Below are positions 1-64,000 of a DNA stretch of 64,000 bases, one piece after another. A program made the translations under genes and the position numbers. Every line of letters starts with the position of its first letter. The first letter of the stretch is position 1. The notes beneath the pieces are model-generated. The model saw only the letters and a list, made by a program, of their open reading frames with translations, did no database searches and was not told the origin of the DNA. Source of the stretch: Streptomyces prunicolor NBRC 13075 (GTDB lineage: Bacteria; Actinomycetota; Actinomycetes; Streptomycetales; Streptomycetaceae); contig NZ_BARF01000092.1 of NCBI RefSeq assembly GCF_000367365.1, forward strand, positions 2,528-66,527, given 5' to 3'.

Positions 1-342
1 CCGAAGGGACTGGACGCCGCCCTGCGCGACGTCCAGCGCAAGAAGGCCAGCGTCATCGCGGATGCCGCCGAGCGCGCCCGGCGCGGCCAGGTCGACTCCG
101 AGGCCGACTCGATCGAGTACCAGGACATCAAGTCCCGCGAGCGCCAGCTCATCGCGGGCCACGCGGATGTCGCCCTGACCGGCCTGCTGACCGTCTCGGC
201 CGACAGCGAGGAGGAACTGCGTTCCGCCTGCGCGGTCGTGGAGACCGCGGCCGTCGGCGCCCAGCTCGACCTGAGGCCGCTCACCTGGCAGCAGGCCGAA
301 GCGTTCACCGCCGCCGCCATGCCGCTCGCCCTCGCCGCCTGA
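1..342 (+). CDS. SCO6880-like conjugation protein, C-terminal part
   Basis: The reading frame is open from the window edge and ends in a TGA at 340-342, giving 113 residues of a C-terminus. The fragment is an alpha/beta-type sequence (ending ...AFTAAAMPLALAA) resembling the last part of SCO6880-like proteins, which in actinobacterial conjugative elements sit directly upstream of a VirB4-type ATPase. That neighbour is present 500 bp downstream, which is the main support for the assignment. The start and most of the protein lie outside the window. Confidence 0.6.
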   Translation, partial: PKGLDAALRDVQRKKASVIADAAERARRGQVDSEADSIEYQDIKSRERQLIAGHADVALTGLLTVSADSEEELRSACAVVETAAVGAQLDLRPLTWQQAEAFTAAAMPLALAA

Positions 343-375
343 CGCAGGCCGATCTCCCGCCGAAAGAGCACCCTC

Positions 376-828
376 ATGTCCCGCACTCCCAGCCCGACGC
401 CGCAGGACTTCGTGCCCTTCGCCACCGCCGCGCTCGACTTCCACCGCGCGCTCAACATCCCGGGCGGCCCCCTGGTCACCACGCGCGCCGAGTTGGACGC
501 CCTGCACTCCCATCTCGTCTCACTGCACGGTCTGCTCGACGCCCATACCGGCCGCACCGGACACCTCGCCCCGGCCGAGGGCGACCACCTCCACGCCGCC
601 CGCACGCGGATCTGGCAGGCCGCCGACCACATCCACTCCGCCTACCACGCGGCACCCCGCCCGGACTCCGACGAGGTGCCCGGCCGCGAGGCGTGCCAGG
701 CACAACTGCCCGAAGGCGCACCGGAGTTGACGATCTGCCAGCGCCATCAGCGAACCGCGCACCTGGTGCGCCGCCGCACCACCCCGGCTGACCTGTACGC
801 GCCGTTCACCGGCCTCGTCCGTCGCTGA
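376..828 (+). CDS. Conserved hypothetical protein (possibly DUF6238)
   Basis: A 150-residue soluble protein that begins 33 bp after the previous stop, so very likely in the same operon. It has an alpha-helical middle rich in His and Leu, a CQ and a CQRHQR segment, and an Arg-rich end. The pattern resembles small Streptomyces proteins of the DUF6238 type found between SCO6880-like and VirB4-like genes, but I am recalling that rather than proving it. No catalytic motif, signal peptide or membrane segment is visible. Function unknown. Confidence 0.6.
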   Translation: MSRTPSPTPQDFVPFATAALDFHRALNIPGGPLVTTRAELDALHSHLVSLHGLLDAHTGRTGHLAPAEGDHLHAARTRIWQAADHIHSAYHAAPRPDSDEVPGREACQAQLPEGAPELTICQRHQRTAHLVRRRTTPADLYAPFTGLVRR

Positions 829-856
829 CCCGCCTTTTCTGTCTGGAGAACTGTTC

Positions 857-2362
857 ATGCCCCGCACCCGCGCCAGTGCCTCTCCCCTGTTCGTCCCCCG
901 CAAGACATCCCGCGCCGAGCAGCGGGCCGCTCGCGCCGGTTTCGCCGCAGCCCGCCACAAGGCCCGCCGCGCCACCGCCCCGCCGAAGCACCGCGCCGAG
1001 CAGGCCCTCGACCCGCAACTGCGGCCGGCCTACCCGCTGTCCGGACGCCCCGGCCCCTCCTCCGCTCGGGGCGGCAAACTCAGCCTGCCCGCCCACCGGA
1101 TGACCACCGCCACCGTCTCCGGGGCCTACCCCTTCCTCGCCGAGGGCGGCCTCGGCGCGGAGGGCATCTTCATCGGCAGGGACGTACACGCCGAAGCCGC
1201 CTTCTGCTACGACCCGTTCTCCCTCTACAGCAGCGGCCGGATCGAGGGCTTCACCAACCCCAACGCCGTCCTGGCCGGGATCATCGGCATGGGCAAGAGT
1301 GCGCTGGCCAAGTCCATCGCCACCCGGGCGATCGCCCACGGCTACCGGGTCTACGTTCCCTGCGATCCCAAGGGAGAGTGGACGCCCGTCGCCCAGGCCC
1401 TCGGCGGCTACAGCATCGCGCTCGGCCCGGGACTCCCCGGCAGGCTCAACCCCCTGGACGCACCGGCGCGACCTGCCTCGGTGAGCGAAGGCGATTGGTC
1501 GACCGAGGTCCGCAAGCGCCGCCTCCTGCTCCTGGCAGCCCTGGCCCGCACCGTGCTGAAGCGCGATCTGATGCCGATGGAGCACACCGCCCTGGACCTC
1601 GCGCTCGACTTGGTCGTCGCCGAGGCCGACGCCGACGGCACGGTGCCGCTGCTCGGCGACATCGCGCACGCCCTCGGCTCCCCCGAGCGTCTCGACCGCG
1701 CCCTTGGCGACCAAGCCGGACGCATGGGGCCCGCCGCACAGGACCTCGCTCACGCCCTGCGCCGTCTCGTGCACGGCGACCTGAGCGGCATGTTCGACGC
1801 CCCCTCGACCGTGGCCTTCGACCCGACCACCCCCATGCTGTCCATCGACCTCTCCCGCCTCGGCGGCTCCGGCGACGACACCGCCCTGGTCTTGGCGATG
1901 ACCTGCGCGAGCGCGTGGATGGAGTCCGCGCTCGCCGACCCGGACGGCGGCCGACGGTGGGTGATCTACGACGAGGCCTGGCGGGTGATGCGGCACGTCG
2001 GCCTGCTGGAGCGCATGCAGTCCCAGTGGAAGCTCTCCCGTGGCCTCGGCATCGCCAACCTCATGGTCATCCACCGCCTCAGCGACCTGCTCAGCGCGGG
2101 CGACGCGGGCTCACGCGGCCGGGTACTGGCCGAGGGCCTCCTGGCCGACTGCTCCACCCGCATCATCTACCGCCAGGAACCCGACCAACTCGCCGCTGCC
2201 GCCTCGCTGTTGGGCCTGACCGGTGTCGAGACACAGGCGGTGTCCGCCCTGACCAAGGGCCGGGGCCTGTGGAAGGTCGCGGGCCGCAGCTTCATCACCC
2301 AGCACATCCTGCACCCGGCCGAACGCGAGCTGTTCGACACCGACGCCCGCATGGCCGCCTAG
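857..2362 (+). CDS. VirB4/TraC-type conjugation ATPase
   Basis: 501 residues. After a basic N-terminal region there is a P-loop at about residues 143-149 (GMGKSAL in context AGIIGMGKSALAKS), a DPKGEW motif near 170, and a Walker B strand ending VIYDEAW near 368-374. DPKGEW plus DEAW is characteristic of the VirB4/TraG/FtsK-HerA ATPase group, and the position beside an SCO6880-like gene supports the VirB4 role: energizing assembly of a type IV-like mating channel at the membrane. It is short compared with proteobacterial VirB4 (about 800 residues) because the N-terminal domain is largely missing, which is usual for the Streptomyces versions. The ATG start is preceded by GGAGA. Confidence 0.85.
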   Translation: MPRTRASASPLFVPRKTSRAEQRAARAGFAAARHKARRATAPPKHRAEQALDPQLRPAYPLSGRPGPSSARGGKLSLPAHRMTTATVSGAYPFLAEGGLGAEGIFIGRDVHAEAAFCYDPFSLYSSGRIEGFTNPNAVLAGIIGMGKSALAKSIATRAIAHGYRVYVPCDPKGEWTPVAQALGGYSIALGPGLPGRLNPLDAPARPASVSEGDWSTEVRKRRLLLLAALARTVLKRDLMPMEHTALDLALDLVVAEADADGTVPLLGDIAHALGSPERLDRALGDQAGRMGPAAQDLAHALRRLVHGDLSGMFDAPSTVAFDPTTPMLSIDLSRLGGSGDDTALVLAMTCASAWMESALADPDGGRRWVIYDEAWRVMRHVGLLERMQSQWKLSRGLGIANLMVIHRLSDLLSAGDAGSRGRVLAEGLLADCSTRIIYRQEPDQLAAAASLLGLTGVETQAVSALTKGRGLWKVAGRSFITQHILHPAERELFDTDARMAA

Positions 2363-2392
2363 CCCATGCCTGCCATCGAAGGGAGTTGGGAC

Positions 2393-2857
2393 ATGGCGTC
2401 ATCTGTATCGCGGGCAGACCAGCGAGTGCACAGGGAAGGCCAGGCCGTCAGCCCGGGCACCGCCGCTCCGGCCGTCGACTGGAACGACCGGCTCGCCACC
2501 GCCCGGCCCGAGGAGTTCTCCGAGCTGTTCCACCAGGCGATCACGGAGGACTTCGGCGCGGTGGCCCGGCTGCACCAGATGCTCGAAACCGCCTCTCAGT
2601 GGTGCCGCGCGAACGGCGCCCGCGGCAGTGCCGTCGAGCTGGACGTCCTCGCCGACCGCCTGACCGACCTCGGCGAAGAGCTGCACCTCGTGGGAGAGGC
2701 CGTGGGCCAGGAGATCCACGCCCGCTCGCGTCGAACGGCAGCAGCCGCCCGTCTCTCCCCCGCCGTGTCAGTCCGCGGGACTTTCGTCGGTCGGCAGAGC
2801 GAGGCTCCTGCTCCTCTCCCACCGAACACCCTCCGCTCACTGCCGCGTTCGCGGTGA
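2393..2857 (+). CDS. Hypothetical helical protein with RSR-ending tail
   Basis: 154 residues when started at the ATG at 2393, which has the good ribosome site AAGGGAG at 2379-2385; an in-frame ATG at 2366 has none. The body (WNDRLATARPEEFSELF...) is predicted helical and acidic. The last 35 residues change to a Pro/Ala/Ser-rich basic tail beginning RRTAAAARLSPAVS and ending PRSR, one of the similar tails found on many proteins of this element. No enzyme motif is visible; function unknown. Confidence 0.7.
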   Translation: MASSVSRADQRVHREGQAVSPGTAAPAVDWNDRLATARPEEFSELFHQAITEDFGAVARLHQMLETASQWCRANGARGSAVELDVLADRLTDLGEELHLVGEAVGQEIHARSRRTAAAARLSPAVSVRGTFVGRQSEAPAPLPPNTLRSLPRSR

Positions 2858-2883
2858 ACACCGGCACAGGAACGAGGACAACC

Positions 2884-3573
2884 GTGCCCACCCCTCCCGC
2901 TTCCCACGAAACCCAGCCGTCGGTGAGCACCGACCCCCTGGCGTGGCGCCGGCACATCCCGGCTCTGGCCTCCGCCGCTGCCGGCATCAGGCAAGCCTCC
3001 AATGCCTGGGACGCGGTCTCGGACTCCTTCTGCGACCACGACGGCTGGCCCACCTACGAGGAGGACTATGCGGACGGCAAGGTGACACGCGACGCCGAAG
3101 CGTGGAAACACGTCGAGGTCTTCCTCGCCCACGGCCCCGAGGTCCTGGCCGGTGTCCGCAACGCCGCCAGCGGCGCCGACTACGTCGAGGGACCAATCAG
3201 CAACGACCTCCGGCGGCTGCGCGGAATCGACACCACCCTCGAACGAGCAGGCCAGATTCAACACGAGTGGGACCAGGTCATGGCCCTTATGGAGGGCTCG
3301 CAACCCGGCTCACTGGAGCTCTATGAGAGCCGGGCCAAGGAGATCCGCAACTCCGAAGGCTGGCACCACGCGGACGAGCTGTCCTTCCAGGGCCCGGCGC
3401 TTGTTCGGGCTGCCGACTACCTGGCCAACCGGATGGATGCCGACCGGCTTTCGCAGACCGACCGCGTCCAGGTCGCCCTCGCTCGATCCGCCTCCGGCGA
3501 CCGCGCGGTCCTGCCTGCTTCCCCGTCCGCGCCCGCAGTGCCGAACCCGCCGGTCCCTCGCCGGTCCCGCTGA
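2884..3573 (+). CDS. Hypothetical acidic helical protein with shared C-terminal tail
   Basis: 229 residues from a GTG at 2884 preceded by GAGG. The body is acidic and helical (FCDHDGWPTYEEDYADGK, VEVFLAHGPEVLAG) with no recognised domain. The C-terminus switches to a low-complexity basic segment starting DRVQVALARSASGD and ending RRSR, matching the tails on neighbouring genes. It follows the previous gene by 26 bp and is probably co-transcribed. Function unknown; a structural or substrate protein of the conjugation apparatus is possible but is inference only. Confidence 0.65.
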   Translation: MPTPPASHETQPSVSTDPLAWRRHIPALASAAAGIRQASNAWDAVSDSFCDHDGWPTYEEDYADGKVTRDAEAWKHVEVFLAHGPEVLAGVRNAASGADYVEGPISNDLRRLRGIDTTLERAGQIQHEWDQVMALMEGSQPGSLELYESRAKEIRNSEGWHHADELSFQGPALVRAADYLANRMDADRLSQTDRVQVALARSASGDRAVLPASPSAPAVPNPPVPRRSR

Positions 3574-3709
3574 CGTTGTTAGCACCGATCTGCGGCGCGG
3601 CCCAACCGGCCGATCGCCGGATCCTCGTGGAACGCCACCACCTCGACCCGCCCCCCACTCCGCGCCTCACGCCCTCAACCGCTGGAGTACCCGGCCACGG
3701 AGAACACTC

Positions 3710-4288
3710 ATGCACGCCGATCAACCCCTGGTCACCATCCAGCAGGAGGGCTCAGCCATCACCACGCGGACCAGCGGACCTCCACCCCAGCACGCCGCCG
3801 ACTCTCCGGAACGAGAACACGGATACGGACACCTCACCGCGCTCCTGCGCCAACGCGGCCTGAAGTGCACCGTCGAGTACGGCCTCAGCGACTACATCGT
3901 CTATGCCCAACTCCCCGACGGCAGCTCGCTGTTGATCTCGCCGCCCCAGGAACCGCCTACCGATCACCCACCCGGGCACCCCGAGAGCTGGATGGTGACC
4001 CGCGCGCACCCCGACAACTCCGCAATTCACGAAGTGCTCTACGACTCGGAACCCGACGGCCCCCAAGCCCGGCACGGTGGCAGCGTCCCGAGCCTGCTCA
4101 CCGCCATCGACGCGCGCCTGGATCAACTCGGTGTGCCTCGACGGGCGGAAGCTGCCTCACCGCGAGTGAGTGCTGCTCTCGCGCCCTCGCCGTCCGCCCA
4201 GCGCACGGTCCCAGCCCACCTTCCAGCGGCCCCGTCCGCCCGCCCGACGCTGCCGCCCACCCATCCCTCGTCCGCAGCCGCTCGCTGA
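3710..4288 (+). CDS. Hypothetical protein (DUF317-like fold?) with shared C-terminal tail
   Basis: 192 residues from the ATG at 3710. The middle (residues about 35-140) contains IVYAQLPDGSSLLISPPQ and ESWMVTRAHPDNSAIHEVLYDSEP, a beta-rich arrangement reminiscent of the DUF317-type proteins encoded at 32 and 34 kb, but too divergent for a firm call. The last 45 residues are a Pro/Ala-rich tail starting PRVSAALAPSPSAQ. 136 bp of apparently non-coding sequence precede it. Function unknown. Confidence 0.6.
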   Translation: MHADQPLVTIQQEGSAITTRTSGPPPQHAADSPEREHGYGHLTALLRQRGLKCTVEYGLSDYIVYAQLPDGSSLLISPPQEPPTDHPPGHPESWMVTRAHPDNSAIHEVLYDSEPDGPQARHGGSVPSLLTAIDARLDQLGVPRRAEAASPRVSAALAPSPSAQRTVPAHLPAAPSARPTLPPTHPSSAAAR

Positions 4289-4385
4289 CCGCGTCCCGCC
4301 CAGGAGTCCTCCATGTCCCTCACCAGCAGAACCATCCCGGCCCTCGACCGCCCTGCTCCCCGAGCCCGCACAGGATGGATCAGCC

Positions 4386-5159
4386 ATGCCCGCCCCCGAT
4401 CACGACTCGCGTCCCGACGTCGCAGTCGGCCACCACCCCGACTACGGCATCGTCGCCGCGAACCCCAAGCAACTTGCCGCCAGCACATGGATGTTGAAGC
4501 GTCTCGACTTCCATCCCGTCCCGGGCCGGCCGACGCTGTACGCACTGACCGACCAACAGCGTGACGGACAGGAGCGTGCCACCCGGGCCGTCGCGCTGCT
4601 GCGCAAGGCCGACTACCACGTTGATGCGGACGCCGCGTTCGACCCCTCACTCGCCTCCGAGGCACCTGCCACCCGTCACCAGCTTCCGCACGCAGAAGCA
4701 GACATCGCGTTCGCCGAGCATCCACAACTCGGCATCGTCGCATCCGCCGGCCACCGCTTCTCCGCGACCGGCGGCCGACTCGCCCTGCTGGACGAGGGCT
4801 GGCGGCACGATCCGAACGCGGGCGTCTACACCCTGCCCACCGCCATCGGGCGCACCGAAGCCTTGAGGAAGGTCGCCGACGTCACGTCGTCGATGCACCG
4901 GGCCGGCCTCCGAGCCGTAGCGGAACCCCTCCTCGCCCAGGACCTGGCGCCCTATCGGCAACCTGCGTCCACGCCGGCCGCACCCCGCGAACGCGGCCAA
5001 GGGCCCACCACCGGCAAGTTCTCCATCAGCGTGGCCGCGCTCGCCGTCAGCCCAGCCCGCGACGGCCTCGCGGACAAGGCGCCGGGTCCCGCTCCCGCCA
5101 CAGCTGCTCCCGCGTCCCGACCGGTCGACCCGCGCATCGCCTTCTCCCGCAACCGCTGA
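4386..5159 (+). CDS. Hypothetical protein with two internal repeats and shared tail
   Basis: 257 residues; the ATG at 4386 lies after AGGATGG. Two copies of a ~80-residue unit are visible: VAVGHHPDYGIVAANPKQL...LDFHPVPGRPTLYAL (about residues 12-90) and IAFAEHPQLGIVASAGHRF...WRHDPNAGVYTLP (about 110-190). Each carries HPxxGIVA, then a Gly/Asp-rich turn and YxL, then a helical segment (ALLRKADYHVDAD / DVTSSMHRAGLRAVAE). So it is an internal duplication of an alpha/beta domain. It ends with a basic tail containing ISVAALAVSPARD and finishing FSRNR. No catalytic residue pattern recognised. Confidence 0.65.
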   Translation: MPAPDHDSRPDVAVGHHPDYGIVAANPKQLAASTWMLKRLDFHPVPGRPTLYALTDQQRDGQERATRAVALLRKADYHVDADAAFDPSLASEAPATRHQLPHAEADIAFAEHPQLGIVASAGHRFSATGGRLALLDEGWRHDPNAGVYTLPTAIGRTEALRKVADVTSSMHRAGLRAVAEPLLAQDLAPYRQPASTPAAPRERGQGPTTGKFSISVAALAVSPARDGLADKAPGPAPATAAPASRPVDPRIAFSRNR

Positions 5160-5397
5160 CCCAACTCCCGTAAGGAGCAGTTCCCATGGCCGTGTTGGTA
5201 CACCCGGCTATCAGAACGTGCGGAAAGGCGAGTCAGGTAGCTGCGGGGCGGTGAGGCCCGCCCTGGAGCATGTCGGCAGTCATTGCCCATCGTTCGTGGT
5301 CCAGCCACGCACCGTTGATGTGCTGGAAGTTCCGGGCCCGCCTCGCCTTCGCCCAACACCCCACCGCTTTCCCGCCACCACCGATAGGAGATCCGCC
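5160..5397 (+). other. Intergenic stretch with an orphan start and 22-codon frame
   Basis: A good ribosome site (TAAGGAG) precedes an ATG at 5186, but that frame ends after 22 codons at 5254. It looks like the beginning of a gene whose body was lost. Nothing else convincing is visible before the next start at 5398. Confidence 0.3.
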
Positions 5398-5765
5398 TTG
5401 CCCGAAGCACCAGCAGAGCCGTTCATGACGATCCGGCACGCCATCACCGGCGAGATCACCACCACCGGCTACAACGCCGCCGCCCGGCGGATCCTGCTCC
5501 AGGACGGCTTCGAAGAGACGCCAGGCTGCGCCTGCCGAGCGACGGAACCCGGTACGGAGCGGACGCACGGGCCTGCTCGGCAGCCAGCGAGCTGCTCGTC
5601 GCCGGCCATCCCCTGCACCTGGACCGAGCCCTCGGTCGGCCGGTGAGCGCCGACAATACGCCCCGGTTGGCCCGGTCGCCGATGTCGGCAAAGTCCGTGA
5701 TCCGCTCCGAGAGCGGCCAGCCTCTTCAGCGCATCGCCAACCCCGCCCGCACCCGCACCTGTTGA
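5398..5765 (+). pseudogene. Small conserved element protein broken by a frameshift
   Basis: The frame starts at a TTG (5398) after TAGGAG and encodes FMTIRHAITGEITTTGYN followed by AARRILLQDGFEET. At about 5521-5527 coding character moves to another frame, which continues LRLPSDGTRYGADAR, then SAASELLVAGHPLHLDRALG, and stops at 5763-5765. The joined product (about 120 residues) resembles the small helical module also found in the relaxase-like protein at 18.4 kb (LLKHAGFQQIEDW...RLPTTTP...LRAARYGVDLD). The annotated frame alone would stop at 5646 with a nonsense tail. Either a real frameshift mutation or an indel in the assembly. Confidence 0.55.
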
Positions 5766-5778
5766 AAGGGGCCTCGTT

Positions 5779-6984
5779 GTGACCACACCCGGAACGCGCA
5801 AGAGTTCAGCGCGCACCAAGGGCGGCGAACTACGGGCCAAGGTGGCCCGCCTGCTGGCCGACCGGCCGGCGGACACGCTCACCATCGGGGACATGGCCAG
5901 GCAGCTGGGCCACTCCCACGGCGCCGTCCGCAACGCCGCCCTCACCCTGGTGCGACGCGGCGAGGCCGACCAAGGCGGAAGGGGACAACCGGAGTTCCGC
6001 GCGAACGCGAAAACCGCCGCAGCCGCGCAGACCGCTGTGATCAGCCCACCGGGCACCCACTCTCCCCGCGCCCAGGCGGCCACGGCCCGCACGACCATTC
6101 CCGCAGCAGCCACGCCCAGGCAGACCGGCCCGATCCGCCGCGCGGGGGGCCAGGTCTACCACCCCCGGGAGCTGGCCGATCTGCCCGATGTCGAGGCGTT
6201 GAATCGCTTGCGCGACGCCGACGTGCCGGTGCTGCTCTACGGCCCTCCGGGCACCGGCAAGACGAGTCTGGTCGAGGCGGCGTTCGAGGACCTGCTCACC
6301 GTCGCCGGTGACGGCGACACCACGGTCGGCGACTTGATCGGCGAGTACACACAGGACGACGCGGGAGGCTACGTCTTCCAGTACGGTCCGCTGGTCACCG
6401 CGATGACCGAGGGCCGCGCCCTGCTGATCGACGATGCCACCTTGATCTCACCGAAGGTCCTGGCGGCGCTGTATCCCGCGATGGACGGGCGCAGGCAGAT
6501 CCAGGTCAAGGCCCACAAGGGCGAGACCATCAAGGCCGAGCCGGGCTTCTACGTGGTGGCGGGCCACAATCCCGGCGTCCACGGTGCGGTTTTGACGGAG
6601 GCGCTCGCGAGCCGGTTCAGCGTGCAGATCCAGATCGGCACGGACTATGACCTCGCCCTGGCGCTGAGGATCGATGCCCGGGTGGTCCGGGTCGCCCGAC
6701 ACCTCGCCCACCAGGTCGAACTCGGCGAGCTGGGCTGGGCCCCCCAACTGCGAGAGCTGCTCAGCTACCAGAAGACCGAGGCCGTCCTCGGCACCAAAGC
6801 CGCGCTCGCGAACCTGGTCGGCATCGCTCCTCTGGAGGATCGCGACGCCGTCGCCGCCGCCGTCATCAAAGCTGCCGGCGTCAAGAAGATCGCGCCCCTC
6901 ACCCTCGGCAAGCAGCTCTCCGCCCCGGCCGTCCGGCAGCCCCCGGGCAGCACCGGCTCCGCGCACCGGGGCCGCTCGCGATGA
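5779..6984 (+). CDS. MoxR-type AAA+ ATPase with N-terminal winged helix
   Basis: 401 residues from a GTG after GAAAGGGG. Residues about 15-75 look like a winged helix (TLTIGDMARQLGHSHGAVRNAALTLV in two pieces), followed by an Ala/Pro-rich linker. The AAA+ core has Walker A GPPGTGKTS near 156-164, Walker B LLIDDATLIS near 217, a GHNPG sensor loop near 260 and an arginine-finger region EALASRFSV near 275. MoxR ATPases act with VWA-domain partners to remodel or insert metals into target complexes. The next gene, overlapping by four bases, encodes exactly such a VWA protein, so the two are a functional pair. The target here is unknown. Confidence 0.85.
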   Translation: MTTPGTRKSSARTKGGELRAKVARLLADRPADTLTIGDMARQLGHSHGAVRNAALTLVRRGEADQGGRGQPEFRANAKTAAAAQTAVISPPGTHSPRAQAATARTTIPAAATPRQTGPIRRAGGQVYHPRELADLPDVEALNRLRDADVPVLLYGPPGTGKTSLVEAAFEDLLTVAGDGDTTVGDLIGEYTQDDAGGYVFQYGPLVTAMTEGRALLIDDATLISPKVLAALYPAMDGRRQIQVKAHKGETIKAEPGFYVVAGHNPGVHGAVLTEALASRFSVQIQIGTDYDLALALRIDARVVRVARHLAHQVELGELGWAPQLRELLSYQKTEAVLGTKAALANLVGIAPLEDRDAVAAAVIKAAGVKKIAPLTLGKQLSAPAVRQPPGSTGSAHRGRSR

Positions 6985-8780
6985 GCGCCCACCACCACGT
7001 CCAGTCCCCCGCCACCACGCCGGACGACGACGCCGACCTCGCGCGATGGGACGACGACGGCGCCCCGCCCGCGCAACCCCGTTCCTCCCCGGACGCGTGG
7101 CTGCGCGTGGGAGCCGAACTCGGCGATCGGCTGGTCGCCCTCTCCGGCCGCCCAGACCTCCTCGTCACCTGCCGCCCCGGCACGCGCAGCGGCGCACCGG
7201 CCGCGTTCTTCCCCACTCTGGGCGAGGTCGAGTTCGACGCCGGCCTGTTCGCCCCGCTCCAGCCCCACGAGATCCATCCGCGGATCGTGGGCGACGAGGA
7301 GCGGTATCCCGCCGCCTGGGGAGTGTTCGTCCACGAGGCCGCGCACGCCGCCCACTCCGTCTGGACGGCACCTGCCGGAGCGAACCCCCGTGTCGTCGAG
7401 GCCGCGCTCCTGCTGGAGGAGAGCCGCGTCGAAGGCGCACACCTGAACCGGCGGCCCACGGACCGCACCTATCTGCGCACCAGTGCCCGAACCCTGGTCA
7501 TGCCCGACACCGCCCACCCCACCCTCCAGGGCATCGAGCACGCCGCCGCCGTGGCGGCCCTGGTCCTCGGCCGCCGTGACGTCGGCATCCTGGACGCCGG
7601 CGAGACCCGGGCCGTCGCCGATCTGTGCGAACAGGTGCTGGGCGCAAACCTGCTGGCCACACTCACCCGCATCTGGACCGCAGCCCACCAGTGCGCCGAC
7701 CACGACGCCACGACCATGCTCGCGCACGCTCAACAATGGTGCGACGCTCTGGACACCGCGGCCCCCGCCCTGCCCGTGCCGGAGAACCTCACCGATCTGC
7801 TGTCCGGCGCCGTGGGGGTCGTCATGGACAGCACGGCAGCCACCGACACCGCCGACCTCGCGGCACAGGCCGCAGCGACCAACGCCATGGCCGCGCAGTC
7901 CAAGGCGCAGGCACAGGACCGCGCCCAGCGGGCCGGCCAGCGACGCAAAGCCGCCGCCACCGCCAAGTCGGTCTTCAACGCCCGTGGCACCACCGTCACC
8001 CCCGACGGCACACCGGCGCCCTACGGCAGCCCGGTCACCGGCACCCGCAGGCCCACCGCCGCCGAGCAGAGTGCCGCCGCGCGCCTGAGCCGCGCCCTGC
8101 GTGCCGCCGCCTACCGCGAGCGGACCGAGGAGCGGACCACCAGCCCCACCCCGCCCGGCCGCCTCAACATGCGCGCGGCCCTCGCCCGCGACGCTCAGCG
8201 CGCAGCCGGGTCGGTCCCCACCGCGGAACCGTTCACCCACACCCGCCGCCGCAACTCCCCCACCCCACCGCTGCGTGTGGGTATCGCCGTCGACGTCTCC
8301 GGCTCCATGCGTGCCGCCTGCGCGCCCGTCGCGTCCGCTGCCTGGATCGTGGCACGCGCAGCAGCCCTGACCGACCCCGACTCCCTCACCGCCACCATCG
8401 CCTACGACAAGCACCTGACCGCATTGACCCGACCCACCCACCGAGCACCAGAGCGCGTGACGACGTTCGATGCCAACGGCGGCCACCACAACCTCGGCGA
8501 CGCCATCGACGCACTCGACCACGGCCTCGAACTCAGCCACCCCGGCGCCGGCCGCCTCCTCGTGATCGTCACCGACGCCCGGTACGGCAACGACGAAACC
8601 ACTCAAGCCGTCACCCGCGTCAAGCAGCTCACGACCGCCGGCTGCGCCGTACTCCAGCTCACCCTCACCGCGAAGTCCCGCCACTTGCCGGGGACCACCT
8701 TGCTGCACCTGCCCCAACCCTCCAGCGCTCCCGTCGCCATCGCCACGGCGGCCACAGACGCCATCCGCAGGACACGCTGA
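6981..8780 (+). CDS. VWA-domain protein with HEAAH motif, MoxR partner
   Basis: 599 residues; ATG overlaps the stop of the MoxR gene (ATGA), indicating coupled translation. The N-terminal part (about 95-160) holds HEAAHAAHS followed by LLLEESRVEG, the HExxH...E spacing of zinc-dependent proteins. The middle is a long Ala-rich charged linker (about 290-410). The C-terminal VWA domain has a MIDAS motif DVSGSM near 440, a second metal-ligand region near 500 and VTDARYGND near 535. Metallopeptidase-like plus VWA in one chain resembles CobT-type partners of MoxR ATPases. Activity of the HEAAH site is inference. Confidence 0.8.
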   Translation: MSAHHHVQSPATTPDDDADLARWDDDGAPPAQPRSSPDAWLRVGAELGDRLVALSGRPDLLVTCRPGTRSGAPAAFFPTLGEVEFDAGLFAPLQPHEIHPRIVGDEERYPAAWGVFVHEAAHAAHSVWTAPAGANPRVVEAALLLEESRVEGAHLNRRPTDRTYLRTSARTLVMPDTAHPTLQGIEHAAAVAALVLGRRDVGILDAGETRAVADLCEQVLGANLLATLTRIWTAAHQCADHDATTMLAHAQQWCDALDTAAPALPVPENLTDLLSGAVGVVMDSTAATDTADLAAQAAATNAMAAQSKAQAQDRAQRAGQRRKAAATAKSVFNARGTTVTPDGTPAPYGSPVTGTRRPTAAEQSAAARLSRALRAAAYRERTEERTTSPTPPGRLNMRAALARDAQRAAGSVPTAEPFTHTRRRNSPTPPLRVGIAVDVSGSMRAACAPVASAAWIVARAAALTDPDSLTATIAYDKHLTALTRPTHRAPERVTTFDANGGHHNLGDAIDALDHGLELSHPGAGRLLVIVTDARYGNDETTQAVTRVKQLTTAGCAVLQLTLTAKSRHLPGTTLLHLPQPSSAPVAIATAATDAIRRTR

Positions 8781-8924
8781 GACGACGAGAAGGCGGAAGC
8801 GTCCCCGAGACCACCGCCAAGCACTCCAGACCACCTCCGTCCGCCGCATGAATCGCGCATCTGATGCACGGCCCTCCGCAACGACGCAGGCCACCACCCC
8901 AACCGCCAACGAAAGGCACTCGAT

Positions 8925-9105
8925 TTGAAGCCCCAGACCAGCAGCCCGACCTCGAACGTAACGCCCATCAAACGGAATTCCCCGGGGGTCCCTCAGAAGT
9001 GGACTGTCGAGCACCGTTGCGGCCACGAGGTCGTCCATGATCTGTCCGACCGGCCCGCCGACCGGCGGGCCGGGTTCGCACGCTGGCTCGCCGAGCGCGA
9101 CTGCT
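8925..9105 (+). pseudogene. 5' part of a conserved small gene cut by a transposable element
   Basis: A TTG start at 8925 (AAGG eight bases upstream) opens a frame encoding about 60 residues, including WTVEHRCGHEVVHDLSD and AGFARWLAERDC. This pattern, with a possible zinc site CGH...C, matches the N-terminus of a small Streptomyces protein whose remainder lies 5.4 kb away at 14486-14854. The frame continues into the recombinase gene and makes an artificial fusion. Joining the two halves at the shared CGACTGCT gives one uninterrupted frame of about 181 residues. Confidence 0.75.
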
Positions 9106-9170
9106 CTGTTAACTGCACCATCCTCGCCTCGTTGGTCACGGTGTTACATGCCGCGATCAGGGAGCAAGTG

Positions 9171-10367
9171 ATGGATGTACGCGATGAGTTGATGGAGGGG
9201 CAGCGGGTCATTCCGCGCCTCGGACGAGTCGTCGAGGTGAGCCGGGCACATCCGCCGTACGCGGTGCTCGACCCGGTGGGAGCTGAGGTCGAGCCGGTCA
9301 CGGCGTTTCTGCGGGACCTGGCGCTCGGGGATTCCAGCCCGCTGACCTGCCGGAGCTACGGCTACGGGATGCTGCGGTGGTTCCGCCTGCTTTGGCTGCT
9401 GGGCACTGGGTGGGACCGCGCGACGGAGTCCGAGGTCGCGGTGCTGACGGGTTGGCTTCGCTCGGCGGCCAACCCGCAGCGCCAGCGGCACAGGGCCAAC
9501 GCGCCGGTGGCCGGGGCGGTCAATCTCCGCACGGGCAAGGCGTCTCTGGGGGCGGGGTACGCGCCACGCACGATCAACCATGCCCTGACGGTGATCAGCG
9601 GGTTCTACGAGTTCCACGCCCATCAGGGGCGAGGTCCGGTCGTGAACCCGGTGCCGCACTCGTCGCAGCGGCGCCGGGCTCTGGGGCACCGTAGTCCGCT
9701 GGAGCCTACGCCGTTGGTCGGACGGGCCCGGTTGCGGCAGCGGGTGCCCGACCGGCCGCCGCGCTCCATTCCCGACCGGCTGTGGGACGAGCTGTTCGCC
9801 GCGATGAACTGCGACCGGGACCGGGCGCTGCTGGAGATCTACGTCTCCAGCGGTGCCCGTGCCGAGGAACTCCTCGGCATCGCGGTCGGTGATATCGGCT
9901 GGTCCGGGCAGCGCATCTACGTGATCACCAAAGGCACGCGGGCCAGGGAAGCGGTGCCGGTCTCCCCGCAGGGGCTGTTCCGCCTGGCCCTCTATCTCGA
10001 CACGGCGGGCACGCCCACCGGGGGTGCACCGGTCTGGCGGACCATCCGCGGACCCGAGCGTCCACTGACCTACTGGGCGATGCGCCGTGTCATGCAGCGG
10101 GCGAACACGCTGCTGGGCACGAACTGGTCCCTTCACGATCTGCGGCACACCGCCGCTTACCGCATGGCCAACAGCGGGAAACTCACACTCCCCGAAGTTC
10201 AGACGATCATGCGGCACTCCGACATCCACACCACCAGCCGCTATCTGGCCGTGCACATCGAGGAGCTCTTCGACAAGCTCACCGAGCACTACTCCGCGCC
10301 CCGGCCGCCACGGCACTACCCCGCGGGCTACGCCACGGCGGACATCGAGGCGGTCTTCGGTGGCTGA
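9171..10367 (+). CDS. tnpA: Tyrosine recombinase TnpA (Tn554-like)
   Basis: 398 residues when started at ATG 9171, which has GGGAG six bases upstream; an upstream open frame back to 8925 belongs to the disrupted host gene. The C-terminal catalytic domain shows the first Arg in YVSSGARAEELLG, the box HDLRHTAAYR and a His/Tyr pair in MRHSDIHTTSRYL, so all core catalytic residues are present. The N-terminal SAM-like core-binding domain covers about residues 25-150. It cuts and rejoins DNA through a Tyr-linked intermediate. Its stop overlaps the start of the second recombinase by eight bases. Homology level to Tn554 TnpA cannot be judged without a search. Confidence 0.85.
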   Translation: MDVRDELMEGQRVIPRLGRVVEVSRAHPPYAVLDPVGAEVEPVTAFLRDLALGDSSPLTCRSYGYGMLRWFRLLWLLGTGWDRATESEVAVLTGWLRSAANPQRQRHRANAPVAGAVNLRTGKASLGAGYAPRTINHALTVISGFYEFHAHQGRGPVVNPVPHSSQRRRALGHRSPLEPTPLVGRARLRQRVPDRPPRSIPDRLWDELFAAMNCDRDRALLEIYVSSGARAEELLGIAVGDIGWSGQRIYVITKGTRAREAVPVSPQGLFRLALYLDTAGTPTGGAPVWRTIRGPERPLTYWAMRRVMQRANTLLGTNWSLHDLRHTAAYRMANSGKLTLPEVQTIMRHSDIHTTSRYLAVHIEELFDKLTEHYSAPRPPRHYPAGYATADIEAVFGG

Positions 10368-12816
10368 CCTGACGCGCCCCACCACCGGAGTCAGCCGCCG
10401 CCACGTCCAGGTCAGCGACGAGCCCGGCTTCGCCGGCCGCTTCGTCGCAGGCCAGATCGAGGCCCGCCCGGCCTCCCCGACCACACGGCCCCGCCCCTTC
10501 GGTGACCTGTCCACCGCCTCGTCACAGCGCATCGGCGAACTCGCGCACGACGTCTGTACAGCAGCTGCCGCGCAGACCGCCGATCAGCACCGGGCTTCAA
10601 CCCGGCGTGTCCTGGCCTACCTTGACCGGTTCGAGGGCAGCACCTGGCAGCGCCGCTGGGACGCCAGCCCACTGGGCCGGGGCGATATCAACGCCGCTGA
10701 CCTGGGCACCAACCGGTACGGGCAGAACTACAGCATCGGCATCAAGACGCTGTTCTGCCTGCGGATCGTCCAGCCCACGCTGCTGGTGATGAAGAAGCAC
10801 AACTTCAACGGGTTCGCCGACCAGTTCATCGCTGCCCAGAAGGACCCGCTGCTGGAGAAGTACGCCGAACACGTCACCGCCCATGACATGTCCTGGCCGC
10901 ACAAACGTGAAGCGCTCTTCGACGTGTGCTGTCTGCTCGCGGTCCAGGGCATCGGCTTCGCGGATCTCACCCCTGCGGCCCTGCTTCACCACGCCCACGA
11001 ATCGCGGAAGGCCAAAGCCGTCCTGCGGCCGGGCAAGAAGGACGCCAACGTGTTCTCCGGTCGCGCTTCCTGGAACGTCCTCCACGCGATGGGGCACTTC
11101 TCGCCCAGCACACCCGCCACCATGCGTCAGGCCCTGCACCGCGGCCAGCTCACCCTCGAGGAACTCGTCGACCGTCACACCATCCGCAACCAGAGCGTCC
11201 GCCGGCTCCTGCTCGACTACTTCCACCGCCGCAAGGCCGACACCGACTACGCCTCCCTGGTCAATATCGTCCGACACCTCGCCCACGACTTCTGGGCCGG
11301 CATCGAAGAGATCAACCCCGAGCAAGCCGATCTGAGCATCCCGGCTGACCTCTACAGCGCCTGGCGCAAGAAGATCGGCATCCGCAAGGACGGCAAGCCC
11401 CGCATCGGCGTCGACGCCATCGTCATCGCCGTCCGCAGTTTCTACTACGACCTGCACACCTGGGCCGCCGACGACCCCGACCGCTGGGCCCCCTGGGTCG
11501 CCTCGTGTCCTGTCTCGCCCAGCGAACTGCGCGGACTGGCAAAGCGCCGCCGCCGGATCAACGAGCGGTCCGCCGACCGAACCCGACAGCGCCAGCCGCT
11601 CCTGCCACTTCTCGTCCGACACGTCGAAGAGCGCTACGACCACACCCGCACTCTCCTGGAACAGGCATCAGCATCAGCCGGCAACGCGCCCTTCACTCAC
11701 GTCGGCCGCACCTACCGCCGCGTCCTGACCGAGGAGGATCTCACGCTCGCCCGCGGCGGCCACCGCACGCCTGTCCGTGTCCGGGACGACACCGGGCAGC
11801 TGATCCAGATCGAAGCAGAGGAGGAGACAGCCTTCTGGGACTGGGCCGCGGTCGAGACCTTGCGCCACTCGGGCGTCCGCATCGAGGAGATGTGCGAAAT
11901 CAGTCACCTCAGCATCCGTCACTACCAGCGCAGCAGCGGCGAGATGATCGCCCTCCTGGTCGTCAGCCCGTCCAAGACCGACCGTGAGCGCGTCATCCCG
12001 ATGTCCGCCGAGCTGTTCCACGTCATCGCCTCCGTCATCCGACGGCACACGCGCGACGGAAACCCCGTCCCGCTCCTGCGCCGCTTCGACCCGCACGACA
12101 AGGTCTGGAGCCCTCCGATGCCGTTCCTGTTCCAGCGCAAGATCGGCTCCACCCGCAGCGTGATCAGCCCCGTAACCGTCCTGAGCATGCTCGAACGACG
12201 CGGCAAGGACCTCGCTGAACGCCATCCCGCGTTCCGCTCAGTCAAGTTCACCCCGCACGACTTCCGAAGAATCTTCACCACCGAGCTCGTCAACAGCGGA
12301 CTCCCCATCCACATCGGCGCCGCCCTGCTCGGCCACCTCAACATCCAGACAACACGTGGCTACGTCGCCGTCTTCGATGAAGACGTCGTCCGCCACTACC
12401 TCACCCACCTCAACGAACGTCGCCGGCTCCGCTCCGACGACGAATACCGCGACGTCACCAGCGACGAGTGGGACGAGTTCGAAGAGCACTTCGACAAGCG
12501 CAAGGTAGAACTCGGCGCATGCGGACGCCCCTATGGCACCCCCTGCCAGCACGAACACGCCTGCATCCGCTGCCCCATGCTCCAAGTCAGCCCGAAGATG
12601 ATCAGCCGACTCGACGACCTCGAAACCGACCTCATCACCCGCCGAGCCCGCGCCAAAGCCGAGGGCTGGGCCGGCGAGATCGAAGGACTCGACCTCACCC
12701 TCCAGATCCTCCGCACCAAACGGGACGACACCCGCCGCCGCACCCACCGCCCCACCGTCGACCTCGGTATCCCCGTCCCCCGAACACCGGCAGACCCGGA
12801 TGGCGGATCGGCGTAG
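10360..12816 (+). CDS. tnpB: Large tyrosine recombinase TnpB (Tn554-like)
   Basis: 818 residues from a GTG at 10360 inside the end of tnpA, so translation is coupled. A long N-terminal helical region precedes a catalytic domain with ETLRHSGVRIEEMCE (Arg I) near 505, HDFRRIFTTELV near 635 and GHLNIQTTRGYVAV with the nucleophile Tyr near 670. The C-terminus has a Cys/His cluster (CGRPYGTPCQHEHACIRC) of the zinc-ribbon type usual in these long recombinases, then a helical tail. It is expected to act together with TnpA in excision and insertion. Larger than Tn554 TnpB (about 630 residues). Confidence 0.85.
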   Translation: MADLTRPTTGVSRRHVQVSDEPGFAGRFVAGQIEARPASPTTRPRPFGDLSTASSQRIGELAHDVCTAAAAQTADQHRASTRRVLAYLDRFEGSTWQRRWDASPLGRGDINAADLGTNRYGQNYSIGIKTLFCLRIVQPTLLVMKKHNFNGFADQFIAAQKDPLLEKYAEHVTAHDMSWPHKREALFDVCCLLAVQGIGFADLTPAALLHHAHESRKAKAVLRPGKKDANVFSGRASWNVLHAMGHFSPSTPATMRQALHRGQLTLEELVDRHTIRNQSVRRLLLDYFHRRKADTDYASLVNIVRHLAHDFWAGIEEINPEQADLSIPADLYSAWRKKIGIRKDGKPRIGVDAIVIAVRSFYYDLHTWAADDPDRWAPWVASCPVSPSELRGLAKRRRRINERSADRTRQRQPLLPLLVRHVEERYDHTRTLLEQASASAGNAPFTHVGRTYRRVLTEEDLTLARGGHRTPVRVRDDTGQLIQIEAEEETAFWDWAAVETLRHSGVRIEEMCEISHLSIRHYQRSSGEMIALLVVSPSKTDRERVIPMSAELFHVIASVIRRHTRDGNPVPLLRRFDPHDKVWSPPMPFLFQRKIGSTRSVISPVTVLSMLERRGKDLAERHPAFRSVKFTPHDFRRIFTTELVNSGLPIHIGAALLGHLNIQTTRGYVAVFDEDVVRHYLTHLNERRRLRSDDEYRDVTSDEWDEFEEHFDKRKVELGACGRPYGTPCQHEHACIRCPMLQVSPKMISRLDDLETDLITRRARAKAEGWAGEIEGLDLTLQILRTKRDDTRRRTHRPTVDLGIPVPRTPADPDGGSA

Positions 12817-12849
12817 GGGGAAGTCCTGTGGCGTCCGATGGCCATTTCG

Positions 12850-12883
12850 TTGAAGAGGGCAGCTGGCTGACTGCCCCCTTCAA
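12850..12883. terminator. Hairpin terminator between convergent genes
   Basis: TTGAAGAGGGCAG (12850-12862) pairs with CTGCCCCCTTCAA (12871-12883) with one mismatch and an eight-base loop. It sits 33 bp after the tnpB stop and 30 bp after the stop of the opposing hydrolase gene, so it can serve both. There is no T-run, as is common in Streptomyces. Confidence 0.7.
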
Positions 12884-12913
12884 CGCGTTAGCTGGCGGTT
12901 GTGCCTTCTGGGG

Positions 12914-13810
12914 TCAGACGGTCAGTTGATCGAGGATGCTGGTCACCTCCGACGGTTTGAGCAGAAACCCGACGTGGCTGGTGACCAGGGTGTGCACGTC
13001 GTATGGGTTGTCGGGCGTCAGGGCGTCGGCTTCGGCGATCAGACGGTTCTGCATGGCCACGGGAAGCGACCGGTCGTCGGTGAGACGGATGTAGGTGCGG
13101 GCGATGGTGCCCCAGGTTGCGGCGTGGCCGCGTGCGTCGGACATCATCACCGCCAGGGACTCGTCCGGCTGGAGGATGTTGAGGAAGGCCCGGAACTGTT
13201 CATCGGTACCGTCCGCCATGATCGCCGCCTTGAGTGCGGCGAGCAGGGTCGGGTCGGCGGTGCGGTAGTTGGCCCGGCCGACGCCGAGTTCGCCGGGGTC
13301 GCCGACGTTCAGCGCGGCCAGTGGAGCCAGCAGGTTTTCGCCGAACTCGGGCTCCTGCATGTACTCGATGGGGTTCGCGCGCTGCACGCACGACCACGCG
13401 GAGATGTAGACGAGTCGGCTCACCTGGTCAGGGATCGTGTTGCCCACCCCGGTGATGGTGGTGCCGCCGAGACTGGCGCCCACGAGTACCACCGGCCCGT
13501 GCTCGGCCACTCGTCGGACGACGTCGGCGACCATGTCGATGTTGTCCTGCAGGGTGACCCCAGCCAGTGTCGACGGTTCGGCCGCCCACGTGTCGAGGTC
13601 CTGCGGGGCCTGGTAGGCGGCCGGGTACTGGGCGTCGAAGCCGTGCCCCGGCAGGTCGACGGCAAAGCTGCGATGGCCGAGCAGCGCCAGTTCACGCTGG
13701 ACGGGAGCCCACATCAGCGAGCTGGAGCAAGAGCCGTGCACGAGTACGAAAGTGGGATTCGCGTCGCGGGCCTGCTGCGGAGAGGAGGAGTTGGTGGAGA
13801 GGGATGTCAT
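12914..13810 (-). CDS. Alpha/beta-hydrolase (esterase-like), transposon cargo
   Basis: 298 residues from the ATG at 13810. It has the oxyanion region FVLVHGSCSSSLMW near residue 20, the nucleophile elbow GASLGG near 110 (catalytic Ser), and a C-terminal TSHVGFLLKP that supplies the catalytic His. The lid segment and length fit the EstC/salicylate-esterase branch of the alpha/beta-hydrolase fold. Substrate unknown. It lies inside the Tn554-like element, opposite to the recombinases, so it is probably a passenger gene. No strong ribosome site is visible upstream of the chosen start. Confidence 0.8.
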   Translation of the reverse strand: MTSLSTNSSSPQQARDANPTFVLVHGSCSSSLMWAPVQRELALLGHRSFAVDLPGHGFDAQYPAAYQAPQDLDTWAAEPSTLAGVTLQDNIDMVADVVRRVAEHGPVVLVGASLGGTTITGVGNTIPDQVSRLVYISAWSCVQRANPIEYMQEPEFGENLLAPLAALNVGDPGELGVGRANYRTADPTLLAALKAAIMADGTDEQFRAFLNILQPDESLAVMMSDARGHAATWGTIARTYIRLTDDRSLPVAMQNRLIAEADALTPDNPYDVHTLVTSHVGFLLKPSEVTSILDQLTV

Positions 13811-14481
13811 ACGGGGCAGTCCAATGTCCGGTGGGCGGCACGGCGGGCATGCCGGATGGGCTGATGCCGGCCGGTGAGCCGCCGAAGCTAAAGCAGAATG
13901 GGCGCGCCTGTCACCAGACGCAGCGCGGTTCAGTGGCCAGGCGCACACAGGCCGGTAGCTACGGTCAACCAGCGCGTGCCAGCCGGTCAGGGACAGCACA
14001 GGGCGTGGAAGCACTTACCGGCAACGATGCGCGACGGCGGACAGGGCCGAGCGATACCCGCAGGGCGGTGCCGTGAGACCGCGGTGGTCTCCTGCGGGTT
14101 CCTCGACTGACACCGGTCGCTGAGCGACTGCGGCGGCAGACGTCTTAGGCGGTCCGAACGCGGACGAAGATGTAGGACATGACAAAACCCTATCTGATCA
14201 CGGGTTGCTGCCGAAGCCCAATGATGACCTCGGTGGTGCACCGCCGTGATCCGCAGTCAGGCGATGCTCACGAACTTCGAGGGCTCTGAGGTGCTTGCCC
14301 ATTCGGCACACGTCACAGACTGGGCCGACCCATGATCGCAACGTGTGCGCGAGTCACTACCGCATTCTTTGCGACAGCGCCGTCAACACTGTCGTGGAGC
14401 GTGAACAAGACCACGCCTCTCGTTCCGAGCAGACCCAGTGATCCACAGCGCAGCCCGATCGAGTGAAGTGCAGAGAAGCAC
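13811..14481. other. Gene-free right part of the transposon with a nested stem-loop
   Basis: No open frame here has convincing codon bias or domain pattern. CCCGCAGG (14057-14064) can pair with CCTGCGGG (14091-14098), enclosing GAGACC (14075-14080) paired with GGTCTC (14086-14091, one base shared with the outer arm). This sits upstream of the hydrolase gene and could be a leader structure or a recombination-related site. Confidence 0.4.
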
Positions 14482-14854
14482 CGACTGCTGGCGGGCCGCG
14501 AAGGAAGGCGACGAGCAGGACAAGGCCGCTTGGCTGGAGGCCAAGCGGGCCGAAGAGCAGGCCGAATCCGAAGCCTGGTCGGAGCAGTACCGGATGGCGC
14601 CGCTGGAGGGAAGCGAGCGGGCCGTCGCCTGGGGCGTGCGCTGTCGCCACCAGGTCCTGGCCGCCGCCTACACCGCCCTGGTTCTCGAAGGTGAGACCAG
14701 CGAGACGGAGTGGGTGGCAATCGAGGAGACCGCTCGCACCATCACCCGCGCCGGGTGGTGGATCGACCAGCGCTCCTCCGAACCCGGCGACCTCACCGAG
14801 CTGCTCCAGGCCGCCACCGAGACCGACCGGCCCACCGAGGACCCCTACTTGTGA
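14482..14854 (+). pseudogene. 3' part of the conserved gene interrupted by the transposon
   Basis: The frame DCWRAAKEGDEQ, then AAWLEAKRAEEQAES, RCRHQVLAAAYTALV and ITRAGWWIDQR to TDRPTEDPYL is strongly coding and lacks its own plausible start: the first in-frame ATG (14438) lies in transposon sequence without a ribosome site. It completes the protein begun at 8925. The family usually sits among conjugation genes in Streptomyces elements; its biochemical role is unknown. A terminator follows the stop. Confidence 0.75.
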
Positions 14855-14860
14855 CCGCCC

Positions 14861-14882
14861 GGTGCCCGCTTCTGCGGGCACC
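14861..14882 (+). terminator. Perfect hairpin terminator
   Basis: GGTGCCCGC (14861-14869), loop TTCT, GCGGGCACC (14874-14882): a perfect nine-base stem seven bases after the stop of the split gene. Confidence 0.75.
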
Positions 14883-15151
14883 GACTCTCCCCTCCCCGTC
14901 CAGTGATTTGAAGACCCTCCTCGCCTGGGGACGATGAGGAGCTGCTCGCCGACGTGCGCGACCGACCGGTGGATCGCGCTGTGACCCCTCGTAGGGGCGA
15001 GAACGGTCGGGGCAGTACGAGCGCGTAGGCATGTACTCCGGGGTGCCCCCTCGCAGGGGCCCGGTCGGCCTGCAGATGCCCATGGCTCAGCGTTGGGATT
15101 TCGCGCCCGGCAGCCCCGTGACGCCGTGTGCCCTGCAGGTGGACTTCTCCC
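14883..15151. other. Intergenic region with two small similar palindromes
   Basis: No gene seen. CCCCTCGTAGGGG near 14983 and CCCCTCGCAGGGG near 15046 are near-identical small palindromes about 60 bp apart; they may be protein-binding sites or just chance in GC-rich DNA. Confidence 0.3.
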
Positions 15152-16171
15152 CTATGTCCCGCTGCCAACGCGCAGCCCTGCGAACAGACTGACCGCCCGG
15201 GCGTTTGGGAACCCTTCGGAGGGCAGCCGACGCAGGATCGTCTGCCAGACGTCGGTCGGAAGGGAGGAGGGCGGCCGTTCCCGGGCGGTCTGCAACTCCA
15301 GCAGGACCGTCTTGCCCATGTCTGCGAGGGTGAAGTCCTGCTTGCCGGCGTGGCTTTCGTCGGTGTCGCCGCGGAACCTCGTGAGTTCCAGGGACAGCCC
15401 GAACACCGGGTCGAGGAGGGCGGAGATGATGTGGTGCGGCCCCGGTCCTTGGTCGGGTACCTGCGAACACCGGAGAACCAGTCGCGCCACGTCGAATGCG
15501 GCACGCCTGTAGCCGTCGACGAGGAAGGTGTTGGCGACGGTGTGCAGCAGGGCGATGCGACGGAGCAGGCCGCTGCCCAGCCACGCCCCGCGGCGCTGCA
15601 CACGGACGAAACGGTCGTCCTCGTCGTCCCACATGGATTGGTGCTCGCGTTCGGCCTCAGTCCACCCCCGTGGTGAGGAGCGCCAGCAGTGCTGTACTCC
15701 GTCGAGCCACTCGTCGAGCATGCGTCTCTCGGCGCTGCGCCATACGGTCGAGGGCAGCCCGGTCAGCCGCAGGCGGGCCTGAGCACCGAGTACACGCAGC
15801 TCGATACCGGTCTGGGACCTCCGGACAATCCTCAGCCCGGGAACCCCGTATACCTCGCTGCCTGGCGTATAGGTGGGAAGGAGGTTGAAGAGGATCTCGG
15901 CGGCGCGTTCCTCGCTCTCGACGCACAAGTTGATCCGTGTGCGCTCCGGATGAACCGCCGTGATGCCGAGCGGGAAGCGCGTGTAGACGTTGCGGAACTC
16001 CAGGAGTCCGAGGAGAACGCGAGCCTCCAGCCGCTCCTGGGCCGGGGCCTGGGCGGATGGAAGAGGCACTGCTCCGGAGGGGAGTCGGCTGAGGGCGCGT
16101 TGAGCGTGCTGCCAGCTCTCGCCGGTGTAGAGACACCGCAGTTGGACGGTTTCCTGCGTGAACTCACTCAT
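15152..16171 (-). CDS. Conserved hypothetical protein, 339 residues
   Basis: Starts at ATG 16171, preceded on its strand by GGAGAG; an in-frame ATG at 16183 lacks this. The N-terminus carries LRCLYTGESWQHAQRAL, a motif I associate with Streptomyces accessory hypothetical proteins. The rest is alpha/beta with NLLPTYTPGSEVYGVPGLRI and a helical second half (LLRRIALLHTVANTF). No signal peptide or membrane segment and no catalytic motif. It is monocistronic, opposite to the surrounding conjugation genes, so probably a later insertion or a separately regulated accessory gene. Confidence 0.65.
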   Translation of the reverse strand: MSEFTQETVQLRCLYTGESWQHAQRALSRLPSGAVPLPSAQAPAQERLEARVLLGLLEFRNVYTRFPLGITAVHPERTRINLCVESEERAAEILFNLLPTYTPGSEVYGVPGLRIVRRSQTGIELRVLGAQARLRLTGLPSTVWRSAERRMLDEWLDGVQHCWRSSPRGWTEAEREHQSMWDDEDDRFVRVQRRGAWLGSGLLRRIALLHTVANTFLVDGYRRAAFDVARLVLRCSQVPDQGPGPHHIISALLDPVFGLSLELTRFRGDTDESHAGKQDFTLADMGKTVLLELQTARERPPSSLPTDVWQTILRRLPSEGFPNARAVSLFAGLRVGSGT

Positions 16172-16583
16172 GGCTCTCCGCACATCTCGGCCCAGGATGT
16201 GGATGTGTGAGACCCATGGGGGTTGCTGTGTACATCGGTTGAGGTGACCGGTTCACCCGAGCGTGGAGACGAAGGGGCCGAGGAATCTCCGGGGAGCGGT
16301 GGTCGCGCCGCGCGTTCGACTCTAACTCACTGTGGTCAGCCTGCTTGTTGACAACGCCGCGCTGTCACCCGGAAGGGTGGGTGACGGGTCTGCCGGTACA
16401 TGGCGACGACCGCCTCGGACTTGGCCATTCACCGGGAAGCCGTTGCAACTCCATGTTTCGGCATGCACTGTGACTACTTAAGCGTCAAGCTATACGCGTC
16501 GCGCCGCTGACGCCCACAGCACGCAGGACCCGCGCTTTGAGGCGCAGGCCCTGTGTGTGATCGGCAGCCGCGATCCTCTGGCG
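16172..16583. other. Intergenic region, no gene seen
   Basis: No convincing frame. A comparatively AT-rich pocket around 16465-16500 could hold the promoter or leader of the gene at 15152-16171, but no clear -35/-10 pair can be picked. Confidence 0.3.
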
Positions 16584-16616
16584 CCCCTTCCCGGACCTAC
16601 CGAATCCGGGAAGGGG
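16584..16616 (-). terminator. Perfect hairpin terminator abutting a small ORF
   Basis: CCCCTTCCCGGA (16584-16595) and TCCGGGAAGGGG (16605-16616) form a perfect 12-base stem with a nine-base loop, directly adjoining the stop codon of the 54-codon gene on the minus strand. Confidence 0.8.
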
Positions 16617-16781
16617 TCAGAGAAGGCTGACGAACTTGGTGGTCAGCGACGTCACGGCAGCACTAGCAGCGGCCATGCCCATCGCCTGGAACCAGCGGTT
16701 GTGGATGACACCCACAAGCCGCCGGCGTAACCGATCCGTCAACCCTTCATGGCCTGCCTGATCTTGTCGGCTTTCAGGCAT
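16617..16781 (-). CDS. Small single-pass membrane peptide, 54 residues
   Basis: ATG at 16781 with a GAGAGAGG ribosome site on its strand. Residues 1-25 are charged (MPESRQDQAGHEG, then DRLRRRL); the C-terminal ~24 residues (WFQAMGMAAASAAVTSLTTK) are hydrophobic enough for one membrane pass with a short end FVSLL. Start signal plus an abutting perfect terminator argue that it is a real gene. Small hydrophobic peptides include type I toxins, holin-like and regulatory peptides; nothing here decides between them. Confidence 0.55.
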   Translation of the reverse strand: MPESRQDQAGHEGLTDRLRRRLVGVIHNRWFQAMGMAAASAAVTSLTTKFVSLL

Positions 16782-17206
16782 ATCTGCCTCTCTCGTGGTC
16801 TTGCGTGGAGTCCCGGCCGGATTGCCGAAACGCATGAGGAGAGAGTGTCGATATACCAGTGCGCCACCGGCCAGCATAGGAACCGTGCCGCCTTGAGGCA
16901 GTCGTTTCACGGGAATTGACGGTGTGCGGGTGCGGAATGCGGCGGCTGAACTTCAGGTGTTCGTATGCACGGCCCCGACATCCCGTGGCGAGGGCGAAGC
17001 CGACGTGCACAAACTGCCGCAGAGGACGACGTCGGACAAGACGGCTGCGAAGAAGGCGTCCACCAAGAGGACACCGCCGCGAAGACCCCGAGGATGGCGG
17101 CGCCGCGAAAGCCCCGGCGCCGCGCCTTACCCTGGCAAACGCCAAGCCGAGCGCCTGGGTAGCTACCAGAAGTGAGAGCGCGCAGCGGACACACGGTTCG
17201 CCCTGG
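16782..17206. other. Possible decayed histone-like sequence
   Basis: On the + strand near 17025-17110 adjoining frames encode Lys/Ala-rich pieces: SDKTAAKKASTKRT in one frame and AAKTPRMAAPRKPRRRA in the next. These resemble the lysine-rich tails of actinobacterial HU proteins (HupS type), split by a frame change. No globular HU domain is visible, so it is at best a remnant. The leader and promoter of the membrane peptide gene should also lie here. Confidence 0.25.
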
Positions 17207-17692
17207 CTACGCCAGCGGCCCGAGAGCGACATCCGCCCCGCACTCGGTACAGGGCACGGCGCCAGGACTGCGCAGGACCTCAAGCGCGGCGAATACGTCC
17301 AGCTCCTCAGCATCCCGGGGTGCCTCTTCGCAGTCCCAGACGTGCACGATGGGCGCGGCGGGTCGACATCCTATGGCCGGGGTCCACTGGATCTTCCACG
17401 CCCACCGGTCGACTGCCTGAGCTGTTGGCTCCTCGCGGCGCAGTGGGTAGGTGGGGACAGCGTCGTACCGGACGCCGTCGATTGGGTACGCCTGGCCAGG
17501 GGTGAGCCAGACGCGGTACTCGCGCGGCTCGACAGTCTCGGCGTCGGGGTTGTCGGCCCACATGGGCAGGGCTACCCAGTACATCCACCCCGCCCTGGCG
17601 AACTGTCCTCGCGCGTGTAGCCGACCTCGTAGCCCCTGCCCATCGGGCAGGAGCACCCGAACCTCCGGGGGCGGTGGTTCAGCGCTCGGCAT
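17207..17692 (-). CDS. DUF6233-like protein
   Basis: 161 residues. The C-terminal part (IVHVWDCEEAPRDA... VPCTECGADVALGPL) follows the DUF6233 pattern of a VHVxxC strand and a later CxxC...LG segment, suggesting a metal-binding site of three Cys (WDC, CTEC). The N-terminal half (VRVLLPDGQGLRGRLHARG) is a beta-rich region with several Trp. It begins nine bases after the stop of the upstream gene, so it is third in a minus-strand operon. These small proteins are common in Streptomyces accessory regions; role unknown. Confidence 0.6.
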   Translation of the reverse strand: MPSAEPPPPEVRVLLPDGQGLRGRLHARGQFARAGWMYWVALPMWADNPDAETVEPREYRVWLTPGQAYPIDGVRYDAVPTYPLRREEPTAQAVDRWAWKIQWTPAIGCRPAAPIVHVWDCEEAPRDAEELDVFAALEVLRSPGAVPCTECGADVALGPLA

Positions 17693-17701
17693 GCGGGCCC
17701 A

Positions 17702-17941
17702 CTAGCTCTTGGACCGGGAACCGCCGTCCGATCCCGTCCCGACGACGCGCCCCCGCTCCCAGGCCATAAGTACACGTTCGTTCCCGTCAGCGTCCTCGGT
17801 CAGGCGGATGACGACCTTCTCGTCGCTGCCGTAGAGCCCGACCCAGTCCCACCAGGTTCGACGGGCTGTCGCACCGTCGGCCCACACCCCGGAAACCGCC
17901 GGCCCGCCGGTCGCGAACTGGAGTCGGACCAGGTGTGTCAC
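17702..17941 (-). CDS. Small hypothetical protein, 79 residues
   Basis: GTG start at 17941 overlaps the upstream gene's TGA (GTGA), the usual sign of coupled translation. The sequence THLVRLQFATGGPAVSGVWA then RRTWWDWVGLYG and VVIRLTEDADGNERVL is a compact beta-rich domain with a Ser/Lys end. Middle gene of a three-gene minus-strand operon. No known family recognised. Confidence 0.65.
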   Translation of the reverse strand: MTHLVRLQFATGGPAVSGVWADGATARRTWWDWVGLYGSDEKVVIRLTEDADGNERVLMAWERGRVVGTGSDGGSRSKS

Positions 17942-18168
17942 TGCAGCCGCCCCAGTGCGCGAGCCTGCCGCCGCAGCTCTACCCGTGCGCCGGGCAATCG
18001 ACGGGGGCTGGACCAGTACGGGTGAAACAGCAACTGACCGGACAGCGCATACAGGCGGCGGCGCAGTGCGGTTACGTGCACGGGGCGCGGCACGGCGAGC
18101 GCTGCGTATGTGCGCTGCCAGTCCGCCTGGAGTTCGATCAGGTCGGGCGGGAGAGGGGCATGCTCCAT
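17938..18168 (-). CDS. Small basic hypothetical protein, 76 residues
   Basis: Starts MEHAPLPPDLIELQADW at ATG 18168; the frame further upstream has poor codon character. The sequence is helical and ends very basic (RRLPGARVELRRQARALGRL). The pattern ...LQADWxRTY...LRRRLY.LS...HPYWS is one I recognise from small Streptomyces genes that precede the same two partners seen here. First gene of the operon, with divergent orientation to the relaxase-like gene at 18396. No ribosome site is obvious, so the message may be leaderless or the start different. Confidence 0.6.
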   Translation of the reverse strand: MEHAPLPPDLIELQADWQRTYAALAVPRPVHVTALRRRLYALSGQLLFHPYWSSPRRLPGARVELRRQARALGRLQ

Positions 18169-18395
18169 GACAGCTATTAGGCCACATGTTCGATTATCTC
18201 GCCAAGCTGACGCGCTTGACCTCTGGGCCCCCTCTGTCCTGCCGCCGTGTGACGCCGAGCCCTTCGGCGAGGCGCGGTGAATCGGGCCTCTACCAGTGAT
18301 CTCCGGCCGGGCCAAATCGCGGATTGTGCGGATCCTCTCCCTCACGGCCCGAACCTCCGGGCTCCGGTTCGCCACTCCCCTTCGAGGTTGACGCC

Positions 18396-19667
18396 GTGAT
18401 CGCCCACCTGCAGCGCACCAGCAACACCTCCGGCCTGCTCACGTACCTGTACGGGCCGGGCGAGCGGGGTACCCACACCAGTCCTCGGCTGGTCGCGGGC
18501 GACGGCCACGGAGCCCCGATCGAACTGCTCGCCGAGCCTGAGTCGCTGCCCTATCTGGCCCAGGCCCTCGACGCACCCGTCGAGCGCCTCGGGGTCCGAG
18601 CACCCGAACGGCCGGTGTGGGTCTGCTCGGTCCGCTCCGACCCCCGCCGGTCGGACCCCACCGACTCGCAGTGGGCCGCCGTCGCCCGCCGCCTGGTGGT
18701 CGCCACAGGGATCGCGCCGGAAGGCGATCCGGACGCCTGCCGCTGGATCGCCCTGCGCAACCAGCCCCGGCAGGTGCACGTCGTGGCCACCCTCGCCCGT
18801 GAGGACGGCAGCCTCCACAACGCCTACCGCGACGCCTACCGCCTACAGACCGAGTGCCACCGCCTCGCAGTCGAACTGGGCCACCTGCCCACCGCTCCAC
18901 ACCCGATACCCCGCGCCCAGGAGACCCACGTGCCTGCCCGCTCCATCACCATCACCGCCGAACCCAGCGGCAGCGTCTCGGCGAAGGGCGCCGGCGACGA
19001 CCTCTCCGCCACGCTCCTCAAGCACGCCGGCTTCCAGCAGATCGAGGACTGGTACGGCCGACGCCACCGCCTTCCCACCACCACCCCGGCCGCTGACCGC
19101 GCCGCCATCGCCTCCCACGCGGCCGAGATGCTCCGCGCCGCCCGCTACGGAGTCGACCTTGACCCCTCCCTCGACACCACCCGGATCAGCACCGCGGCGA
19201 ACCCGCTCGGGCCCTACACCGCCGGAGCCGAACTCCTCCGTCTCACCGACCGGATCAGGTCTGCCGGGAACGGTGCCGACCTTCGACAGGCGGTCGACCA
19301 CCTCCTCCATCCCGAACACGGTGCGCTGGAACGTCTCCGGGAGGCGCTGGAGGCTGCGGGCGAGCAGATCACCGACCTCGACGACGAGGCGTACCAGCTC
19401 GCCGACCGGTTCGATGTCGCTGCGGAGTTCGTCAGCTCGGCGCAGTCCGAACTCGTCGGCTCGGGCGGCGAGTTGGGCCGTATCGGCAACGCGCAGCGGT
19501 CCGGGACCGAGGCGTGGGAGCGGTCCTCGGCACTCTCCGGCCCGCGAAGCGCCGCGCTGGCCACGTCGCCCGCAGCGGCCAAGGTCACCTCGGTCCTCGG
19601 CTCTGGAACAGCGGATGCGAGCGTGGCCGTACGTCCGTCGCAGGCACCCGATCCCCGGACGCGGTGA
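18396..19667 (+). CDS. Relaxase-like protein with degenerate catalytic histidines
   Basis: 423 residues from GTG 18396 (GAGG upstream). Residues about 10-160 align by eye with the N-terminus of the true relaxase at 36290-38062: SGLLTYLYGPGERGTH, VWVCSVRSDP, and IAPEGDPDACRWIAL. The relaxase has HVWHC and DHIHILATM; here these are PVWVC and RQVHVVATL, so most of the metal-binding histidines are gone. The C-terminal half has a small helical module (LLKHAGFQQIEDW...LRAARYGVDLD), a long helical region and a basic tail with SAALATSPAAAK. Probably a DNA-binding accessory or regulator derived from a relaxase, not a nicking enzyme. Its stop overlaps the next start. Confidence 0.65.
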   Translation: MIAHLQRTSNTSGLLTYLYGPGERGTHTSPRLVAGDGHGAPIELLAEPESLPYLAQALDAPVERLGVRAPERPVWVCSVRSDPRRSDPTDSQWAAVARRLVVATGIAPEGDPDACRWIALRNQPRQVHVVATLAREDGSLHNAYRDAYRLQTECHRLAVELGHLPTAPHPIPRAQETHVPARSITITAEPSGSVSAKGAGDDLSATLLKHAGFQQIEDWYGRRHRLPTTTPAADRAAIASHAAEMLRAARYGVDLDPSLDTTRISTAANPLGPYTAGAELLRLTDRIRSAGNGADLRQAVDHLLHPEHGALERLREALEAAGEQITDLDDEAYQLADRFDVAAEFVSSAQSELVGSGGELGRIGNAQRSGTEAWERSSALSGPRSAALATSPAAAKVTSVLGSGTADASVAVRPSQAPDPRTR

Positions 19668-20935
19668 CCCGGATGATCTCTTCACCCACGCCCCGTTCCG
19701 GTCTGCCGCGCACCTACGTCATGCGGGCCGCCGATGCTCTGGCCAGTGCGACGGCCACCTACGCCATCCCGCTCCTGGTCCTGCTCACCACCGGGTCCAC
19801 CGCGCTGACGGGTGTTGCGTTTCTCCTCGAATGGGCGCCTCGTCTGGCTGCCTTCGCGTTCGCCGGGTCGCTGGTCGACCGGTGGAGTGCTGGCCGTGTC
19901 TTCCGGATGGCCAATCTGGTGCGTACCGCCGTGGTGGTCCTGGCGGGTGCGGTGCTGCTCGTCCTGCCCAGCGCCGGGCCGATGACGACCTGTGTGGTTC
20001 TGACCTTCGGTGCTGTCTCCGGGCTGTTTGCGGAGGTCTCCTTCGTCGCGGTGGAGACTCTCGGGGCTGAAGCGGGCTGCCGGTTGGGCATGGCGGCCCA
20101 CCGTGTGCAGGCCGCGCAGACCGGGATCGACCAGGGTGCGATGCTCGTCGGTCCGCTCCTGGGTGGCCTGCTGCTGATGGCCGGCCCCGCCGTACTGCTG
20201 ACCGTGGTCGCGCTGTTGGCTTTGACCGCCGCCGCGACCGCGTCCGGCGATGTCGGCGGCACGGATCACCGTCCGGTGTCGAGCAGTCTTCTGACTGGGT
20301 GGGCAACTCTGCGCCGTACGCCCGCACTTGGCTGGCTGGTGGGCGGTCTGGTCGTCTCGAATCTGACCCTCGGCGTGCTGCAGGCCGCCGCCCCGATCAC
20401 GGTCATCCACCACTTCCACTACTCCACCGTCGCCGTGGGGTCGGTCTGGAGCATGGCAGCCGTTGCCTCCCTGCTTGTCGTGTGGGCCACTCGCCGTGCG
20501 ATCGACCGTTTCGGCATCTGGTCGGTCGGTGCAGCGGCGGCCACGGTCTCGACCGCGGCATGCCTGGCGACCGCCCTGGCGCTGAGCTTCACCGCATACA
20601 CCGTGGCGGTGGCGGTGGTCATGGCCGGCGATGGCGCGTTGACCGTCGTCCTGCGCACGCTGCGGTCCCGTCTCATCCCGGTGCAGGCGTTCGGCTCCAC
20701 CCTGGCGGTGACGATCATCCTGGTGCTGCTGCCGTTTCCGCTGGCCGGAGCCCTGATCGCGGTCGTTCCCACTGCTGAGATCCCGCACCTGCTGCTGGCG
20801 TGCGCCGCGCTCCAGGGCGTAGCGCTGAGTGCGTGCTTCGCCGGCCTACGGCGGCACCGGACCGCCTGCGAACTACCCCACTCGCAGGTCCCCGCACTCC
20901 ACAACGAGCCCGTCCAGCCTGCGGATGCGCGGTGA
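19664..20935 (+). CDS. MFS-family exporter
   Basis: 423 residues from GTG 19664, overlapping the previous stop (GTGA); an ATG at 19673 is an alternative. About ten to twelve hydrophobic segments are visible, e.g. TYAIPLLVLLTTG, FAFAGSLVDRW with the MFS loop-2 pattern, VLLTVVALLALTAAATA and LAVTIILVLLPFPLAGALIA. The type resembles small-molecule (macrolide-like) exporters. It lies between a conjugation-type gene and an ATP-grasp ligase, 63 bp upstream of the latter, so export of that enzyme's product is a reasonable guess. Inner-membrane location. Confidence 0.8.
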   Translation: MTRMISSPTPRSGLPRTYVMRAADALASATATYAIPLLVLLTTGSTALTGVAFLLEWAPRLAAFAFAGSLVDRWSAGRVFRMANLVRTAVVVLAGAVLLVLPSAGPMTTCVVLTFGAVSGLFAEVSFVAVETLGAEAGCRLGMAAHRVQAAQTGIDQGAMLVGPLLGGLLLMAGPAVLLTVVALLALTAAATASGDVGGTDHRPVSSSLLTGWATLRRTPALGWLVGGLVVSNLTLGVLQAAAPITVIHHFHYSTVAVGSVWSMAAVASLLVVWATRRAIDRFGIWSVGAAAATVSTAACLATALALSFTAYTVAVAVVMAGDGALTVVLRTLRSRLIPVQAFGSTLAVTIILVLLPFPLAGALIAVVPTAEIPHLLLACAALQGVALSACFAGLRRHRTACELPHSQVPALHNEPVQPADAR

Positions 20936-20998
20936 CGAGCCGCTGAACTGCCCCGCCCTTCCTGCCCCTTCCCGCCGTTGCCGTCCGGAGGTCCTCCC

Positions 20999-22231
20999 AT
21001 GTCCCGATCCACTCGCCCGCTGCTGATCGTCGTCGGCGGAACCGATCCCGCTTATCGCGGCTACTGCGTCGAGCAGGCCGCCGCCGCTTACCCGATCGCG
21101 CTGATCGACGCCAAGCCGCCGTCCTGGCAGCAGCATCTGGTGGTCGATCACGAGGTCGCCGACACTCACGATCCGGCGGCCGTGGTCGCTGCCGGCCTGG
21201 CCCTGGCCGCGCGGCACCCCATCGCCGGAGTCGTCACCTGGGACGAGTACACGCTCGTGCCGACCGCCGAACTCGCCGGCCGCCTCGGCCTGCCCGGCGA
21301 CAGCGTGGTGGCGATGACCGCCTGCCGGGACAAGGCGACCAGCCGCCGTCTGTTCGCCGAGCACCACGTGCCCTCGGCCACCTCCACCCGCGTCGACACC
21401 CTGGACGAGGCGACGGCCGCCGCGCTCCGCACGGGCTTCCCGGTGGTCCTCAAGCCCTCCTCGCACGCGGGCAGCATCGGTGTCATCCGCGTCGATACCC
21501 CTGAACTCCTGCCTGCCGCCTGGGAGTTCGCTGCCGCCGGAGCCGGTGAGCAGGGCCCGGAAGGCAGCGGTGTGCTGGTCGAGGAGTACCTGTACGGCCC
21601 GGAGATATCGGTGGAGTGCGTCACCCAGCACGGCGCCACCACCGCTCTGGCCGTCAGCCGCAAGGAGGTCGCCTTCCCTCCGTACTTCCAGGAGGTCGGC
21701 CACACCGTGGACGCCGACGACCCGCTGCTGCCCGAGGTCGCCCCCGTTGCGGTCCAGGCCGTGCGAGCGCTGGGCGTCACCGATGGCGTCCAGCACGTGG
21801 AGATACGCCTCACCCCCTCCGGTCCGCGGATCATCGAGGTCAACGCCCGGATCGGCGGCGACCTGATCGGCAAGCTCGTCCGCCTTGCCACCGGCCTCGA
21901 TCTCCCCCGGATCGCTGCCGACGTCGCCTGCGGAAGGACTCCCGACCTGACGCCCACGGCACGCGCCACCGCCGCGATCAAGATCCTCTATACCCCGGCC
22001 ACTGGCACCCTCACCGGCCGAAGTCTGGCCGCCGTCCCTGGCCCGGAGTATCCGTGGCTGCACCAGGTGACGTGGCTCCGGGATGTCGGAGAGCGGGTCG
22101 TGCTGCCGCCGGAGGGCACCTTCAGCACCGGCCGGGTCGGCTTCGTCATCGTCTCCGCCGCCAGTCCCGAAGCAGCCCGGGACCGGCTCTCGTCCCTCGT
22201 CGACGATCTGGCCCTGTCGGTCACGCCGTGA
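20999..22231 (+). CDS. ATP-grasp carboxylate-amine ligase
   Basis: 410 residues; ATG 20999 after GGAGG. N-terminal Rossmann-like region ([18 protein letters not shown]), then the ATP-grasp core: [18 protein letters not shown] near 115, [14 protein letters not shown] near 155, [15 protein letters not shown] near 195, and the metal-binding end [16 protein letters not shown] near 285. This matches L-amino-acid ligases and related enzymes that join a carboxylate to an amine through an acyl phosphate. Paired with the MFS exporter upstream it could make and secrete a dipeptide or modified amino acid. The substrate cannot be told from sequence. Confidence 0.8.
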
Positions 22232-22389
22232 ACCTGTCCCGCTGGCCTCCTCCGGCGCCTCGCGCACCCCGCACCCGATGACCCCGGTCGCCATCCCGCT
22301 TCCCGAACAGGAGTTGCCTCGATGACCAGCAGAAGAGCGCCGCGTGCCCCGCCCCCATCACTCGCCTGCGCTCATTCCCAGGACCCACT

Positions 22390-22830
22390 GTGCCCGCACC
22401 GCGTACCAGCGCGCCGTCGACCACTACAGGGTCGGACGCGCTCCTCTACTTCCTCTTCGGCATGCTCGGCATGGCGCTCGCCTTCGGTTCGCTGGCGTGG
22501 CTGTCCGGCAGTGTCACCAACTCCCTTTCCGGTACTGGCCCTTGGGCGCCGTTCAGTGCCACCGACGCACTACTTCACCCCAGGGCGCTGTGGCCGCACT
22601 TGAGCCCCCTGGCGCTGCTGATCGGCGCGCGGATCATCCCCGGCCTGCTGTCCGCCTTCCTCACCGCGCTCGCTCTCGTGCTGTGGATGCGGCTGCGCGG
22701 CGGCACGAAGAACGGCCTCGCCCGGAAGGCCGACCTCGCCCCGCTGCTGGACAAGGAGATCACCGCCAAGGCGAGGAGCCTGCGGCCGTCCCTGAGCGGC
22801 CGGGAGGGTAAAAGAGGTCGCGCCTGCTGA
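22390..22830 (+). CDS. Type IV coupling protein, N-terminal membrane part (frameshifted)
   Basis: 146 residues from GTG 22390 (AGGA upstream). Two membrane segments are clear: ALLYFLFGMLGMALAFGSLA and LIPGLLSAFLTALALVLW-like residues about 75-100, followed by a basic cytoplasmic stretch ending KARSLRPSLSGRE. This is the membrane anchor of a VirD4/TraG-type coupling protein. The frame then runs into a stop at 22828-22830, while the next frame, open from 22796, continues with VAPADRGILLGAL and SWEDVIVAIMAPRSGKT. So one gene has been split by a +1 type frame change at about 22800-22825. Confidence 0.7.
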   Translation: MPAPRTSAPSTTTGSDALLYFLFGMLGMALAFGSLAWLSGSVTNSLSGTGPWAPFSATDALLHPRALWPHLSPLALLIGARIIPGLLSAFLTALALVLWMRLRGGTKNGLARKADLAPLLDKEITAKARSLRPSLSGREGKRGRAC

Positions 22831-22894
22831 CCGCGGCATCCTGCTCGGCGCCCTCTCTCCGGGCCGGGCCGACGTCCGTGCGTCCTGGGAGGAC

Positions 22895-24178
22895 GTGATC
22901 GTGGCGATCATGGCCCCGCGGAGCGGGAAGACCTCCGGACTGGCGATCCCCGCGATCCTCGCGGCTCCTGGCCCGGTGTTGCTGACCTCCAACAAGGCGG
23001 CGAACGATGCCTTCACCGCGACGGTGGACGCCCGCGCCGAGGTCGGCACGGTCTGGGCCCTCGACCCCCAGCAGATCGCCCACCATCCGCGCGAGATGTG
23101 GTGGGACATCCTGGCCGACGCCCGCGACCTGGCCGGGGCGAAACGTCTCGCCGGGCACTTCGTCGCCGCCAGCGTGGACGAGTCGAACGGCTCCGACTTC
23201 TGGTCCACCGCCGCCAGCAACACCCTCGGCGCGCTGTTCCTCGCCGCTGCCAGCAACCGGCGTCCGATCACCGACGTCCTGGCCTGGCTCGCCTCCCCCG
23301 CCGACCGGACCCCGGTCGACCTGCTCACCGACGCCGGCCACGACGCGGTCGCCGCCCAGCTCCAGGGCACCGTCAGCGGAGCTACCGAGACGCGGGACGG
23401 AATCTACGAGACCGCGCGGCAGTACGCGAGCTGTCTCCTCGACCCGGACGTCGCGGCCTGGGTCACGCCCAGCAAGGACCTCCCCGAGTTCAAGCCGTTC
23501 ACGTTCGCCACGTCCCGCGACACCCTGTACCTGCTGAGCAAGGACGGCGGCGGCAGCGCGAGCGCCATCATCGCGGCAGCGGCCGACGCCGTGATGCGCG
23601 CGGCCGTGGTCGTCGCCGAGCGCTCCGGCGGGCGGCTCGACCCGCCCGCGCTTTGCGTCCTCGACGAGGCCGCGAACGTCTGCAAGATCTCCGATCTCCC
23701 CGACCTGTACAGCCACTTGGGCAGCCGGGGCGTCATCCCGATGACGATCCTGCAGTCCTACCGGCAGGGCCAGCGCTGCTGGGGCGAGGCCGGAATGGAC
23801 GCCCTCTGGTCCGCCGCCACCATCAAGATCATCGGAAGCGGTATCGACGACGCCGACTTCGCCGACCGACTCAGCAGGCAGGTCGGTGACCACGACGTCC
23901 AGACCACCTCGGTCTCGACCAGTGAGAGCGGCAAGTCCACCTCGGTCAGCATGCGCACCGAGCGGATCCTGCCCCCGGACGCGATCCGCGCGCTCCCCAA
24001 GGGCAAGGCGCTGCTGCTCGCCACCGGCATCCGGGTCGCCATGCTCGACCTGCGGCCCTGGTACAAAGAGCCGTCCGCCAAGGTCGTCGGCCCGGCCTCG
24101 GCCCGCGCGACGAAGGCCATCACCGAGCGGGCCCTCGCCAAGTCCCTGGGCCGCGACAATTTCGGGCTGTCGGCATGA
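22895..24178 (+). CDS. Type IV coupling protein (VirD4/TraG-type), ATPase part
   Basis: 427 residues from the first GTG in this frame, though coding sequence extends back to about 22800. Walker A is IMAPRSGKTSGLAIP, Walker B LCVLDEAANVC near residue 250, followed by GVIPMTILQSYRQG and a C-terminal VGDHDVQTTSVS segment typical of actinobacterial TraG/TraD proteins. Coupling proteins link the relaxosome to the mating channel. With its membrane anchor in another frame, the product may be absent unless the split is an assembly error or translation recodes. Stop overlaps the next start (ATGA). Confidence 0.8.
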   Translation: MIVAIMAPRSGKTSGLAIPAILAAPGPVLLTSNKAANDAFTATVDARAEVGTVWALDPQQIAHHPREMWWDILADARDLAGAKRLAGHFVAASVDESNGSDFWSTAASNTLGALFLAAASNRRPITDVLAWLASPADRTPVDLLTDAGHDAVAAQLQGTVSGATETRDGIYETARQYASCLLDPDVAAWVTPSKDLPEFKPFTFATSRDTLYLLSKDGGGSASAIIAAAADAVMRAAVVVAERSGGRLDPPALCVLDEAANVCKISDLPDLYSHLGSRGVIPMTILQSYRQGQRCWGEAGMDALWSAATIKIIGSGIDDADFADRLSRQVGDHDVQTTSVSTSESGKSTSVSMRTERILPPDAIRALPKGKALLLATGIRVAMLDLRPWYKEPSAKVVGPASARATKAITERALAKSLGRDNFGLSA

Positions 24179-24405
24179 GCGCGCCCACGCCGCGTCCCGG
24201 GCGGCTCGTATGCTCGCCGGCCATTCGGCGCGACGGCCAGTGGCGGTTGGTCAGCGGGGCCGGCTCGATTCTCGCCACCGATCCCACGTTCACCAGCATG
24301 CTGGACGGCTTCGCCCAGGCGATGACGGCTGCCGATCAGGCGGTCGCCGACCTCCGTGTCCGGCAGAGCGGGTCCTCCGCTTCCCGCGCTGGGGGTAAGC
24401 GATGA
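24175..24405 (+). CDS. Small hypothetical protein, 76 residues
   Basis: ATG overlaps the coupling-protein stop by four bases and its own TGA overlaps the next ATG, so it is locked into a coupled run. Sequence: basic N-terminus (RPGRLVCSPAIRRDG), a short beta-hairpin region, then a helix (SMLDGFAQAMTAADQAVADL) and a basic Ser/Gly-rich end. Conserved position between coupling protein and DnaB-N-like gene is suggestive but untested. Function unknown. Confidence 0.6.
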   Translation: MSAPTPRPGRLVCSPAIRRDGQWRLVSGAGSILATDPTFTSMLDGFAQAMTAADQAVADLRVRQSGSSASRAGGKR

Positions 24406-25577
24406 ACCCACTGCTGCGCGCCGAACAGGCGGTCCTCGGGTCGGTGCTGCTCGACCCCGGCCAGCTCGCGCACCTCGACTGGCTCGCCCCGGATCACTTC
24501 TACCGGCCAATCCACCAAGCGCTGTTCGCCGCCCTGCGCAAGCTGCGAAACGACGGCCACCCCGCGCTGGCCGCCGAGACATCCGTACCGCCGCTGTCCT
24601 GGGTGACCGACGCGGTCGACGAGGCCAGTCGCCACGTCCGGGGGCTGACCGCCGCCTACCCCCACACCCTGATCTCGGCCTGCCCTCGCTCCGAACACGC
24701 CCCGGTCTACGGCCGCATGGTGCTGGAGGGCGCGATCCACCGCAGCATCACGGAACACGCGATCCGCCTCCACCAAGCAGCCCGTGCCGACGCCCTGCGG
24801 GGCGAGGTCGAGGGAGCCCTGCATTCCGCGGAGGTACTGACCGGCGTCCTCAACGATCTCGCACGGCGTTGGGGCACCGAACCGCGCCCCGTCGCGCCAA
24901 CTCTCCCGCCCTCCACCACCACCGTCGTCCCGGCGCCGGTCCGAGCCGACCAGGTCGCCGAGGACGAGCGGTTCCTTCTGGCCGTCCTTGCTGAGCGTCC
25001 GGGGGCCATGGAGGAGGTGGTCGGCTGGCTGCGGCCGGGCGACTTCGTCGTCCCGGCCCACGGGCAGCTCTACCGCTGTCTCGGCGCACTGCACCATCGG
25101 GGCGAGCCCATCGACCGGATCACCCTGCTCTGGGAAGCCCAGCAGCGCGGGCTCCTGGCCGACGGCAACCTCACCGACGACCAAGTCACCGCCATCTGCG
25201 ACGGTGTGGGCGCGGGCAGCGCCGAGTGGCTCGGCGAGCAGGTCATGCGCTCCTCGGTCACCCGCACCGCCGCCGCCTCCGCACACGCCGTCCGGTCGTT
25301 GGCGGAGAACCAGACGCTGGCCCCCGGGCGGCTCATCAACCACGCCCTGCACGCACTCGCCCCGCTCGACGACGTGCGTACCCGCTGGCAGGCCGCGAAC
25401 GGCCGCCCCGCTCCGCCGCCGACGGCCCCTGCTCTCGCACCGACCGGGACTCCGCCTGCGCAGGTGCGTGCCGCGCTCTCCCGCAGCACACCGCGGGCAT
25501 CGCCGCCGCCCTCGGCGCGGCCCGGTTCGGCGCCCATCCCGGCCGCCGCGCGACCGCCTTCACGCGGCCACAGATAG
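24402..25577 (+). CDS. Protein with two DnaB N-terminal-like domains, no helicase core
   Basis: 391 residues. Domain one (about 1-150) starts LLRAEQAVLGSVLLDP with LDWLAPDHFYRPIHQALF, the standard DnaB-N pattern. Domain two (about 185-310) repeats it: DERFLLAVLAERPG, VGWLRPGDFVVPAHGQLYRC and IDRITLLWEAQQRG. DnaB-N domains mediate hexamer formation and contacts with primase and loader. There is no RecA-like helicase domain, so it may bind or block the host helicase or load it on element DNA. It ends in the shared basic tail (VRAALSRSTPRASPPP...RGHR). Confidence 0.75.
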   Translation: MNPLLRAEQAVLGSVLLDPGQLAHLDWLAPDHFYRPIHQALFAALRKLRNDGHPALAAETSVPPLSWVTDAVDEASRHVRGLTAAYPHTLISACPRSEHAPVYGRMVLEGAIHRSITEHAIRLHQAARADALRGEVEGALHSAEVLTGVLNDLARRWGTEPRPVAPTLPPSTTTVVPAPVRADQVAEDERFLLAVLAERPGAMEEVVGWLRPGDFVVPAHGQLYRCLGALHHRGEPIDRITLLWEAQQRGLLADGNLTDDQVTAICDGVGAGSAEWLGEQVMRSSVTRTAAASAHAVRSLAENQTLAPGRLINHALHALAPLDDVRTRWQAANGRPAPPPTAPALAPTGTPPAQVRAALSRSTPRASPPPSARPGSAPIPAAARPPSRGHR

Positions 25578-25606
25578 CCCCCTCAGCCCATCGCTCGTCC
25601 CCTCCA

Positions 25607-26194
25607 ATGGAATTCACCGTGAACAACACCCCCATCGCCGACGCTCTGGCTCTGCGTGCCACGGCCTCAGTCTTCGACGCCCAGCGCAGGAAACTGCCAG
25701 GCCCCGGAGGCCTTCACCGTTCGCCCGACAGCGTCGCCGTCGCCAAGCAGATCTCCGAACTCGGCCAGCTGATAACCGACTTGGGCGACGAGGTCCTCTT
25801 CCGGGCTGCCGCCCAGGGCCAGGAGGCCCACGCTGCGCGGGTCATCACCAGCTTCGCCGCCGCTGTACGGCCTGCCGGCGAAGCGGCATCCGCTCTCGGA
25901 GCAGTAGCCCACCAGCTCTCCTTCCTGCACCAGACCGAGCACCTCGGCAACCAGCCCGACGCCCGGGATGCCCGGGAAGCAGCGGCACGGGTGATGGACG
26001 ACGCACTCGGTGCGGCGGACACCGCCCTTCGCGAAGCCGCCGACTCCCTTCGCGCCGCATCGGCGACGGTTACGCCTCCGGCCGTGCGGCTCCAGGCCGC
26101 CCGCCACCGGTCTACGACCGCAACTCCCGCTCCACCTTCCGCTGATGCCCCGGCCATAGCACTCGCCCCGGCCCGGACGACGCGGAGCCGGTGA
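25607..26194 (+). CDS. Hypothetical helical protein with shared tail
   Basis: 195 residues from ATG 25607; a GTG at 25619 is an equally good start. Almost entirely helical and Ala-rich (VAVAKQISELGQLITDLGDE, ALGAVAHQLSFLHQ, ALREAADSLRAASA), consistent with a coiled-coil or helical bundle. The end switches to AVRLQAARHRSTTATPAPP and finishes TTRSR, the tail type seen on its neighbours. Function unknown. Confidence 0.65.
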   Translation: MEFTVNNTPIADALALRATASVFDAQRRKLPGPGGLHRSPDSVAVAKQISELGQLITDLGDEVLFRAAAQGQEAHAARVITSFAAAVRPAGEAASALGAVAHQLSFLHQTEHLGNQPDARDAREAAARVMDDALGAADTALREAADSLRAASATVTPPAVRLQAARHRSTTATPAPPSADAPAIALAPARTTRSR

Positions 26195-26195
26195 C

Positions 26196-27393
26196 ATGCA
26201 GAACACCATCACGGGCCCGCCGATGATCGGCTCGCTCTGCTCGGGTTATGGCGGGCTGGATCTCGGGGTGCAGTCCGCCCTCGGCGGCACGCTGGCCTGG
26301 CACGCAGAGGTCAATCGGGACGCCGCACGCATCCTGGCCCGGCACTGGCCCACCGTGCCCAACCTGGGCGACATCACGGCCGTCGACTGGTCCACCGTCC
26401 CGCGGGTGTGCGTCCTGACGGCGGGCTTCCCCTGTCAAAGACGTCTCGGTCGCCGGCCGACGGGCCGGACTCAACGCCCACACCCGCTCGGGGCTGTGGC
26501 TGCACGTCGCCCGTGCGGTCGAAGCCCTCCGCCCCTGCCTGGTGGTGATCGAAAATGTCCGCGGACTCCTCACGTCGCCCGCCGGCTCCCCTGGCGACGT
26601 GGAATTCTGCCCGTGGTGCCTGGGAGACGACCCAACCCAGCCTCCTCTGCGGGCACTTGGTGCCGTACTCGGATCCCTGGCCGACCTCCGGTACGACGCA
26701 CGGTGGCTCGTGCTTCGCGCCTCCGACATCGGAGCACCACACCGCCGCGAACGGACCTTCCTCACCGCCTGGCCCGCCAACCACCCTGCTCAAGACGCCG
26801 ACCAGCAACATCGGCAAGAACGGCGGCTCCCAGCACCCCACCAAGAGGAAGAGCGGGGGCCACGGCCCGAACCTGGCCGACGAGGTGGAGTGGCTCCTGC
26901 CCACCCCGAAGGCATCGGACGGGACCAAGGGCTCGCCCAACCAGCGCCACGGCAACGGGGACATGACCCTGCCGAGCGCCGCAGCATCGCTGCTCCCCGC
27001 CAGGAAGGCGAACGGCACCGGCACCCGGGGCCGGCATCCGGGCAAGGGCTCGCGCCCGCCTCTGTCGGCGGAGGTCCTGCCGCTGTGGGCGGAGACGCCC
27101 CCGGAATCCGACGAAGCGACGGGCGATGGGGAGCGTACGCCGCCGCCATCACCCGATGGGAGACGCTCACCCGTCCCGCGCCGCCGCCCACCGACGCGGC
27201 CGGACGGCTCCGTGCCGACTTCGTGGAGTGGATGCAGGGCCTGGAGCCCGGCTGGGTCACCGCCACCCCGGGGCTCGGACGACCGGCTCAGCTCACAGCG
27301 CTCGGCAACGGCGTCGTACCTCAACAGGCCACCCGCGCCATGCAGTTGCTCGCCCCACCCTTCCCCCGGTGTCCTCGCTGCACGACGACATAG
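26196..27393 (+). pseudogene. C5-cytosine DNA methyltransferase, frame disrupted
   Basis: The first frame has motif I (IGSLCSGYGGLDLGV) and motif IV (TAGFPCQ). After PCQ the sequence reads CAAAGACGTC where CAAGACGTC would continue in frame; one base later the frame encodes DVSVAGRRAGLNAH, motif VI (VVIENVRGLL) and GAPHRRERTFLTAW. Near 26775 coding moves to a second frame (LLKTPTSNIGKNGG, EVEWLLPTPKASDG) and near 27125 back again (WGAYAAAITRWE, FVEWMQGLEPGWVT, LGNGVVPQQA, motif X region). Three frame changes in one gene. Intact, it would methylate cytosine in a specific target and could protect element DNA from restriction. Confidence 0.75.
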
Positions 27394-27485
27394 CGCTCTC
27401 TACAGGGATTGCCCGGCCGCACCAAATCGCGGTTTCTGCGGACCCTCGTCGGCATGTCGCCGTCCCACAGATGGAGCACGCCCAC

Positions 27486-28091
27486 ATGTCCGACAGCAGC
27501 AAGACCACCCCCGCCCCGGAGCCGTTCCGCGTCCCCGACGAGGACCTCGACGACCTCGCCAGCACCCTCGCCAAGACCATGGCCGAGGTCAGGCAGCACG
27601 GTGTCATCCTCGACCGCCTGGGCTCCGAACCCGATCCCGAGCCCGCAGCATCCCGGCCGGAGGACGGCGCCCCGACAGCAGAGACGGCCAACTCCGAGCA
27701 AGTGGACGGCCCCGCCTCGGTGTTCATCCTCGCGCTGGGCGGCGAGGCGTACACCGTCGAACTCGCCGCCCTCAGCGACTGGGTGAACTACCTCTTCCTC
27801 CCGGTGTACGGCAGGGAGATCAGCACGAGCCGCCCGTGGTGCGCGCAGTGGCACGAACACCCCGAGGCCGTCGCCCGGCTGCACGCCCTCTGGCTCGCGT
27901 GGCAGCAGCTCACGGATGCCGAGGCCGGCTTGTCCGGTCCTTCGGTGTGGCACCGCGACCACCTCGACCAAACGCTCGTCCATCTCCGTGCTCCCGACGG
28001 CCCCTTCGCCGCCTGCACGACGAGCCCGACCCGGCCCAACCACCGCGTGCTGGCCACCCCCGCACCCGAGCAACTGGGACTGGCGGCATGA
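27486..28091 (+). CDS. DUF4913-like protein
   Basis: 201 residues from ATG 27486. A disordered acidic N-terminus is followed (about 85-180) by WVNYLFLPVYGREIS, WCAQWHEHPEAVARLHALW, and WHRDHLDQTLVHL...GPFAAC, which is the DUF4913 pattern (WVxxxLxPxY, WCxxWxxHPEAVxRL, WxRDHxD). The domain is widespread in actinobacterial conjugative elements and its biochemical role is unknown. Its stop overlaps the next start (ATGA). Confidence 0.75.
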   Translation: MSDSSKTTPAPEPFRVPDEDLDDLASTLAKTMAEVRQHGVILDRLGSEPDPEPAASRPEDGAPTAETANSEQVDGPASVFILALGGEAYTVELAALSDWVNYLFLPVYGREISTSRPWCAQWHEHPEAVARLHALWLAWQQLTDAEAGLSGPSVWHRDHLDQTLVHLRAPDGPFAACTTSPTRPNHRVLATPAPEQLGLAA

Positions 28092-28963
28092 GCAACGAAC
28101 CCGCCTTCGGCCCCTACGACTTCGGTCCCTACGAATTCGAGCCCAACGACGCGGGCTCCAAGGACACGGAGCAAGGGTTTTGGCCCGGCGACTTCATGGC
28201 CGACGAACTCGACTTCCGTCTCGACGATTTGGAGCCCGCCGACGCGGCCTCCGAACGCGCCGAGCAAGGGCTCTGGCCCGGTGACCTGACGGTCCTGGCC
28301 CAACACCACACCACGCCCAACGGCTCGCACAGCTTCGTCGTCGCCCACGACCGATCCATCACCTGGGGCATCCCGGGCGAACCGCAGGTAGCGGCGATCA
28401 TGGTCGCGCGGGATCTCAGCCTGAACACGTTCACGTTCGAGTCGAGCTATCACGCCACCTTGGCCTTCGCCCAGAACTGGCTGATCGAACGCGGCTGCCC
28501 ACCCGAATCGATCACTCAGGTCGGCGGGGACTTCATGAAGCCCGCCGACGAGCTCACTGTCCGGATCGAGCAGCAGATCCGGGAGTCGGCCGCCCGCTAC
28601 GAGGTCCTCGACAGCCAGACCTCGGACTTCGACCCGTGTGAAACGTGGACGCTGACACGGGACTCCAGTGCTGCTCAGGCACCGATTCGGGTCTTCCTCG
28701 AAGAGGGCGACACGGACGCCCACACGTACACGATGCGCGAGGGCGCCTTCGCCGACGAGGACGCCGCCCGCAACTGGCTGGACGACCGCACCGGTCCTCT
28801 GCCGCAGCCGCCGGAATACCGCGACGAGGCAGCCGCCCTCCGAGCCGGTGCTGCCCTCACCCGGTCGGCCGGTGTGTCCGCGCTCCCGAAGGCCGGCCTC
28901 GATGCCCACCACGTGCCGCCGACAGAAACGGCCCGGCAGCAGGGTTCTCGGAGGTCGATGTGA
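28088..28963 (+). CDS. Hypothetical protein with N-terminal repeat and shared tail
   Basis: 291 residues. The N-terminus holds two copies of an acidic ~21-residue unit: FEPNDAGSKDTEQGFWPGD and LEPADAASERAEQGLWPGD. The middle (about 70-240) is an alpha/beta domain with SFVVAHDRSITWGIPGEPQ and a long helix (YHATLAFAQNWLIERGCP). The end (RAGAALTRSAGVSALPK... RRSM) carries the AALxRS tail. Overlaps its neighbours on both sides by four bases. No catalytic motif recognised. Confidence 0.7.
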   Translation: MSNEPAFGPYDFGPYEFEPNDAGSKDTEQGFWPGDFMADELDFRLDDLEPADAASERAEQGLWPGDLTVLAQHHTTPNGSHSFVVAHDRSITWGIPGEPQVAAIMVARDLSLNTFTFESSYHATLAFAQNWLIERGCPPESITQVGGDFMKPADELTVRIEQQIRESAARYEVLDSQTSDFDPCETWTLTRDSSAAQAPIRVFLEEGDTDAHTYTMREGAFADEDAARNWLDDRTGPLPQPPEYRDEAAALRAGAALTRSAGVSALPKAGLDAHHVPPTETARQQGSRRSM

Positions 28964-29436
28964 GCCGCGCCCGCTTCGCCTTCGCCGCACACCCGGACGC
29001 CATCACGGACCTGCGTGAACTCCCCGACAAGATAAGGGACTTGGCGCTGCTGGAACTGCAGAATCTGGTCCACGGAAGCGACGACTGCCTGCCGCTGAAG
29101 GGCCGCCTCGCAGGTTTCCACAAAGTCTACGTCGACCCGTCCGTCTCCTACCGGATGGTCATCCAGTTCCGTCCGGCCCCGCCCACCTCGACCCACAAGC
29201 GCGAGATCTATCTCGTCGCCGCCGGCAGCCGACAGGACTACGAGGTCTACCGCTCGGCCCACCTCCGAACCGACCCCCTCCAGGACACTGCGACGGCCTC
29301 CGCCGCCGAGGCCCGCGTCCAGGCCGCTCGATCCCGCTCTCCCCACGCGGTCGATCAGCCGACGGCTGTCGCTCCATCTCGTCCAACGGCGGCTCAGCCC
29401 GCTGCCTCCGCGTCCCGAAAGGCTCCCCAGCGATGA
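28960..29436 (+). CDS. RelE/ParE-superfamily-like protein with C-terminal tail
   Basis: 158 residues from GTG 28960, overlapping the previous stop. Residues 1-95 follow the RelE/ParE/HigB fold: N-terminal helix region (AITDLRELPDKIRDLALLEL), PLKGRLAGFHKVYVDPS, SYRMVIQF, then REIYLVAAGSRQDYEVYRSA. Such domains are mRNA interferases or gyrase poisons when toxic. No antitoxin-like gene adjoins it, and it carries a ~50-residue extension (ARVQAARSRSPHAV... APQR) of the shared tail type. So it may not be a classical toxin. Coupled to the next gene by ATGA. Confidence 0.6.
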   Translation: MSRARFAFAAHPDAITDLRELPDKIRDLALLELQNLVHGSDDCLPLKGRLAGFHKVYVDPSVSYRMVIQFRPAPPTSTHKREIYLVAAGSRQDYEVYRSAHLRTDPLQDTATASAAEARVQAARSRSPHAVDQPTAVAPSRPTAAQPAASASRKAPQR

Positions 29437-30101
29437 CCGCCACCCGCGCCCCCATGGCCTGTAGCGAACTGGCGGGCCTCCTCACCGATGCCGCACAGAG
29501 CGTCTCCGGGATCCTCACCACCGAGTACCCGACGGCCGTCAGCCGCTCCTACCTGCACCCCGTGTTGGGTGCGTTGTCCGCCGGGCCTCGGGTGGTCTGC
29601 GAGCTGAACGACCGGTTCGAAGGCTTCGTGGCCGACGCGCCGCTCCCCACCACACCCGCAGGTCTCTTCACCCTGGCCTCCTACGCCTCCGCGCTGGGAT
29701 GGCTCACCGAATCCCTCGCCGAACTGACCACCTCGGTCGACCAGATCTGCACGCGCGTGGGCATCCCCGCGCAACCGCCGGAACGGGCCTCGACAGCGCC
29801 CGCAGGCATTAGGGCTGACAGCGAGTCCGAATTCGCCTTCAACGCAATGGAGTTGGCCGCAATTCGCACCGCCGCCGAAGCTGCCGGTCTGCCGCCGGGC
29901 GACTACGTCGAGGTGCTCTCCGAGTCCCTGCTCGCGGCCTCCCGGATCACCGACGCCTGCATGGAGATCTCCAGCGGTCTCCTCGACGACGCCGCGTACG
30001 TCCTCGGCGAGGCGACCGCCCACGTCCGGATCGGTGACGGCCCCGACAGCCTTCCCACCCTGGTCCGTTCGCTGCTCGCCCGGATGGAGGCCGCCGAATG
30101 A
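29433..30101 (+). CDS. Hypothetical helical protein, 222 residues
   Basis: Helical throughout: ELAGLLTDAAQSVSGILTTE, GWLTESLAELTTSVDQI, AMELAAIRTAAEAAG, ITDACMEISSGLLDDAAYVL. Domain family not recognised. It lacks the shared basic tail, ending VRSLLARMEAAE. Overlaps both neighbours by four bases, so it is translated as part of a coupled series from 28088 to 30925. Confidence 0.65.
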   Translation: MTATRAPMACSELAGLLTDAAQSVSGILTTEYPTAVSRSYLHPVLGALSAGPRVVCELNDRFEGFVADAPLPTTPAGLFTLASYASALGWLTESLAELTTSVDQICTRVGIPAQPPERASTAPAGIRADSESEFAFNAMELAAIRTAAEAAGLPPGDYVEVLSESLLAASRITDACMEISSGLLDDAAYVLGEATAHVRIGDGPDSLPTLVRSLLARMEAAE

Positions 30102-30925
30102 ACCCCCACGACGCGACCAAACGGCCCGGCGCCCACCTCGTCGCCGAGATGCTCGGCGTCGAGGACCCCTGGACCCTCAACGTCCGCTATCGGCCGAGTG
30201 ATCCGCTGTACCGCGCCTCAACGCTCGTCATCGGGACCGCCCACGAACTCGACGAACTGCACGGCCGGGTGACTCGCGCGACCCAGGCCGCTCTCGGAGT
30301 GCTCGAACCCGTCGGGCGAGGCGAATTCAACGGTTCACCCAGCTCGTACGAACCGGTGCGGTCTGCGGTCCAGCAGATCGGCCGACTCGTCTCGGCGCAG
30401 AACGCGACCTACGAGCGGCTCGTGCAGTCGATCGTCGCGTACCGTCGTCTCCTCCCCGAGCCGAACCCTGCTCCGCCCTCACACACCGAGGCCCGCGACC
30501 AGGACAACGGACAGGTCTCCGGCCGCGACGATGACTGGGCCGTGTCCGCTGATCTCCGGCTCAGGGCCCTGGAAGCCGTCGAGGCCGGCGGACTGCGGTT
30601 CCACCAGAGCGGGGTCTACGGCTACATCTCTCTCTCGGACGCGCGCGGCGAGCGCCTCGCCGACAGGGTCTGGCCCGAAACCGTCCAACGACTGATCGCC
30701 GCCGGGCTGTTGGACCGGGACACCAGCGAGGGACTGTACCGGCCGGGACAACTCATCTCCCTCACCCCGAAAGGCGAGGCAGCCCTGCGAGACGCGGGCA
30801 CGGCCACGCCGCGCGTCTCCGCCGCCCTCAACCGCAGCAACACCACGACGCTCCCCGGCACCACCGCCGACCCAGCTGTCGTACCCGCACCAGGCGCGGC
30901 CACCAAGCCCTCCCGTTCCCGCTGA
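30098..30925 (+). CDS. Hypothetical protein with winged-helix-like C-terminal domain and shared tail
   Basis: 275 residues. The first 120 residues are helical (TAHELDELHGRVTRATQAAL). Residues about 145-230 look like a winged helix: LRALEAVEAGGLRFHQ, TVQRLIAAGLLDRD, YRPGQLISLTPKGEAALRD. The end PRVSAALNRSNTTTLP...SRSR is a clear example of the shared tail. Possibly a DNA-binding regulator, inferred from fold only. Confidence 0.65.
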   Translation: MNPHDATKRPGAHLVAEMLGVEDPWTLNVRYRPSDPLYRASTLVIGTAHELDELHGRVTRATQAALGVLEPVGRGEFNGSPSSYEPVRSAVQQIGRLVSAQNATYERLVQSIVAYRRLLPEPNPAPPSHTEARDQDNGQVSGRDDDWAVSADLRLRALEAVEAGGLRFHQSGVYGYISLSDARGERLADRVWPETVQRLIAAGLLDRDTSEGLYRPGQLISLTPKGEAALRDAGTATPRVSAALNRSNTTTLPGTTADPAVVPAPGAATKPSRSR

Positions 30926-30954
30926 TCCCCCTCCCCCCAGAAAGAACGTCCCCC

Positions 30955-31788
30955 ATGCCCACCCCCGTACAGTCCTCCGCCTCCTCGATCGGCTCGGTCG
31001 ACGCTCAGCGCGTAGAGGACGCGTTCTTCCTCATAGCGCCGAAGTGGACGACCTGGTCAGCGCAGACCCTGGCGCAGCACGGTCGCCCAATGCGTGTGCG
31101 TGACGTCGCCGCCGGGCTCCCCTTCGTCAGCGAGCAGCTCGTCAGCAAGCGGCTGGCCCAGATGCACACGGACGGGCTGGTCACCCGAACCAACGACGGC
31201 CACGGTGCCCCGTACCAGCTCAGCGCCTTCGGCGAATCCCTGGCACCGGTGCACCGCGCCCTGGCGGACTGGTCCCAGACCAACCTCTCACTCGGCAACG
31301 TAGCCGGAGCAGAACGCGCCGAGAACGCCGTACGACGTCTGTTCCTTCGGCATTCAACCACCGTGATCCAGATCCTCGACGCGGGCACCACGCGGTTGGG
31401 CCACATCGCCGAAGCGGCTGGCCTAGACAGCGGCACAACCCGCCAACGACTCAGCCGACTTGAGGCCGACGGCCTGGTCGCCCGCACCGGACCGCGCCAC
31501 GGCGACCCCTACGTCCTGACCGACGCCGGACGAGCACTGGGCCCCGTCTACGCAGCCGTCGAACACTGGAGCACCCCCTTCTCGTCGCCAAGGCACCCGT
31601 CGCCCCCGGCCCCCGCAGCCACCCGGACCCACACCGGCGTGCCGCTCGGGGCGGACGGCAACCGGACCACAGCGGCCCTGCGCCGGAGCACCGCCGCGCC
31701 GAGCGCCTTCTTCAGCCACGCACCGCAGCCGCAACCGCGGGTGCCGGCGTCCGTCACCGCGCGGTCGGCCGTCTCCCGAGCCCGGTGA
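30955..31788 (+). CDS. Tandem HxlR/MarR-like winged-helix protein with shared tail
   Basis: 277 residues. Two winged-helix domains in a row, each with the HxlR pattern. First (about 25-105): WTTWSAQTLAQHG, FVSEQLVSKRLAQMHTDGLV, APYQLSAFGESLAPVHRAL. Second (about 120-200): STTVIQILDAGTTRLGHIAE, TTRQRLSRLEADGLVAR, DPYVLTDAGRALGPVYAAV. The C-terminal ~70 residues are disordered with TTAALRRSTAAPSAF and end VSRAR. Likely a DNA-binding protein of the element. One chain with two domains could mimic the dimer normally formed by HxlR proteins. Confidence 0.75.
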   Translation: MPTPVQSSASSIGSVDAQRVEDAFFLIAPKWTTWSAQTLAQHGRPMRVRDVAAGLPFVSEQLVSKRLAQMHTDGLVTRTNDGHGAPYQLSAFGESLAPVHRALADWSQTNLSLGNVAGAERAENAVRRLFLRHSTTVIQILDAGTTRLGHIAEAAGLDSGTTRQRLSRLEADGLVARTGPRHGDPYVLTDAGRALGPVYAAVEHWSTPFSSPRHPSPPAPAATRTHTGVPLGADGNRTTAALRRSTAAPSAFFSHAPQPQPRVPASVTARSAVSRAR

Positions 31789-31904
31789 TCCGCGTGGCAC
31801 CGAGAACCAGCCGCGCCTCCCCGTTGCCACGGCGCCCACGTGCAGTCCAGCAGCCCTCCCTCTGCGCGAAGGCGCGTCCCCCTCCTACGCCCCGGAACCC
31901 GACC

Positions 31905-32846
31905 ATGAGCACCCAACTGCCCTACGATCAGCGCGACTTCCCGGATGTACTGGTCAGCCCCCGGTACCTGGCCGGCTCCAACGGGTCCGGAGAAGCCGGC
32001 TTCGCCCCCGTCGCCCACTGGCCCCACCACCACCTCGACGAGGGCCCCTGCCAGCTCCTCGTCACCTCGCCCGACCAGCGGATCCGTATCGGCTGGTTCG
32101 GCGACGACTTCGAGCTGTGGAAGATCACGGCATCCCCGGAGGCCGTCTCCGCGCCCCGCTGGACGGCGACCTTCAACCATGTCACCCCGGCCGAGATCGT
32201 CGCAGGTCTCACCACCGCCCTGGCAAACGACTACGCCGAAGCCGACCCCTACGAGGGCAACGGGCGTTTTCTGGCGAACCCCTCGCTGTACTGGGCCGAC
32301 GCCGTCCGACCGCTGACCGAAGCCGGCTGGCGCCGTGAGGCGGCCGAGCGCGGCACTGTCGAGATCGTCGCCCCCGACGGGCAGGCAGGCGTCCTGATCG
32401 ACAACCGCCTCTCCACCTGGGACGACGAAACCGTCACGCTGTGGGCTGGTCCACCGGGCTGGCGCACACGCGCTGAGGCCGTCTTCACCGCCCGCACCCC
32501 GTCCCACCTGATAGCCGCGACGGCAGCCGCCATGACCGATCCAGCCCAGGTGATCCGCGAGCGGCACCAACTCGCCCGTGAGGTCCAGCACTTGGTCACG
32601 CTCACCCCCGTCGGCCCGGCCGTCCCCCAGGTCTCTCGCGCTCCGACCCCACTCGACGTGCGCCGTACCCCTGTCGCCCAGGCCGTCCACCGCGCCGCAT
32701 GCACCCCGCAGACAGCCGCCGACCTCCGGATCATGGCCGCCCGCAGCCGCACGGCGACGTCGACTCAGATCCGGTCGAGCAAGTCCGCGCACAGCCCCGG
32801 GGCCCTGCCGCCGGCCATCTCGCCCGCCCAGCGCCACAGCCGCTGA
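31905..32846 (+). CDS. DUF317-like protein with shared tail
   Basis: 313 residues from ATG 31905; the upstream frame to 31785 is poor. Domain one (about 10-115) reads VLVSPRYLAGSN, LLVTSPDQRIRIGWFGDD, and WTATFNHVTPAEIVAGLTTAL, the DUF317 pattern. A second diverged copy (about 120-225) repeats it: GTVEIVAPDGQAGVLI, WRTRAEAVFTARTPSHLIAATAAAM. The end LRIMAARSRTATS...RHSR is of the shared tail type. DUF317 proteins are Streptomyces-specific and functionally uncharacterised. Confidence 0.75.
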   Translation: MSTQLPYDQRDFPDVLVSPRYLAGSNGSGEAGFAPVAHWPHHHLDEGPCQLLVTSPDQRIRIGWFGDDFELWKITASPEAVSAPRWTATFNHVTPAEIVAGLTTALANDYAEADPYEGNGRFLANPSLYWADAVRPLTEAGWRREAAERGTVEIVAPDGQAGVLIDNRLSTWDDETVTLWAGPPGWRTRAEAVFTARTPSHLIAATAAAMTDPAQVIRERHQLAREVQHLVTLTPVGPAVPQVSRAPTPLDVRRTPVAQAVHRAACTPQTAADLRIMAARSRTATSTQIRSSKSAHSPGALPPAISPAQRHSR

Positions 32847-32908
32847 TCCTCAGGGCTCCGAGGCCACCTCTGACCGAAACAACACCCCCGAATGCCGGGA
32901 GTTCCGCC

Positions 32909-33397
32909 ATGCCCGACGCCACCGCGCTCGACCAAGCGACCGCCATGATCGAGAAAGCCTGGGGCCGCCCCATCGACGACCTCGAAGCCCTCGCGGTCCG
33001 CCGCCCCAACAACGACCCTCTCCTGCGCTCGGCCATGCACATCCGCTCGGCCCTGGTCATCACCAACAACGCCGTGGCCGTGCACCAGGACCGTCTGCAC
33101 GCCCTTACCCGGCCCGGCCACGTGCCGGCCTTCTACGAGCTGGAACGGATCACCAGCACGGCGGCGGACCTTCGCGTCGCCCAAGCGGAGAGCCGTACGT
33201 CCCTGCAGGCCATCAGCCACGTGATCGAAGCGCGTGAAGCCGCCGCGACCGCGGACCGGGCCCCAGCAGTCCGCCTGGCCCAGGCCGCTGTCGCCCGCTC
33301 CGCGCACGCTCCACGCGCCCTGGGCCAGGCGCCCAATCAACTCGCGCCTTCAGCCGTTGTCGGCCCGTCGGTGGCCGGACTGGGGCCGCACCGCTGA
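32909..33397 (+). CDS. Hypothetical helical protein with shared tail
   Basis: 162 residues; ATG 32909 follows GGGAG. Helical (LDQATAMIEKAWGRP, RSAMHIRSALVITNNAVAVHQ, FYELERITSTAADLRVAQA). The end VRLAQAAVARSAHAPRALGQ...GPHR belongs to the shared tail type. Its stop is four bases from the stop of the opposing gene at 33402. Function unknown. Confidence 0.65.
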   Translation: MPDATALDQATAMIEKAWGRPIDDLEALAVRRPNNDPLLRSAMHIRSALVITNNAVAVHQDRLHALTRPGHVPAFYELERITSTAADLRVAQAESRTSLQAISHVIEAREAAATADRAPAVRLAQAAVARSAHAPRALGQAPNQLAPSAVVGPSVAGLGPHR

Positions 33398-33401
33398 CCG
33401 G

Positions 33402-33662
33402 TCAGGCGCCGTCCTCGTCACGGTGGGCATCCCCGATACGGGAGCCCACCACGCGGGCCAGCTCCTCCAACGTCAACTCGACGCGACGCCCGTCCGCGAT
33501 CCGGTGCTCCAACTCCCCGCCCTCGTCCCGCTGTCCGTCGGACTGCGCACCGACAGCCCACTGTCCGTCGGCGACCATCACGATGTCGCCCACCGTCCAC
33601 GGCCTCCCGGCGGCGCGGATCTTGCGCTCCAGCCCGGCGCCGTCCCAGTGTCTGCTCGCCAC
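33402..33662 (-). CDS. Small minus-strand protein inside the + strand run
   Basis: 86 residues from GTG 33662, which has GAGGAGG on its own strand. The sequence SRHWDGAGLERKIRAAGRPW then TVGDIVMVADGQWAVGAQ and RVELTLEELARVVGSRIGD reads as a genuine alpha/beta protein, and a promoter-like sequence lies 140 bp upstream. Convergent with 32909-33397 and divergent from 33879-34226, so it has its own regulation. No family recognised. Confidence 0.55.
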   Translation of the reverse strand: MASRHWDGAGLERKIRAAGRPWTVGDIVMVADGQWAVGAQSDGQRDEGGELEHRIADGRRVELTLEELARVVGSRIGDAHRDEDGA

Positions 33663-33801
33663 CCCTGCTCCTCCTCGTTCTGCGCGACCTGTCGCCGCAA
33701 CCGACGTACGACAACTGCGTGCGCCGATCCATTCCCGGGTCGCCGACCAACTGCTGGCGGCTGCCAGTTCGCCCACGGCAGACGTCGCACCCCGGGAAAC
33801 G

Positions 33802-33830
33802 ACTACGCGCTTCGGCATACCGCGTGTCAA
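33802..33830 (-). promoter_or_regulatory. Candidate sigma70-type promoter
   Basis: On the minus strand TTGACA (33830-33825) and CGTAGT (33807-33802) are separated by 17 bases, upstream of the gene starting at 33662. The -35 matches the consensus exactly, the -10 moderately. Confidence 0.45.
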
Positions 33831-33878
33831 CGTACGGGTGCTGGAAAAACCGCAGGTCAACGAAGGGATCGTCCAACC

Positions 33879-34226
33879 GTGACCGCCTCCGCCACCCACC
33901 TGCCCGCCGTCGTCCGCCCTGCCATGGAAGAACGCTGCCGGCTCGTCTCCGACCACTGCGCGGACCCGGTACTCGAACTCCTCCACGCCCTCGGCTGGGC
34001 CGTCGTCGACACCCCGCAGGCCAACGTCCACGCGACGAGCCCCGACGGCCGTGTCTACGTCGGCTGGCTCCCCGAAGACCCCACCGCCTGGCAGCGCGGC
34101 ATCGTCTGGCAGGTCCAGGTCCAACCCACCGAAGGCGAGCCGTGGGTCCAGGAGTTCGGCCGCCACACCCCCTCCGAAGCCGTCGCCGGTTTCCTCACCG
34201 CGCTCATCGCCACCCCCAGCCGCTGA
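33879..34226 (+). CDS. Single-domain DUF317-like protein
   Basis: 115 residues from GTG 33879 (AAGGGA upstream). It contains VLELLHALGWAVVDTPQANVH, TSPDGRVYVGWLPEDP, and WVQEFGRHTPSEAVAGFLTAL, matching one copy of the unit that is duplicated in the protein at 31905. No basic tail. Role unknown; probably co-transcribed with the small genes that follow. Confidence 0.7.
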   Translation: MTASATHLPAVVRPAMEERCRLVSDHCADPVLELLHALGWAVVDTPQANVHATSPDGRVYVGWLPEDPTAWQRGIVWQVQVQPTEGEPWVQEFGRHTPSEAVAGFLTALIATPSR

Positions 34227-34257
34227 CCGCACTACCGCCCCCTCCCGGAAGGACCCC

Positions 34258-34518
34258 TTGGCACACCGCGCTCCGCTCACCAACCACCACGCCGACGGCA
34301 CTCTGTGCCCGGCGAACCACAAACACACCAGCTCCGGCAAGCCGCTCCACCCCGACTGCCCCGGCCGCGCGTACACACAGGCGATCTGCTCGTGCGGCGA
34401 GTGGGAGATGAAGCAGCCCGGCAAGGGCTACGTCAACGAGAACCGCAAGCGACACCTCGCCAGCCATACCCAGGGACCGAAGGTCCTTCGCGATCTGCTT
34501 CGCCTCGACGGTTGCTGA
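34258..34518 (+). CDS. Small putative zinc-binding protein, 86 residues
   Basis: Starts at TTG 34258 with CGGAAGGA upstream; no ATG/GTG fits. Cys and His are concentrated: TLCPANHKHTSSG, HPDCPGRAY, then ICSCGEWEMKQ and NRKRHLASH, i.e. a CxC...HxxxH zinc-finger-like arrangement. Such proteins may bind nucleic acid. Coupled position among small genes; family not identified. Confidence 0.6.
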   Translation: MAHRAPLTNHHADGTLCPANHKHTSSGKPLHPDCPGRAYTQAICSCGEWEMKQPGKGYVNENRKRHLASHTQGPKVLRDLLRLDGC

Positions 34519-34569
34519 CGCACCATCACCAGCTCCGCCCTACCATCCCGTACCGCCCCCGGAGGTTCC

Positions 34570-34782
34570 ATGCCCCACTACCTGACCGTCGGCCACCTGC
34601 TCCGACAGCTCCAGAACCTCGACCCCAATCTGCCGATCCGCCTCGCCATCAACCCCGACTTCCCCTTCACCCACTACGTGGGAGCCGAGGTCGTCGTCCG
34701 GGACGGCAAAGCGTTCATCGCCGACGACGGCCAGGAGGACTACCTCCCGATAGCGGTCAGCGATGCCCTCACCTGGGCCTGA
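34570..34782 (+). CDS. Small conserved element/phage protein, 70 residues
   Basis: ATG 34570 after CGGAGG. The sequence LTVGHLLRQLQNLDPNLPIR, LAINPDFPFTH and FIADDGQEDYLPIAV matches a compact small protein seen in actinobacterial plasmids and phages (helix then beta-strands with AINPD and DGQExYLP). Function unknown. Confidence 0.65.
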   Translation: MPHYLTVGHLLRQLQNLDPNLPIRLAINPDFPFTHYVGAEVVVRDGKAFIADDGQEDYLPIAVSDALTWA

Positions 34783-35203
34783 CCAGGCCCACCAACACAC
34801 ACCGGAGACCCCTATCCCTTCGCAATCCTGCCCATCACGTCTCCTTCCGCTGCACCGCCTCGCCATACAACCCATCCCAAGCGGCGTACGCGGCGCGCTG
34901 GTCCAGCGAGTCTCCGCCCTCCCCGACGGACCACTCGACGTCACATGGCTCCCCGCCGAAACCCCGAGACTCCCCCTCGGCCACATTCGCCTGCACTGGG
35001 AAGCAGCCTCCCTCGCAGGCTGGAACGTCACCGCCCACCTGGGCCTGGCCACCACCGAGGTACATCTCGCCTCCTGGCCCACCGCCCCGGACGACTGGCC
35101 ACGCCTCGTCCGCCCCACCCTCCACGAGGTGCTCGGCCTCTGCGCCGCCCTCGCAGTCGCGACCGCAGCCCTCGACCTCTCCAATCGACTCGCCCAGGTC
35201 TGA
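34763..35203 (+). CDS. Hypothetical protein, 146 residues
   Basis: The best available start, ATG 34763, lies inside the previous gene and lacks a ribosome site, so the true start may differ. From residue ~30 the sequence is convincing: VTWLPAETPRLPLGHIRLHW, WNVTAHLGLATTEVHLASW, LHEVLGLCAALAVATAALDL. It is the last gene of the long + strand run; a terminator follows 14 bp later. Family unknown. Confidence 0.55.
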   Translation: MPSPGPDQAHQHTPETPIPSQSCPSRLLPLHRLAIQPIPSGVRGALVQRVSALPDGPLDVTWLPAETPRLPLGHIRLHWEAASLAGWNVTAHLGLATTEVHLASWPTAPDDWPRLVRPTLHEVLGLCAALAVATAALDLSNRLAQV

Positions 35204-35217
35204 CCGAAACCACAGAA

Positions 35218-35249
35218 GGCCGCCCCACGCCGATCAGGCAGGGGCGGCC
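35218..35249 (+). terminator. Terminator closing the long + strand gene run
   Basis: GGCCGCCCC (35218-35226) and GGGGCGGCC (35241-35249) form a perfect nine-base stem with a 14-base loop just after the last stop. Confidence 0.75.
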
Positions 35250-35478
35250 CTGCCGTACGCCCAACCGCGCGCGCCGATCTCAGGACGCCGCGAACAACCG
35301 CGCCGTCCCTCACCGGCTACGAGAATCGCTCCAACACTCCGTCGATACTCCCGCCAGAGAGTCTGGGCTTCACTCTGCTGCGGTCCAACTCAGCATCCAC
35401 CGCCTGACTCGCTCCAGCGGGCTTCCTCCGGTGGCCGATTCCGCTGGATGACGGCCCATTGGCCCCTAGGCTCAGGAC

Positions 35479-35709
35479 ATGACCGACTCGCCGATGCCGT
35501 CGCCGCCATTTCCCTCGCCGGACAACGGCGTGCTCCGAGTGATCGTCGGCAACGCCATCGCCTCGGTCCGCAACGGCGAAGCCTCGGTGGAGGAGGCGAT
35601 CCTGCACGCGGCCGTCCACGGTTGGTACGAAGGTCATATCCAGGGCGAGGACGCGTGCCCCGGCTGCGACTTCCGAGGTGGGCTGCCGAAGAACGGCAAC
35701 CGTAGCTGA
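35479..35709 (+). CDS. Small protein with CPGCD motif, 76 residues
   Basis: Begins MTDSPMPSPPF at 35479 after a 275-bp gap that presumably holds its promoter. The core LRVIVGNAIASVRNGEASVEE, ILHAAVHGWYEGHIQGE and ACPGCDFRGG is a conserved Streptomyces small-protein pattern; CPGC with GHIQGED could bind a metal. Its transcript ends in the long palindrome at 35714. Function unknown. Confidence 0.65.
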   Translation: MTDSPMPSPPFPSPDNGVLRVIVGNAIASVRNGEASVEEAILHAAVHGWYEGHIQGEDACPGCDFRGGLPKNGNRS

Positions 35710-35713
35710 CCAC

Positions 35714-35767
35714 ACCAAACGCCGAGGGGTGCCACCGACATGTCGGTGGCACCCCTCGGCGTTTGGT
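35714..35767. terminator. Perfect 54-bp palindrome, bidirectional terminator
   Basis: Two 27-base arms (35714-35740 and 35741-35767) are exact reverse complements with no loop; the centre reads GACATGTC. It lies four bases after the stop of the + gene and 11 bases past the stop of the opposing gene at 35779, the ideal place for a shared terminator. Confidence 0.8.
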
Positions 35768-35778
35768 ACTTCGCTCGC

Positions 35779-36183
35779 CTAGTCCAGGTAGGTGCCGGCG
35801 AAAGCCCCATCGAAGCCGAGCGCTGCGAGACCTTGCTCGACGCTGGGGTAGGTCGTCCCGTCCGGGATAGCGATCAGGGCGTCGAAGTCGGCGCGACTGA
35901 TCTCAGGTTCGAGCCACTGGTTGCTGCACCGGCAGACGATCCAGACGTTGCGGCCGTGGTTGATGAGCAGCCAGTCGCGCCGGGCCCTGCAACCCGTGCA
36001 CATCACGGGGATTCCCCCCAGGGCCAGCGAGCGCGGGTGGCTGAGGCAGCGCGTCGCGCCGGGGCCGCTGGGCGGCTGCGTCTCGTACTCGAATTGCAGC
36101 AGGGGATCGGTGCCGACGGGGAGGACGGGCAACGCAGGTGTCGGCGCTGCGGGGCGGTGGGTGGTTCTGGGCACGAGCGTCAT
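35779..36183 (-). CDS. Hypothetical protein with CxxC...CxC cluster
   Basis: 134 residues if started at ATG 36183; a GTG nine bases further in has better spacing to GGGAG. The middle has IPVMCTGCRARRDWLLINH and VWIVCRCSNQW, two cysteine pairs that could form a zinc ribbon. The end (GTTYPSVEQGLAALGFDG) is helical. It stands alone between the relaxase terminator and the 54-bp palindrome. Family not recognised. Confidence 0.6.
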   Translation of the reverse strand: MTLVPRTTHRPAAPTPALPVLPVGTDPLLQFEYETQPPSGPGATRCLSHPRSLALGGIPVMCTGCRARRDWLLINHGRNVWIVCRCSNQWLEPEISRADFDALIAIPDGTTYPSVEQGLAALGFDGAFAGTYLD

Positions 36184-36252
36184 CTCCCGGTCGAGGTCCT
36201 TCCGTTTCCATCCGTAACAGCCGGTGGATTCGGTTGTCCAGGGGTTTCGTGG

Positions 36253-36285
36253 AGTTGGGCAGGCCGGTGACCGGTCTGCCCAACT
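36253..36285 (-). terminator. Terminator of the mobilization operon
   Basis: Arms 36253-36268 (AGTTGGGCAGGCCGGT) and 36270-36285 (ACCGGTCTGCCCAACT) pair with one mismatch around a single central base, four bases past the relaxase stop. Confidence 0.75.
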
Positions 36286-36289
36286 CTGG

Positions 36290-38062
36290 TCAGCGGTGCG
36301 GTGGCCGGTTATACAGTTCGGAAGCGGCGTGGCGGGCGACATCCGTGGGTGCCGCCTGCGTGCTGGTGCGGTTGGCCGAGGTCCTGGGCCGGCCGGTGCC
36401 TGTCTGCGGGCGGCGAGTCGCTTCGCCAGGGTGAGCGGGGAGTTGGGCGAGGCGGCGCAGTCGCCAGACCAGGACGTCGTTCACGTCGTCGGCGGTGTCG
36501 AGTTCGCGCAGGTCGATGGCTTGCTGCAAGAGGGCCTTGGGGTCGCGGCCTGCTTGCTCGGCCTGGGCAAGGGTGGCGGCCAGAGCGTCGGTCTTCGTCA
36601 ACGCACTATCTGCTCGTAGTCCTTGTTCCGTCAGGGCTGCGTGGATGGTGGCCTCGTGGGTTCGGCGTTCGGCTTCGGGCAGGGCGCGGCCTTGGTCGCG
36701 CAGTGTCTGCATGGGTGTGGCAGCGATTTGGCGGTAGGCGGCTCGTAGGTGCTCGGCGGTCTGTCGGGAAGCGTGGGCCTGCTGGGCATGGCCGCGAGCG
36801 GAGTGCCAGCGGGCTGCGGCGAGAGCGACCAGGACCAGGATGGAGACGAGCATGGCGGTGGTACCGCCGTCCTCACCACGGCCGAGAGCGTTGCCGGCCT
36901 GGATGATCCCTCGGGCTGCCGAGCGGATGGCTCGGGTATCGGCGTACTCCGCTCGGATGTGACTGCGGGTGGCGCGCTCGAAGGCGCGGGCGGCAGCGCC
37001 CAGTTCGGCGCGGGTGGCGGCCGCGGAGGTCTGTGCGACCGCGTCCAGGAGTTCACCAACGCCTACGAGTTGAGTTGTGGCTTCGTCGTCGTCGCTGTCA
37101 AGGAGGATGGCGGCGCGTTCGGCGATGCTGGTGGCGTTGCGTCGTTCCCGGGCGGGCTGCGACCAGTCCGGTCGACCGCTGGTGGATGCCGAGGGCGTCG
37201 TACGGTCGGAGGTGGCGTCGGCTAGGCGACGGCGGATCTTCGGCAGGGACAGGTCGGGGGCCAGGGTGGAGCCCGCGAACCAGATGGGCTCGCGGTCGCG
37301 GTTGCGGTCGCCGGGGAGTGCGACGTTGTAGCCGAGGGCGTCACCGGACGGGGCGTATCGCATCTTCACGCGCAGGCCCGCCTCGCGCAGCCGGGTGAAG
37401 AACTCCTCCTCGGTGGCGGCTCCAGCGAGGGATTGACGGACGGCTTCGCGGAGCGTTTCGCGTGGAGCCTCGGGGCGGCCGGTGCGTTCGGCCTTGAAGC
37501 GTTCGGCGCTGGTGGGGGTTTTGGCTCCGGTGCCGTCGCCGGGCTTGAGCTGGCGCAGGCCCATCTCCTTCTCGATGCGGCGGCATTCGGCCTGAGCCTT
37601 CTTGAAGTCGTAGTTCATCCTGGGGCGGCGCAGGTCGCCCCGGACCATGGTGGCCAGGATGTGGATGTGATCGTCCGCGTGCCGTACGGCGACCCAGCGG
37701 CAGCCGTCCGGATCGCCTTCGGGGGCGAGGTTGACGGCGTGGACCAGGCTGCGGGCGATGGTGTTCCATTCGGCGTCGGTCAGGGTCCGGTCGCCGGGGT
37801 CGGTGCGGACCGAGCAGTGCCAGACGTGCTGGGCAGGGGCCTTGTCGCCGAGCTGGTTGACGCGCAGGTCCAGTGCGGCGGTGAGGCGGGCGAGGGTGAC
37901 CTTGGGGTCGGGGTCGGGGCTGGTGTCGCGTCCGGGGTCGGGGGCGAAGCCGTCCCAACTCCCCACCAGGTGGGGGTCGATGTGTTCGTCGCGTTTGCCG
38001 GGGCCGTACAGGTAGACGAGCAGGCCGTGGGTGCGTGAGCCGCGCCGGATCTTGGGGACCAT
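36290..38062 (-). CDS. Relaxase / mobilization nuclease
   Basis: 590 residues; ATG 38062 overlaps the MobC-like stop (TGATG). The N-terminal domain has LLVYLYGPGKRDEHIDPHLV, HVWHCSVRTDP near 80 and WVAVRHADDHIHILATM near 123-140, giving the three-His metal site of relaxases; a tyrosine for nicking cannot be assigned with confidence. The middle repeats relaxase-associated helical motifs (EEFFTRLREAGLRVKMR). Near residue 405 TAMLVSILVLVALAAARW is hydrophobic enough for a membrane pass, unusual for proteobacterial relaxases. It nicks the transfer origin and leads DNA to the coupling protein. Confidence 0.8.
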   Translation of the reverse strand: MVPKIRRGSRTHGLLVYLYGPGKRDEHIDPHLVGSWDGFAPDPGRDTSPDPDPKVTLARLTAALDLRVNQLGDKAPAQHVWHCSVRTDPGDRTLTDAEWNTIARSLVHAVNLAPEGDPDGCRWVAVRHADDHIHILATMVRGDLRRPRMNYDFKKAQAECRRIEKEMGLRQLKPGDGTGAKTPTSAERFKAERTGRPEAPRETLREAVRQSLAGAATEEEFFTRLREAGLRVKMRYAPSGDALGYNVALPGDRNRDREPIWFAGSTLAPDLSLPKIRRRLADATSDRTTPSASTSGRPDWSQPARERRNATSIAERAAILLDSDDDEATTQLVGVGELLDAVAQTSAAATRAELGAAARAFERATRSHIRAEYADTRAIRSAARGIIQAGNALGRGEDGGTTAMLVSILVLVALAAARWHSARGHAQQAHASRQTAEHLRAAYRQIAATPMQTLRDQGRALPEAERRTHEATIHAALTEQGLRADSALTKTDALAATLAQAEQAGRDPKALLQQAIDLRELDTADDVNDVLVWRLRRLAQLPAHPGEATRRPQTGTGRPRTSANRTSTQAAPTDVARHAASELYNRPPHR

Positions 38063-38718
38063 CAGAGTCGCTTCTTCACCAGGGCTTCGGCCGTGTCGTC
38101 GATGCGGGCCAGGAGGCGGGTCAACGTCGTGAAGGCGTGGGCGAGTTCGCCGGGGCGGGGCTGTCCGCCGGCGTTGTAGGTGTAGGCGATCTGGTTGATG
38201 TTGTTGCCGATGCGGGAGAGGGCGGTGCGCAGGGCGGCCAACTCGTCGATGGCGGTGTCGAGTTGCTCGTTGGTGTGGAGAGTGGTGGAACCGCGGGCAG
38301 TGGCGAGGGCGGCTGCGGCGAGGAATCGGGCGACGGTGACGCCGCGCTGCGTAGCTGCGGCGACGATCTCGGCCTTCTCGATGTCGGAGAGGCGGGTGGT
38401 CGTCTTGCGGGTGCGCTCGCTCGGGTTGCGGCTGCGGCGGCGGGGTTTGCGGTCGGGGAAGGCGGGCGTGCTCGGGCTCGGCGGCTCGCGCTGGTCGGCT
38501 TCTCCCCCTGTGACCGGTGCCCCCTGGTGCCGGTCGTCTGGTGGGTCCCCGTGCGCCCTCGCTCGGGGACCCACCGGACTCCCCCCGCCCTCCTGGGCAG
38601 GGGCAAGTGCGTACGACGGGCCGTAGGACCGTCGTAGGCGACAACTTGCTCCGCCTGGAGCCGTGTTGGGGTCACGCTGCTGTCCGTCCGTGGTGGCCAC
38701 CGGGTCGTTGGCGGTCAT
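38062..38718 (-). CDS. MobC-like relaxosome accessory protein
   Basis: 218 residues. A disordered N-terminus with an Arg/Lys-rich end is followed (about 100-215) by TTRLSDIEKAEIVAAATQRG, VARFLAAAALATARG and LSRIGNNINQIAYTYNAG, the MobC signature (GNNxNQIA). The first part resembles a ribbon-helix-helix/CopG-like DNA-binding unit. MobC proteins help melt the transfer origin and seat the relaxase, encoded immediately downstream with overlapping codons. The long N-terminal extension may reflect an upstream start choice. Confidence 0.8.
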   Translation of the reverse strand: MTANDPVATTDGQQRDPNTAPGGASCRLRRSYGPSYALAPAQEGGGSPVGPRARAHGDPPDDRHQGAPVTGGEADQREPPSPSTPAFPDRKPRRRSRNPSERTRKTTTRLSDIEKAEIVAAATQRGVTVARFLAAAALATARGSTTLHTNEQLDTAIDELAALRTALSRIGNNINQIAYTYNAGGQPRPGELAHAFTTLTRLLARIDDTAEALVKKRL

Positions 38719-38939
38719 CGGCGTGTCTCCGGGTTCTCCTGCCGGATGTCGCGGACGAGTTCCTCGATCCAGTCCATGGCCAGGACCGGGTGGTGCAGGG
38801 TCCAGGGGCGGCTGTCCCGGGTTCGTTGCACGGTCCAGGTGGTGTCGGGGCCGGACTGGGCGCGGTGAAGGTGGCCGTGCTGGTGCAGGACGGTCAGCCA
38901 GGAGTCGACCTCGGCGGGTGTGGCCGGGTGGGTGCGCAT
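38715..38939 (-). CDS. Small hypothetical protein upstream of MobC
   Basis: 74 residues, ATG 38939; its stop overlaps the MobC-like start (ATGA). The sequence MRTHPATPAEVDSWLTVLHQ, GPDTTWTVQRTRD and MDWIEELVRDIRQE suggests a small alpha/beta or winged-helix-like domain. First gene of the mobilization operon. Family unknown. Confidence 0.6.
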   Translation of the reverse strand: MRTHPATPAEVDSWLTVLHQHGHLHRAQSGPDTTWTVQRTRDSRPWTLHHPVLAMDWIEELVRDIRQENPETRR

Positions 38940-38987
38940 GCGGTGTGCTCCGGTTCGCTTCTGGATGATGTGGGGCGTGTGTCCGGG

Positions 38988-39027
38988 AGCGGGTGACCGG
39001 CGAGAGTGTGCGGCTCGGTCACCCGCT
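38988..39027 (-). terminator. Hairpin between replication and mobilization genes
   Basis: AGCGGGTGACCG (38988-38999) and CGGTCACCCGCT (39016-39027) form a perfect 12-base stem with a 16-base loop, 13 bp past the DUF2637-type gene stop. It may terminate or attenuate read-through into the mobilization genes. Confidence 0.65.
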
Positions 39028-39658
39028 TCGCGGTGTCCGGTCAGTCCCGGGCGGAGGTGACCGGCTGTCCGTGCTGCTCGCGGAGCTGGGCCATGAGGGC
39101 AGTCAAGGTGTCGCTGGACAGGGGGATCTGCTGACCTCGGATCGCCTGGGCGACCACCTTGCGGGTCAGCTTGTCCTCGGCCCTGACCGCCGACCGGGCG
39201 ATCTTCAACAGCTCCTCGGTGTCCGGGTCGGACCTCCGGTCACTCGTTGTCCGGGTGTCCCGGTCAGTGACCGGCGACGGGGTGACCGGGCGGTCAGTGA
39301 GCGGCACGAGGGTGTCCTGGTTGCCGGTGACCGGCGTGGTTCCGATCGGGCTGTCGGTGACCGACGGCGCGGTGTCCGGCTGTCCGGGCTGGTCAGCGGC
39401 CTCGTGCGACTGACCGTTCTCGCCGGTGACCTGGTTGCCGTTGACCGCCGTGGCGCTGTCCCCGATCGGTGACCGGCGCCCCAGGGTCTGCTTGTCCAGG
39501 GACAGTCGCGGCCGGTCGGTCAGGGCAGTGACCGGCTGCCCGGCGCTGACCTGACCGGCCTGCGGCTCGTGCTGACCGACTCGGTCGGTCCGGGTGACCG
39601 CGATGCCCTCGGGCTGGTCAGCCTGACCGAGGACTTCGCGGTCACTGCCCTTGACCGG
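38994..39658. repeat. Cluster of TGACCGG heptamers
   Basis: Exact TGACCGG occurs on the + strand at 38994, 39058, 39268, 39283, 39328, 39470, 39529, 39552 and 39652, with further TGACCG and inverted CCGGTCA copies between. Most lie in the DUF2637-type gene's linker, giving repeated VT, PVT and TDR dipeptides. The spacing is irregular. Confidence 0.6.
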
Positions 39659-40090
39659 GCCCCGGGCGATGAGGATGTAGAGGTGGACCGCGCCGGCCAG
39701 CGCGAGCGGGGCGATGGTGGACAGCACCGCGACCACCGTGTCCCCGAGCCGGAGCCCGGTGGCCGAGCCCGCTTCCTCGTTGAGGCGCACCGCGTGGAGC
39801 GCGTTGGCCCAGATGCTGGCGGCGGTGGCCGTGCCGAAAAGCGTCCAGACGTAGAGCCGGGCACGCAGGGGCGCGTCGCGCAGGACCAGGAGCGCCCGTA
39901 TGCCGTAGGCGATGAAGCCGTCGATCACCAGCGGGAAGAGGTAGGTCAGGAGCCCGCGGACGTGGATGGCGACGGCCATCTGCTGAAGGGCGTCGTACGA
40001 CAGCGCGCACCCCGCGCCGCCCAGGGCGATGACGACCGCGCGGTCCCAGCCGGTGATGTGCGCCGTCCTCGGCGCACTCGTGTCGGTCAC
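39041..40090 (-). CDS. DUF2637-type membrane protein with repetitive tail
   Basis: 349 residues from GTG 40090, overlapping the WhiB-like stop (GTGA). Four hydrophobic segments lie in the first 140 residues (AVVIALGGAGCALSYDAL, LLTYLFPLVIDGFIAYGI, TLFGTATAASIWANALHA, IAPLALAGAVHLYILIA), matching DUF2637, a family common on Streptomyces plasmids and sometimes linked with plasmid spread (Spd-like). A low-complexity hydrophilic linker rich in VT, TDR and PVT repeats follows. The last 70 residues (ELLKIARSAVRAEDKLTRKV...LMAQLREQHG) look like a small DNA-binding helical domain. Possibly a membrane-tethered regulator. Confidence 0.75.
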   Translation of the reverse strand: MTDTSAPRTAHITGWDRAVVIALGGAGCALSYDALQQMAVAIHVRGLLTYLFPLVIDGFIAYGIRALLVLRDAPLRARLYVWTLFGTATAASIWANALHAVRLNEEAGSATGLRLGDTVVAVLSTIAPLALAGAVHLYILIARGPVKGSDREVLGQADQPEGIAVTRTDRVGQHEPQAGQVSAGQPVTALTDRPRLSLDKQTLGRRSPIGDSATAVNGNQVTGENGQSHEAADQPGQPDTAPSVTDSPIGTTPVTGNQDTLVPLTDRPVTPSPVTDRDTRTTSDRRSDPDTEELLKIARSAVRAEDKLTRKVVAQAIRGQQIPLSSDTLTALMAQLREQHGQPVTSARD

Positions 40091-40653
40091 GCCGCCGTCC
40101 CGAAGTCGTCGCGGCCCAGGCGGTCGTCGTCGGTCTCGGGGGGCGGGGTGGTCGTGGGGGTCTTCTCCAGGCCCCGGTTGCGCAAGGCGCGGCGAATCTC
40201 GCGGTACTGCTTCTGGGCGTGCTCCTCGGTGATCTTCAGGAGCCAGGCCAGGCGCTGCTCGGTCACTCCGTGGTGGTAAGCGGCGAGGACGACCGCAGTG
40301 CGCTCGTCCCTCGTGAGGTGGACGTCGCGCCCGGCGATGGTGGCATTGACGCGGCTGTAGTCGAGGCGGTGGGCGAGCTTCGCGTGCAGCGACTTGCGCT
40401 CCTCCTCGGTCAGTCCGCCACGGATGCCGTCGGTGTCACCGTTTTCGAGGGCGGCGTCCAGGCAGGTGCGGCGCACCGGGCACTGGCCGCACAGCGACTT
40501 CGCGGCGGTGATCTTGTCGGTCTCGTCGGGCTCGGGGAAGAAGATCTCGAGGTCCACCGGGTTGTACTCGGTGCTCTGGCAGACGGCCTGGTCCTGCCAG
40601 GTGTGGTCGCCGAGCGACCGGTGGCGGGCAGGGCTGATCGTCGTGGTGGTCAT
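40087..40653 (-). CDS. WhiB-like iron-sulfur protein with C-terminal extension
   Basis: 188 residues, ATG 40653. The Wbl core (about 15-90) has the four cysteines: AVCQSTE, then SLCGQCPVRRTCLDAAL, and the GIRGGLTEEER turn. These proteins hold a [4Fe-4S] cluster and bind sigma factor to alter transcription. A further ~100-residue extension (NATIAGRDVHLTRDERTAVV...ITEEHAQKQYREIRRAL) has an HTH-like appearance and is not part of usual WhiB proteins. Likely a redox- or growth-state-linked regulator of the element. Coupled to the DUF2637-type gene. Confidence 0.85.
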   Translation of the reverse strand: MTTTTISPARHRSLGDHTWQDQAVCQSTEYNPVDLEIFFPEPDETDKITAAKSLCGQCPVRRTCLDAALENGDTDGIRGGLTEEERKSLHAKLAHRLDYSRVNATIAGRDVHLTRDERTAVVLAAYHHGVTEQRLAWLLKITEEHAQKQYREIRRALRNRGLEKTPTTTPPPETDDDRLGRDDFGTAA

Positions 40654-40755
40654 GCGGGTTGCTCCGATCGCTCTCCGCGCAGGGACGTCGGCGGAGGCGT
40701 GCGCTGGGTCGGGAGGTGCATGGGGCGGCGCGCTGAAGGCGCGGCCTGCGGCGGG

Positions 40756-41463
40756 TCAGGCTGTGGTGCGGAGGCGTCTGCGGTCGACCGGTTCGAACTC
40801 GACCCGGGTGGTCATCTGCGCGAGCCGGGAGGTGACGCGGTCGCCGAGGTAGGCCCGGAGGTCCTTGATCGCCAGGTTGGTGGTGACCAGGGTCGGGAGC
40901 ATGTGGTTGTAGCGGCGGTTGATCAGCCGGTACGTCACTTCCTCCACCCACTCGGACGCCTTCGCCGCGCCGAGGTCGTCGATGATCAGCAGCGGGCAGC
41001 GGCTGACGGCCGCCAGCTCCCGCTCGCTGTCGGCCCCGGGCCGGGGCCGCAGGTCGGCGAAGAGGTCGGCGGCGGTGGTCGCGCGCCAGCGGACGCCGAC
41101 TCCGCTCTGCACCAGCCGTCGGACCGCGCCGTACGCCTGGTGCGTCTTGCCCGCGCCGACGACCCCGGCCATCAGGAGGCTGGGGCCGGTGGTGACCTGT
41201 CGGCGGGCCCCCGGGCTGGGAGCTACGGCCGCTTCGGCGACGTCCCGGGCCCAGGTCAGGACCTGGGGGTGGTCGGCGACGGCGGCCCGGTAGCGCGGGG
41301 GCATCCCCGCCAGGAGGGCGTCCAGCGGGGAGTACGGCTCGGGCTCGTCGACCAGGTCAGTGACGGCGGCCGGGTCGATGTTGCGGGCGGCCAGGATCCG
41401 CGCCAGCCGGTCCACGGTGCCCGTGCCGCCGAGGGGCTGCGGTTCGCGGTTACGTGTGCGCAT
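40756..41463 (-). CDS. DnaC/IstB-like helicase-loader ATPase
   Basis: 235 residues; ATG 41463 overlaps the upstream stop (TGATG). P-loop LLMAGVVGAGKTHQAYGA near 95-110, Walker B CPLLIIDDLGAAK near 155, then EEVTYRLINRRYNHMLPTLVTTN (sensor region) and SRLAQMTTRVEF. This is the DnaC/IstB AAA+ pattern. Next to a replisome-organizer-like gene it should load the replicative helicase at the element's origin. It is distinct from the IstB encoded by the IS21 element at 53.7 kb. Confidence 0.8.
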   Translation of the reverse strand: MRTRNREPQPLGGTGTVDRLARILAARNIDPAAVTDLVDEPEPYSPLDALLAGMPPRYRAAVADHPQVLTWARDVAEAAVAPSPGARRQVTTGPSLLMAGVVGAGKTHQAYGAVRRLVQSGVGVRWRATTAADLFADLRPRPGADSERELAAVSRCPLLIIDDLGAAKASEWVEEVTYRLINRRYNHMLPTLVTTNLAIKDLRAYLGDRVTSRLAQMTTRVEFEPVDRRRLRTTA

Positions 41464-42482
41464 CACAGCTCCTCGGCGTAGGCGGCGGCAACGTCGGCCG
41501 GGTTGGTCCACGCCCGGTGAGCGGGCACGGTAGGCCGGATCCCCGGCCGGGCCAAACCGCCCGGGCGGGCGTTCATGGCCTCGTTGACCATGCTGGTCAG
41601 CACGCTCGGGTGCTTGGGATTGGCGGCGAAGTTCCGCAGCCCGGCCCGGATGTGCTCCGGCGCGATGCCCTCGCCCAGGAGCTTCTTGGTGATCCGCCCG
41701 AGGTGTCCGAGCACGTCACTGGGCGGACGCTCCTCGCAAGCGGCGATGTACTCGCCGACGAGCTGGTTGGCCGAGACGGTGGCTGCGGGCGCCACGCGCC
41801 CCGTAGGGAAAGAAGATCCAGGATCCAAGATCCTAGATCCAGGCGCCGAACCCTCTCCGACGCTTCGGGGAAGGCTCGGAGAATCCTCGGAGAATGCCGT
41901 CTGACCTGCTGCTTTCGTTTCCACCTGGTTAGGGGTGTCGGCCATGCTGTCGAGGGCGTCCTGCTGGGCGGCAGGGGCTCCGCCCGCGTGGCCGGGAGGC
42001 GTCGCAGCGGGCCGCGCGGGCAAATCGAGGGCCCGGGGAGCATTCGGCGAAGCCTCGGCGAGCCCTCGGGGAGAGGTGGGCGACTCCTCGATCCGCTTGG
42101 TGCAGATGCCCTTGCAGGCACCGCACCGGTCGCCGCCGTGGTGCTGCGGGCAGGAGGGCAGACGGGACTGGCTCGGCTTGTCGATCTTCTGGTGCGCGGA
42201 CCAGGTCACGACATGGAGGTAGCGGCGGCCGTCGCAACCGGTGTACCGGCAGAGCAGACCGGCGTTCGCGAGCTGGTGGAGGTCGTCCTCGACGTGGACC
42301 GAGGTGTGCTCGGCGCGCAGCGGCCAGAGCAGCCCGGCGATGATCGCGGCGTTGTCGCGGTGACGCCCGTGGTCGTCGGCCTGGGTGAGCAGCCCGAAGA
42401 AGGTCCGCTCGGCCTCGACGCTCACCTCGGCGAGCGACTCGGAGACGAAGGCCTCCGGCTTGACGGTTCGGATCCGCGCCAT
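41463..42482 (-). CDS. Replisome-organizer-like replication protein
   Basis: 339 residues from ATG 42482. It starts MARIRTVKPEAFVSESLAEV and continues ERTFFGLLTQADDHGRHRDN, IIAGLLWPLRAEHTSVHVEDD: the N-terminal winged-helix signature of phage-type replisome organizers (MARIRTIKPE...). A Cys/His patch (CPQHHGGDRCGACKGIC) near 115-132 could bind zinc. A disordered stretch follows, and the C-terminal ~90 residues (LVGEYIAACEERP...LRNFAANPKHPSVLTSMVNEA) likely bind DnaC or helicase. It should recognise the origin; no iterons are obvious nearby. Confidence 0.75.
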   Translation of the reverse strand: MARIRTVKPEAFVSESLAEVSVEAERTFFGLLTQADDHGRHRDNAAIIAGLLWPLRAEHTSVHVEDDLHQLANAGLLCRYTGCDGRRYLHVVTWSAHQKIDKPSQSRLPSCPQHHGGDRCGACKGICTKRIEESPTSPRGLAEASPNAPRALDLPARPAATPPGHAGGAPAAQQDALDSMADTPNQVETKAAGQTAFSEDSPSLPRSVGEGSAPGSRILDPGSSFPTGRVAPAATVSANQLVGEYIAACEERPPSDVLGHLGRITKKLLGEGIAPEHIRAGLRNFAANPKHPSVLTSMVNEAMNARPGGLARPGIRPTVPAHRAWTNPADVAAAYAEEL

Positions 42483-42483
42483 G

Positions 42484-42807
42484 TCAGCGGCCCCGACGGG
42501 CGGCGAGCAGGTCACTGCGGGTGAGGGTCGCGTCGGTGAGGTCGAAGGTGTGAGGCCGGGTCCAGTCCGCCTCCGGCCAAACCCGCAGAATCCAGCGGGC
42601 CGCGACCCTGGCGGCGATCCGGCCCAGCTGGATGGTCTGACCGGCCTCGTCCTTGACGATGACGTGCGGGTGAGGCCAGGTCTCCTTCGGGTCGCTGAGA
42701 CTGACCCGGATGGTGGCCGCGCCCGGGATCATGTCGGCGAGCTGGGCGGCGAGACGGTGCGGGCGATCGTCCGGGCAGGCCGAAGTTCCGCTCGGCGTGA
42801 CGAGCAT
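42484..42807 (-). CDS. Small hypothetical protein heading the replication operon
   Basis: 107 residues from ATG 42807. Alpha/beta: HRLAAQLADMIPGAATIRVS, HPHVIVKDEAGQTIQLGRIA, ARVAARWILRVWPEA, FDLTDATLTRSDLLAARR. One base separates it from the next start. No family recognised; its place at the head of the operon suggests a replication accessory or regulatory role. Confidence 0.6.
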   Translation of the reverse strand: MLVTPSGTSACPDDRPHRLAAQLADMIPGAATIRVSLSDPKETWPHPHVIVKDEAGQTIQLGRIAARVAARWILRVWPEADWTRPHTFDLTDATLTRSDLLAARRGR

Positions 42808-43092
42808 GCGATACTCCGTGATTCGTAGGAGCGCGGTGCGGCGGTTCTCGTGCAGAGGCCCCGCCGCCCGCGAGATGTGAATCGGCGCTCTTCGGGGTGC
42901 CGGCCCGGCGCTTGGGAGTTAGTAGCTCCCGGGCGCCGGTCTCATTTCCCCGGGCGGGTTTCATGGCCCGCGTGCGTGCATCGCCCCTCCCCTTCTGGTC
43001 CGTCCCCAGCCGGTGATCTTTTGTGCGGGGACCAGGACCATATGGCGACCCGTGGCACAAGTCCAGCCTCTTCACACCGGCCCTGACCAGGC
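42808..43092. other. Upstream region of the replication operon
   Basis: No gene seen. It contains an imperfect hairpin near 42909-42941 (CGGCGCTTGGGAG pairing with CTCCCGGGCGCCG, two mismatches) and presumably the promoter of the minus-strand operon. Confidence 0.3.
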
Positions 43093-43637
43093 ATGGAACA
43101 CCAAGCTGGACGGCCCGGGGAGGCTTCACAAGGCATCCGCGACGCCTCCCGTATGGCCATCTCCGCAGGCGCCACCCAGCAGCTCCGCACCGGGGTACAA
43201 CCCGAAGACGCAGACCGTCCAGGCACGGGCCCGCTTCTTCGACGTGCCCCTGGTCTACCTCTTCCACGAGGTGGAGGCCGAGCGGCGGCATGAGGGGATC
43301 CAGGTGGTTGCCGCCATACGCGACCAGGGCGTGCCGGATCGCCGTGTACGCCGACGGGCTCAGCGCGTCGGGCCTGGACATGCCAAACGCCGCGATCGAC
43401 CAGGCCCATCGACTGGAAGGCATGTTGGGCGAGTCGGGCGACCCCGCACTGCTCGACGACGCGGGGAGTTCATCCCCGCCCGAATCACGGCGCGCGTCGG
43501 CCCCCTGGCTCGATCAAACACTGCCGGTTCGACCGTCTTCCATCCGCACGATCACTCTGCGACAGTCGCTACGCATGGCGGTTGCAAGGCGACGATTCGA
43601 ACAGCGACTTCCCGGCCCCGGTGATACGGAAGCCTGA
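43093..43637 (+). pseudogene. Decayed XRE-family regulator, two frame changes
   Basis: Pieces of one XRE-type regulator appear in order in three frames: GIRDASRMAISAGATQQLRTG (frame at 43093), then YNPKTQTVQARARFFDVPL, VYLFHEVEAERRHEG, VVAAIRDQGV (next frame), then RIAVYADGLSASGLDMPNA and QAHRLEGM (third frame). Intact Streptomyces regulators of this type read ...YIQQLRTGKKxNPT...ALAxFFGVPxxYLFDD...ALRxxGLS...RRLEG. The N-terminus is also incomplete. Clearly not a functional protein as written. Confidence 0.6.
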
Positions 43638-43812
43638 GCCGACGAAGGTCACCGTCGGAGTGTTCGGCCATCTCGCGGCGGTCCCGCAACGTCATCTTCC
43701 GCGCGGCCGGAGATCCGGCGTGGACATCCCGCTCCAGTTGCCGAAGGTTGGACTGATCTGCCCGCGTCGACGTGGGTGCCGTACGACGACGCAAACGGTC
43801 GGCGTCGAGGAG
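43638..43812. other. Intergenic, no gene assigned
   Basis: A short minus-strand frame (43552-43794, with MTLRDRREMAEHSDGDL) has some coding character but no start signal or family; treated as uncertain. Confidence 0.2.
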
Positions 43813-44490
43813 TCAGTGCCCCATGGAGATGCCGCCGCCGACCGGCACCCTGCCGCCGGCGTCGAGGGCGGCTTCCTCACTGGCCAGGAAGGCGATGGCC
43901 GAGGCGATCTCCTCCGGATTCCCGATCCGGCCCAGAGGAACGTCATCGGCCATGGCTGTGCCGGCCGGGCCCGGGCTCACGATATTCACGGTGATCCCGC
44001 TTGAGCCGAACTCCCTGGCCAGCGAGCGACCGAACTCGACAAGACCCGCCGTGGAGGCCGCGTCGTCGGTCTGAGTCTCGCCCTTGAGGGCGACGGCCGA
44101 GGGCACGAGGATGATCCGGCCACGCTTGGCCTTCAGCATTCCGCGGGCGGCCCACTTGACCAACTGGCAAGAGGCCGTGAGGTTCGTGTCCAGGACCACG
44201 GCGAAGTCCTCCTCGGGCGTGCGGGGCGGGTTGTCCCGGGTGATGCCGGCGTTGACCACCAAAACCTCGACCGGCCCCTGGTCGGCCTCGACCTCCTTGA
44301 AGGCGCTCTCGACCTGTTCGGGGTCGGTGATGTCGCAGTACACGGGCAGGGCTCCGTCGTGCACGAGATCGAAGGAGGCGCTTTCGGTGTAGTGGGTGAA
44401 CGCGACGTGATCGCCGCGCTGGGTGAATGCGCGGACCGCGGCGTGCCCGATTCCACGATTTCCGCCGGTGATCAGAACAGAGCGCGACAT
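43813..44490 (-). CDS. SDR-family (FabG-like) protein lacking the catalytic Tyr and Lys
   Basis: 225 residues. NAD(P)-binding motif VLITGGNRGIGHAAV at the N-terminus, VLVVNAGITRDN near 75, and VNIVSPGPAGTAM near 168 are all normal for FabG-type short-chain dehydrogenases. The active site should read SS...YxxxK; here it is PSAVALKGETQTDDAASTAG, so the Ser remains but Tyr is Asp and Lys is Thr. I checked the codons (GAC GAC GCG GCC TCC ACG). It is probably not a normal reductase; it may bind cofactor as a sensor. Divergent from an MmyB-type regulator. Confidence 0.8.
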   Translation of the reverse strand: MSRSVLITGGNRGIGHAAVRAFTQRGDHVAFTHYTESASFDLVHDGALPVYCDITDPEQVESAFKEVEADQGPVEVLVVNAGITRDNPPRTPEEDFAVVLDTNLTASCQLVKWAARGMLKAKRGRIILVPSAVALKGETQTDDAASTAGLVEFGRSLAREFGSSGITVNIVSPGPAGTAMADDVPLGRIGNPEEIASAIAFLASEEAALDAGGRVPVGGGISMGH

Positions 44491-44801
44491 GAAGATCCTT
44501 TACACGAGTCAGCTGGCTTGGTTCACCGTTGCGGAGATCGCCTCGCCGCGGCGGTGCCAGTGACAGTAGGACGTCGCTGTGTGATTCAAAGGGACGCAAA
44601 GGTTGCGCTTATCCTGGGGATGGGAACTGACAGTTCCCATTGCCCGATGAAGAGCCATTGCGTTCCGAATGCTGGACACGGTGCGCGATGTCAACTCCCT
44701 TACGTGCGGGCCGCAATGCGCTGAGCGGCCAACAGGGAAAGGGGACGCGAATACGCGGGCAATGTGACCTGAGTCTCAGCGCCTGTCGTTACGTAAGCGT
44801 T
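44491..44801. other. Divergent promoter region of SDR and MmyB-type regulator
   Basis: About 310 bp between two divergent starts, relatively AT-rich. It contains the palindrome at 44620-44640. No -35/-10 pair is clear enough to list. Confidence 0.5.
44620..44640. promoter_or_regulatory. Palindromic operator candidate
   Basis: ATGGGAACTG (44620-44629), central A, CAGTTCCCAT (44631-44640): a perfect 10-base inverted repeat in the divergent region, the natural binding site for the adjacent HTH regulator. Confidence 0.65.
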
Positions 44802-45626
44802 ATGAATGAGAGTGAGATGCAGACCCCGATAGCCACCCGCATTCTGCAGCAAGCGCGGGCGCGCCGTGATATATCAGACATACCAGGCTTTGAAGCGGCT
44901 TTCGGGACGGGTCAACCCTCCGGAATCACGCAGGAACAGACGGCCCGCCTGGCCGGCGTCAGCCGTCGCTGGTACGGCAGTCTGGAGGCCGGGCGTCCCG
45001 CCAACTACAGCGACGCGTTCCTCCAGGCCGTGCGGCGCATCCTCGATCTGAACGACGAGGAATGGGGCATCGTCTACCGCGTCATCCGCGGCCATGCCCC
45101 TGCAGTCGCCCCTGTCAGCCACCTCGGCGCTCTGCTGCCAGACGCGTTCCGCGCCTTCGTCGAGGAGAGTCGCACCTGGGCCGTCTACCTGAATGACTAC
45201 CGCTGGGACGTCCTGGCCTACAACGCCAAGGCCCTGGAGTACTTCCCGTGGATGCAGTACGGCCTCAACGTCATGGAGTGGGCCCTCGCCTGGCCTGAGG
45301 CGCGCACCCAGCTCGTCAACTGGGAAGAGGAGTGGGCCAAGCCCATGATGGCCCAGCTGCGCGTGCACGCCGAAGATTGGCGCACCGACGAGCGCATGCG
45401 GGCCGTGGTCGAAGCCGTCCGAGCCGACCCGACCGCACGCAAGCTCTGGGACGCACCCGACCTGCCCGCCATCACCCACCCGGCATCGGAACAACCCCGC
45501 CGCCTCTATTTGGCGGGCCGAGGGGACCAGGAGTTCGCCATCCGGTTCATCGCGAATAGACCCGACGAACTTCCATCATGCCGCCTCATGGTTGTCACGC
45601 CCGCAAAGGCCGTATCGAGCAACTAG
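44802..45626 (+). CDS. XRE/MmyB-type transcription regulator
   Basis: 274 residues from ATG 44802 (a second ATG at 44817). HTH region: ITQEQTARLAGVSRRWYGSLEAGRP near 40-65. The C-terminal MmyB-like ligand-binding domain contains TWAVYLNDYRWDVLAYNAKA, LEYFPWMQYGLNVMEWALAW, and MRAVVEAVRADPTARKLWD. Members of this group bind fatty-acid-like ligands and commonly control a divergent SDR gene. That arrangement, with a palindrome between, is exactly present here, so autoregulation and control of the SDR are likely. Confidence 0.85.
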   Translation: MNESEMQTPIATRILQQARARRDISDIPGFEAAFGTGQPSGITQEQTARLAGVSRRWYGSLEAGRPANYSDAFLQAVRRILDLNDEEWGIVYRVIRGHAPAVAPVSHLGALLPDAFRAFVEESRTWAVYLNDYRWDVLAYNAKALEYFPWMQYGLNVMEWALAWPEARTQLVNWEEEWAKPMMAQLRVHAEDWRTDERMRAVVEAVRADPTARKLWDAPDLPAITHPASEQPRRLYLAGRGDQEFAIRFIANRPDELPSCRLMVVTPAKAVSSN

Positions 45627-45648
45627 GTCTTGGCCTCGGCGGTCTTGG

Positions 45649-45692
45649 TCCTCGACTGATTCATTCCGGAGCTGCGGATCGGCAGTCGAGGA
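45649..45692 (+). terminator. Probable terminator after the regulator gene
   Basis: TCCTCGACTG (45649-45658) and CAGTCGAGGA (45683-45692) are exact reverse complements with a 24-base loop, 23 bp after the stop at 45626. Confidence 0.55.
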
Positions 45693-45860
45693 AAATGTCA
45701 GGCGGCGTGGCTGGCAACAGTGCGCGAATATCTCGCACCTGTGCGGCGTTATTTCCGTCCCGACTCTGCTCTAAAACCTTTTCCGCCAGGGAGGGGTGAC
45801 GGAGGATCAGCGCGATCAGGTGTGTGCCGTGGCCTAGGCTTGCAGGGAGTATTTTCTATC

Positions 45861-45897
45861 GCGCTGAAATCCCGTTGTTTCTCGGCTATTTCAGCGC
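45861..45897 (-). terminator. Inverted repeat, possible terminator of the Nudix gene
   Basis: GCGCTGAAAT (45861-45870) and ATTTCAGCGC (45888-45897) are exact reverse complements separated by 17 bases, about 110 bp past the Nudix stop. Could equally be a protein site. Confidence 0.4.
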
Positions 45898-46006
45898 CTT
45901 CGGCGCCAAACCGGGTTGCATCAGAGGCGTTTGTGAGACGAGAGGAACTGGCCGCGGTTCGCCTCGAACGGGTGTAACTCCACGAGGCTCACCGGTTCGT
46001 GCCCGG

Positions 46007-46825
46007 TCAATGTGTCCGGGCCAGGGCCAAGAACTGGTCGGCGGCACGCATCCAGGACGCCTCTGCGTTGTCCCCGTCGTGACCGGACTCGAGTTCGTCG
46101 AGAATCGCGGCGCCCTGTGCGTAACGGCCCACGGCGAGATCGAGCCACACCAGGCTGAGCCGGTCGTCCGCGATGGGATCGCGCAAGGCGGCCACCGTGT
46201 ACGCCCCCCACGCGGCCCTCGCGAGATCGTCTCTTCGCGTCGGGAGACCTCCGCCGATCGCCCGCAGTTGGGCACTGGTGCGCTGCACGGCAGCATCCGA
46301 TGCGGCGTCACCGAGTGCATGGGGGAACGCCGCCTGCAGCGCCATGAAGTCCGGCTCCACCAGCTCGTGCCACGGGCGCCACTGAGTTCGTAGCGATTCG
46401 CCGGCATCGAGTGACACCGGACCCGGAGTGCAGCCGTGGGCGAGGAACAGGTGAGCCCTCTCTGTGGCGACGGCGTGCGCGGTGGCCACCATGCCCAGCG
46501 GATACAGCCACGCAGCCCGAAGTCCCGTCTCCTCCGCGAGTTCTCGGCGTGCGGCGTCGACGGGTTCCTCGCCGTCGTCAACGGCGCCTCCAGGCAGATC
46601 GGTGATCTCCGTGTCGTGGAGGTAGTGGTGTTGGGTGACCATGGCCACCCGTCCGCGGTGGACGGCCAGGACTCGGACGGGGTCCGGCGCGGCCACGTGC
46701 GGATACTCCACCGTGACACCGTCGGGGCGCGTGGCATCGTCTACCTTCAGCCGGACACTGTCATGCGGGCCACCTGTGAAGAGGACGCGGCTGTCCCTGC
46801 GGTGCCATCGGCCGTCGCTGCTCAT
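46007..46825 (-). CDS. Nudix hydrolase
   Basis: 272 residues from ATG 46825. The Nudix box is complete near residues 82-104: GGAVDDGEEPVDAARREL followed by AEETGL (GX5EX7REXXEEXGX). The first 60 residues form the usual beta region (VRVLAVHRGRVAMVTQHHY). The ~100-residue C-terminal extension is helical (LQAAFPHALGDAASDAAVQ, LVWLDLAVGRYAQGA). Nudix enzymes hydrolyse nucleoside diphosphates linked to another group; the substrate (ADP-ribose type, dNTP or other) cannot be set here. Confidence 0.85.
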   Translation of the reverse strand: MSSDGRWHRRDSRVLFTGGPHDSVRLKVDDATRPDGVTVEYPHVAAPDPVRVLAVHRGRVAMVTQHHYLHDTEITDLPGGAVDDGEEPVDAARRELAEETGLRAAWLYPLGMVATAHAVATERAHLFLAHGCTPGPVSLDAGESLRTQWRPWHELVEPDFMALQAAFPHALGDAASDAAVQRTSAQLRAIGGGLPTRRDDLARAAWGAYTVAALRDPIADDRLSLVWLDLAVGRYAQGAAILDELESGHDGDNAEASWMRAADQFLALARTH

Positions 46826-47169
46826 GCGCGGGACTTTACTGGCGTGACGGGCGGGGGGAATACTCGATCTTCGGCTCCGGCGAGGTGTACCGATAAATGC
46901 CTGCCAGAGCACACCTGGCTGGCCGCCATCGGGCTAATTGTCGGCAGGCCCGAGGTCAAAGGTGTTGATGCGGTCAGCGGTGTCCCTGTGCCGACGCGGC
47001 CTAGGACGTCAGTCTGCGGCCTACGGCCCGACGGCGGTGGAGGCCGCGGCTGTTCGTCGTGAAGGGGCGGTAGGACCGTGAGGGCCCACACTCGTCACGT
47101 CCGAGGTTGAAAAATACCTAGTAGGACCGGCGTTGGCGGCGCCCTCCTCCCGCTCGTACGGTAGCGGCC
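46826..47169. other. Intergenic region between divergent genes, no gene seen
   Basis: Holds the upstream regions of the Nudix gene and of the gene at 47170. An AT-rich patch near 47105-47125 (TTGAAAAATACC) may be promoter-related. Confidence 0.3.
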
Positions 47170-47754
47170 ATGACCGAGACCTCGGACCAGAGCAGGTTGA
47201 GCGAGATTGCCCGCTCACTCAACCGCTACCACTGGCAGCCCACCGATGAGGAGGCCACGTGCGGCGCAGCCTTCTTCCAACTGGTGAAGAACATGGAGGA
47301 GAAGGATCACGGTTTCCCCCGGGGTACCGAGCCGTGGACGCCGCGCCTGCATACAGAGGATGTCGCCGTGCTGGCCGACGAAGTCACCGTGCTGCGGGAG
47401 GAGTTCTTGCCCGAGTGGCGCGAACGTCTTCCCGTTGGCTCGCCCATGGCCGAGCTGGTCGACATGTACATCCAAGGCGCGCAGCCGGTGGTGCGGCACG
47501 CGGACGCGGTACTGGCCGCCTGGCGCACGGCCGCCCTGCCGGAGCCGACCGCTGACGAAATCGCCTACCGCACCAGATATTCGGGCGCTCCGGCAGAGGA
47601 CGTCGCTACCCAACTGCGGTTCGGGACCGCTGCCAGCTGGGAGGAGGAGCCTTCTCGGCGCTTGTTGTGGGAGGAGATGGGGCCTGCGTGGAACCATCTG
47701 GGGGCGGTGCGCTCTACCTTGATGGCCGCGACGAGTGGGGACGTTGAGTACTGA
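47170..47754 (+). CDS. Hypothetical protein, 194 residues
   Basis: Starts MTETSDQSRLSEIARSLNRY at 47170. Helical and acidic: EVTVLREEFLPEWRERLPVG, LVDMYIQGAQPVVRHADAVL, SRRLLWEEMGPAWNHLGAV. No recognised family, membrane segment or catalytic motif. Stand-alone gene. Confidence 0.6.
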   Translation: MTETSDQSRLSEIARSLNRYHWQPTDEEATCGAAFFQLVKNMEEKDHGFPRGTEPWTPRLHTEDVAVLADEVTVLREEFLPEWRERLPVGSPMAELVDMYIQGAQPVVRHADAVLAAWRTAALPEPTADEIAYRTRYSGAPAEDVATQLRFGTAASWEEEPSRRLLWEEMGPAWNHLGAVRSTLMAATSGDVEY

Positions 47755-47983
47755 CGGCTCGATACTGGCCCGGCCGGTCAGGTGCGTGAAGGCCGGCTGG
47801 GGAACGTGGGCTGTGTGATGTGGTTTCGTCGGCGCACGGGCCCCGAGAGCGTACGTAGTCGCTTCAACTGCACGGCCGACCGCGGTCAGCCGAGGTGACC
47901 GGTGACGACGACCTTCGTGGCTGCGTTGTCCTGGGCCGGTAGCGTTTGCTGGAAGATCGGCACCGGGATTCCAGGGAGTTGGG

Positions 47984-48397
47984 ATGACGACTGAGGCACA
48001 GGTCGCGCAGGCGCTGCGCGAGGCACGGGACGCAGCGGTCACTGAAGCACGCGAGCACGCGGCGTGCGCGGTCCAAGCGGTGGACGACGCTGACGCTCCA
48101 CCGCTCAACTATGGAGGGCTGCTGGTGCAGATCCGAACCTCGGCTGAAGCGAAGTGGTGGCAGAAGGTGTTCGCCTCCCTCGGCCCGCTTACAGACCGGG
48201 CGCAGATCAATAGAGCACTTCTGCGGTCGGCGGAGGCACAGCAGATGGTTGACGAGCGCGAGGCCGTACCGCAGCCGAGCGGCGAGGACGTCGGGGATCT
48301 GTTCATCCATGCGGTCCGACAGGTGGAGGTCAAGGCTTACCGCCGGTTCATTGACGCCGTCGAGCGCGCTGTGGCACCGATCCTGACCGAGGTCTAG
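47984..48397 (+). CDS. Hypothetical protein, 137 residues
   Basis: ATG 47984 after GGGAG. Helical with an Ala-rich start (AQVAQALREARDAAVTEARE), then LLVQIRTSAEAKWWQKVFAS and VEVKAYRRFIDAVERAVAPI. No family recognised. A nine-base G run (48419-48427) follows the stop. Confidence 0.6.
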   Translation: MTTEAQVAQALREARDAAVTEAREHAACAVQAVDDADAPPLNYGGLLVQIRTSAEAKWWQKVFASLGPLTDRAQINRALLRSAEAQQMVDEREAVPQPSGEDVGDLFIHAVRQVEVKAYRRFIDAVERAVAPILTEV

Positions 48398-49038
48398 CCA
48401 ATCGCCGCTCCCGGCCAAGGGGGGGGGAGCAGCACCGAACTCGCCGCTCGGCTTGGCGAGCTGATCCGGTTGGCAAGTACGCTCCGTGGCAGGGATGTTG
48501 ACGAGCTGCTGAAGCAGTCGCGGGAGGCGTGGTTGCCTTCGACATGGGACGGGTGCCTTATGTGGGCCTCAGGTCTGGTCTCGTGGCATCTCGCCCAGCG
48601 GCCCTCGGTATGGGCACCGCTTCAACAGGTTCCGGAGCAGGGGGAGGGGAGTTGTACATCGACCGAACCCAAACCGGGCTCTACGAGAAAGAGGCGTCAG
48701 CCACTTCGCCGACCGACGCTACCCAGTGCAGGACAAAGCCGGCCGCGACGAAGTCGAGGGTGACCGGCGGCGACGCGCTCGCACGGATCGGGGACAGCCG
48801 GGTCGTCTCCTCAGGGAGGCGATGCGACACGATCTCGGAGCCGACAGCATGCCCAACTGGCAGGATGTACACCGGTGTTCGGGTGAACGATGCCCGCCCG
48901 TGGAGACCCAAGCGGTGAAGACAGCTGTGACCTTCGCTGCGGACGGGCCGGTACCGGGCTCATCAGCCTGGGCACCAGGGGCTCGCCATCATCGCCGACG
49001 GCCAACTCCTGTGCTGGCAGGCGCCGTTCGTAAGGTCC
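48398..49038. other. Gene-free region with degenerate coding pieces
   Basis: After the G9 run the + strand encodes STELAARLGELIRLASTLRG and DVDELLKQSREAW without any start codon, then pieces such as MGRVPYVGLRSGLVA and GELYIDRTQTGLYEKEAS in another frame. These look like worn-down gene remnants; no family identified. Confidence 0.35.
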
Positions 49039-49695
49039 TCAGACCTGAGTGGTCCGCGGATCCGCGACGTGAGCCGTGCCGGGCGCCTGGGTGAGGACCA
49101 CGGCGGTGGGCTCACCCGTGTCGGGGCATGGCCGGTAGATGACGTGGTACTCGCGGGCGAACCGGTTGGCTTCCGCCTCGGAGCAGGTGAGGCGGTACAG
49201 GTAGAGGCCGTAGGCGACCGAGGTGATCTGCTGCTGCGTCAGGCAGAGCCGCCAGCGGTTGTCCGTACGGCTGAAGTGCGCGGCGTGTACGCGTTCGGCG
49301 AGTCCGTCGGCGGGCGGGGTGGTCAGTTCGGCGGCAAGGGCGACGAATCGGCGCAGGGCGTCCATCTGCGCGGGGCGCAGGTGCACGCGCTGCTCACCGG
49401 GGGCGGGTTCATCCGGGTCCTGCACGGGAAGCGGCAGCGCACGTGCGTAGAGCAGAGCGTCGCGCCCATGCGGGGTCAGACGCGCCGCCCACCGTACGGG
49501 CCGCGAGGTGAGCGCGGAGAGTTCGGCACGGGTATCCCGGTCGGCCAGTTCAGCAAGTCCCTCACTCACCACTCGGTCGACGCCGTACTGAACCGTGGCG
49601 GAGGCCTGGTCGTCCAGGACCCAGCCGTGGCCGGCTGCCTGCTTGCCCGCGTCGAGCATTTCCAGTGCGGCGAGCCGCTTGTCCCTGATGCGCAT
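49039..49695 (-). CDS. Putative winged-helix regulator-like protein
   Basis: 218 residues when started at ATG 49695 (GAGG seven bases upstream); the upstream open frame is antisense to the next gene. N-terminal part: RLAALEMLDAGKQAAG, VQYGVDRVVSEGLAELADRD, AARLTPHGRDALLYARA, a winged-helix-like layout ending in the LTxxGRxAL motif of MarR/PadR types. C-terminal half: LRPAQMDALRRFVALAAELT, LTQQQITSVAYGLYLYRLT, ANRFAREYHVIY. Divergent from the gene at 49906, with which it may be co-regulated. Confidence 0.6.
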   Translation of the reverse strand: MRIRDKRLAALEMLDAGKQAAGHGWVLDDQASATVQYGVDRVVSEGLAELADRDTRAELSALTSRPVRWAARLTPHGRDALLYARALPLPVQDPDEPAPGEQRVHLRPAQMDALRRFVALAAELTTPPADGLAERVHAAHFSRTDNRWRLCLTQQQITSVAYGLYLYRLTCSEAEANRFAREYHVIYRPCPDTGEPTAVVLTQAPGTAHVADPRTTQV

Positions 49696-49905
49696 GCACG
49701 GCCTCGTTCCCCTCCGGTCCACCACCTGATCGCCATTGTCGGGTTGGGCGGATCGGGCTGTCGCGGTAATCAGCACGGTTCGTCCGGAGCCCGACGCCTC
49801 CGGACCGCCCACGGACGAGTTCGATCTCCAGGTTGCTGATGCACCCGGCGGTGTGGCATGCGCTGATACCGTCGTTGAACACGCTGTTGGAGGAGGCGAG
49901 TTGTC

Positions 49906-50772
49906 GTGACCGATCTGATGAGTCAGCTGCCGCAGCCGATCGTGGAGCGGATGGGCCGGATGAGCGGCATGGCGATGCGCAGCATCATCGCGCTCATGGA
50001 CGAACAGCCCGACACCTACGCCGCCCTGGTGGAGCGGATCGGCACCTGGGACGACGACCCGGGCCGCACTCCCTACCCCCGGCCGCGCTACGAATTCGCC
50101 CTCCAAGAAGCCCTGCGGATCGTCGGCGACGCGATGACCGCCATCTCGGAGCGGTCCCCTCTGCCCAACGAGCCGGTGGTGGAGGGCGCCCGCGACTATG
50201 TCGAGCGGTTCGCGCCCGCCCAGTTCCGCGATGAGGCGCTGGCCAAGCTGGACGCCATCCCGCCCGGCCACGAGCCGGTGGACTTCGGCGGCGAGGGTGG
50301 CGAGGGTGTCGGGCCGGTGGACTTCGTGGTCGCCACGGCAGTGGCCGGATGGCTGGTGAGCGGGGCCGGCGGACGCATGGCGACGCAGGAGAACATCCGG
50401 CTGATGCTGCTCAGGCAGGCCCGCAGCGCGGAGAGCACCGCGACCGGCGCCCCGGAGCGCGAACAGATCAACGAGGTCAGCGACGACGCCGCGCTCGCCC
50501 TGCTGGCCGACCTGTACGACGAGGACTACGCCGGGCTCATCCCCCCAGACCCGAAGCGCCGGGGACCGTGGGAGTGGGACATGCTCGCCGTCCTCAAAAC
50601 GCACCTGCTGGAAACCCCGGCCGAGGCGACCACGGACGAGCAGCGCCAGACGCTGAAAGAAAAACTCCTCACCGTTTTGCAGGCCGCCGCAGCCACGCAG
50701 AAACCCAAACCAACGGTGCGACCGGTAGGCAAACGAAACCAGCCGAAGCGGAAGCCGCGGCGCAAACGCTAA
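49906..50772 (+). CDS. Hypothetical protein with strongly basic C-terminus
   Basis: 288 residues from GTG 49906 with GGAGGAGGCGAG upstream. Helical N-terminus (LMSQLPQPIVERMGRMSGMA), then GPVDFVVATAVAGWLVSGAG, a moderately hydrophobic stretch that is too short of charge-free length to call a membrane segment, and an acidic middle (LLADLYDEDYAGLIPPD). The last 25 residues (PVGKRNQPKRKPRRKR) could bind nucleic acid. Family unknown. Confidence 0.6.
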   Translation: MTDLMSQLPQPIVERMGRMSGMAMRSIIALMDEQPDTYAALVERIGTWDDDPGRTPYPRPRYEFALQEALRIVGDAMTAISERSPLPNEPVVEGARDYVERFAPAQFRDEALAKLDAIPPGHEPVDFGGEGGEGVGPVDFVVATAVAGWLVSGAGGRMATQENIRLMLLRQARSAESTATGAPEREQINEVSDDAALALLADLYDEDYAGLIPPDPKRRGPWEWDMLAVLKTHLLETPAEATTDEQRQTLKEKLLTVLQAAAATQKPKPTVRPVGKRNQPKRKPRRKR

Positions 50773-50823
50773 TACTCCAGCAGGACTTCAACGTTGTGGA
50801 GTAGGTGGGGCGGAGTGCTTGGG

Positions 50824-51507
50824 ATGCAGCAGCAGACGCCAGGGGCAGACGGCTGGACGGGGACGGCCGTGGTCCGGGTCGAGGCGCGGCTTGTCGGCGG
50901 CCGGGATTCCGATGGTGTGCCGGCAGTCGATCTGAGCCGTCATGACCCGCGGTCCCTGCCGGAGCCGGACCCGGAGCTGTTCAACAACTTCCTGGTCGCC
51001 TTCGAACCGAGTGCGCAGGAAGACCCGTGGCACCAGGACATGTTCAGGCGTGGGGTCATGACGTCGGCAGCGGTGGCATCCCGGGGCGGAACCGACGAGG
51101 TGCCGGACATGGTCGTGGACCGGCTCTTCTGCACGCTGTCCGCGGACAGCGCGTGCGTGGCGGTAGCGATCGTGGATCGTCACACGTGCCGGGCGGGGCT
51201 GCGGCCCCGGATGCCGTGGGACCAGCGGCCCAGGATGCGATGGTTCACCGAGAGCCACGACGGCATGCTGCTGACCATGACCTGCCCGGACCCCGACGCG
51301 CCGGTGGAACTGTTTCCGGCCCTGCTCCACACCTGGGCCTCCTGGTCGTACCGGCGCGCACTCCGGCTGAGCGGGCCGGAGATCGAGAACCGGGAAGTGC
51401 CGCAGCCTCCCGCGCGCCTCGACCTGGTGGTCAAGGACCGCTGCTTCCCTGTCCAGCTGAGGGACTTCACGCCCCATACGTGGTTCACGCCCAACACATG
51501 GCGCTAG
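50824..51507 (+). CDS. Hypothetical protein, 227 residues
   Basis: Start chosen at ATG 50824, which has CGGAG upstream; the frame is open to a TTG at 50794. Alpha/beta: AVVRVEARLVGGRDSDG, ACVAVAIVDRHTCRAGLRP, WFTESHDGMLLTMTCPDPD, LFPALLHTWASWSYRRALR. No recognised family. 51 bp downstream of the previous stop, so possibly in one operon. Confidence 0.55.
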   Translation: MQQQTPGADGWTGTAVVRVEARLVGGRDSDGVPAVDLSRHDPRSLPEPDPELFNNFLVAFEPSAQEDPWHQDMFRRGVMTSAAVASRGGTDEVPDMVVDRLFCTLSADSACVAVAIVDRHTCRAGLRPRMPWDQRPRMRWFTESHDGMLLTMTCPDPDAPVELFPALLHTWASWSYRRALRLSGPEIENREVPQPPARLDLVVKDRCFPVQLRDFTPHTWFTPNTWR

Positions 51508-51620
51508 TCGCATCACACCACCCCGCCCCCACCGCCTGAAAGCGCCGGTCATACGTGCCAAGGCTTCGATGGCAGGATGCGGGAAGCACCAGGGCGGGTG
51601 ACTGAGACCGAGGAGGAAGC

Positions 51621-51885
51621 GTGCCGAACCCGGCGGGGAGCGACGCCGCGCGGACGCTGCTGGCAGGAATCACGCTGCCGGCGCCCCCCGTTGTGATTCC
51701 CCGGCAGATCGGGCACGACGCGGCAGCCGCCGTGCCGGTCGAGCACCTCGCCGCGCTGGAGAAAGCCGCTGCCGGGGCCTCGGTCGTGGCGGTGCAGATG
51801 GCCGACCGGGAAGCCCGGCGCGCGCTGTTGGCCGATTGGGTGTACCGCAACGCCGCCCAATTCCCTGGCGGGCAGCTGTACTTCG
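51621..51885 (+). pseudogene. 5' part of an NB-ARC-like gene, cut by IS21-family element
   Basis: 88 codons are host sequence: VVIPRQIGHDAAAAVPVEHL, GASVVAVQMADREARRALLA, and FPGGQLYF at the break. FPGGQLY is the strand found in Streptomyces NB-ARC/STAND proteins. The P-loop that should precede it (GxxGxGKT) is replaced by QMADREARRAL, so nucleotide binding was probably already lost. The frame runs into the IS and stops at 52019. The remainder resumes at 54527. Confidence 0.7.
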
Positions 51886-52062
51886 TGTCGGCGATCGCGT
51901 TTTTCCCCAGCTTGAGTGGTTTGAGCACTTTGTTATTCCTCATCCTGAATTCTCCTAATTGGCCATGGGTACGGCGGAGTTCGGGATCGAGGGACCTGGT
52001 CATCGCGGAGTTCGCGTGAGCGGCCCTCGACCTGTGGTTGGGAAGGCCGATGGGCAGCCCGG

Positions 52063-53679
52063 ATGGCGAGGAGAACGTTCGTCGTGGTCGATGTCACCGA
52101 GATCTACGTCCACTGGTACGCGGGCCGCTCGAAGAGCGCGCTGGCCGCGTCGCTGGGCGTGGACCGCAAGACGGTCAGGAAGTATCTGGCGCCGGCGGAG
52201 GCGGCCGGAATCACTCCGGGCGGCCCTCCGATGAGCGAGGCCGACTGGGCCGGACTGTTCAAGGACTGGTTCCCGGAACTGGCCAACTCCCGTCTGAGGC
52301 AGATCACTTGGGCGGACATCGACCAGCACCGTGACTACATCGAGAGCCTGCTGGGGACGGTGACGGTCACCACGATCCACCAGCGGCTGCGGGACGAACA
52401 CAAGCTTCAGGTGTCGATCTCTGCGTTCCGCCGCTGGGTGCACGCCACACTGCCCGACGAAGTGAAGAGGTCGCAGGTCACCGTCCTGCGCGAGGACATC
52501 GAGCCGGGCGAGGAGGCCCAGATCGACTACGGCTTCCTGGGACAGTGGATCAACCCGCGCACCGGCAAACGGCACCGGATCTGGGCATTCGTGATGGTGC
52601 TGCCGTGCTCGCGGCACATGTTCGTCCGCCCCGTCCTCAACCTCCACCAGCACGCCTGGACGGAAGCGCACGTCGCGGCCTTCCGCTACTTCGGCGGGGT
52701 CCCGCGCCGGCTGGTGCCGGACAACCTGAAGACCGGCGTCGACAAGCCCGACCTCTACGACCCGAAAATCAACAAGGCTTACGCCGAACTCGCCACCCAC
52801 TACGGGGCGTTGGTGGATCCGGCTCGCGCTCTGAAGCCAAAAGACAAGCCCAGAGTGGAACGGCCCATGCCCTATATCCGGGACTCGTTCTGGCGCGGGC
52901 GGGAGTTCACCTCGATCGAGCACATGCAGACCGAGGCCGTCACCTGGGCCCAGAACGTCGCAGGCCAGCGGCCCTGTCGGCCGCTGGGCGGAGCCGCCCC
53001 GATGGCGGTCTTCGGGGCCCTGGAGGCGGAGACGCTGCTGCCGCTGCCGCCCACGCCGTTCGTGCTGGCCCGCTGGTCGACCGCGACGGTCGGCCCGGAC
53101 ATCCACATCAAGGTCGGCCGCACCCTCTACTCGGTGCCCTGGAAACTGATCGGCCGCCGGGTCGACGTCCGCTTGACCGCCACGATGGTCCAGATCTTCC
53201 TCGACGGTGAACTGGTCAAGACTCACGCGGCACTTGAGCAGGGCAAACGCACTGACAGGAGCGACTACCCGCCGGAGAAGATCGCCTTCCAGATGAAGAC
53301 GCCGATCTGGTGCCGCACTCAGGCGTCCGAGATCGGCGACGCCTGCCGCGAGGTCATCGACCAGCTGCTGGAAGTCAACGCGCTCTACCGGCTCCGCGCC
53401 GCCCAGGGAGTCCTCGGACTGCGGAAGAAGTACGGCGAGACGCGCCTGGAGGCCGCCTGCGCGAGGGCGATCGCGGTCGGCGACCCGTCCTACCGCACTG
53501 TCAAGGGCATCCTGATCGCCGGCACCGAGACCGATCCCGAGCCCGAGACCAGCGGAGATGCGGGAGCCGCGGCCTTCCTCCACGGACCGAAGCGGCTGTT
53601 CGCCTCCGCGACACCCTCCGACACGGCGGACGAGCTCCGCGACGACCAGGTCCACGGCGAAGCTGAGGGAAGCATCTGA
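52063..53679 (+). CDS. istA: IS21-family transposase IstA
   Basis: 538 residues. HTH at about 20-45 (SKSALAASLGVDRKTVRKYL). The DDE catalytic residues are visible: Asp in QIDYGFLG near 151, Asp in LVPDNLKTGV near 220 and Glu in KPRVERPMPY near 265. The C-terminal beta-barrel-like part (GRTLYSVPWKLIGRRVDVRL) binds the ends. It catalyses cut-and-paste or replicative movement with IstB. Its stop overlaps the istB start (TGATG). Confidence 0.9.
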   Translation: MARRTFVVVDVTEIYVHWYAGRSKSALAASLGVDRKTVRKYLAPAEAAGITPGGPPMSEADWAGLFKDWFPELANSRLRQITWADIDQHRDYIESLLGTVTVTTIHQRLRDEHKLQVSISAFRRWVHATLPDEVKRSQVTVLREDIEPGEEAQIDYGFLGQWINPRTGKRHRIWAFVMVLPCSRHMFVRPVLNLHQHAWTEAHVAAFRYFGGVPRRLVPDNLKTGVDKPDLYDPKINKAYAELATHYGALVDPARALKPKDKPRVERPMPYIRDSFWRGREFTSIEHMQTEAVTWAQNVAGQRPCRPLGGAAPMAVFGALEAETLLPLPPTPFVLARWSTATVGPDIHIKVGRTLYSVPWKLIGRRVDVRLTATMVQIFLDGELVKTHAALEQGKRTDRSDYPPEKIAFQMKTPIWCRTQASEIGDACREVIDQLLEVNALYRLRAAQGVLGLRKKYGETRLEAACARAIAVGDPSYRTVKGILIAGTETDPEPETSGDAGAAAFLHGPKRLFASATPSDTADELRDDQVHGEAEGSI

Positions 53680-54452
53680 TGAGCGTGATGGACACCGCCC
53701 TGCGCGAGTCGCTGAAGTCGCTGCGGCTCTCGGGGATGCTGGAAACCCTTGACGCCCGCCTCGCCCAGGCCCACGGCGGCGAGCTCGGCCACCTCGACTT
53801 CCTGCAGGTCCTCTGCCAGGACGAGATCACCCGCCGCGAGACCGTCGCCTTCCAACGGCGCCTGCACCGGGCGAAGTTCGAGCAGCAGGTCACCCTAGAG
53901 GAGTTCGATTTCACCGCCTCCTCGAAGCTGCCCGCAGCCCAGATCCGCGACCTCGGCGCCCTTCGCTGGCTGCATGCGGGCGAGTCGGTCATTTTGTTCG
54001 GTCCCGTCGGGGTCGGCAAGACGCACGTCGCCCAGGCCCTCGGACACCTCGCGGTCCGCCAGGGCGCCCACGTCCGCTTCGCCAAGACCAGCCGGATCCT
54101 GGCGGAGTTGGCCGGCGGGCACGCGGACCGCACCTGGGACAAACGCCTGCGTGAGTTGGTACGTCCCGACGTGCTCATCCTCGACGACTTCGCGATGCGC
54201 CAGCTCGGCGCGGCCCAAGCCGACGACCTCTACGAACTCGTCTCCGAGCGGCAGGGCCGGTCCCTGATCATCACCAGCAACCGGGCGCCCAGCGACTGGT
54301 ATCCGCTCTTCCCCAACCCCGTCGTCGCCGAGTCCCTCCTGGACCGGCTGATCAACACCAGCCACCAAGTCATCATGAACGGCCCCAGCTACCGCCCGAA
54401 CAAGCGGCCCAAGAACCCCACCAGCAAGCCCGGCAAACCCTCAGTCAAATGA
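53679..54452 (+). CDS. istB: IS21-family helper ATPase IstB
   Basis: 257 residues. N-terminal helical domain (MDTALRESLKSLRLSGMLET), then AAA+ core: Walker A LFGPVGVGKTHVAQAL near 107-117, Walker B VLILDDFAMRQL near 165, and SLIITSNRAPSDWYPLF. IstB forms ATP-dependent filaments that choose the target and activate IstA. Ends in a Lys/Pro-rich tail. Confidence 0.9.
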   Translation: MSVMDTALRESLKSLRLSGMLETLDARLAQAHGGELGHLDFLQVLCQDEITRRETVAFQRRLHRAKFEQQVTLEEFDFTASSKLPAAQIRDLGALRWLHAGESVILFGPVGVGKTHVAQALGHLAVRQGAHVRFAKTSRILAELAGGHADRTWDKRLRELVRPDVLILDDFAMRQLGAAQADDLYELVSERQGRSLIITSNRAPSDWYPLFPNPVVAESLLDRLINTSHQVIMNGPSYRPNKRPKNPTSKPGKPSVK

Positions 54453-54526
54453 CACCGACGAGACGAGAGGGTGGGGAATTACGCGAACTTTCCCCTGGGG
54501 AAATACGAAAGCGTCCACATACTTCG

Positions 54527-55986
54527 ACATGGACGACGTCCGCCGGGACGGAGCCGGGGACCCCTCCGTGATGCTGGCCTGTCTCCTGCGCGACCTGGGA
54601 GTGGTAGAGGAATTCATCCCGCCCCAGTTCGGCGACCGTTTCCGCGCGTTGCAGCAGATCGCCCAGCAGCGCCGGATCGTCATTGTGGTCGACGGGGTGC
54701 TGCGTGCGCCCGAAGCCGTCGTCGCGGCGTGCGCGCCGGGCCTGTTGCTGGTGGGCAGCCGCTGGCGGCTGGACGGGCTGAGCCTGCACGCCGACATCGT
54801 TCATGTCTTGTTGGAGAGCCCGCCGAGCGCGGACGAGGACATGGACACGCTCGTTCAGCAGCTTTCCGAGCCGGCCCGCGCCTTGTACCGGCTGCTGGGG
54901 CACCTGCCCGCGCCCACCATCGGCCCTGCCCTGGCCCGCTTGCTGCTCGGCGTCGGCTCCGAGAAGGCTATGACACAACTGACGGCGGCCGGGCTCCTGG
55001 TGCCGGCCGGCTCGCCGGGCCGGTTCCGGCTGCGCGACAGCGCCCGCGCCCACACGAAGGACCGGGCCCGTACCGAAACGCCGGACGAACGGCGGCGAGT
55101 GCGACGGCAGCTGACCGATGCCTGCCTGACGATGGTCGAAAAGGCCGCCGCCACTTGCACCTCACCCGATGCCGACGACACGGCACGCCGGGCGTCCCTG
55201 GACGTGCTGGACGCCGAGCAGCACACCGTGACCACAATCATGCAGATGATCACCTATGACCAGTGGCACCGGGAGGTGTGGCGGCTGGCCATGGCCCTGG
55301 GCCCCCTGTACGACGTCCGAGTGCACGACTCCTACTGGCGCGACAGCCACACCCTCGGGGTCGAGGCGGCCTTGTGGGACGGCGCGATCGACGCGCAGGC
55401 CGAACTCCGCACCCGGCTCGCACGTCTGGAGCTCCTGTGCGGCACGGACCATCCCGAGCGGGCCGGCAAAGAGATCAACAGAGCCCAGGAGATGCTGGAC
55501 CTGGTCAGCAACGACCGGCTGCGCGGGCTGATCTGGCAGACCCGCGCCGAGGTGGAGGAGGACCAGGGCCGAGACCCGATCCCGGCCTGGCAGCAGGCCC
55601 TGCACTGCTATACCCAGGCCAGCTACCGCGCCGGCACCGGTATGGTCTCCGCCCGGCTCGGGCACGCCCTAGTCGCGGCCGGGCGGGCCGAGGAGGCGCT
55701 GGCCCTGCTGACCCGGAGCCCGGCTCAGTCCGGCGCGGACGCCGACCTGGCCCGCGCTGCGGCCCACCACGCGCTCGGACACGACGGCCCGGCCCTGGCC
55801 GCGGCACTCAACGCTGCGCAGTACGCCGCCCGCCACGCCCGCTACCGGCTCTACGGCTCGGCGCTCACCCTGGTCGCTGACGTGGCCGAAGAACTCCGGG
55901 ACGAGGAGCTGCTCCGGATGTGCCGGTCCAAAGAGAGGGAGCTGGCGCAGGTCCCCTGGCTCGCTCCAAGCTCTGCGGCGAAGTGA
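54527..55986 (+). pseudogene. 3' part of the NB-ARC-like gene
   Basis: The coding frame is joined through TACTTCG to the 5' part at 51621-51885 (..GQLYF then DMDDVRRDG..), which would give a ~574-residue protein. A local ATG at 54529 could allow a 485-residue product but lacks a ribosome site. Walker-B-like strand RIVIVVDGVLRAPEAVVA near residue 60, then LLLVGSRWRLDGL, and a helical C-terminal half with TPR-like pairs (AWQQALHCYTQASYRAGTGM, ALVAAGRAEEALALL). Related Streptomyces proteins are STAND-type regulators or signalling ATPases. Confidence 0.65.
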
Positions 55987-56190
55987 CCCGACGCTCGCCA
56001 GCGTCTCGCAGGACGCGGAGGCCACCGGCTCCCACCGGCCGGTGTGCAGGCACCGCCGTCGGTGCCGACGCCCCGGAGGGCGGGCGGCACCCCGGATTTC
56101 TGGTCCGCCGGCGCAAGTAGAACGTCTGGCGCATGCGGGATCTGCTGGTCAACCTGTTGAGGCGGCCGTCGACTCGATACCGTGCTGCCT

Positions 56191-56703
56191 ATGGAACCGA
56201 GTCTGCGCACAGCGGTGGAACAGGTCTCTGCCGCCGGTCAGGACGAGCCCGGATGGGATGTCACTGTTGCCCGGGCCGCGCGGCTCGTCGAGCCCGAGTG
56301 GGTGAGGATCAAGGGGTGGGAGTACCGACGCGTACACGCCCTTCAGAGCCTGGCACTGCTCTTGTTCGCAGTGGACCGTGATGAGCAGTTGGACGATCCG
56401 GCGCTGCTGGCTGTTCTCGCACCGTATGTGCATGTGTACACGCCGGACGTGGGTGGATTCACGCGGGATGGCGAGCTTTTCCACACGAGGAAAGCGGTGG
56501 ACGCCGCGCTCGCACTGTTCGCCGAGCGCTTCCCCGATGACGGCGGACCACTCAGCCACCTGATCGTCTCCCTGACGTCGCCCAAGGAGAACTGGGTGAC
56601 GGTGGATCTGCCGTCGATGGACACACCCGACTTCCGCATCGAGCTGGCGCCCGCTCTGGAATGGCTCAACCGCGGGCTCCGGGCAGGGGCGCCGACGCCT
56701 TAG
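56191..56703 (+). CDS. Hypothetical protein, 170 residues
   Basis: ATG 56191 (an in-frame GTG at 56182 is possible). Helical N-terminus (LRTAVEQVSAAGQDEPGWD), then VEPEWVRIKGWEYRRVHALQ, PALLAVLAPYVHVYTPDVGG and ELAPALEWLNRGLRAG. No family or catalytic motif seen. Convergent with the minus-strand gene ending at 56748. Confidence 0.55.
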   Translation: MEPSLRTAVEQVSAAGQDEPGWDVTVARAARLVEPEWVRIKGWEYRRVHALQSLALLLFAVDRDEQLDDPALLAVLAPYVHVYTPDVGGFTRDGELFHTRKAVDAALALFAERFPDDGGPLSHLIVSLTSPKENWVTVDLPSMDTPDFRIELAPALEWLNRGLRAGAPTP

Positions 56704-56747
56704 AAGAAGAGGAGGACCCCGGTGAACGGGCGTGCAGCGTCAGGGGG

Positions 56748-57407
56748 TCAGCGCCACTCCGTGGGGTCGTGCGGGTCGGTGTACGTGCTGGAGATGAACG
56801 CGTCGGCCGGAGTGATGGTGAGTCGGTAAGTGTCGGAGAGCACGGTGGCGTCGATACGGCCCGGCGGCCGGGGCAGCAGCAGGCCGAAGGGGAAGCCCTC
56901 CGGAAAGCCGGTCTGCTGGTCGGCCCACCAGCGGATCCAGCCGTAGATCACCGACGGGTACAGGCCCACCGGCCCTGGTTCGTCGCTGCGGACCGTGACC
57001 GTATAGCCGGCCGGTTCCCACACCGCGGGTGGCTGGACACGCACCCACACCAGCGCCGAGCGATTGCTGGTTACCGCGGCCACGACCAGGGCGCCGGGAA
57101 GCGACCGCACCCTCGCCCGCAGTTCCTCCTGAGCGGCATCAACACTGCGGTGATGGCGGGCGTCAGCAACGACGACGGAAGCGCTCTGGACGACCGGCTC
57201 CGGACCGATCAGTGACCGGCCGGCTGGGGCCAGCAGATGCAAAGTCCCTTCCGTCTTCGGCGGATGTCCTCCTGCCGGCGCGTGCCAGTCCACACGGACC
57301 CGTACGACCGAGTCCGCACCGGTCTCCACCTGCGTCTCCACATGACCCGCGGCCACAGCCTCGTCCGTCGGCACGTCGATCACGCCCGGCCCCTCTCCTG
57401 CTGCCAT
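56748..57407 (-). CDS. Hypothetical protein, 219 residues
   Basis: ATG 57407. Mostly beta with VRVRVDWHAPAGGHPPKTEG, LVVAAVTSNRSALVWVRVQPP, AGYTVTVRSDEPGPVGLYPS and IYGWIRWWADQQTGFPEGF. No signal peptide. Stands downstream of and in the same direction as the phosphoesterase operon but separated by about 440 bp, so probably independent. Family unknown. Confidence 0.55.
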   Translation of the reverse strand: MAAGEGPGVIDVPTDEAVAAGHVETQVETGADSVVRVRVDWHAPAGGHPPKTEGTLHLLAPAGRSLIGPEPVVQSASVVVADARHHRSVDAAQEELRARVRSLPGALVVAAVTSNRSALVWVRVQPPAVWEPAGYTVTVRSDEPGPVGLYPSVIYGWIRWWADQQTGFPEGFPFGLLLPRPPGRIDATVLSDTYRLTITPADAFISSTYTDPHDPTEWR

Positions 57408-57848
57408 GAATCACCCGCCCGGTTCGGCGGATGCACTTCTCCTATCTTCCCCACGCTGCGCAAGTCCAGTGGCCCCACGGCGTTTTGTCCATCCCTGATG
57501 CCCAGGGGACGTGGTCGGTGACCATCAGTCCGTCCTCCGTGATGAGCCGCTGCCCGGACACTTCGGCGGAGGTGAGGCCGAACACCGGCGGACTGTGGAC
57601 AAGTGACCTGCTGGGTCAGCGCTTTGTGCGCTCGGCCGGACTGTGCGCGTCGGGTGCCGGTAGAACCGGGTCATGGGCGGCAAGGCGGAGCACGGCAACA
57701 GTGCCGGACCGGTCGCTGGTTCACTCCGATCGCGCGAGTCGGCCAGGCTCATGGGCCCGTCGGCGATGCAGATGCTGAAGTCGCGGAGCCGGCCGGGTCG
57801 GGCTTCCGGCCGGGGCAGCCACCTGACGGAGAGTGCGACGCAGGGCGG
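57408..57848. other. Intergenic region, no gene seen
   Basis: No frame with convincing bias or domain content and no strong hairpin or repeat spotted. Confidence 0.3.
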
Positions 57849-58505
57849 CTAGGTGCTGGTCTTACCGCCCAGGGGGATGACGGCGACCTCCTCCCATGAC
57901 ATCTCCCACCGGCTGTCGCCGTCCGGTGTGGAGTGGGCGGTCCAGCGCACGTCGAGGACGTAGAGGCGGGAGACCTTCAGGGTGGCGTGGCTGGGCGTGA
58001 TCGTCCGAAGGGCGCTCTGGAGCGGATCGGAGTCGGCGGCGCGGTGGGCGTAGCCGAGGGCCATGTGGCCTCTTCCGCCCCCGTGAGCGATCGCCGGCGT
58101 GTCGTGCACCGTCCACAGCGCGGCCCGGCACAAGTTCCGCACGGCGGTGAGATGGTGGTCGGGGTAGGTGTCGAGGATGGCGCCGGTGCGGTTGGCGAGC
58201 GGGGACCCGCATAGCACGGTGAAGGGACTGAAGTCGGCGAACCTGGCCGCCAATTCGGCGATGAGGGCGGAGCGCTGGGCATCGGTGATCTCCTCGCTCG
58301 ATGCTGCCGCGTTCATCTCGACGGTGATGTGCACGAGGTCGTCCGACGGGCACCAGATCGGATACTCGCCCAGCACCGGCCTGCATGCGGCGATCAGTGC
58401 GAAGAGGTCCGTGTCCACGGCCGCGTCTGGCCGGATGTACAGGTGAGGTACGGAGACGCCGGACACCCATGGTTTGCCCCGGTAGACGGGGACGAACGGT
58501 TTCAC
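57849..58505 (-). CDS. 2H-phosphoesterase-like protein
   Basis: 218 residues from GTG 58505, overlapping the upstream stop (GTGA). First 2H motif LVHITVEMN near 58-66. The second-motif position reads GRGHMALGYAHRA near 145, with Ala in place of the usual Thr/Ser; HATLKVSRLYVLDVRW and VAVIPLG follow as in the 2'-5' RNA ligase-like group. Such enzymes hydrolyse 2',3'-cyclic or 2'-5' linkages in nucleotides or RNA. Third gene of a tightly overlapping operon. Confidence 0.65.
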   Translation of the reverse strand: MKPFVPVYRGKPWVSGVSVPHLYIRPDAAVDTDLFALIAACRPVLGEYPIWCPSDDLVHITVEMNAAASSEEITDAQRSALIAELAARFADFSPFTVLCGSPLANRTGAILDTYPDHHLTAVRNLCRAALWTVHDTPAIAHGGGRGHMALGYAHRAADSDPLQSALRTITPSHATLKVSRLYVLDVRWTAHSTPDGDSRWEMSWEEVAVIPLGGKTST

Positions 58506-59188
58506 GCCGCGACTCGTTCCGTGCGGCCGAGGTGGATCTCACGCACGCGGCGGAACGTGTACTGGTTGTTGACCACGTCCTGGTGCTCCAGCACGAGCCA
58601 CACCGACGAGATGGACGCCGACACGCGGCTGCCCGGTCGCAGGCCCCGGCCCAGCTCGGAGGCGAGCCGGTCCGAACGCTCCGCCAGCGTGGGCGTGTTG
58701 GTGTCCAGCAGACCGTACCCACCGGAGATGTGACCCCAAAACCACTCGGCGACGGGCGCCATCGTCAAGCCGGCGTCGCTGCATCCGGCGCGCAGGCACA
58801 GGTAGAACTCGTGCAGTACAGTCTCCGGCCAGACATCCATGACGGCGGCAGACGCGGAAGCCCGCGGCGGGCCGATCTCGATCCCGAACGGCACCAAGCC
58901 CGCGAGGCATTCCTGGATGAACGGCGCGGCCCGCAGTAGGCGTTCCTCGTCGACGCGCCCGCCGTCCCTGTCGTGCGGTGCCAGCTTCTCGGCCGTCATG
59001 TGCGCGTCGCATTCGGCGACCGGGGTAATGATGTCCGCGTACGGGGTCAGGATCTCGCGGACACGGGCGAGGTAAGCCAGCACGTCGGGCTGGTCGTGCG
59101 GCAGCCACAGTACGTGTGGCCGGACCTGGCCCTCTTCGGAGGCGCCCTCGGGGGCCCACAGCCGCTGCTCGCTCATGAACCGTCTCAT
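58502..59188 (-). CDS. 2H-phosphoesterase-like protein (second copy)
   Basis: 228 residues from ATG 59188, overlapping the upstream stop (ATGA); a second ATG lies at 59176. It carries DAHMTAEKLAPHDRD (first HxT) near 61-75 and WFWGHISGGYGLLDT (second HxS) near 150-163, then VSASISSVWLVLEHQD and VREIHLG, the same ending pattern as its neighbour. Both motifs look intact here. Middle gene of the operon, so likely acts with the EEP-family enzyme on a shared substrate. Confidence 0.65.
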   Translation of the reverse strand: MRRFMSEQRLWAPEGASEEGQVRPHVLWLPHDQPDVLAYLARVREILTPYADIITPVAECDAHMTAEKLAPHDRDGGRVDEERLLRAAPFIQECLAGLVPFGIEIGPPRASASAAVMDVWPETVLHEFYLCLRAGCSDAGLTMAPVAEWFWGHISGGYGLLDTNTPTLAERSDRLASELGRGLRPGSRVSASISSVWLVLEHQDVVNNQYTFRRVREIHLGRTERVAA

Positions 59189-60150
59189 CGGCGGGCCTCC
59201 GGCGCAGTGATCAGGGCCGGGTCGAGGGTGGTCCAGACGATCCGGTGGTCGGATCCGGCCAGCGCCGCCGCGCTGTCCAGCACGCCGTACGCCGTCAGGG
59301 CGGGCGCGACCGGGCGGGATACGAGGATCAGGTCGATCCTGCGCTCGCCCCAGGGATCGGGATCGCCCTGTCCGTCCGCCCAGTGACCGACCGTCGCCTG
59401 CCACGGAGCGCCCAGATGGGCAGCCGCGTCGACCATATAGCCATTGCGCAGCAGCATTTCGGTCTGACGCCGGTCCGCGAGCTGGGTGCCACCGATCGTG
59501 CCGTCCTGCACCTGGTATTCGAGATCGTCGTGCCTCTGGTCCGCGTAGACCTCGGCGTCGTAGTAGCCCAATGTCCCGTCGGGGCACGGTACTTGGGCGG
59601 CGGACAGGGCGTTGAAGTCACCAACGGCGACGGCGGGCTTCACGCCGCCGGTGCGGCGCAGGATCATCTTGATGCGCCGTGCCTCCTCCGTGCGGTAGAG
59701 GGGGCTGCCGGGGTGCCCGTGGTACGAGACCGCGGTGAGGGGTTCGGGGGCGCCGATGTCGAAGGCGGCCGTGGTCAGCCCGTGCCAGAAGTCGGGGCTG
59801 CCCAAGGGGCGGTAGGTGTCGGGGACGATGGCCGCCGTGTTGGGGTTCCACAGTGCGGCTGTGTACCAGGCCCGGTGGGCGTTGGCGGCCATCGCCATTC
59901 CGTGCCACCGGCCGGGGGTGGCGGGGACGGCGGCGGTCAGGCCGCAGTCCTCGGCGAAGGCGGTGATGGTCTGGGCTGCGATGGCATCCCACTGGGAGCA
60001 AGGTATTGCGGCCTCGTCGACCACGACCTCCTGGAGGCCGAGGATGTCGGGGGCGAGTTCCTGAACGGCCTTGACACGGGCGAGCCAGGCGGTACTGCCG
60101 CGGGCGTCGAGGCAGAGTTTGTAGGCGTTGTAGTTGCCTATCTTCAGCAA
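59185..60150 (-). CDS. Endonuclease/exonuclease/phosphatase-family protein
   Basis: 321 residues from a TTG at 60150 (AGGA eight bases upstream). All EEP motifs are visible: GNYNAYKL at the N-terminus, LGLQEVVVDEA near 38, VSYHGHPGSP near 143, VAVGDFNALS near 175, RRIDLILVSRP near 268 and AGSDHRIVWTT near 300. The fold covers Mg-dependent nucleases, RNA deadenylases and phosphodiesterases. First gene of an operon with two 2H-type phosphoesterases, pointing to nucleotide or RNA-end processing. Confidence 0.8.
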   Translation of the reverse strand: MLKIGNYNAYKLCLDARGSTAWLARVKAVQELAPDILGLQEVVVDEAAIPCSQWDAIAAQTITAFAEDCGLTAAVPATPGRWHGMAMAANAHRAWYTAALWNPNTAAIVPDTYRPLGSPDFWHGLTTAAFDIGAPEPLTAVSYHGHPGSPLYRTEEARRIKMILRRTGGVKPAVAVGDFNALSAAQVPCPDGTLGYYDAEVYADQRHDDLEYQVQDGTIGGTQLADRRQTEMLLRNGYMVDAAAHLGAPWQATVGHWADGQGDPDPWGERRIDLILVSRPVAPALTAYGVLDSAAALAGSDHRIVWTTLDPALITAPEARR

Positions 60151-60573
60151 CGCGAAGTCCTTTCAGAGACGGCGAGTTGACACGGGCAGGCGGTCAGGAA
60201 GCAGGTGGTGGATGTGTGATCGGGTAGCCGTCTTCCAGCGCCACTGCGCCGTCGGTGCTCCGGTCCTCGGGGCGTGGGCGAGTCGGGTTCCGGTGGAGTT
60301 ACTGCCGCAGGATGGTGCCTTTGCGGGCCGCCGCTCTGCGCTCCCTGCGTACGGCCCGCGCCAGCGTCGACTGCAGAGGTATGAACGGCGTTTGCTCGGT
60401 TGGGAGTTGACGGGTGTCGGGCACGGACTCGACTGCTCCTTCTGGCGAAGAATGTAGGGAGGGCGGGGCAGTGGATGGTCCTGTGTCAGGCGGCGAAGGC
60501 GATCGGGGGCAGCGGGTCGAAGCGCCGCCTCAGGCTCCGTAACCAATGCGAGACGTCAGCGTGCAGGCTCCAG
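60151..60573. other. Intergenic region, no gene seen
   Basis: Upstream region of the EEP-2H-2H operon, no convincing gene. The promoter for the operon should be here but cannot be picked by eye. Confidence 0.3.
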
Positions 60574-61470
60574 TCAGTTGGGGATGCTCATCAGGCGGTC
60601 GACTTGGTCGAGGTCCCAGCGGGTGATGGTGAGAGCATGGTCGGTCCACCGCCGTATGTCGGGGGTGTCGATGACCTCGAAGCCGAGCAGGGCCGACGCC
60701 AGGTCAGGGGTGCTGAGTTGCCAGTCGATGCGCTGCGGGGGACCTTGATCGGTTCGCTGGAGGCTGGCGGTCGGGGCCAGGGCCTGGCTCTGGCCCCGGA
60801 CGGTGGCGGCGTGGCGGGCGAGGTCGGTGAAGACCGGCTGTCGGCCGCCTGTGAGGATCTCGCTCGGTCGCGTGTCCCAGACGCGCAGGCCGAACCGCTC
60901 GATGGTGCGGTGCTGATAGTGGATGCGGTCCTTGACCTGTCGCCGTCTAAGCTTCTTGCTGATCTCGGCGCGGCGGCGGACGAAGCTGTTGCCGTCCATT
61001 CCGATCAGGACGGTGTGGCCATGGTCGGCGTAGGTGGTGAGCCGGCGGGCCTCGGTGGCCTTCTGGTCGGGGTCGAAGTGGCACAGGTGGGCCGAGCCGA
61101 GATGCAGGGTTCTGGGGCGACCTTTGCGGCGGACCTGCACGTGGCAGATTTGTTTCCAGCCCAGATCGTCGTTGGTGTGGGCCACGATGTCGAAGAGGCG
61201 TGGGTCGACCATCACCCCGGTGGGGTTTTTACTGCGGCCCTCGCGCTCCTCGCCCATGAATGGGATCAGGCCGCCGAGCGCGTGTGCTTCCGCGTACAGG
61301 GCGCGTTTGCCGTCGGCGCCCGCTCCTGACAGTTCCTGGCGGAAGACGATGTGCGGTTTGTACCGCGCGAGGATCTCAACCGGGCTGGGAGAGTGGTTCC
61401 TGCCGTCGACCGGAGCGCGGCCGTTCTTCTGGATGTTCCAGGACGCGGCCACGAGCACGTTGGGCGTCAT
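60574..61470 (-). CDS. Second endonuclease/exonuclease/phosphatase-family protein
   Basis: 298 residues from ATG 61470. Motifs: VAASWNIQKNGRA, VFRQELSGAG near 45, LGSAHLCHFDPDQK near 125, TVLIGMDGNSFVRRR near 155, QRIDWQLSTPD near 245 and RRWTDHALTITRW near 275. So the catalytic Asn, Glu, Asp/Asn and His positions are all kept. Only distantly like the EEP protein at 59185. Same direction, 423 bp upstream of that operon; may form one functional group. Confidence 0.8.
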   Translation of the reverse strand: MTPNVLVAASWNIQKNGRAPVDGRNHSPSPVEILARYKPHIVFRQELSGAGADGKRALYAEAHALGGLIPFMGEEREGRSKNPTGVMVDPRLFDIVAHTNDDLGWKQICHVQVRRKGRPRTLHLGSAHLCHFDPDQKATEARRLTTYADHGHTVLIGMDGNSFVRRRAEISKKLRRRQVKDRIHYQHRTIERFGLRVWDTRPSEILTGGRQPVFTDLARHAATVRGQSQALAPTASLQRTDQGPPQRIDWQLSTPDLASALLGFEVIDTPDIRRWTDHALTITRWDLDQVDRLMSIPN

Positions 61471-61849
61471 GTGGTCCTCCTCGTTCTAGATCAGCAGCGG
61501 CGGGCACGGGACAGGGCGGCAAGGTGGGTGGCACGACAGTCCAGGGGCGGGCCGTGCCAACCGTGTTCGTCAGGCCCAGTAACCGAGGTCAGGGGGGTTC
61601 GATGGTCGGCCAACTCGGCTTACTGCAGGTGGTGTTGAACCTCACCGACGCAGGGGCGGACGGTGTCCCGGCCGAAGAAGTAGCCGTGGAAACTGCTGCG
61701 GGCGGGCACTCACCGGACGGTTCGAGACCGACCTCGGTGTACAAACACCCGCCCTTCTCTCAACTGGCACACCACGTGAAGGGTTGTCGCGCCGTCCCAG
61801 GGGGCGGAGGCTGCCGGGAACGGGACTCGCGCCCAGTGTCACCAACACC
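61471..61849. other. Intergenic region, no gene seen
   Basis: Between two minus-strand genes; no coding frame, repeat or strong hairpin identified. Confidence 0.3.
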
Positions 61850-62323
61850 TCAGCCAGCGGTACCCGAGCCGGGCTGTGGCAGGACCGCTCCGGTTTCGGC
61901 TTGGTAGGCCGCCTCCAGGAGCCGGTGGAAGCGGCGACCGCAGCCGTCACTTGCCGCATGGGCTCGCCTTTCTCGTACGCGGATCCACCACTCCCGGCCC
62001 TCGGGCGTGGCGAACAGGGCACCCGCTGCGTCATGTACCCCATCGGCCGACAGGGTGCCGACGCGATGCAGCGCCTCCCACGCCGCGACCCATGCGTTGC
62101 GGTGCACGTGAAGGCGGCGCTCGCGGGGGTCGAGCGGCGTCAGGCTGCCCCAGATCTCGCGAAGTCCAGGTCGCTCGACCTGAGTGGCGAGCAGCCGCTG
62201 GTGTATCCGTGCGCTCTCCAGGACGGTCCAGTCGCGGTGACGGCGCTCGCTGAGGATGAGGTGGGCAATGCCCGTGCCCGCGATGGTGAACAACGCGGCG
62301 GTCATTACACGGTTGCTGCGCAT
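61850..62323 (-). CDS. DUF6082-like membrane-anchored protein
   Basis: 157 residues from ATG 62323. N-terminal hydrophobic segment (MTAALFTIAGTGIAHLIL) is a probable membrane anchor. The rest follows the DUF6082 pattern: RRLHVHRNAWVAAWEALHRV, AAGALFATPEGREWWIRVRE and GRRFHRLLEAAYQAETG. Its start lies 19 bp inside the end of the upstream regulator-like gene, so they are coupled. Function unknown. Confidence 0.7.
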   Translation of the reverse strand: MRSNRVMTAALFTIAGTGIAHLILSERRHRDWTVLESARIHQRLLATQVERPGLREIWGSLTPLDPRERRLHVHRNAWVAAWEALHRVGTLSADGVHDAAGALFATPEGREWWIRVRERRAHAASDGCGRRFHRLLEAAYQAETGAVLPQPGSGTAG

Positions 62324-62955
62324 GGGAGATCACTTCCTTCTCTGACGTCGGCCAGGTCTGCAGACGTCGGTGCGAGCACGTTTTGAAGCCCCAACAGGTG
62401 CTGGGAAGCTGAGGTCCCGGCGAGGGCGAGCCGATAGAGCCGCGCAAATGCGGCGGTGTAACGGGAGGTCTGCTCACGGTGTTCAAGGACAACCGGCTTC
62501 GGGGTGACAGGGAGGACGACCCGGTGGCTGTCGATGATCACAAAGGGCTCCATGGGGAGTTCCTCCGGCCTGCGGCCCGCGTGCAGGGGAATCAGCGACA
62601 CCGAGAGGTTCGTCGCCGGGCGGAGAAGTCCCAATAGGTGGCCGATCTGGGCGCGCATGACGTCGCGCCCGCCAACCTGGTGGTGAAGCACCGATTCCTC
62701 AAGCACGAACGCGACGGGTACGCCGTTCGGAAGAACGGCTTCGTCGTGACCGCATTCCCGGGCAAGCGGATACGAGCGAACGGCCTCCCGATATCCGTAG
62801 ATCTGCAAGGGTCCCGGCACCAGAGTGGAGGCGTAAATCCGGATACGCCGTGCTCCATGCCATGGCACTCCCCAAATGGTGGGCCTGCCCGGGCCTGACG
62901 CGTGCCTCGCCCCGTCCGCGTTCAGTCGTTCGTCACTTCGCATGGTCACTGCCAT
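62305..62955 (-). CDS. DUF5753-type regulator C-terminal domain without HTH
   Basis: 216 residues from ATG 62955. Residues about 35-200 fit the DUF5753 domain found in Streptomyces XRE regulators: RIYASTLVPGPLQIYGYREA, VAFVLEESVLHHQVGGRDVM, QIGHLLGLLRPATNLSVSLI, PLHAGRRPEELPMEPFVI. The N-terminal helix-turn-helix that normally precedes it is absent. So either a stand-alone sensor or a truncated regulator. Overlaps the DUF6082-like gene. Confidence 0.7.
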   Translation of the reverse strand: MAVTMRSDERLNADGARHASGPGRPTIWGVPWHGARRIRIYASTLVPGPLQIYGYREAVRSYPLARECGHDEAVLPNGVPVAFVLEESVLHHQVGGRDVMRAQIGHLLGLLRPATNLSVSLIPLHAGRRPEELPMEPFVIIDSHRVVLPVTPKPVVLEHREQTSRYTAAFARLYRLALAGTSASQHLLGLQNVLAPTSADLADVREGSDLPCAATV

Positions 62956-63057
62956 CGCGACCGTCGTCCGTCAGGGCCAGACCGGTGGGGCTTCCGCTTC
63001 TCTCGCGCAACGTCGTCTCTGCTCATCTAGGAAGCCTTCTCGCTGGTGTCGAATCGT

Positions 63058-64000
63058 TCAGAACAAGGCGGACTGGTTCGGCGACGCGTCCTCGTCGGAG
63101 CTAACCTGCGCGGGAACGCGGCCGGTGCGCTCGTTTTGGAGATCCCACAGTTCGCGGAACAACCCGTCCTCCTGGGCCAGCAGTTCGTCGGGGGTGCCGT
63201 GTTGGATGACGCGGCCTTTGTCCAGAACGAAAATGCGGTCGGCGACGGTCACGTTGGTGAGCCGATGGGTGACCAGGACGACCGCTCGGTCGGTCGCGAG
63301 GCGGCGCAGCCCGGTGAAGATGCGGTGCTCGGCCCGCGGGTCGAGGGCCGCGGTCGGTTCGTCCAGGACGAGCAGTCCGGCCGGCCGGTGGAAGGCTCGG
63401 GCGAGCGCGATTCTCTGCCACTGTCCACCGGACAGTTCCTGCCCTCCCCACCATTCCTTGGCGAGCAGGGTGTTCAAGCCGCTGCGCAGCCCGTCGACGA
63501 CCTCGTCGGCGCCTGCAGCATGCGCTGCCGCGAGCACCGCGGTGTCCCCGTCCTCGGTGGCCTGGCCGAGGGTGATGTTCTCCCTCGCCGACAGAGGCCA
63601 GCTCGCGTAGGACTGCGGTACGACGGCAACACGCTCCCAGGTGGCATGCGCGTCCAGGCCCCTGGTATCGGCGCCATCCCAGGTGACGGTTCCCTGATCG
63701 GGGAGATACAGCGCCGAAAGGATCTTGCTGAGGGTGGTCTTGCCCGAGCCGTTCTCCCCCACCAGCGCGACGACTTCGCCGCGCCGGACTTCCAAGGAGA
63801 CGTCGTCGAGGGCGGGATGGTCAGCGCTTGGATACTGGAAGGTGATGTTCTCGGCCCGTACGACCGTGGGCGCGGCCGGCACCCGAGGACCGCGGTCGAT
63901 GCGGTGTCCGCCGGCTTCGTCGATGAAATCCGCCCAGTCGTCCAAGTACATACCTGTACGGAAGAGTTGGGCTCCGTAGCCGACGATCCCGTCCAGTCCC
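63058..64000 (-). CDS. ABC transporter ATP-binding protein, C-terminal part
   Basis: About 313 residues, open to the window edge, so the N-terminus is missing. Nucleotide-binding domain with Walker A VGENGSGKTTLS, Q-loop VVPQSYASW, signature ELSGGQWQRIALA, Walker B GLLVLDEPTAALD and H-loop VLVTHRLT. The region before it (YGAQLFRTGMYLDDWADFID) looks like the linker after a membrane domain, so the whole is probably an exporter-type fused permease/ATPase. Substrate unknown. Confidence 0.85.
   Translation of the reverse strand, partial: GLDGIVGYGAQLFRTGMYLDDWADFIDEAGGHRIDRGPRVPAAPTVVRAENITFQYPSADHPALDDVSLEVRRGEVVALVGENGSGKTTLSKILSALYLPDQGTVTWDGADTRGLDAHATWERVAVVPQSYASWPLSARENITLGQATEDGDTAVLAAAHAAGADEVVDGLRSGLNTLLAKEWWGGQELSGGQWQRIALARAFHRPAGLLVLDEPTAALDPRAEHRIFTGLRRLATDRAVVLVTHRLTNVTVADRIFVLDKGRVIQHGTPDELLAQEDGLFRELWDLQNERTGRVPAQVSSDEDASPNQSALF

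Follow-up and report, generated by a model that had tools for sequence, protein, structure and literature searches.

Why should proteins of different folds, encoded side by side in a conjugative element, all end in the same way? The question is raised by a 64,000-nucleotide stretch of Streptomyces prunicolor NBRC 13075 (contig NZ_BARF01000092.1, positions 2,528 to 66,527), hereafter the window, in which a first-pass annotation made from the letters alone listed a common C-terminal tail on unrelated proteins. We examined the reality of this tail, its distribution among related elements and the roles it may have.

A bipartite C-terminal module

All 12 cited C-termini are found in the sequence exactly as quoted. 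Together with a probable thirteenth, on gene 2366, which was absent from the first list, they represent one bipartite module. The core has the consensus R-V-x-A-A-[L/R]-[A/S]-R-S-[P/T/A], starts 35-44 residues before the stop in the 12 cited tails, and is followed by a Pro/Ala-rich linker and then an Arg-rich tip. The tails of the window are:

2735..2854, + strand: gene 2366-2857 (163 aa, without known domain); divergent core TAAAARLSPAV, tip LPRSR
3463..3570, + strand: gene 2884-3573; core RVQVALARSAS, tip PRRSR; family F24, 9 elements
4163..4285, + strand: gene 3710-4288; core RVSAALAPSPS, tip SAAAR; resembles family F40 tails
5025..5156, + strand: gene 4386-5159; core ISVAALAVSPA; family F17, 11 elements
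19542..19664, + strand: gene 18396-19667, relaxase paralogue; core PRSAALATSPA, tip DPRTR
25461..25574, + strand: gene 24402-25577 (DnaB-N); core QVRAALSRSTP; family F2, 16 elements
26087..26191, + strand: gene 25607-26194; core RLQAARHRSTT, tip TTRSR
28841..28960, + strand: gene 28088-28963; core RAGAALTRSAG, tip SRRSM; family F4, 16 elements
29314..29433, + strand: gene 28960-29436; core RVQAARSRSPH, tip KAPQR; family F10, 12 elements
30812..30922, + strand: gene 30098-30925; core RVSAALNRSNT, tip KPSRSR; family F27, 8 elements
31663..31785, + strand: gene 30955-31788; core RTTAALRRSTA; family F12, 12 elements
32727..32843, + strand: gene 31905-32846 (DUF317/SPDY); core RIMAARSRTAT, tip QRHSR; family F7, 12 elements
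33275..33394, + strand: gene 32909-33397; core LAQAAVARSAH, tip GPHR; family F29, 6 elements

The core is a real and recurrent motif. With a model built from the other 11 tails and applied to the last 70 residues, the cited core was the top-scoring site in 12 of 12 cases. For nine C-termini at most 30 of 2,000 own shuffles score as well; the tails of 4386, 18396 and 31905 are weak singly (354, 177 and 467 matching shuffles of 2,000, respectively). In a profile search of the own genome, in which 150 of 753 candidates were scored, the 12 training tails were recovered at E <= 4e-6 and the best other match at E = 0.13; away from the element and from a second copy of it, no scored candidate did better. 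The tails of this second copy, on contig C34, are absent from the output of that search, and one of them surfaces with a wider profile (E = 7e-4). The tail of gene 2366 is preserved both in the C34 copy (L033) and in S. angustmyceticus (L031:12795-13265).

The layout is regular. In a set of 112 tails, admitted at 30-50 residues from the stop, all but one place the start of the core at 36-44 residues, the exception being at 33. R is the last letter of 79 of 113 tails, the charge after the core is net positive in 98% of them, and 95 carry no more than a single acidic residue within their last 40, compared to 23 of 231 controls. The tip of 4386, DPRIAFSRNR, is strongly conserved.

The hosts are diverse and soluble, with a median of zero predicted membrane segments in every tail family. 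Most of the host labels given at first pass hold: the product of 24402 matches DnaB-N (PF00772) in two stretches, that of 30955 has tandem HxlR/MarR-type winged helices (and an unusually conserved tail linker), and 31905 encodes a DUF317 protein. The RelE-like label for 28960 finds no support in Pfam, NCBIfam, PHROGs or a PDB sequence search; a single-sequence structure model of this protein is of too low quality to judge the fold. Gene 18396, initially left unlabelled, encodes a relaxase paralogue with altered catalytic motifs, for which a PDB sequence search gave no significant match. Tails like that of 25607 are found on proteins of similar length in three other genomes (G091, G110 and G146). 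Elements carry several DUF317-like proteins, and some tail hosts are paralogues; a literature search for DUF317 gave no paper.

The tails belong to a T4SS element

The tails cluster with the genes of a type IV secretion system (T4SS), whose parts in the window include:

857..2362, + strand: ATP-binding protein of family F13, without tail, in the T4SS gene row; role assigned from position
22390..24178, + strand: VirD4/TraG-type coupling protein, without tail, split over two frames, with the membrane part at 22390-22830 and the ATPase part at 22901-24178; the gene has an AAAA site
36290..38062, - strand: catalytic relaxase (PF03432) with intact DHIHI motif; Arg-containing end, without core

Coupling-protein domains PF12696 and PF02534 (22895-24175) are of the VirD4 type, as in a T4SS integrative conjugative element; this protein is a candidate receptor for the tail. 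The relaxase is adjoined by a family F15 gene (38062-38574), which gives the pair of relaxase and mobilization protein; in S. angustmyceticus, the gene next to the relaxase is annotated MobC. An AAA+ protein and its neighbour (5779-8780) were considered as tail readers and set aside: in the S. angustmyceticus element, whose tails are retained, no counterpart is annotated at the equivalent position. Related elements sit on plasmids and on chromosome-sized contigs.

Constraint and spread of the core

In 17 related element copies, with VirD4 proteins 84-100% identical to that of S. angustmyceticus, pooled pN/pS is 0.33 for the core, 0.43 for the folded parts, 0.67 for the linker and 0.55 for the last six residues; the threshold used (core score >= 4.5 at 30-50 residues from the stop) excludes members with lost tails and hence biases the comparison in favour of the core. 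The core is also retained in further elements whose VirD4 identity to S. angustmyceticus goes down to 78%.

A total of 34 loci were read, namely these 17 copies and 17 further ones, using a survey threshold of score >= 7 at 30-52 residues from the stop. Genes were called with a purpose-built codon-usage caller, which missed the real genes 3710 and 25607 of the window. By a model trained on these tails, the core is found in 106 of 113 rows of 11 tail families versus 0 of 274 non-tail-family rows, and in none of 80 T4SS machine proteins or 231 controls. The first-pass annotation had proposed to ask whether matches to a tail profile are C-terminal and clustered near VirB4/VirD4 genes. The matching tails are C-terminal, a VirD4 match spanning 350 residues or more is present at 27 of the 34 loci, and random Ala/Pro-rich C-termini do not match equally often.

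Tallies from the profile searches are lower bounds, since part of the first-look candidates was scored: 35 per genome in the search matching 36 genomes (stretches of 13 read besides our own) and at most 36 in the wider-profile search matching 26 (17 read besides our own). Among 345 genomes from the class, the search gave a single weak match outside the window's family (G400, E = 8.8e-4), with at most 21 first-look candidates scored and a sensitivity that recovers only 4 of the 13 window tails. The 3.1 kb examined around the G400 match contain no called gene bearing a core, and neither do 40 kb of G587, which also has a profile match. In G582 and G588, F32-like membrane proteins reach a score of 9.1, but with the site 60 residues away from the end.

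The core follows one VirD4 clade

In a tree of 48 VirD4 proteins, 26 of the 28 rows of one clade (clade A) have at least three core tails and the remaining two have 2, while outside it 1 of 20 rows reaches three (score >= 8 at 33-50 residues from the stop; VirD4 match of at least 350 residues required). G624, G655 and G600, with 9, 7 and 5 core tails, stand outside the tree, having no such VirD4 match in the stretch examined. Searching from the opposite side, 10 clade-A loci were found by VirD4 similarity (72-96% identity); a core tail lies within 3.3-4.8 kb in 8 of them, and the short flank of the other 2 holds no tail.

In the sister clade, with proteins assigned by best match, 59 of the 71 closest to a clade-A tail family retain a Pro/Ala-rich basic end and 5 of 71 the core, compared to 4 of 81 and 0 of 81 for those closest to a non-tail family. 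By the stricter measure (charge >= 3 in the last 25), such an end is present in 49 of 113 clade-A tail-family rows, which makes it a weaker feature of clade A than of its sister; at a cut-off of charge >= 2 the count is 75 of 113.

Relaxases with and without the core

Relaxases are the substrates of conjugative T4SSs. The core occurs, at the same distance from the end, in 34 of 80 relaxases from loci whose examined flanks show neither VirD4 nor any further recognised gene of this T4SS, and in 5 of about 1,295 other genes there; these 80 relaxases are related, and the query itself was found via its tail. The other 46 fall below the core threshold, some being degenerate versions and two incomplete proteins. 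The structure alignment of relaxases covers 30 of the 80, 25 of them core-bearing. Agrobacterium VirF has the arginine spacing R-x7-R-x-R-x-R; it occurs in 0 of the 113 tails and 0 of the 80 relaxases.

The T4SS elements' own catalytic relaxases present a different picture: of 17 picked by motif pattern, a count that leaves out the core-bearing relaxase of G636, none has the core and 13 have a basic Pro/Ala end. A VirD4 with 70% identity or more shares the genome with core-bearing relaxases in 11 of 27 genomes, against 3 of 20 (one-sided p = 0.054), a pairing that is suggestive only.

Possible functions of the tail

That unrelated element proteins and hitch-hiker relaxases end alike suggests that the tail is probably an address label admitting proteins to the cell-to-cell transfer channel. 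We favour, with reasonable though far from full confidence, a C-terminal signal that recruits proteins to this T4SS through its VirD4-type coupling protein and probably serves in their translocation as well, best read as specific to the VirD4 clade. The first-pass annotation had offered either a transfer tag or docking onto one complex; the relaxases at T4SS-free loci, which are the strongest lead, the single VirD4 clade and the absence from machine parts speak for the transfer tag, while export itself is predicted from sequence patterns. Other observations go against the favoured reading: the elements' own catalytic relaxases lack the core, 46 of the 80 relaxases at T4SS-free loci fall below the core threshold, the basic end is the weaker in clade A, 2 of the 10 VirD4-found loci show no tail in the short flank, and several hosts resemble regulators that could act in the donor.

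Under the favoured reading, the core would fold into a short helix some 40 residues before the C-terminus, recognised by the cognate coupling protein, and the disordered Arg-containing remainder would engage or thread into the translocase. The element would tag a set of soluble accessory proteins, some of them DNA-binding (DnaB-N, winged-helix, DUF317 and relaxase-like); brought to the transfer channel or kept there, these might assist establishment of the incoming element. Mobilizable elements may put the signal on their own relaxase and so use the channel of a helper. VirD4 binding, translocation and a function in the recipient are inferred roles. In its fullest form, which we put forward tentatively and with slightly more doubt than belief, a dozen or more motif-marked proteins would be exported with the DNA into the recipient, mobilizable elements would pirate the channel via the relaxase motif, and core and tip would form a modular address tag for conjugation in actinobacteria, with a specificity that tracks the VirD4 clade.

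The most mundane alternative is the composition bias of GC-rich DNA, a caveat already raised at first pass. Tails are indeed rich in A, P, R and S, yet the own-genome search, the leave-one-out test, the controls and the constraint on the core all go against this explanation, which we regard as hardly credible. Common ancestry by recombination or duplication within the element, with little function of the tail itself, would account for the one tail layout, the clustered genes and the paralogy of some hosts. It would not predict that the core is constrained like the folded parts while the linker drifts, that it persists in the more distant elements, or that relaxases at loci without this T4SS bear it; we find such shuffling very improbable.

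The remaining alternatives grant the tail a function of another kind. It could be a donor-side docking tag that binds one hub (coupling protein, relaxosome or regulatory scaffold) without export. A short conserved motif next to a variable linker has the look of a docking motif, a number of the hosts have a DNA-binding or replication-like character (DnaB-N, winged helix, DUF317 and the relaxase paralogue), and the same motif could dock a relaxase onto the coupling protein. By itself, however, docking leaves unexplained the Arg-rich tip with its scarce acidic residues and the basic ends of the sister clade after core loss, and we rate it as possible but unlikely. Bacterial C-terminal disordered tags also serve in proteolysis, localisation or condensates, and the tail might be such a signal, read by the cell, on element proteins. 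Nevertheless, it accompanies T4SS elements and relaxases, and the single weak match outside the window's family among the 345 genomes, even given the limited sensitivity, makes a general host reader unlikely; we consider this explanation quite improbable.

If the recruitment signal is correct, a motif readable from sequence would immediately list candidate delivered proteins, suggest which conjugative helper serves which mobilizable element, and provide a short tag with which proteins could be delivered from one actinomycete to another.

Comparison with known systems

Searches of the open-access literature yielded no substrate signal shared by T4SS elements of Streptomyces. In a survey of actinobacterial T4SS-type integrative conjugative elements (PMC3218068), elements likewise have a VirD4-type coupling protein, a VirB4-like ATPase and a relaxase. 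That survey is restricted to MOBF/TrwC relaxases, unlike the PF03432 (MobA/VirD2-like) relaxase of the window, and the portion of its text considered here mentions no tail.

Positively charged C-terminal signals are described for VirB/D4 substrates, namely Agrobacterium VirF, VirE2 and VirE3 and the C-terminal 48 residues of MobA (PMC10025392). As here, these signals are C-terminal and basic; they are also portable and found on a relaxase as well as on unrelated proteins of one system (PMC10025392), features that the present tail would share. Unlike the VirF signal, the tails of the window have a conserved AA[LR]xRS core about 40 residues before the end. The BID domain with its positively charged tail, on Bartonella effectors and some relaxases, is likewise bipartite and occurs on effectors as well as on relaxases of conjugation (PMC10025392); here about 11 residues take the place of a folded domain, and Pfam scans of the 13 window tail hosts gave no BID match. 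The XVIPCD of the Xanthomonas X-T4SS is also C-terminal, present on several effectors and needed for VirD4 interaction (PMC10025392). It is distinct from the present module, with about 120 residues and a Gln-rich tail compared to about 40 residues and 3.2% Gln in the last 40.

A precedent that favours the recruitment reading is an F-type system in which, in addition to TraI, 16 further plasmid-encoded proteins are translocated, and in which fusing a reporter to positively charged C-termini generally favoured its transfer (PMC11288057). In F plasmid pED208, conjugation delivers many element-encoded proteins, as the present system would; no common sequence motif is described for them in the part of that study drawn on here (PMC11288057), whereas one motif marks the set of the window.

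The C-terminal tail in the window

The first-pass annotation had proposed that many unrelated proteins of the conjugative element end in a common tail. All 12 cited tails are present in the window sequence, gene 2366 probably carries a 13th, and the core starts 35-44 residues before the stop in 13 of 13. Scored with a model of the other 11 cores, the cited core ranks as the best site in 12 of 12. For nine of the 12 tails, no more than 30 of 2,000 shuffled versions of the C-terminus match the real score; those of genes 4386, 18396 and 31905 are singly weak in this test. Composition bias had been named as a possible mimic. A profile search of the bacterium's own genome (11.76 Mb) gave E <= 4e-6 for the 12 training tails, and no other match scored better than E = 0.13, with scores computed for 150 of the 753 first-look candidates. 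Together with the leave-one-out and shuffle tests, this answers the concern.

The element and its relatives

Domain scans and gene calling place a + strand T4SS element, to which a row of accessory genes also belongs, in the first part of the window.

Features of the window
376-2362, + strand: DUF6238 and ATP-binding protein of the T4SS element
18396-19667, + strand: relaxase paralogue with core tail; H-x-H motif = QVH, WHCS motif = WVCS
22390-24178, + strand: VirD4/TraG-type coupling protein (PF12696, PF02534)
22810-22813, + strand: AAAA at the VirD4 frame break
36290-42807, - strand: relaxase (PF03432), MobC-like gene, DUF2637 protein and IstB/DnaC-like ATPase

Related elements are found on plasmid p1 of Streptomyces angustmyceticus (locus L031) and in Streptomyces sp. 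BHT-5-2 (L032). The bacterium's own genome holds a partial second copy on contig C34 (L033, 11,262 bp; 90% identity over the compared stretch), which keeps three genes with tails. The 12-tail profile did not report these tails in its own-genome search; a wider profile (43 tails) recovers one of them (E = 7e-4).

The - strand module resembles relaxase loci without a T4SS. It may be a later acquisition, and the window element may have arisen when a T4SS element and a mobilizable element fused.

At 5779-8780, amid the tail genes, lie a MoxR-like AAA ATPase (PF07728) and, next to it, a protein that by eye resembles a VWA domain toward its C-terminus, Pfam giving no match; no counterpart is annotated at the corresponding position of the S. 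angustmyceticus element. At 19721-22231, a transporter-like gene (called MFS by eye; median of 9 predicted membrane segments in its family) and an ATP-grasp enzyme gene lie after the relaxase paralogue and before the coupling protein, with relatives in four element copies, counting the window's. In S. angustmyceticus, a gene annotated in the record as a Shedu anti-phage protein (L031:17144-19213) sits between the 4386 counterpart and the relaxase paralogue, so that this gap resembles a site for cargo genes.

The core is conserved and the linker diverges

Going by the named relatives, the genus is taken here as Streptomyces and the family as Streptomycetaceae. The profile has matches at E <= 0.01 in 36 of 199 genomes of the genus, the bacterium's own among them. 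Thirteen other genomes have two to four matches inside about 25 kb, and their surroundings were read. Adding the window, the C34 copy and two plasmid loci brings the set to 17 element copies, which hold 113 tails across 12 orthologue families. The first-pass annotation had proposed asking whether profile matches are C-terminal and clustered near transfer genes; the tails recur C-terminally, grouped in T4SS elements of relatives.

The family-weighted core reads R (0.69), V (0.43), any residue, A (0.89), A (1.00), L (0.65) or R (0.24), A or S, R (0.67), S (0.91) and P, T or A. It begins 36-44 residues before the stop, most commonly 40, in 111 of the 112 tails of the selection analysis. Pooled pN/pS is 0.33 in the core, 0.43 in folded parts, 0.67 in the linker and 0.55 in the last six residues, and mean identity is 80%, 72%, 54% and 69%, respectively; members with a C-terminus score below 4.5 were excluded, which somewhat favors the core. 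The exception is the family of tandem winged-helix gene 30955 (F12), with a conserved linker.

With the trained model, the core is found in 106 of 113 rows of 11 tail families, and in none of 274 rows of other element families, 80 T4SS machine proteins and 231 controls. Each tail family has a median of zero predicted membrane segments. The hosts include DnaB-N, tandem winged-helix and DUF317 proteins, labels of the first-pass annotation with which domain assignments agree, as well as relaxase paralogue 18396; for most hosts, Pfam, NCBIfam and PHROGs give no family match. The altered motifs of the paralogue indicate that it is probably not catalytic. Five copies were found by motif pattern, and more family members besides.

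The core follows the coupling-protein clade

In a tree of 48 VirD4 proteins, core-rich elements fall on one side of a branch with support 97/88. At least three core tails are found in 26 of the 28 rows of this clade (clade A) and two in each of the others; outside it, one of 20 rows (G709) has three. Because tails had led to most of the rows in this clade, loci found by VirD4 similarity are a fairer test. In eight of 10 such loci (72-96% identity), one or more core tails occur within 3.3-4.8 kb, with 11 tails in 36 called genes; the loci come from genomes selected for a relaxase, and one (L243) also appears in the tree, as row G717_78.

For the sister clade (VirD4 identity 61-69%), 59 of the 71 proteins best-matching clade A tail families retain a basic end rich in Pro and Ala, and 5 of the 71 have the core; for proteins matching non-tail families, the counts are 4 and 0 of 81. 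Within clade A, 49 of 113 rows pass a strict basic measure and 75 of 113 a milder cut. Remoter VirD4 loci (29-56%) have at most one core match apiece at the tree threshold. The basic disordered end is shared between clades and the core is clade-specific, as expected if the cognate coupling protein reads the core.

The VirD4 gene of the window is split into two frames, with the break right before the Walker A motif, and likewise in several elements. At the break, 9 of 9 judgeable split copies have AAAAGAGGTCGC; AAAGAGGTCGC stands at that place in the single-ORF S. angustmyceticus copy, and three further single-ORF copies carry other sequence (18 of 31 elements were unmatched by the search pattern). 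The break is a candidate site of programmed +1 frameshifting (AAA_AGA) or of transcriptional slippage.

Tails in other genera and on separate relaxases

The wider profile matched 26 of 200 genomes of the family (6 of 17 genera). Of 345 genomes sampled from the class it matched 4, and a single one of these, with a weak match, belongs to another family: tails are present in other genera of the family and hardly outside it. Another 17 loci, all but one in other genera, have 607 called genes, of which 117 score at least 7, with the core 30-49 residues before the stop in 108; among 316 control genes, 3 reach that score, one at that distance. Diverged elements (G687, G659 and G655) keep both the core and its distance unchanged, on longer host versions too.

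In two genomes (G636 and G647), the matches are relaxases (PF03432) with a DHIHI motif, in loci without recognized genes of this T4SS; in the G636 locus, a MobC gene (PF05713) and an integrase-like gene accompany the relaxase. Scanning contigs with the G636 relaxase gave 80 relaxase loci, 76 titled Streptomyces. Scored by a model trained solely on element tails, 34 of the 80 relaxases have the core, 30-52 residues from the end; this set is biased, the query having been discovered via its tail and the 80 being mutually related. Several remaining relaxases have degenerate cores (for example RARAAQARTSV). VirD4, SCO6880-like and VirB6-like genes of this T4SS were found in none of the 80 loci (flanks up to 10 kb per side), and a MobC-like gene in 63. 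Among about 1,295 other genes of these loci, five reach the core threshold, none a genuine-looking tail by eye.

In an alignment of 30 relaxases (25 core-bearing), conservation is 0.72 in the domain, 0.70 in the core, 0.33 in the linker and 0.47 in the last six residues, and R predominates at the final three positions. The pattern of the element tails recurs here. A structure model of one relaxase (L212; mean pLDDT 81) places the core in a short helix of its own (514-525, moderate confidence), while the end (526-551) lies mostly below pLDDT 50. Core-bearing relaxases share a genome with a VirD4 of at least 70% identity in 11 of 27 genomes, compared to 3 of 20 (one-sided p = 0.054), which is only suggestive of co-presence.

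A recruitment signal or a docking tag

The tail is a selected bipartite C-terminal module, borne by at least a dozen element proteins and by relaxases of separate loci. Judging from sequence, its best explanation, to which we give somewhat better than even credence, would be a signal for recruitment to the T4SS and probably for translocation. The core on relaxases is the discriminating evidence: a conjugative T4SS takes the relaxase as its substrate (as a review states, PMC10025392), so the core there is most simply read as a signal for recruitment or translocation. The main rival is docking without export, and that several hosts look like regulators counts against an export signal. Also to be weighed, the core is absent from 17 of 17 catalytic relaxases of T4SS elements (picked by motif pattern), 13 of which have a basic Pro/Ala end. 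For these, either the basic end would suffice, or a partner with a tail would couple them, for which the altered relaxase paralogue is a possible candidate.

Comparison with known signals

The arginine spacing of VirF, a substrate of a VirB/D4 system, occurs in none of the 113 tails. We found no report of this tail in the open-access literature, judged by titles and abstract openings. No such tail is named in the available portions of a survey of actinobacterial ICEs (17 putative T4SS-type ICEs, PMC3218068) or of a Streptomyces ICE study (PMC9513070), and a recent T4SS review mentions Streptomyces, in its accessible part, in the context of TraB-type transfer (PMC12857230). Basic C-terminal signals are described for VirB/D4 systems (PMC10025392). 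Bartonella effectors and some relaxases combine BID with a basic tail and Xanthomonas uses XVIPCD (PMC10025392), whereas the tail here comes with neither a BID domain nor a Gln-rich XVIPCD. In an F-type system, 16 plasmid-encoded proteins besides TraI are reported to be translocated, and transfer was generally supported by cloned C-termini carrying positive charge (PMC11288057). By analogy, the tail would act like these known C-terminal T4SS signals.
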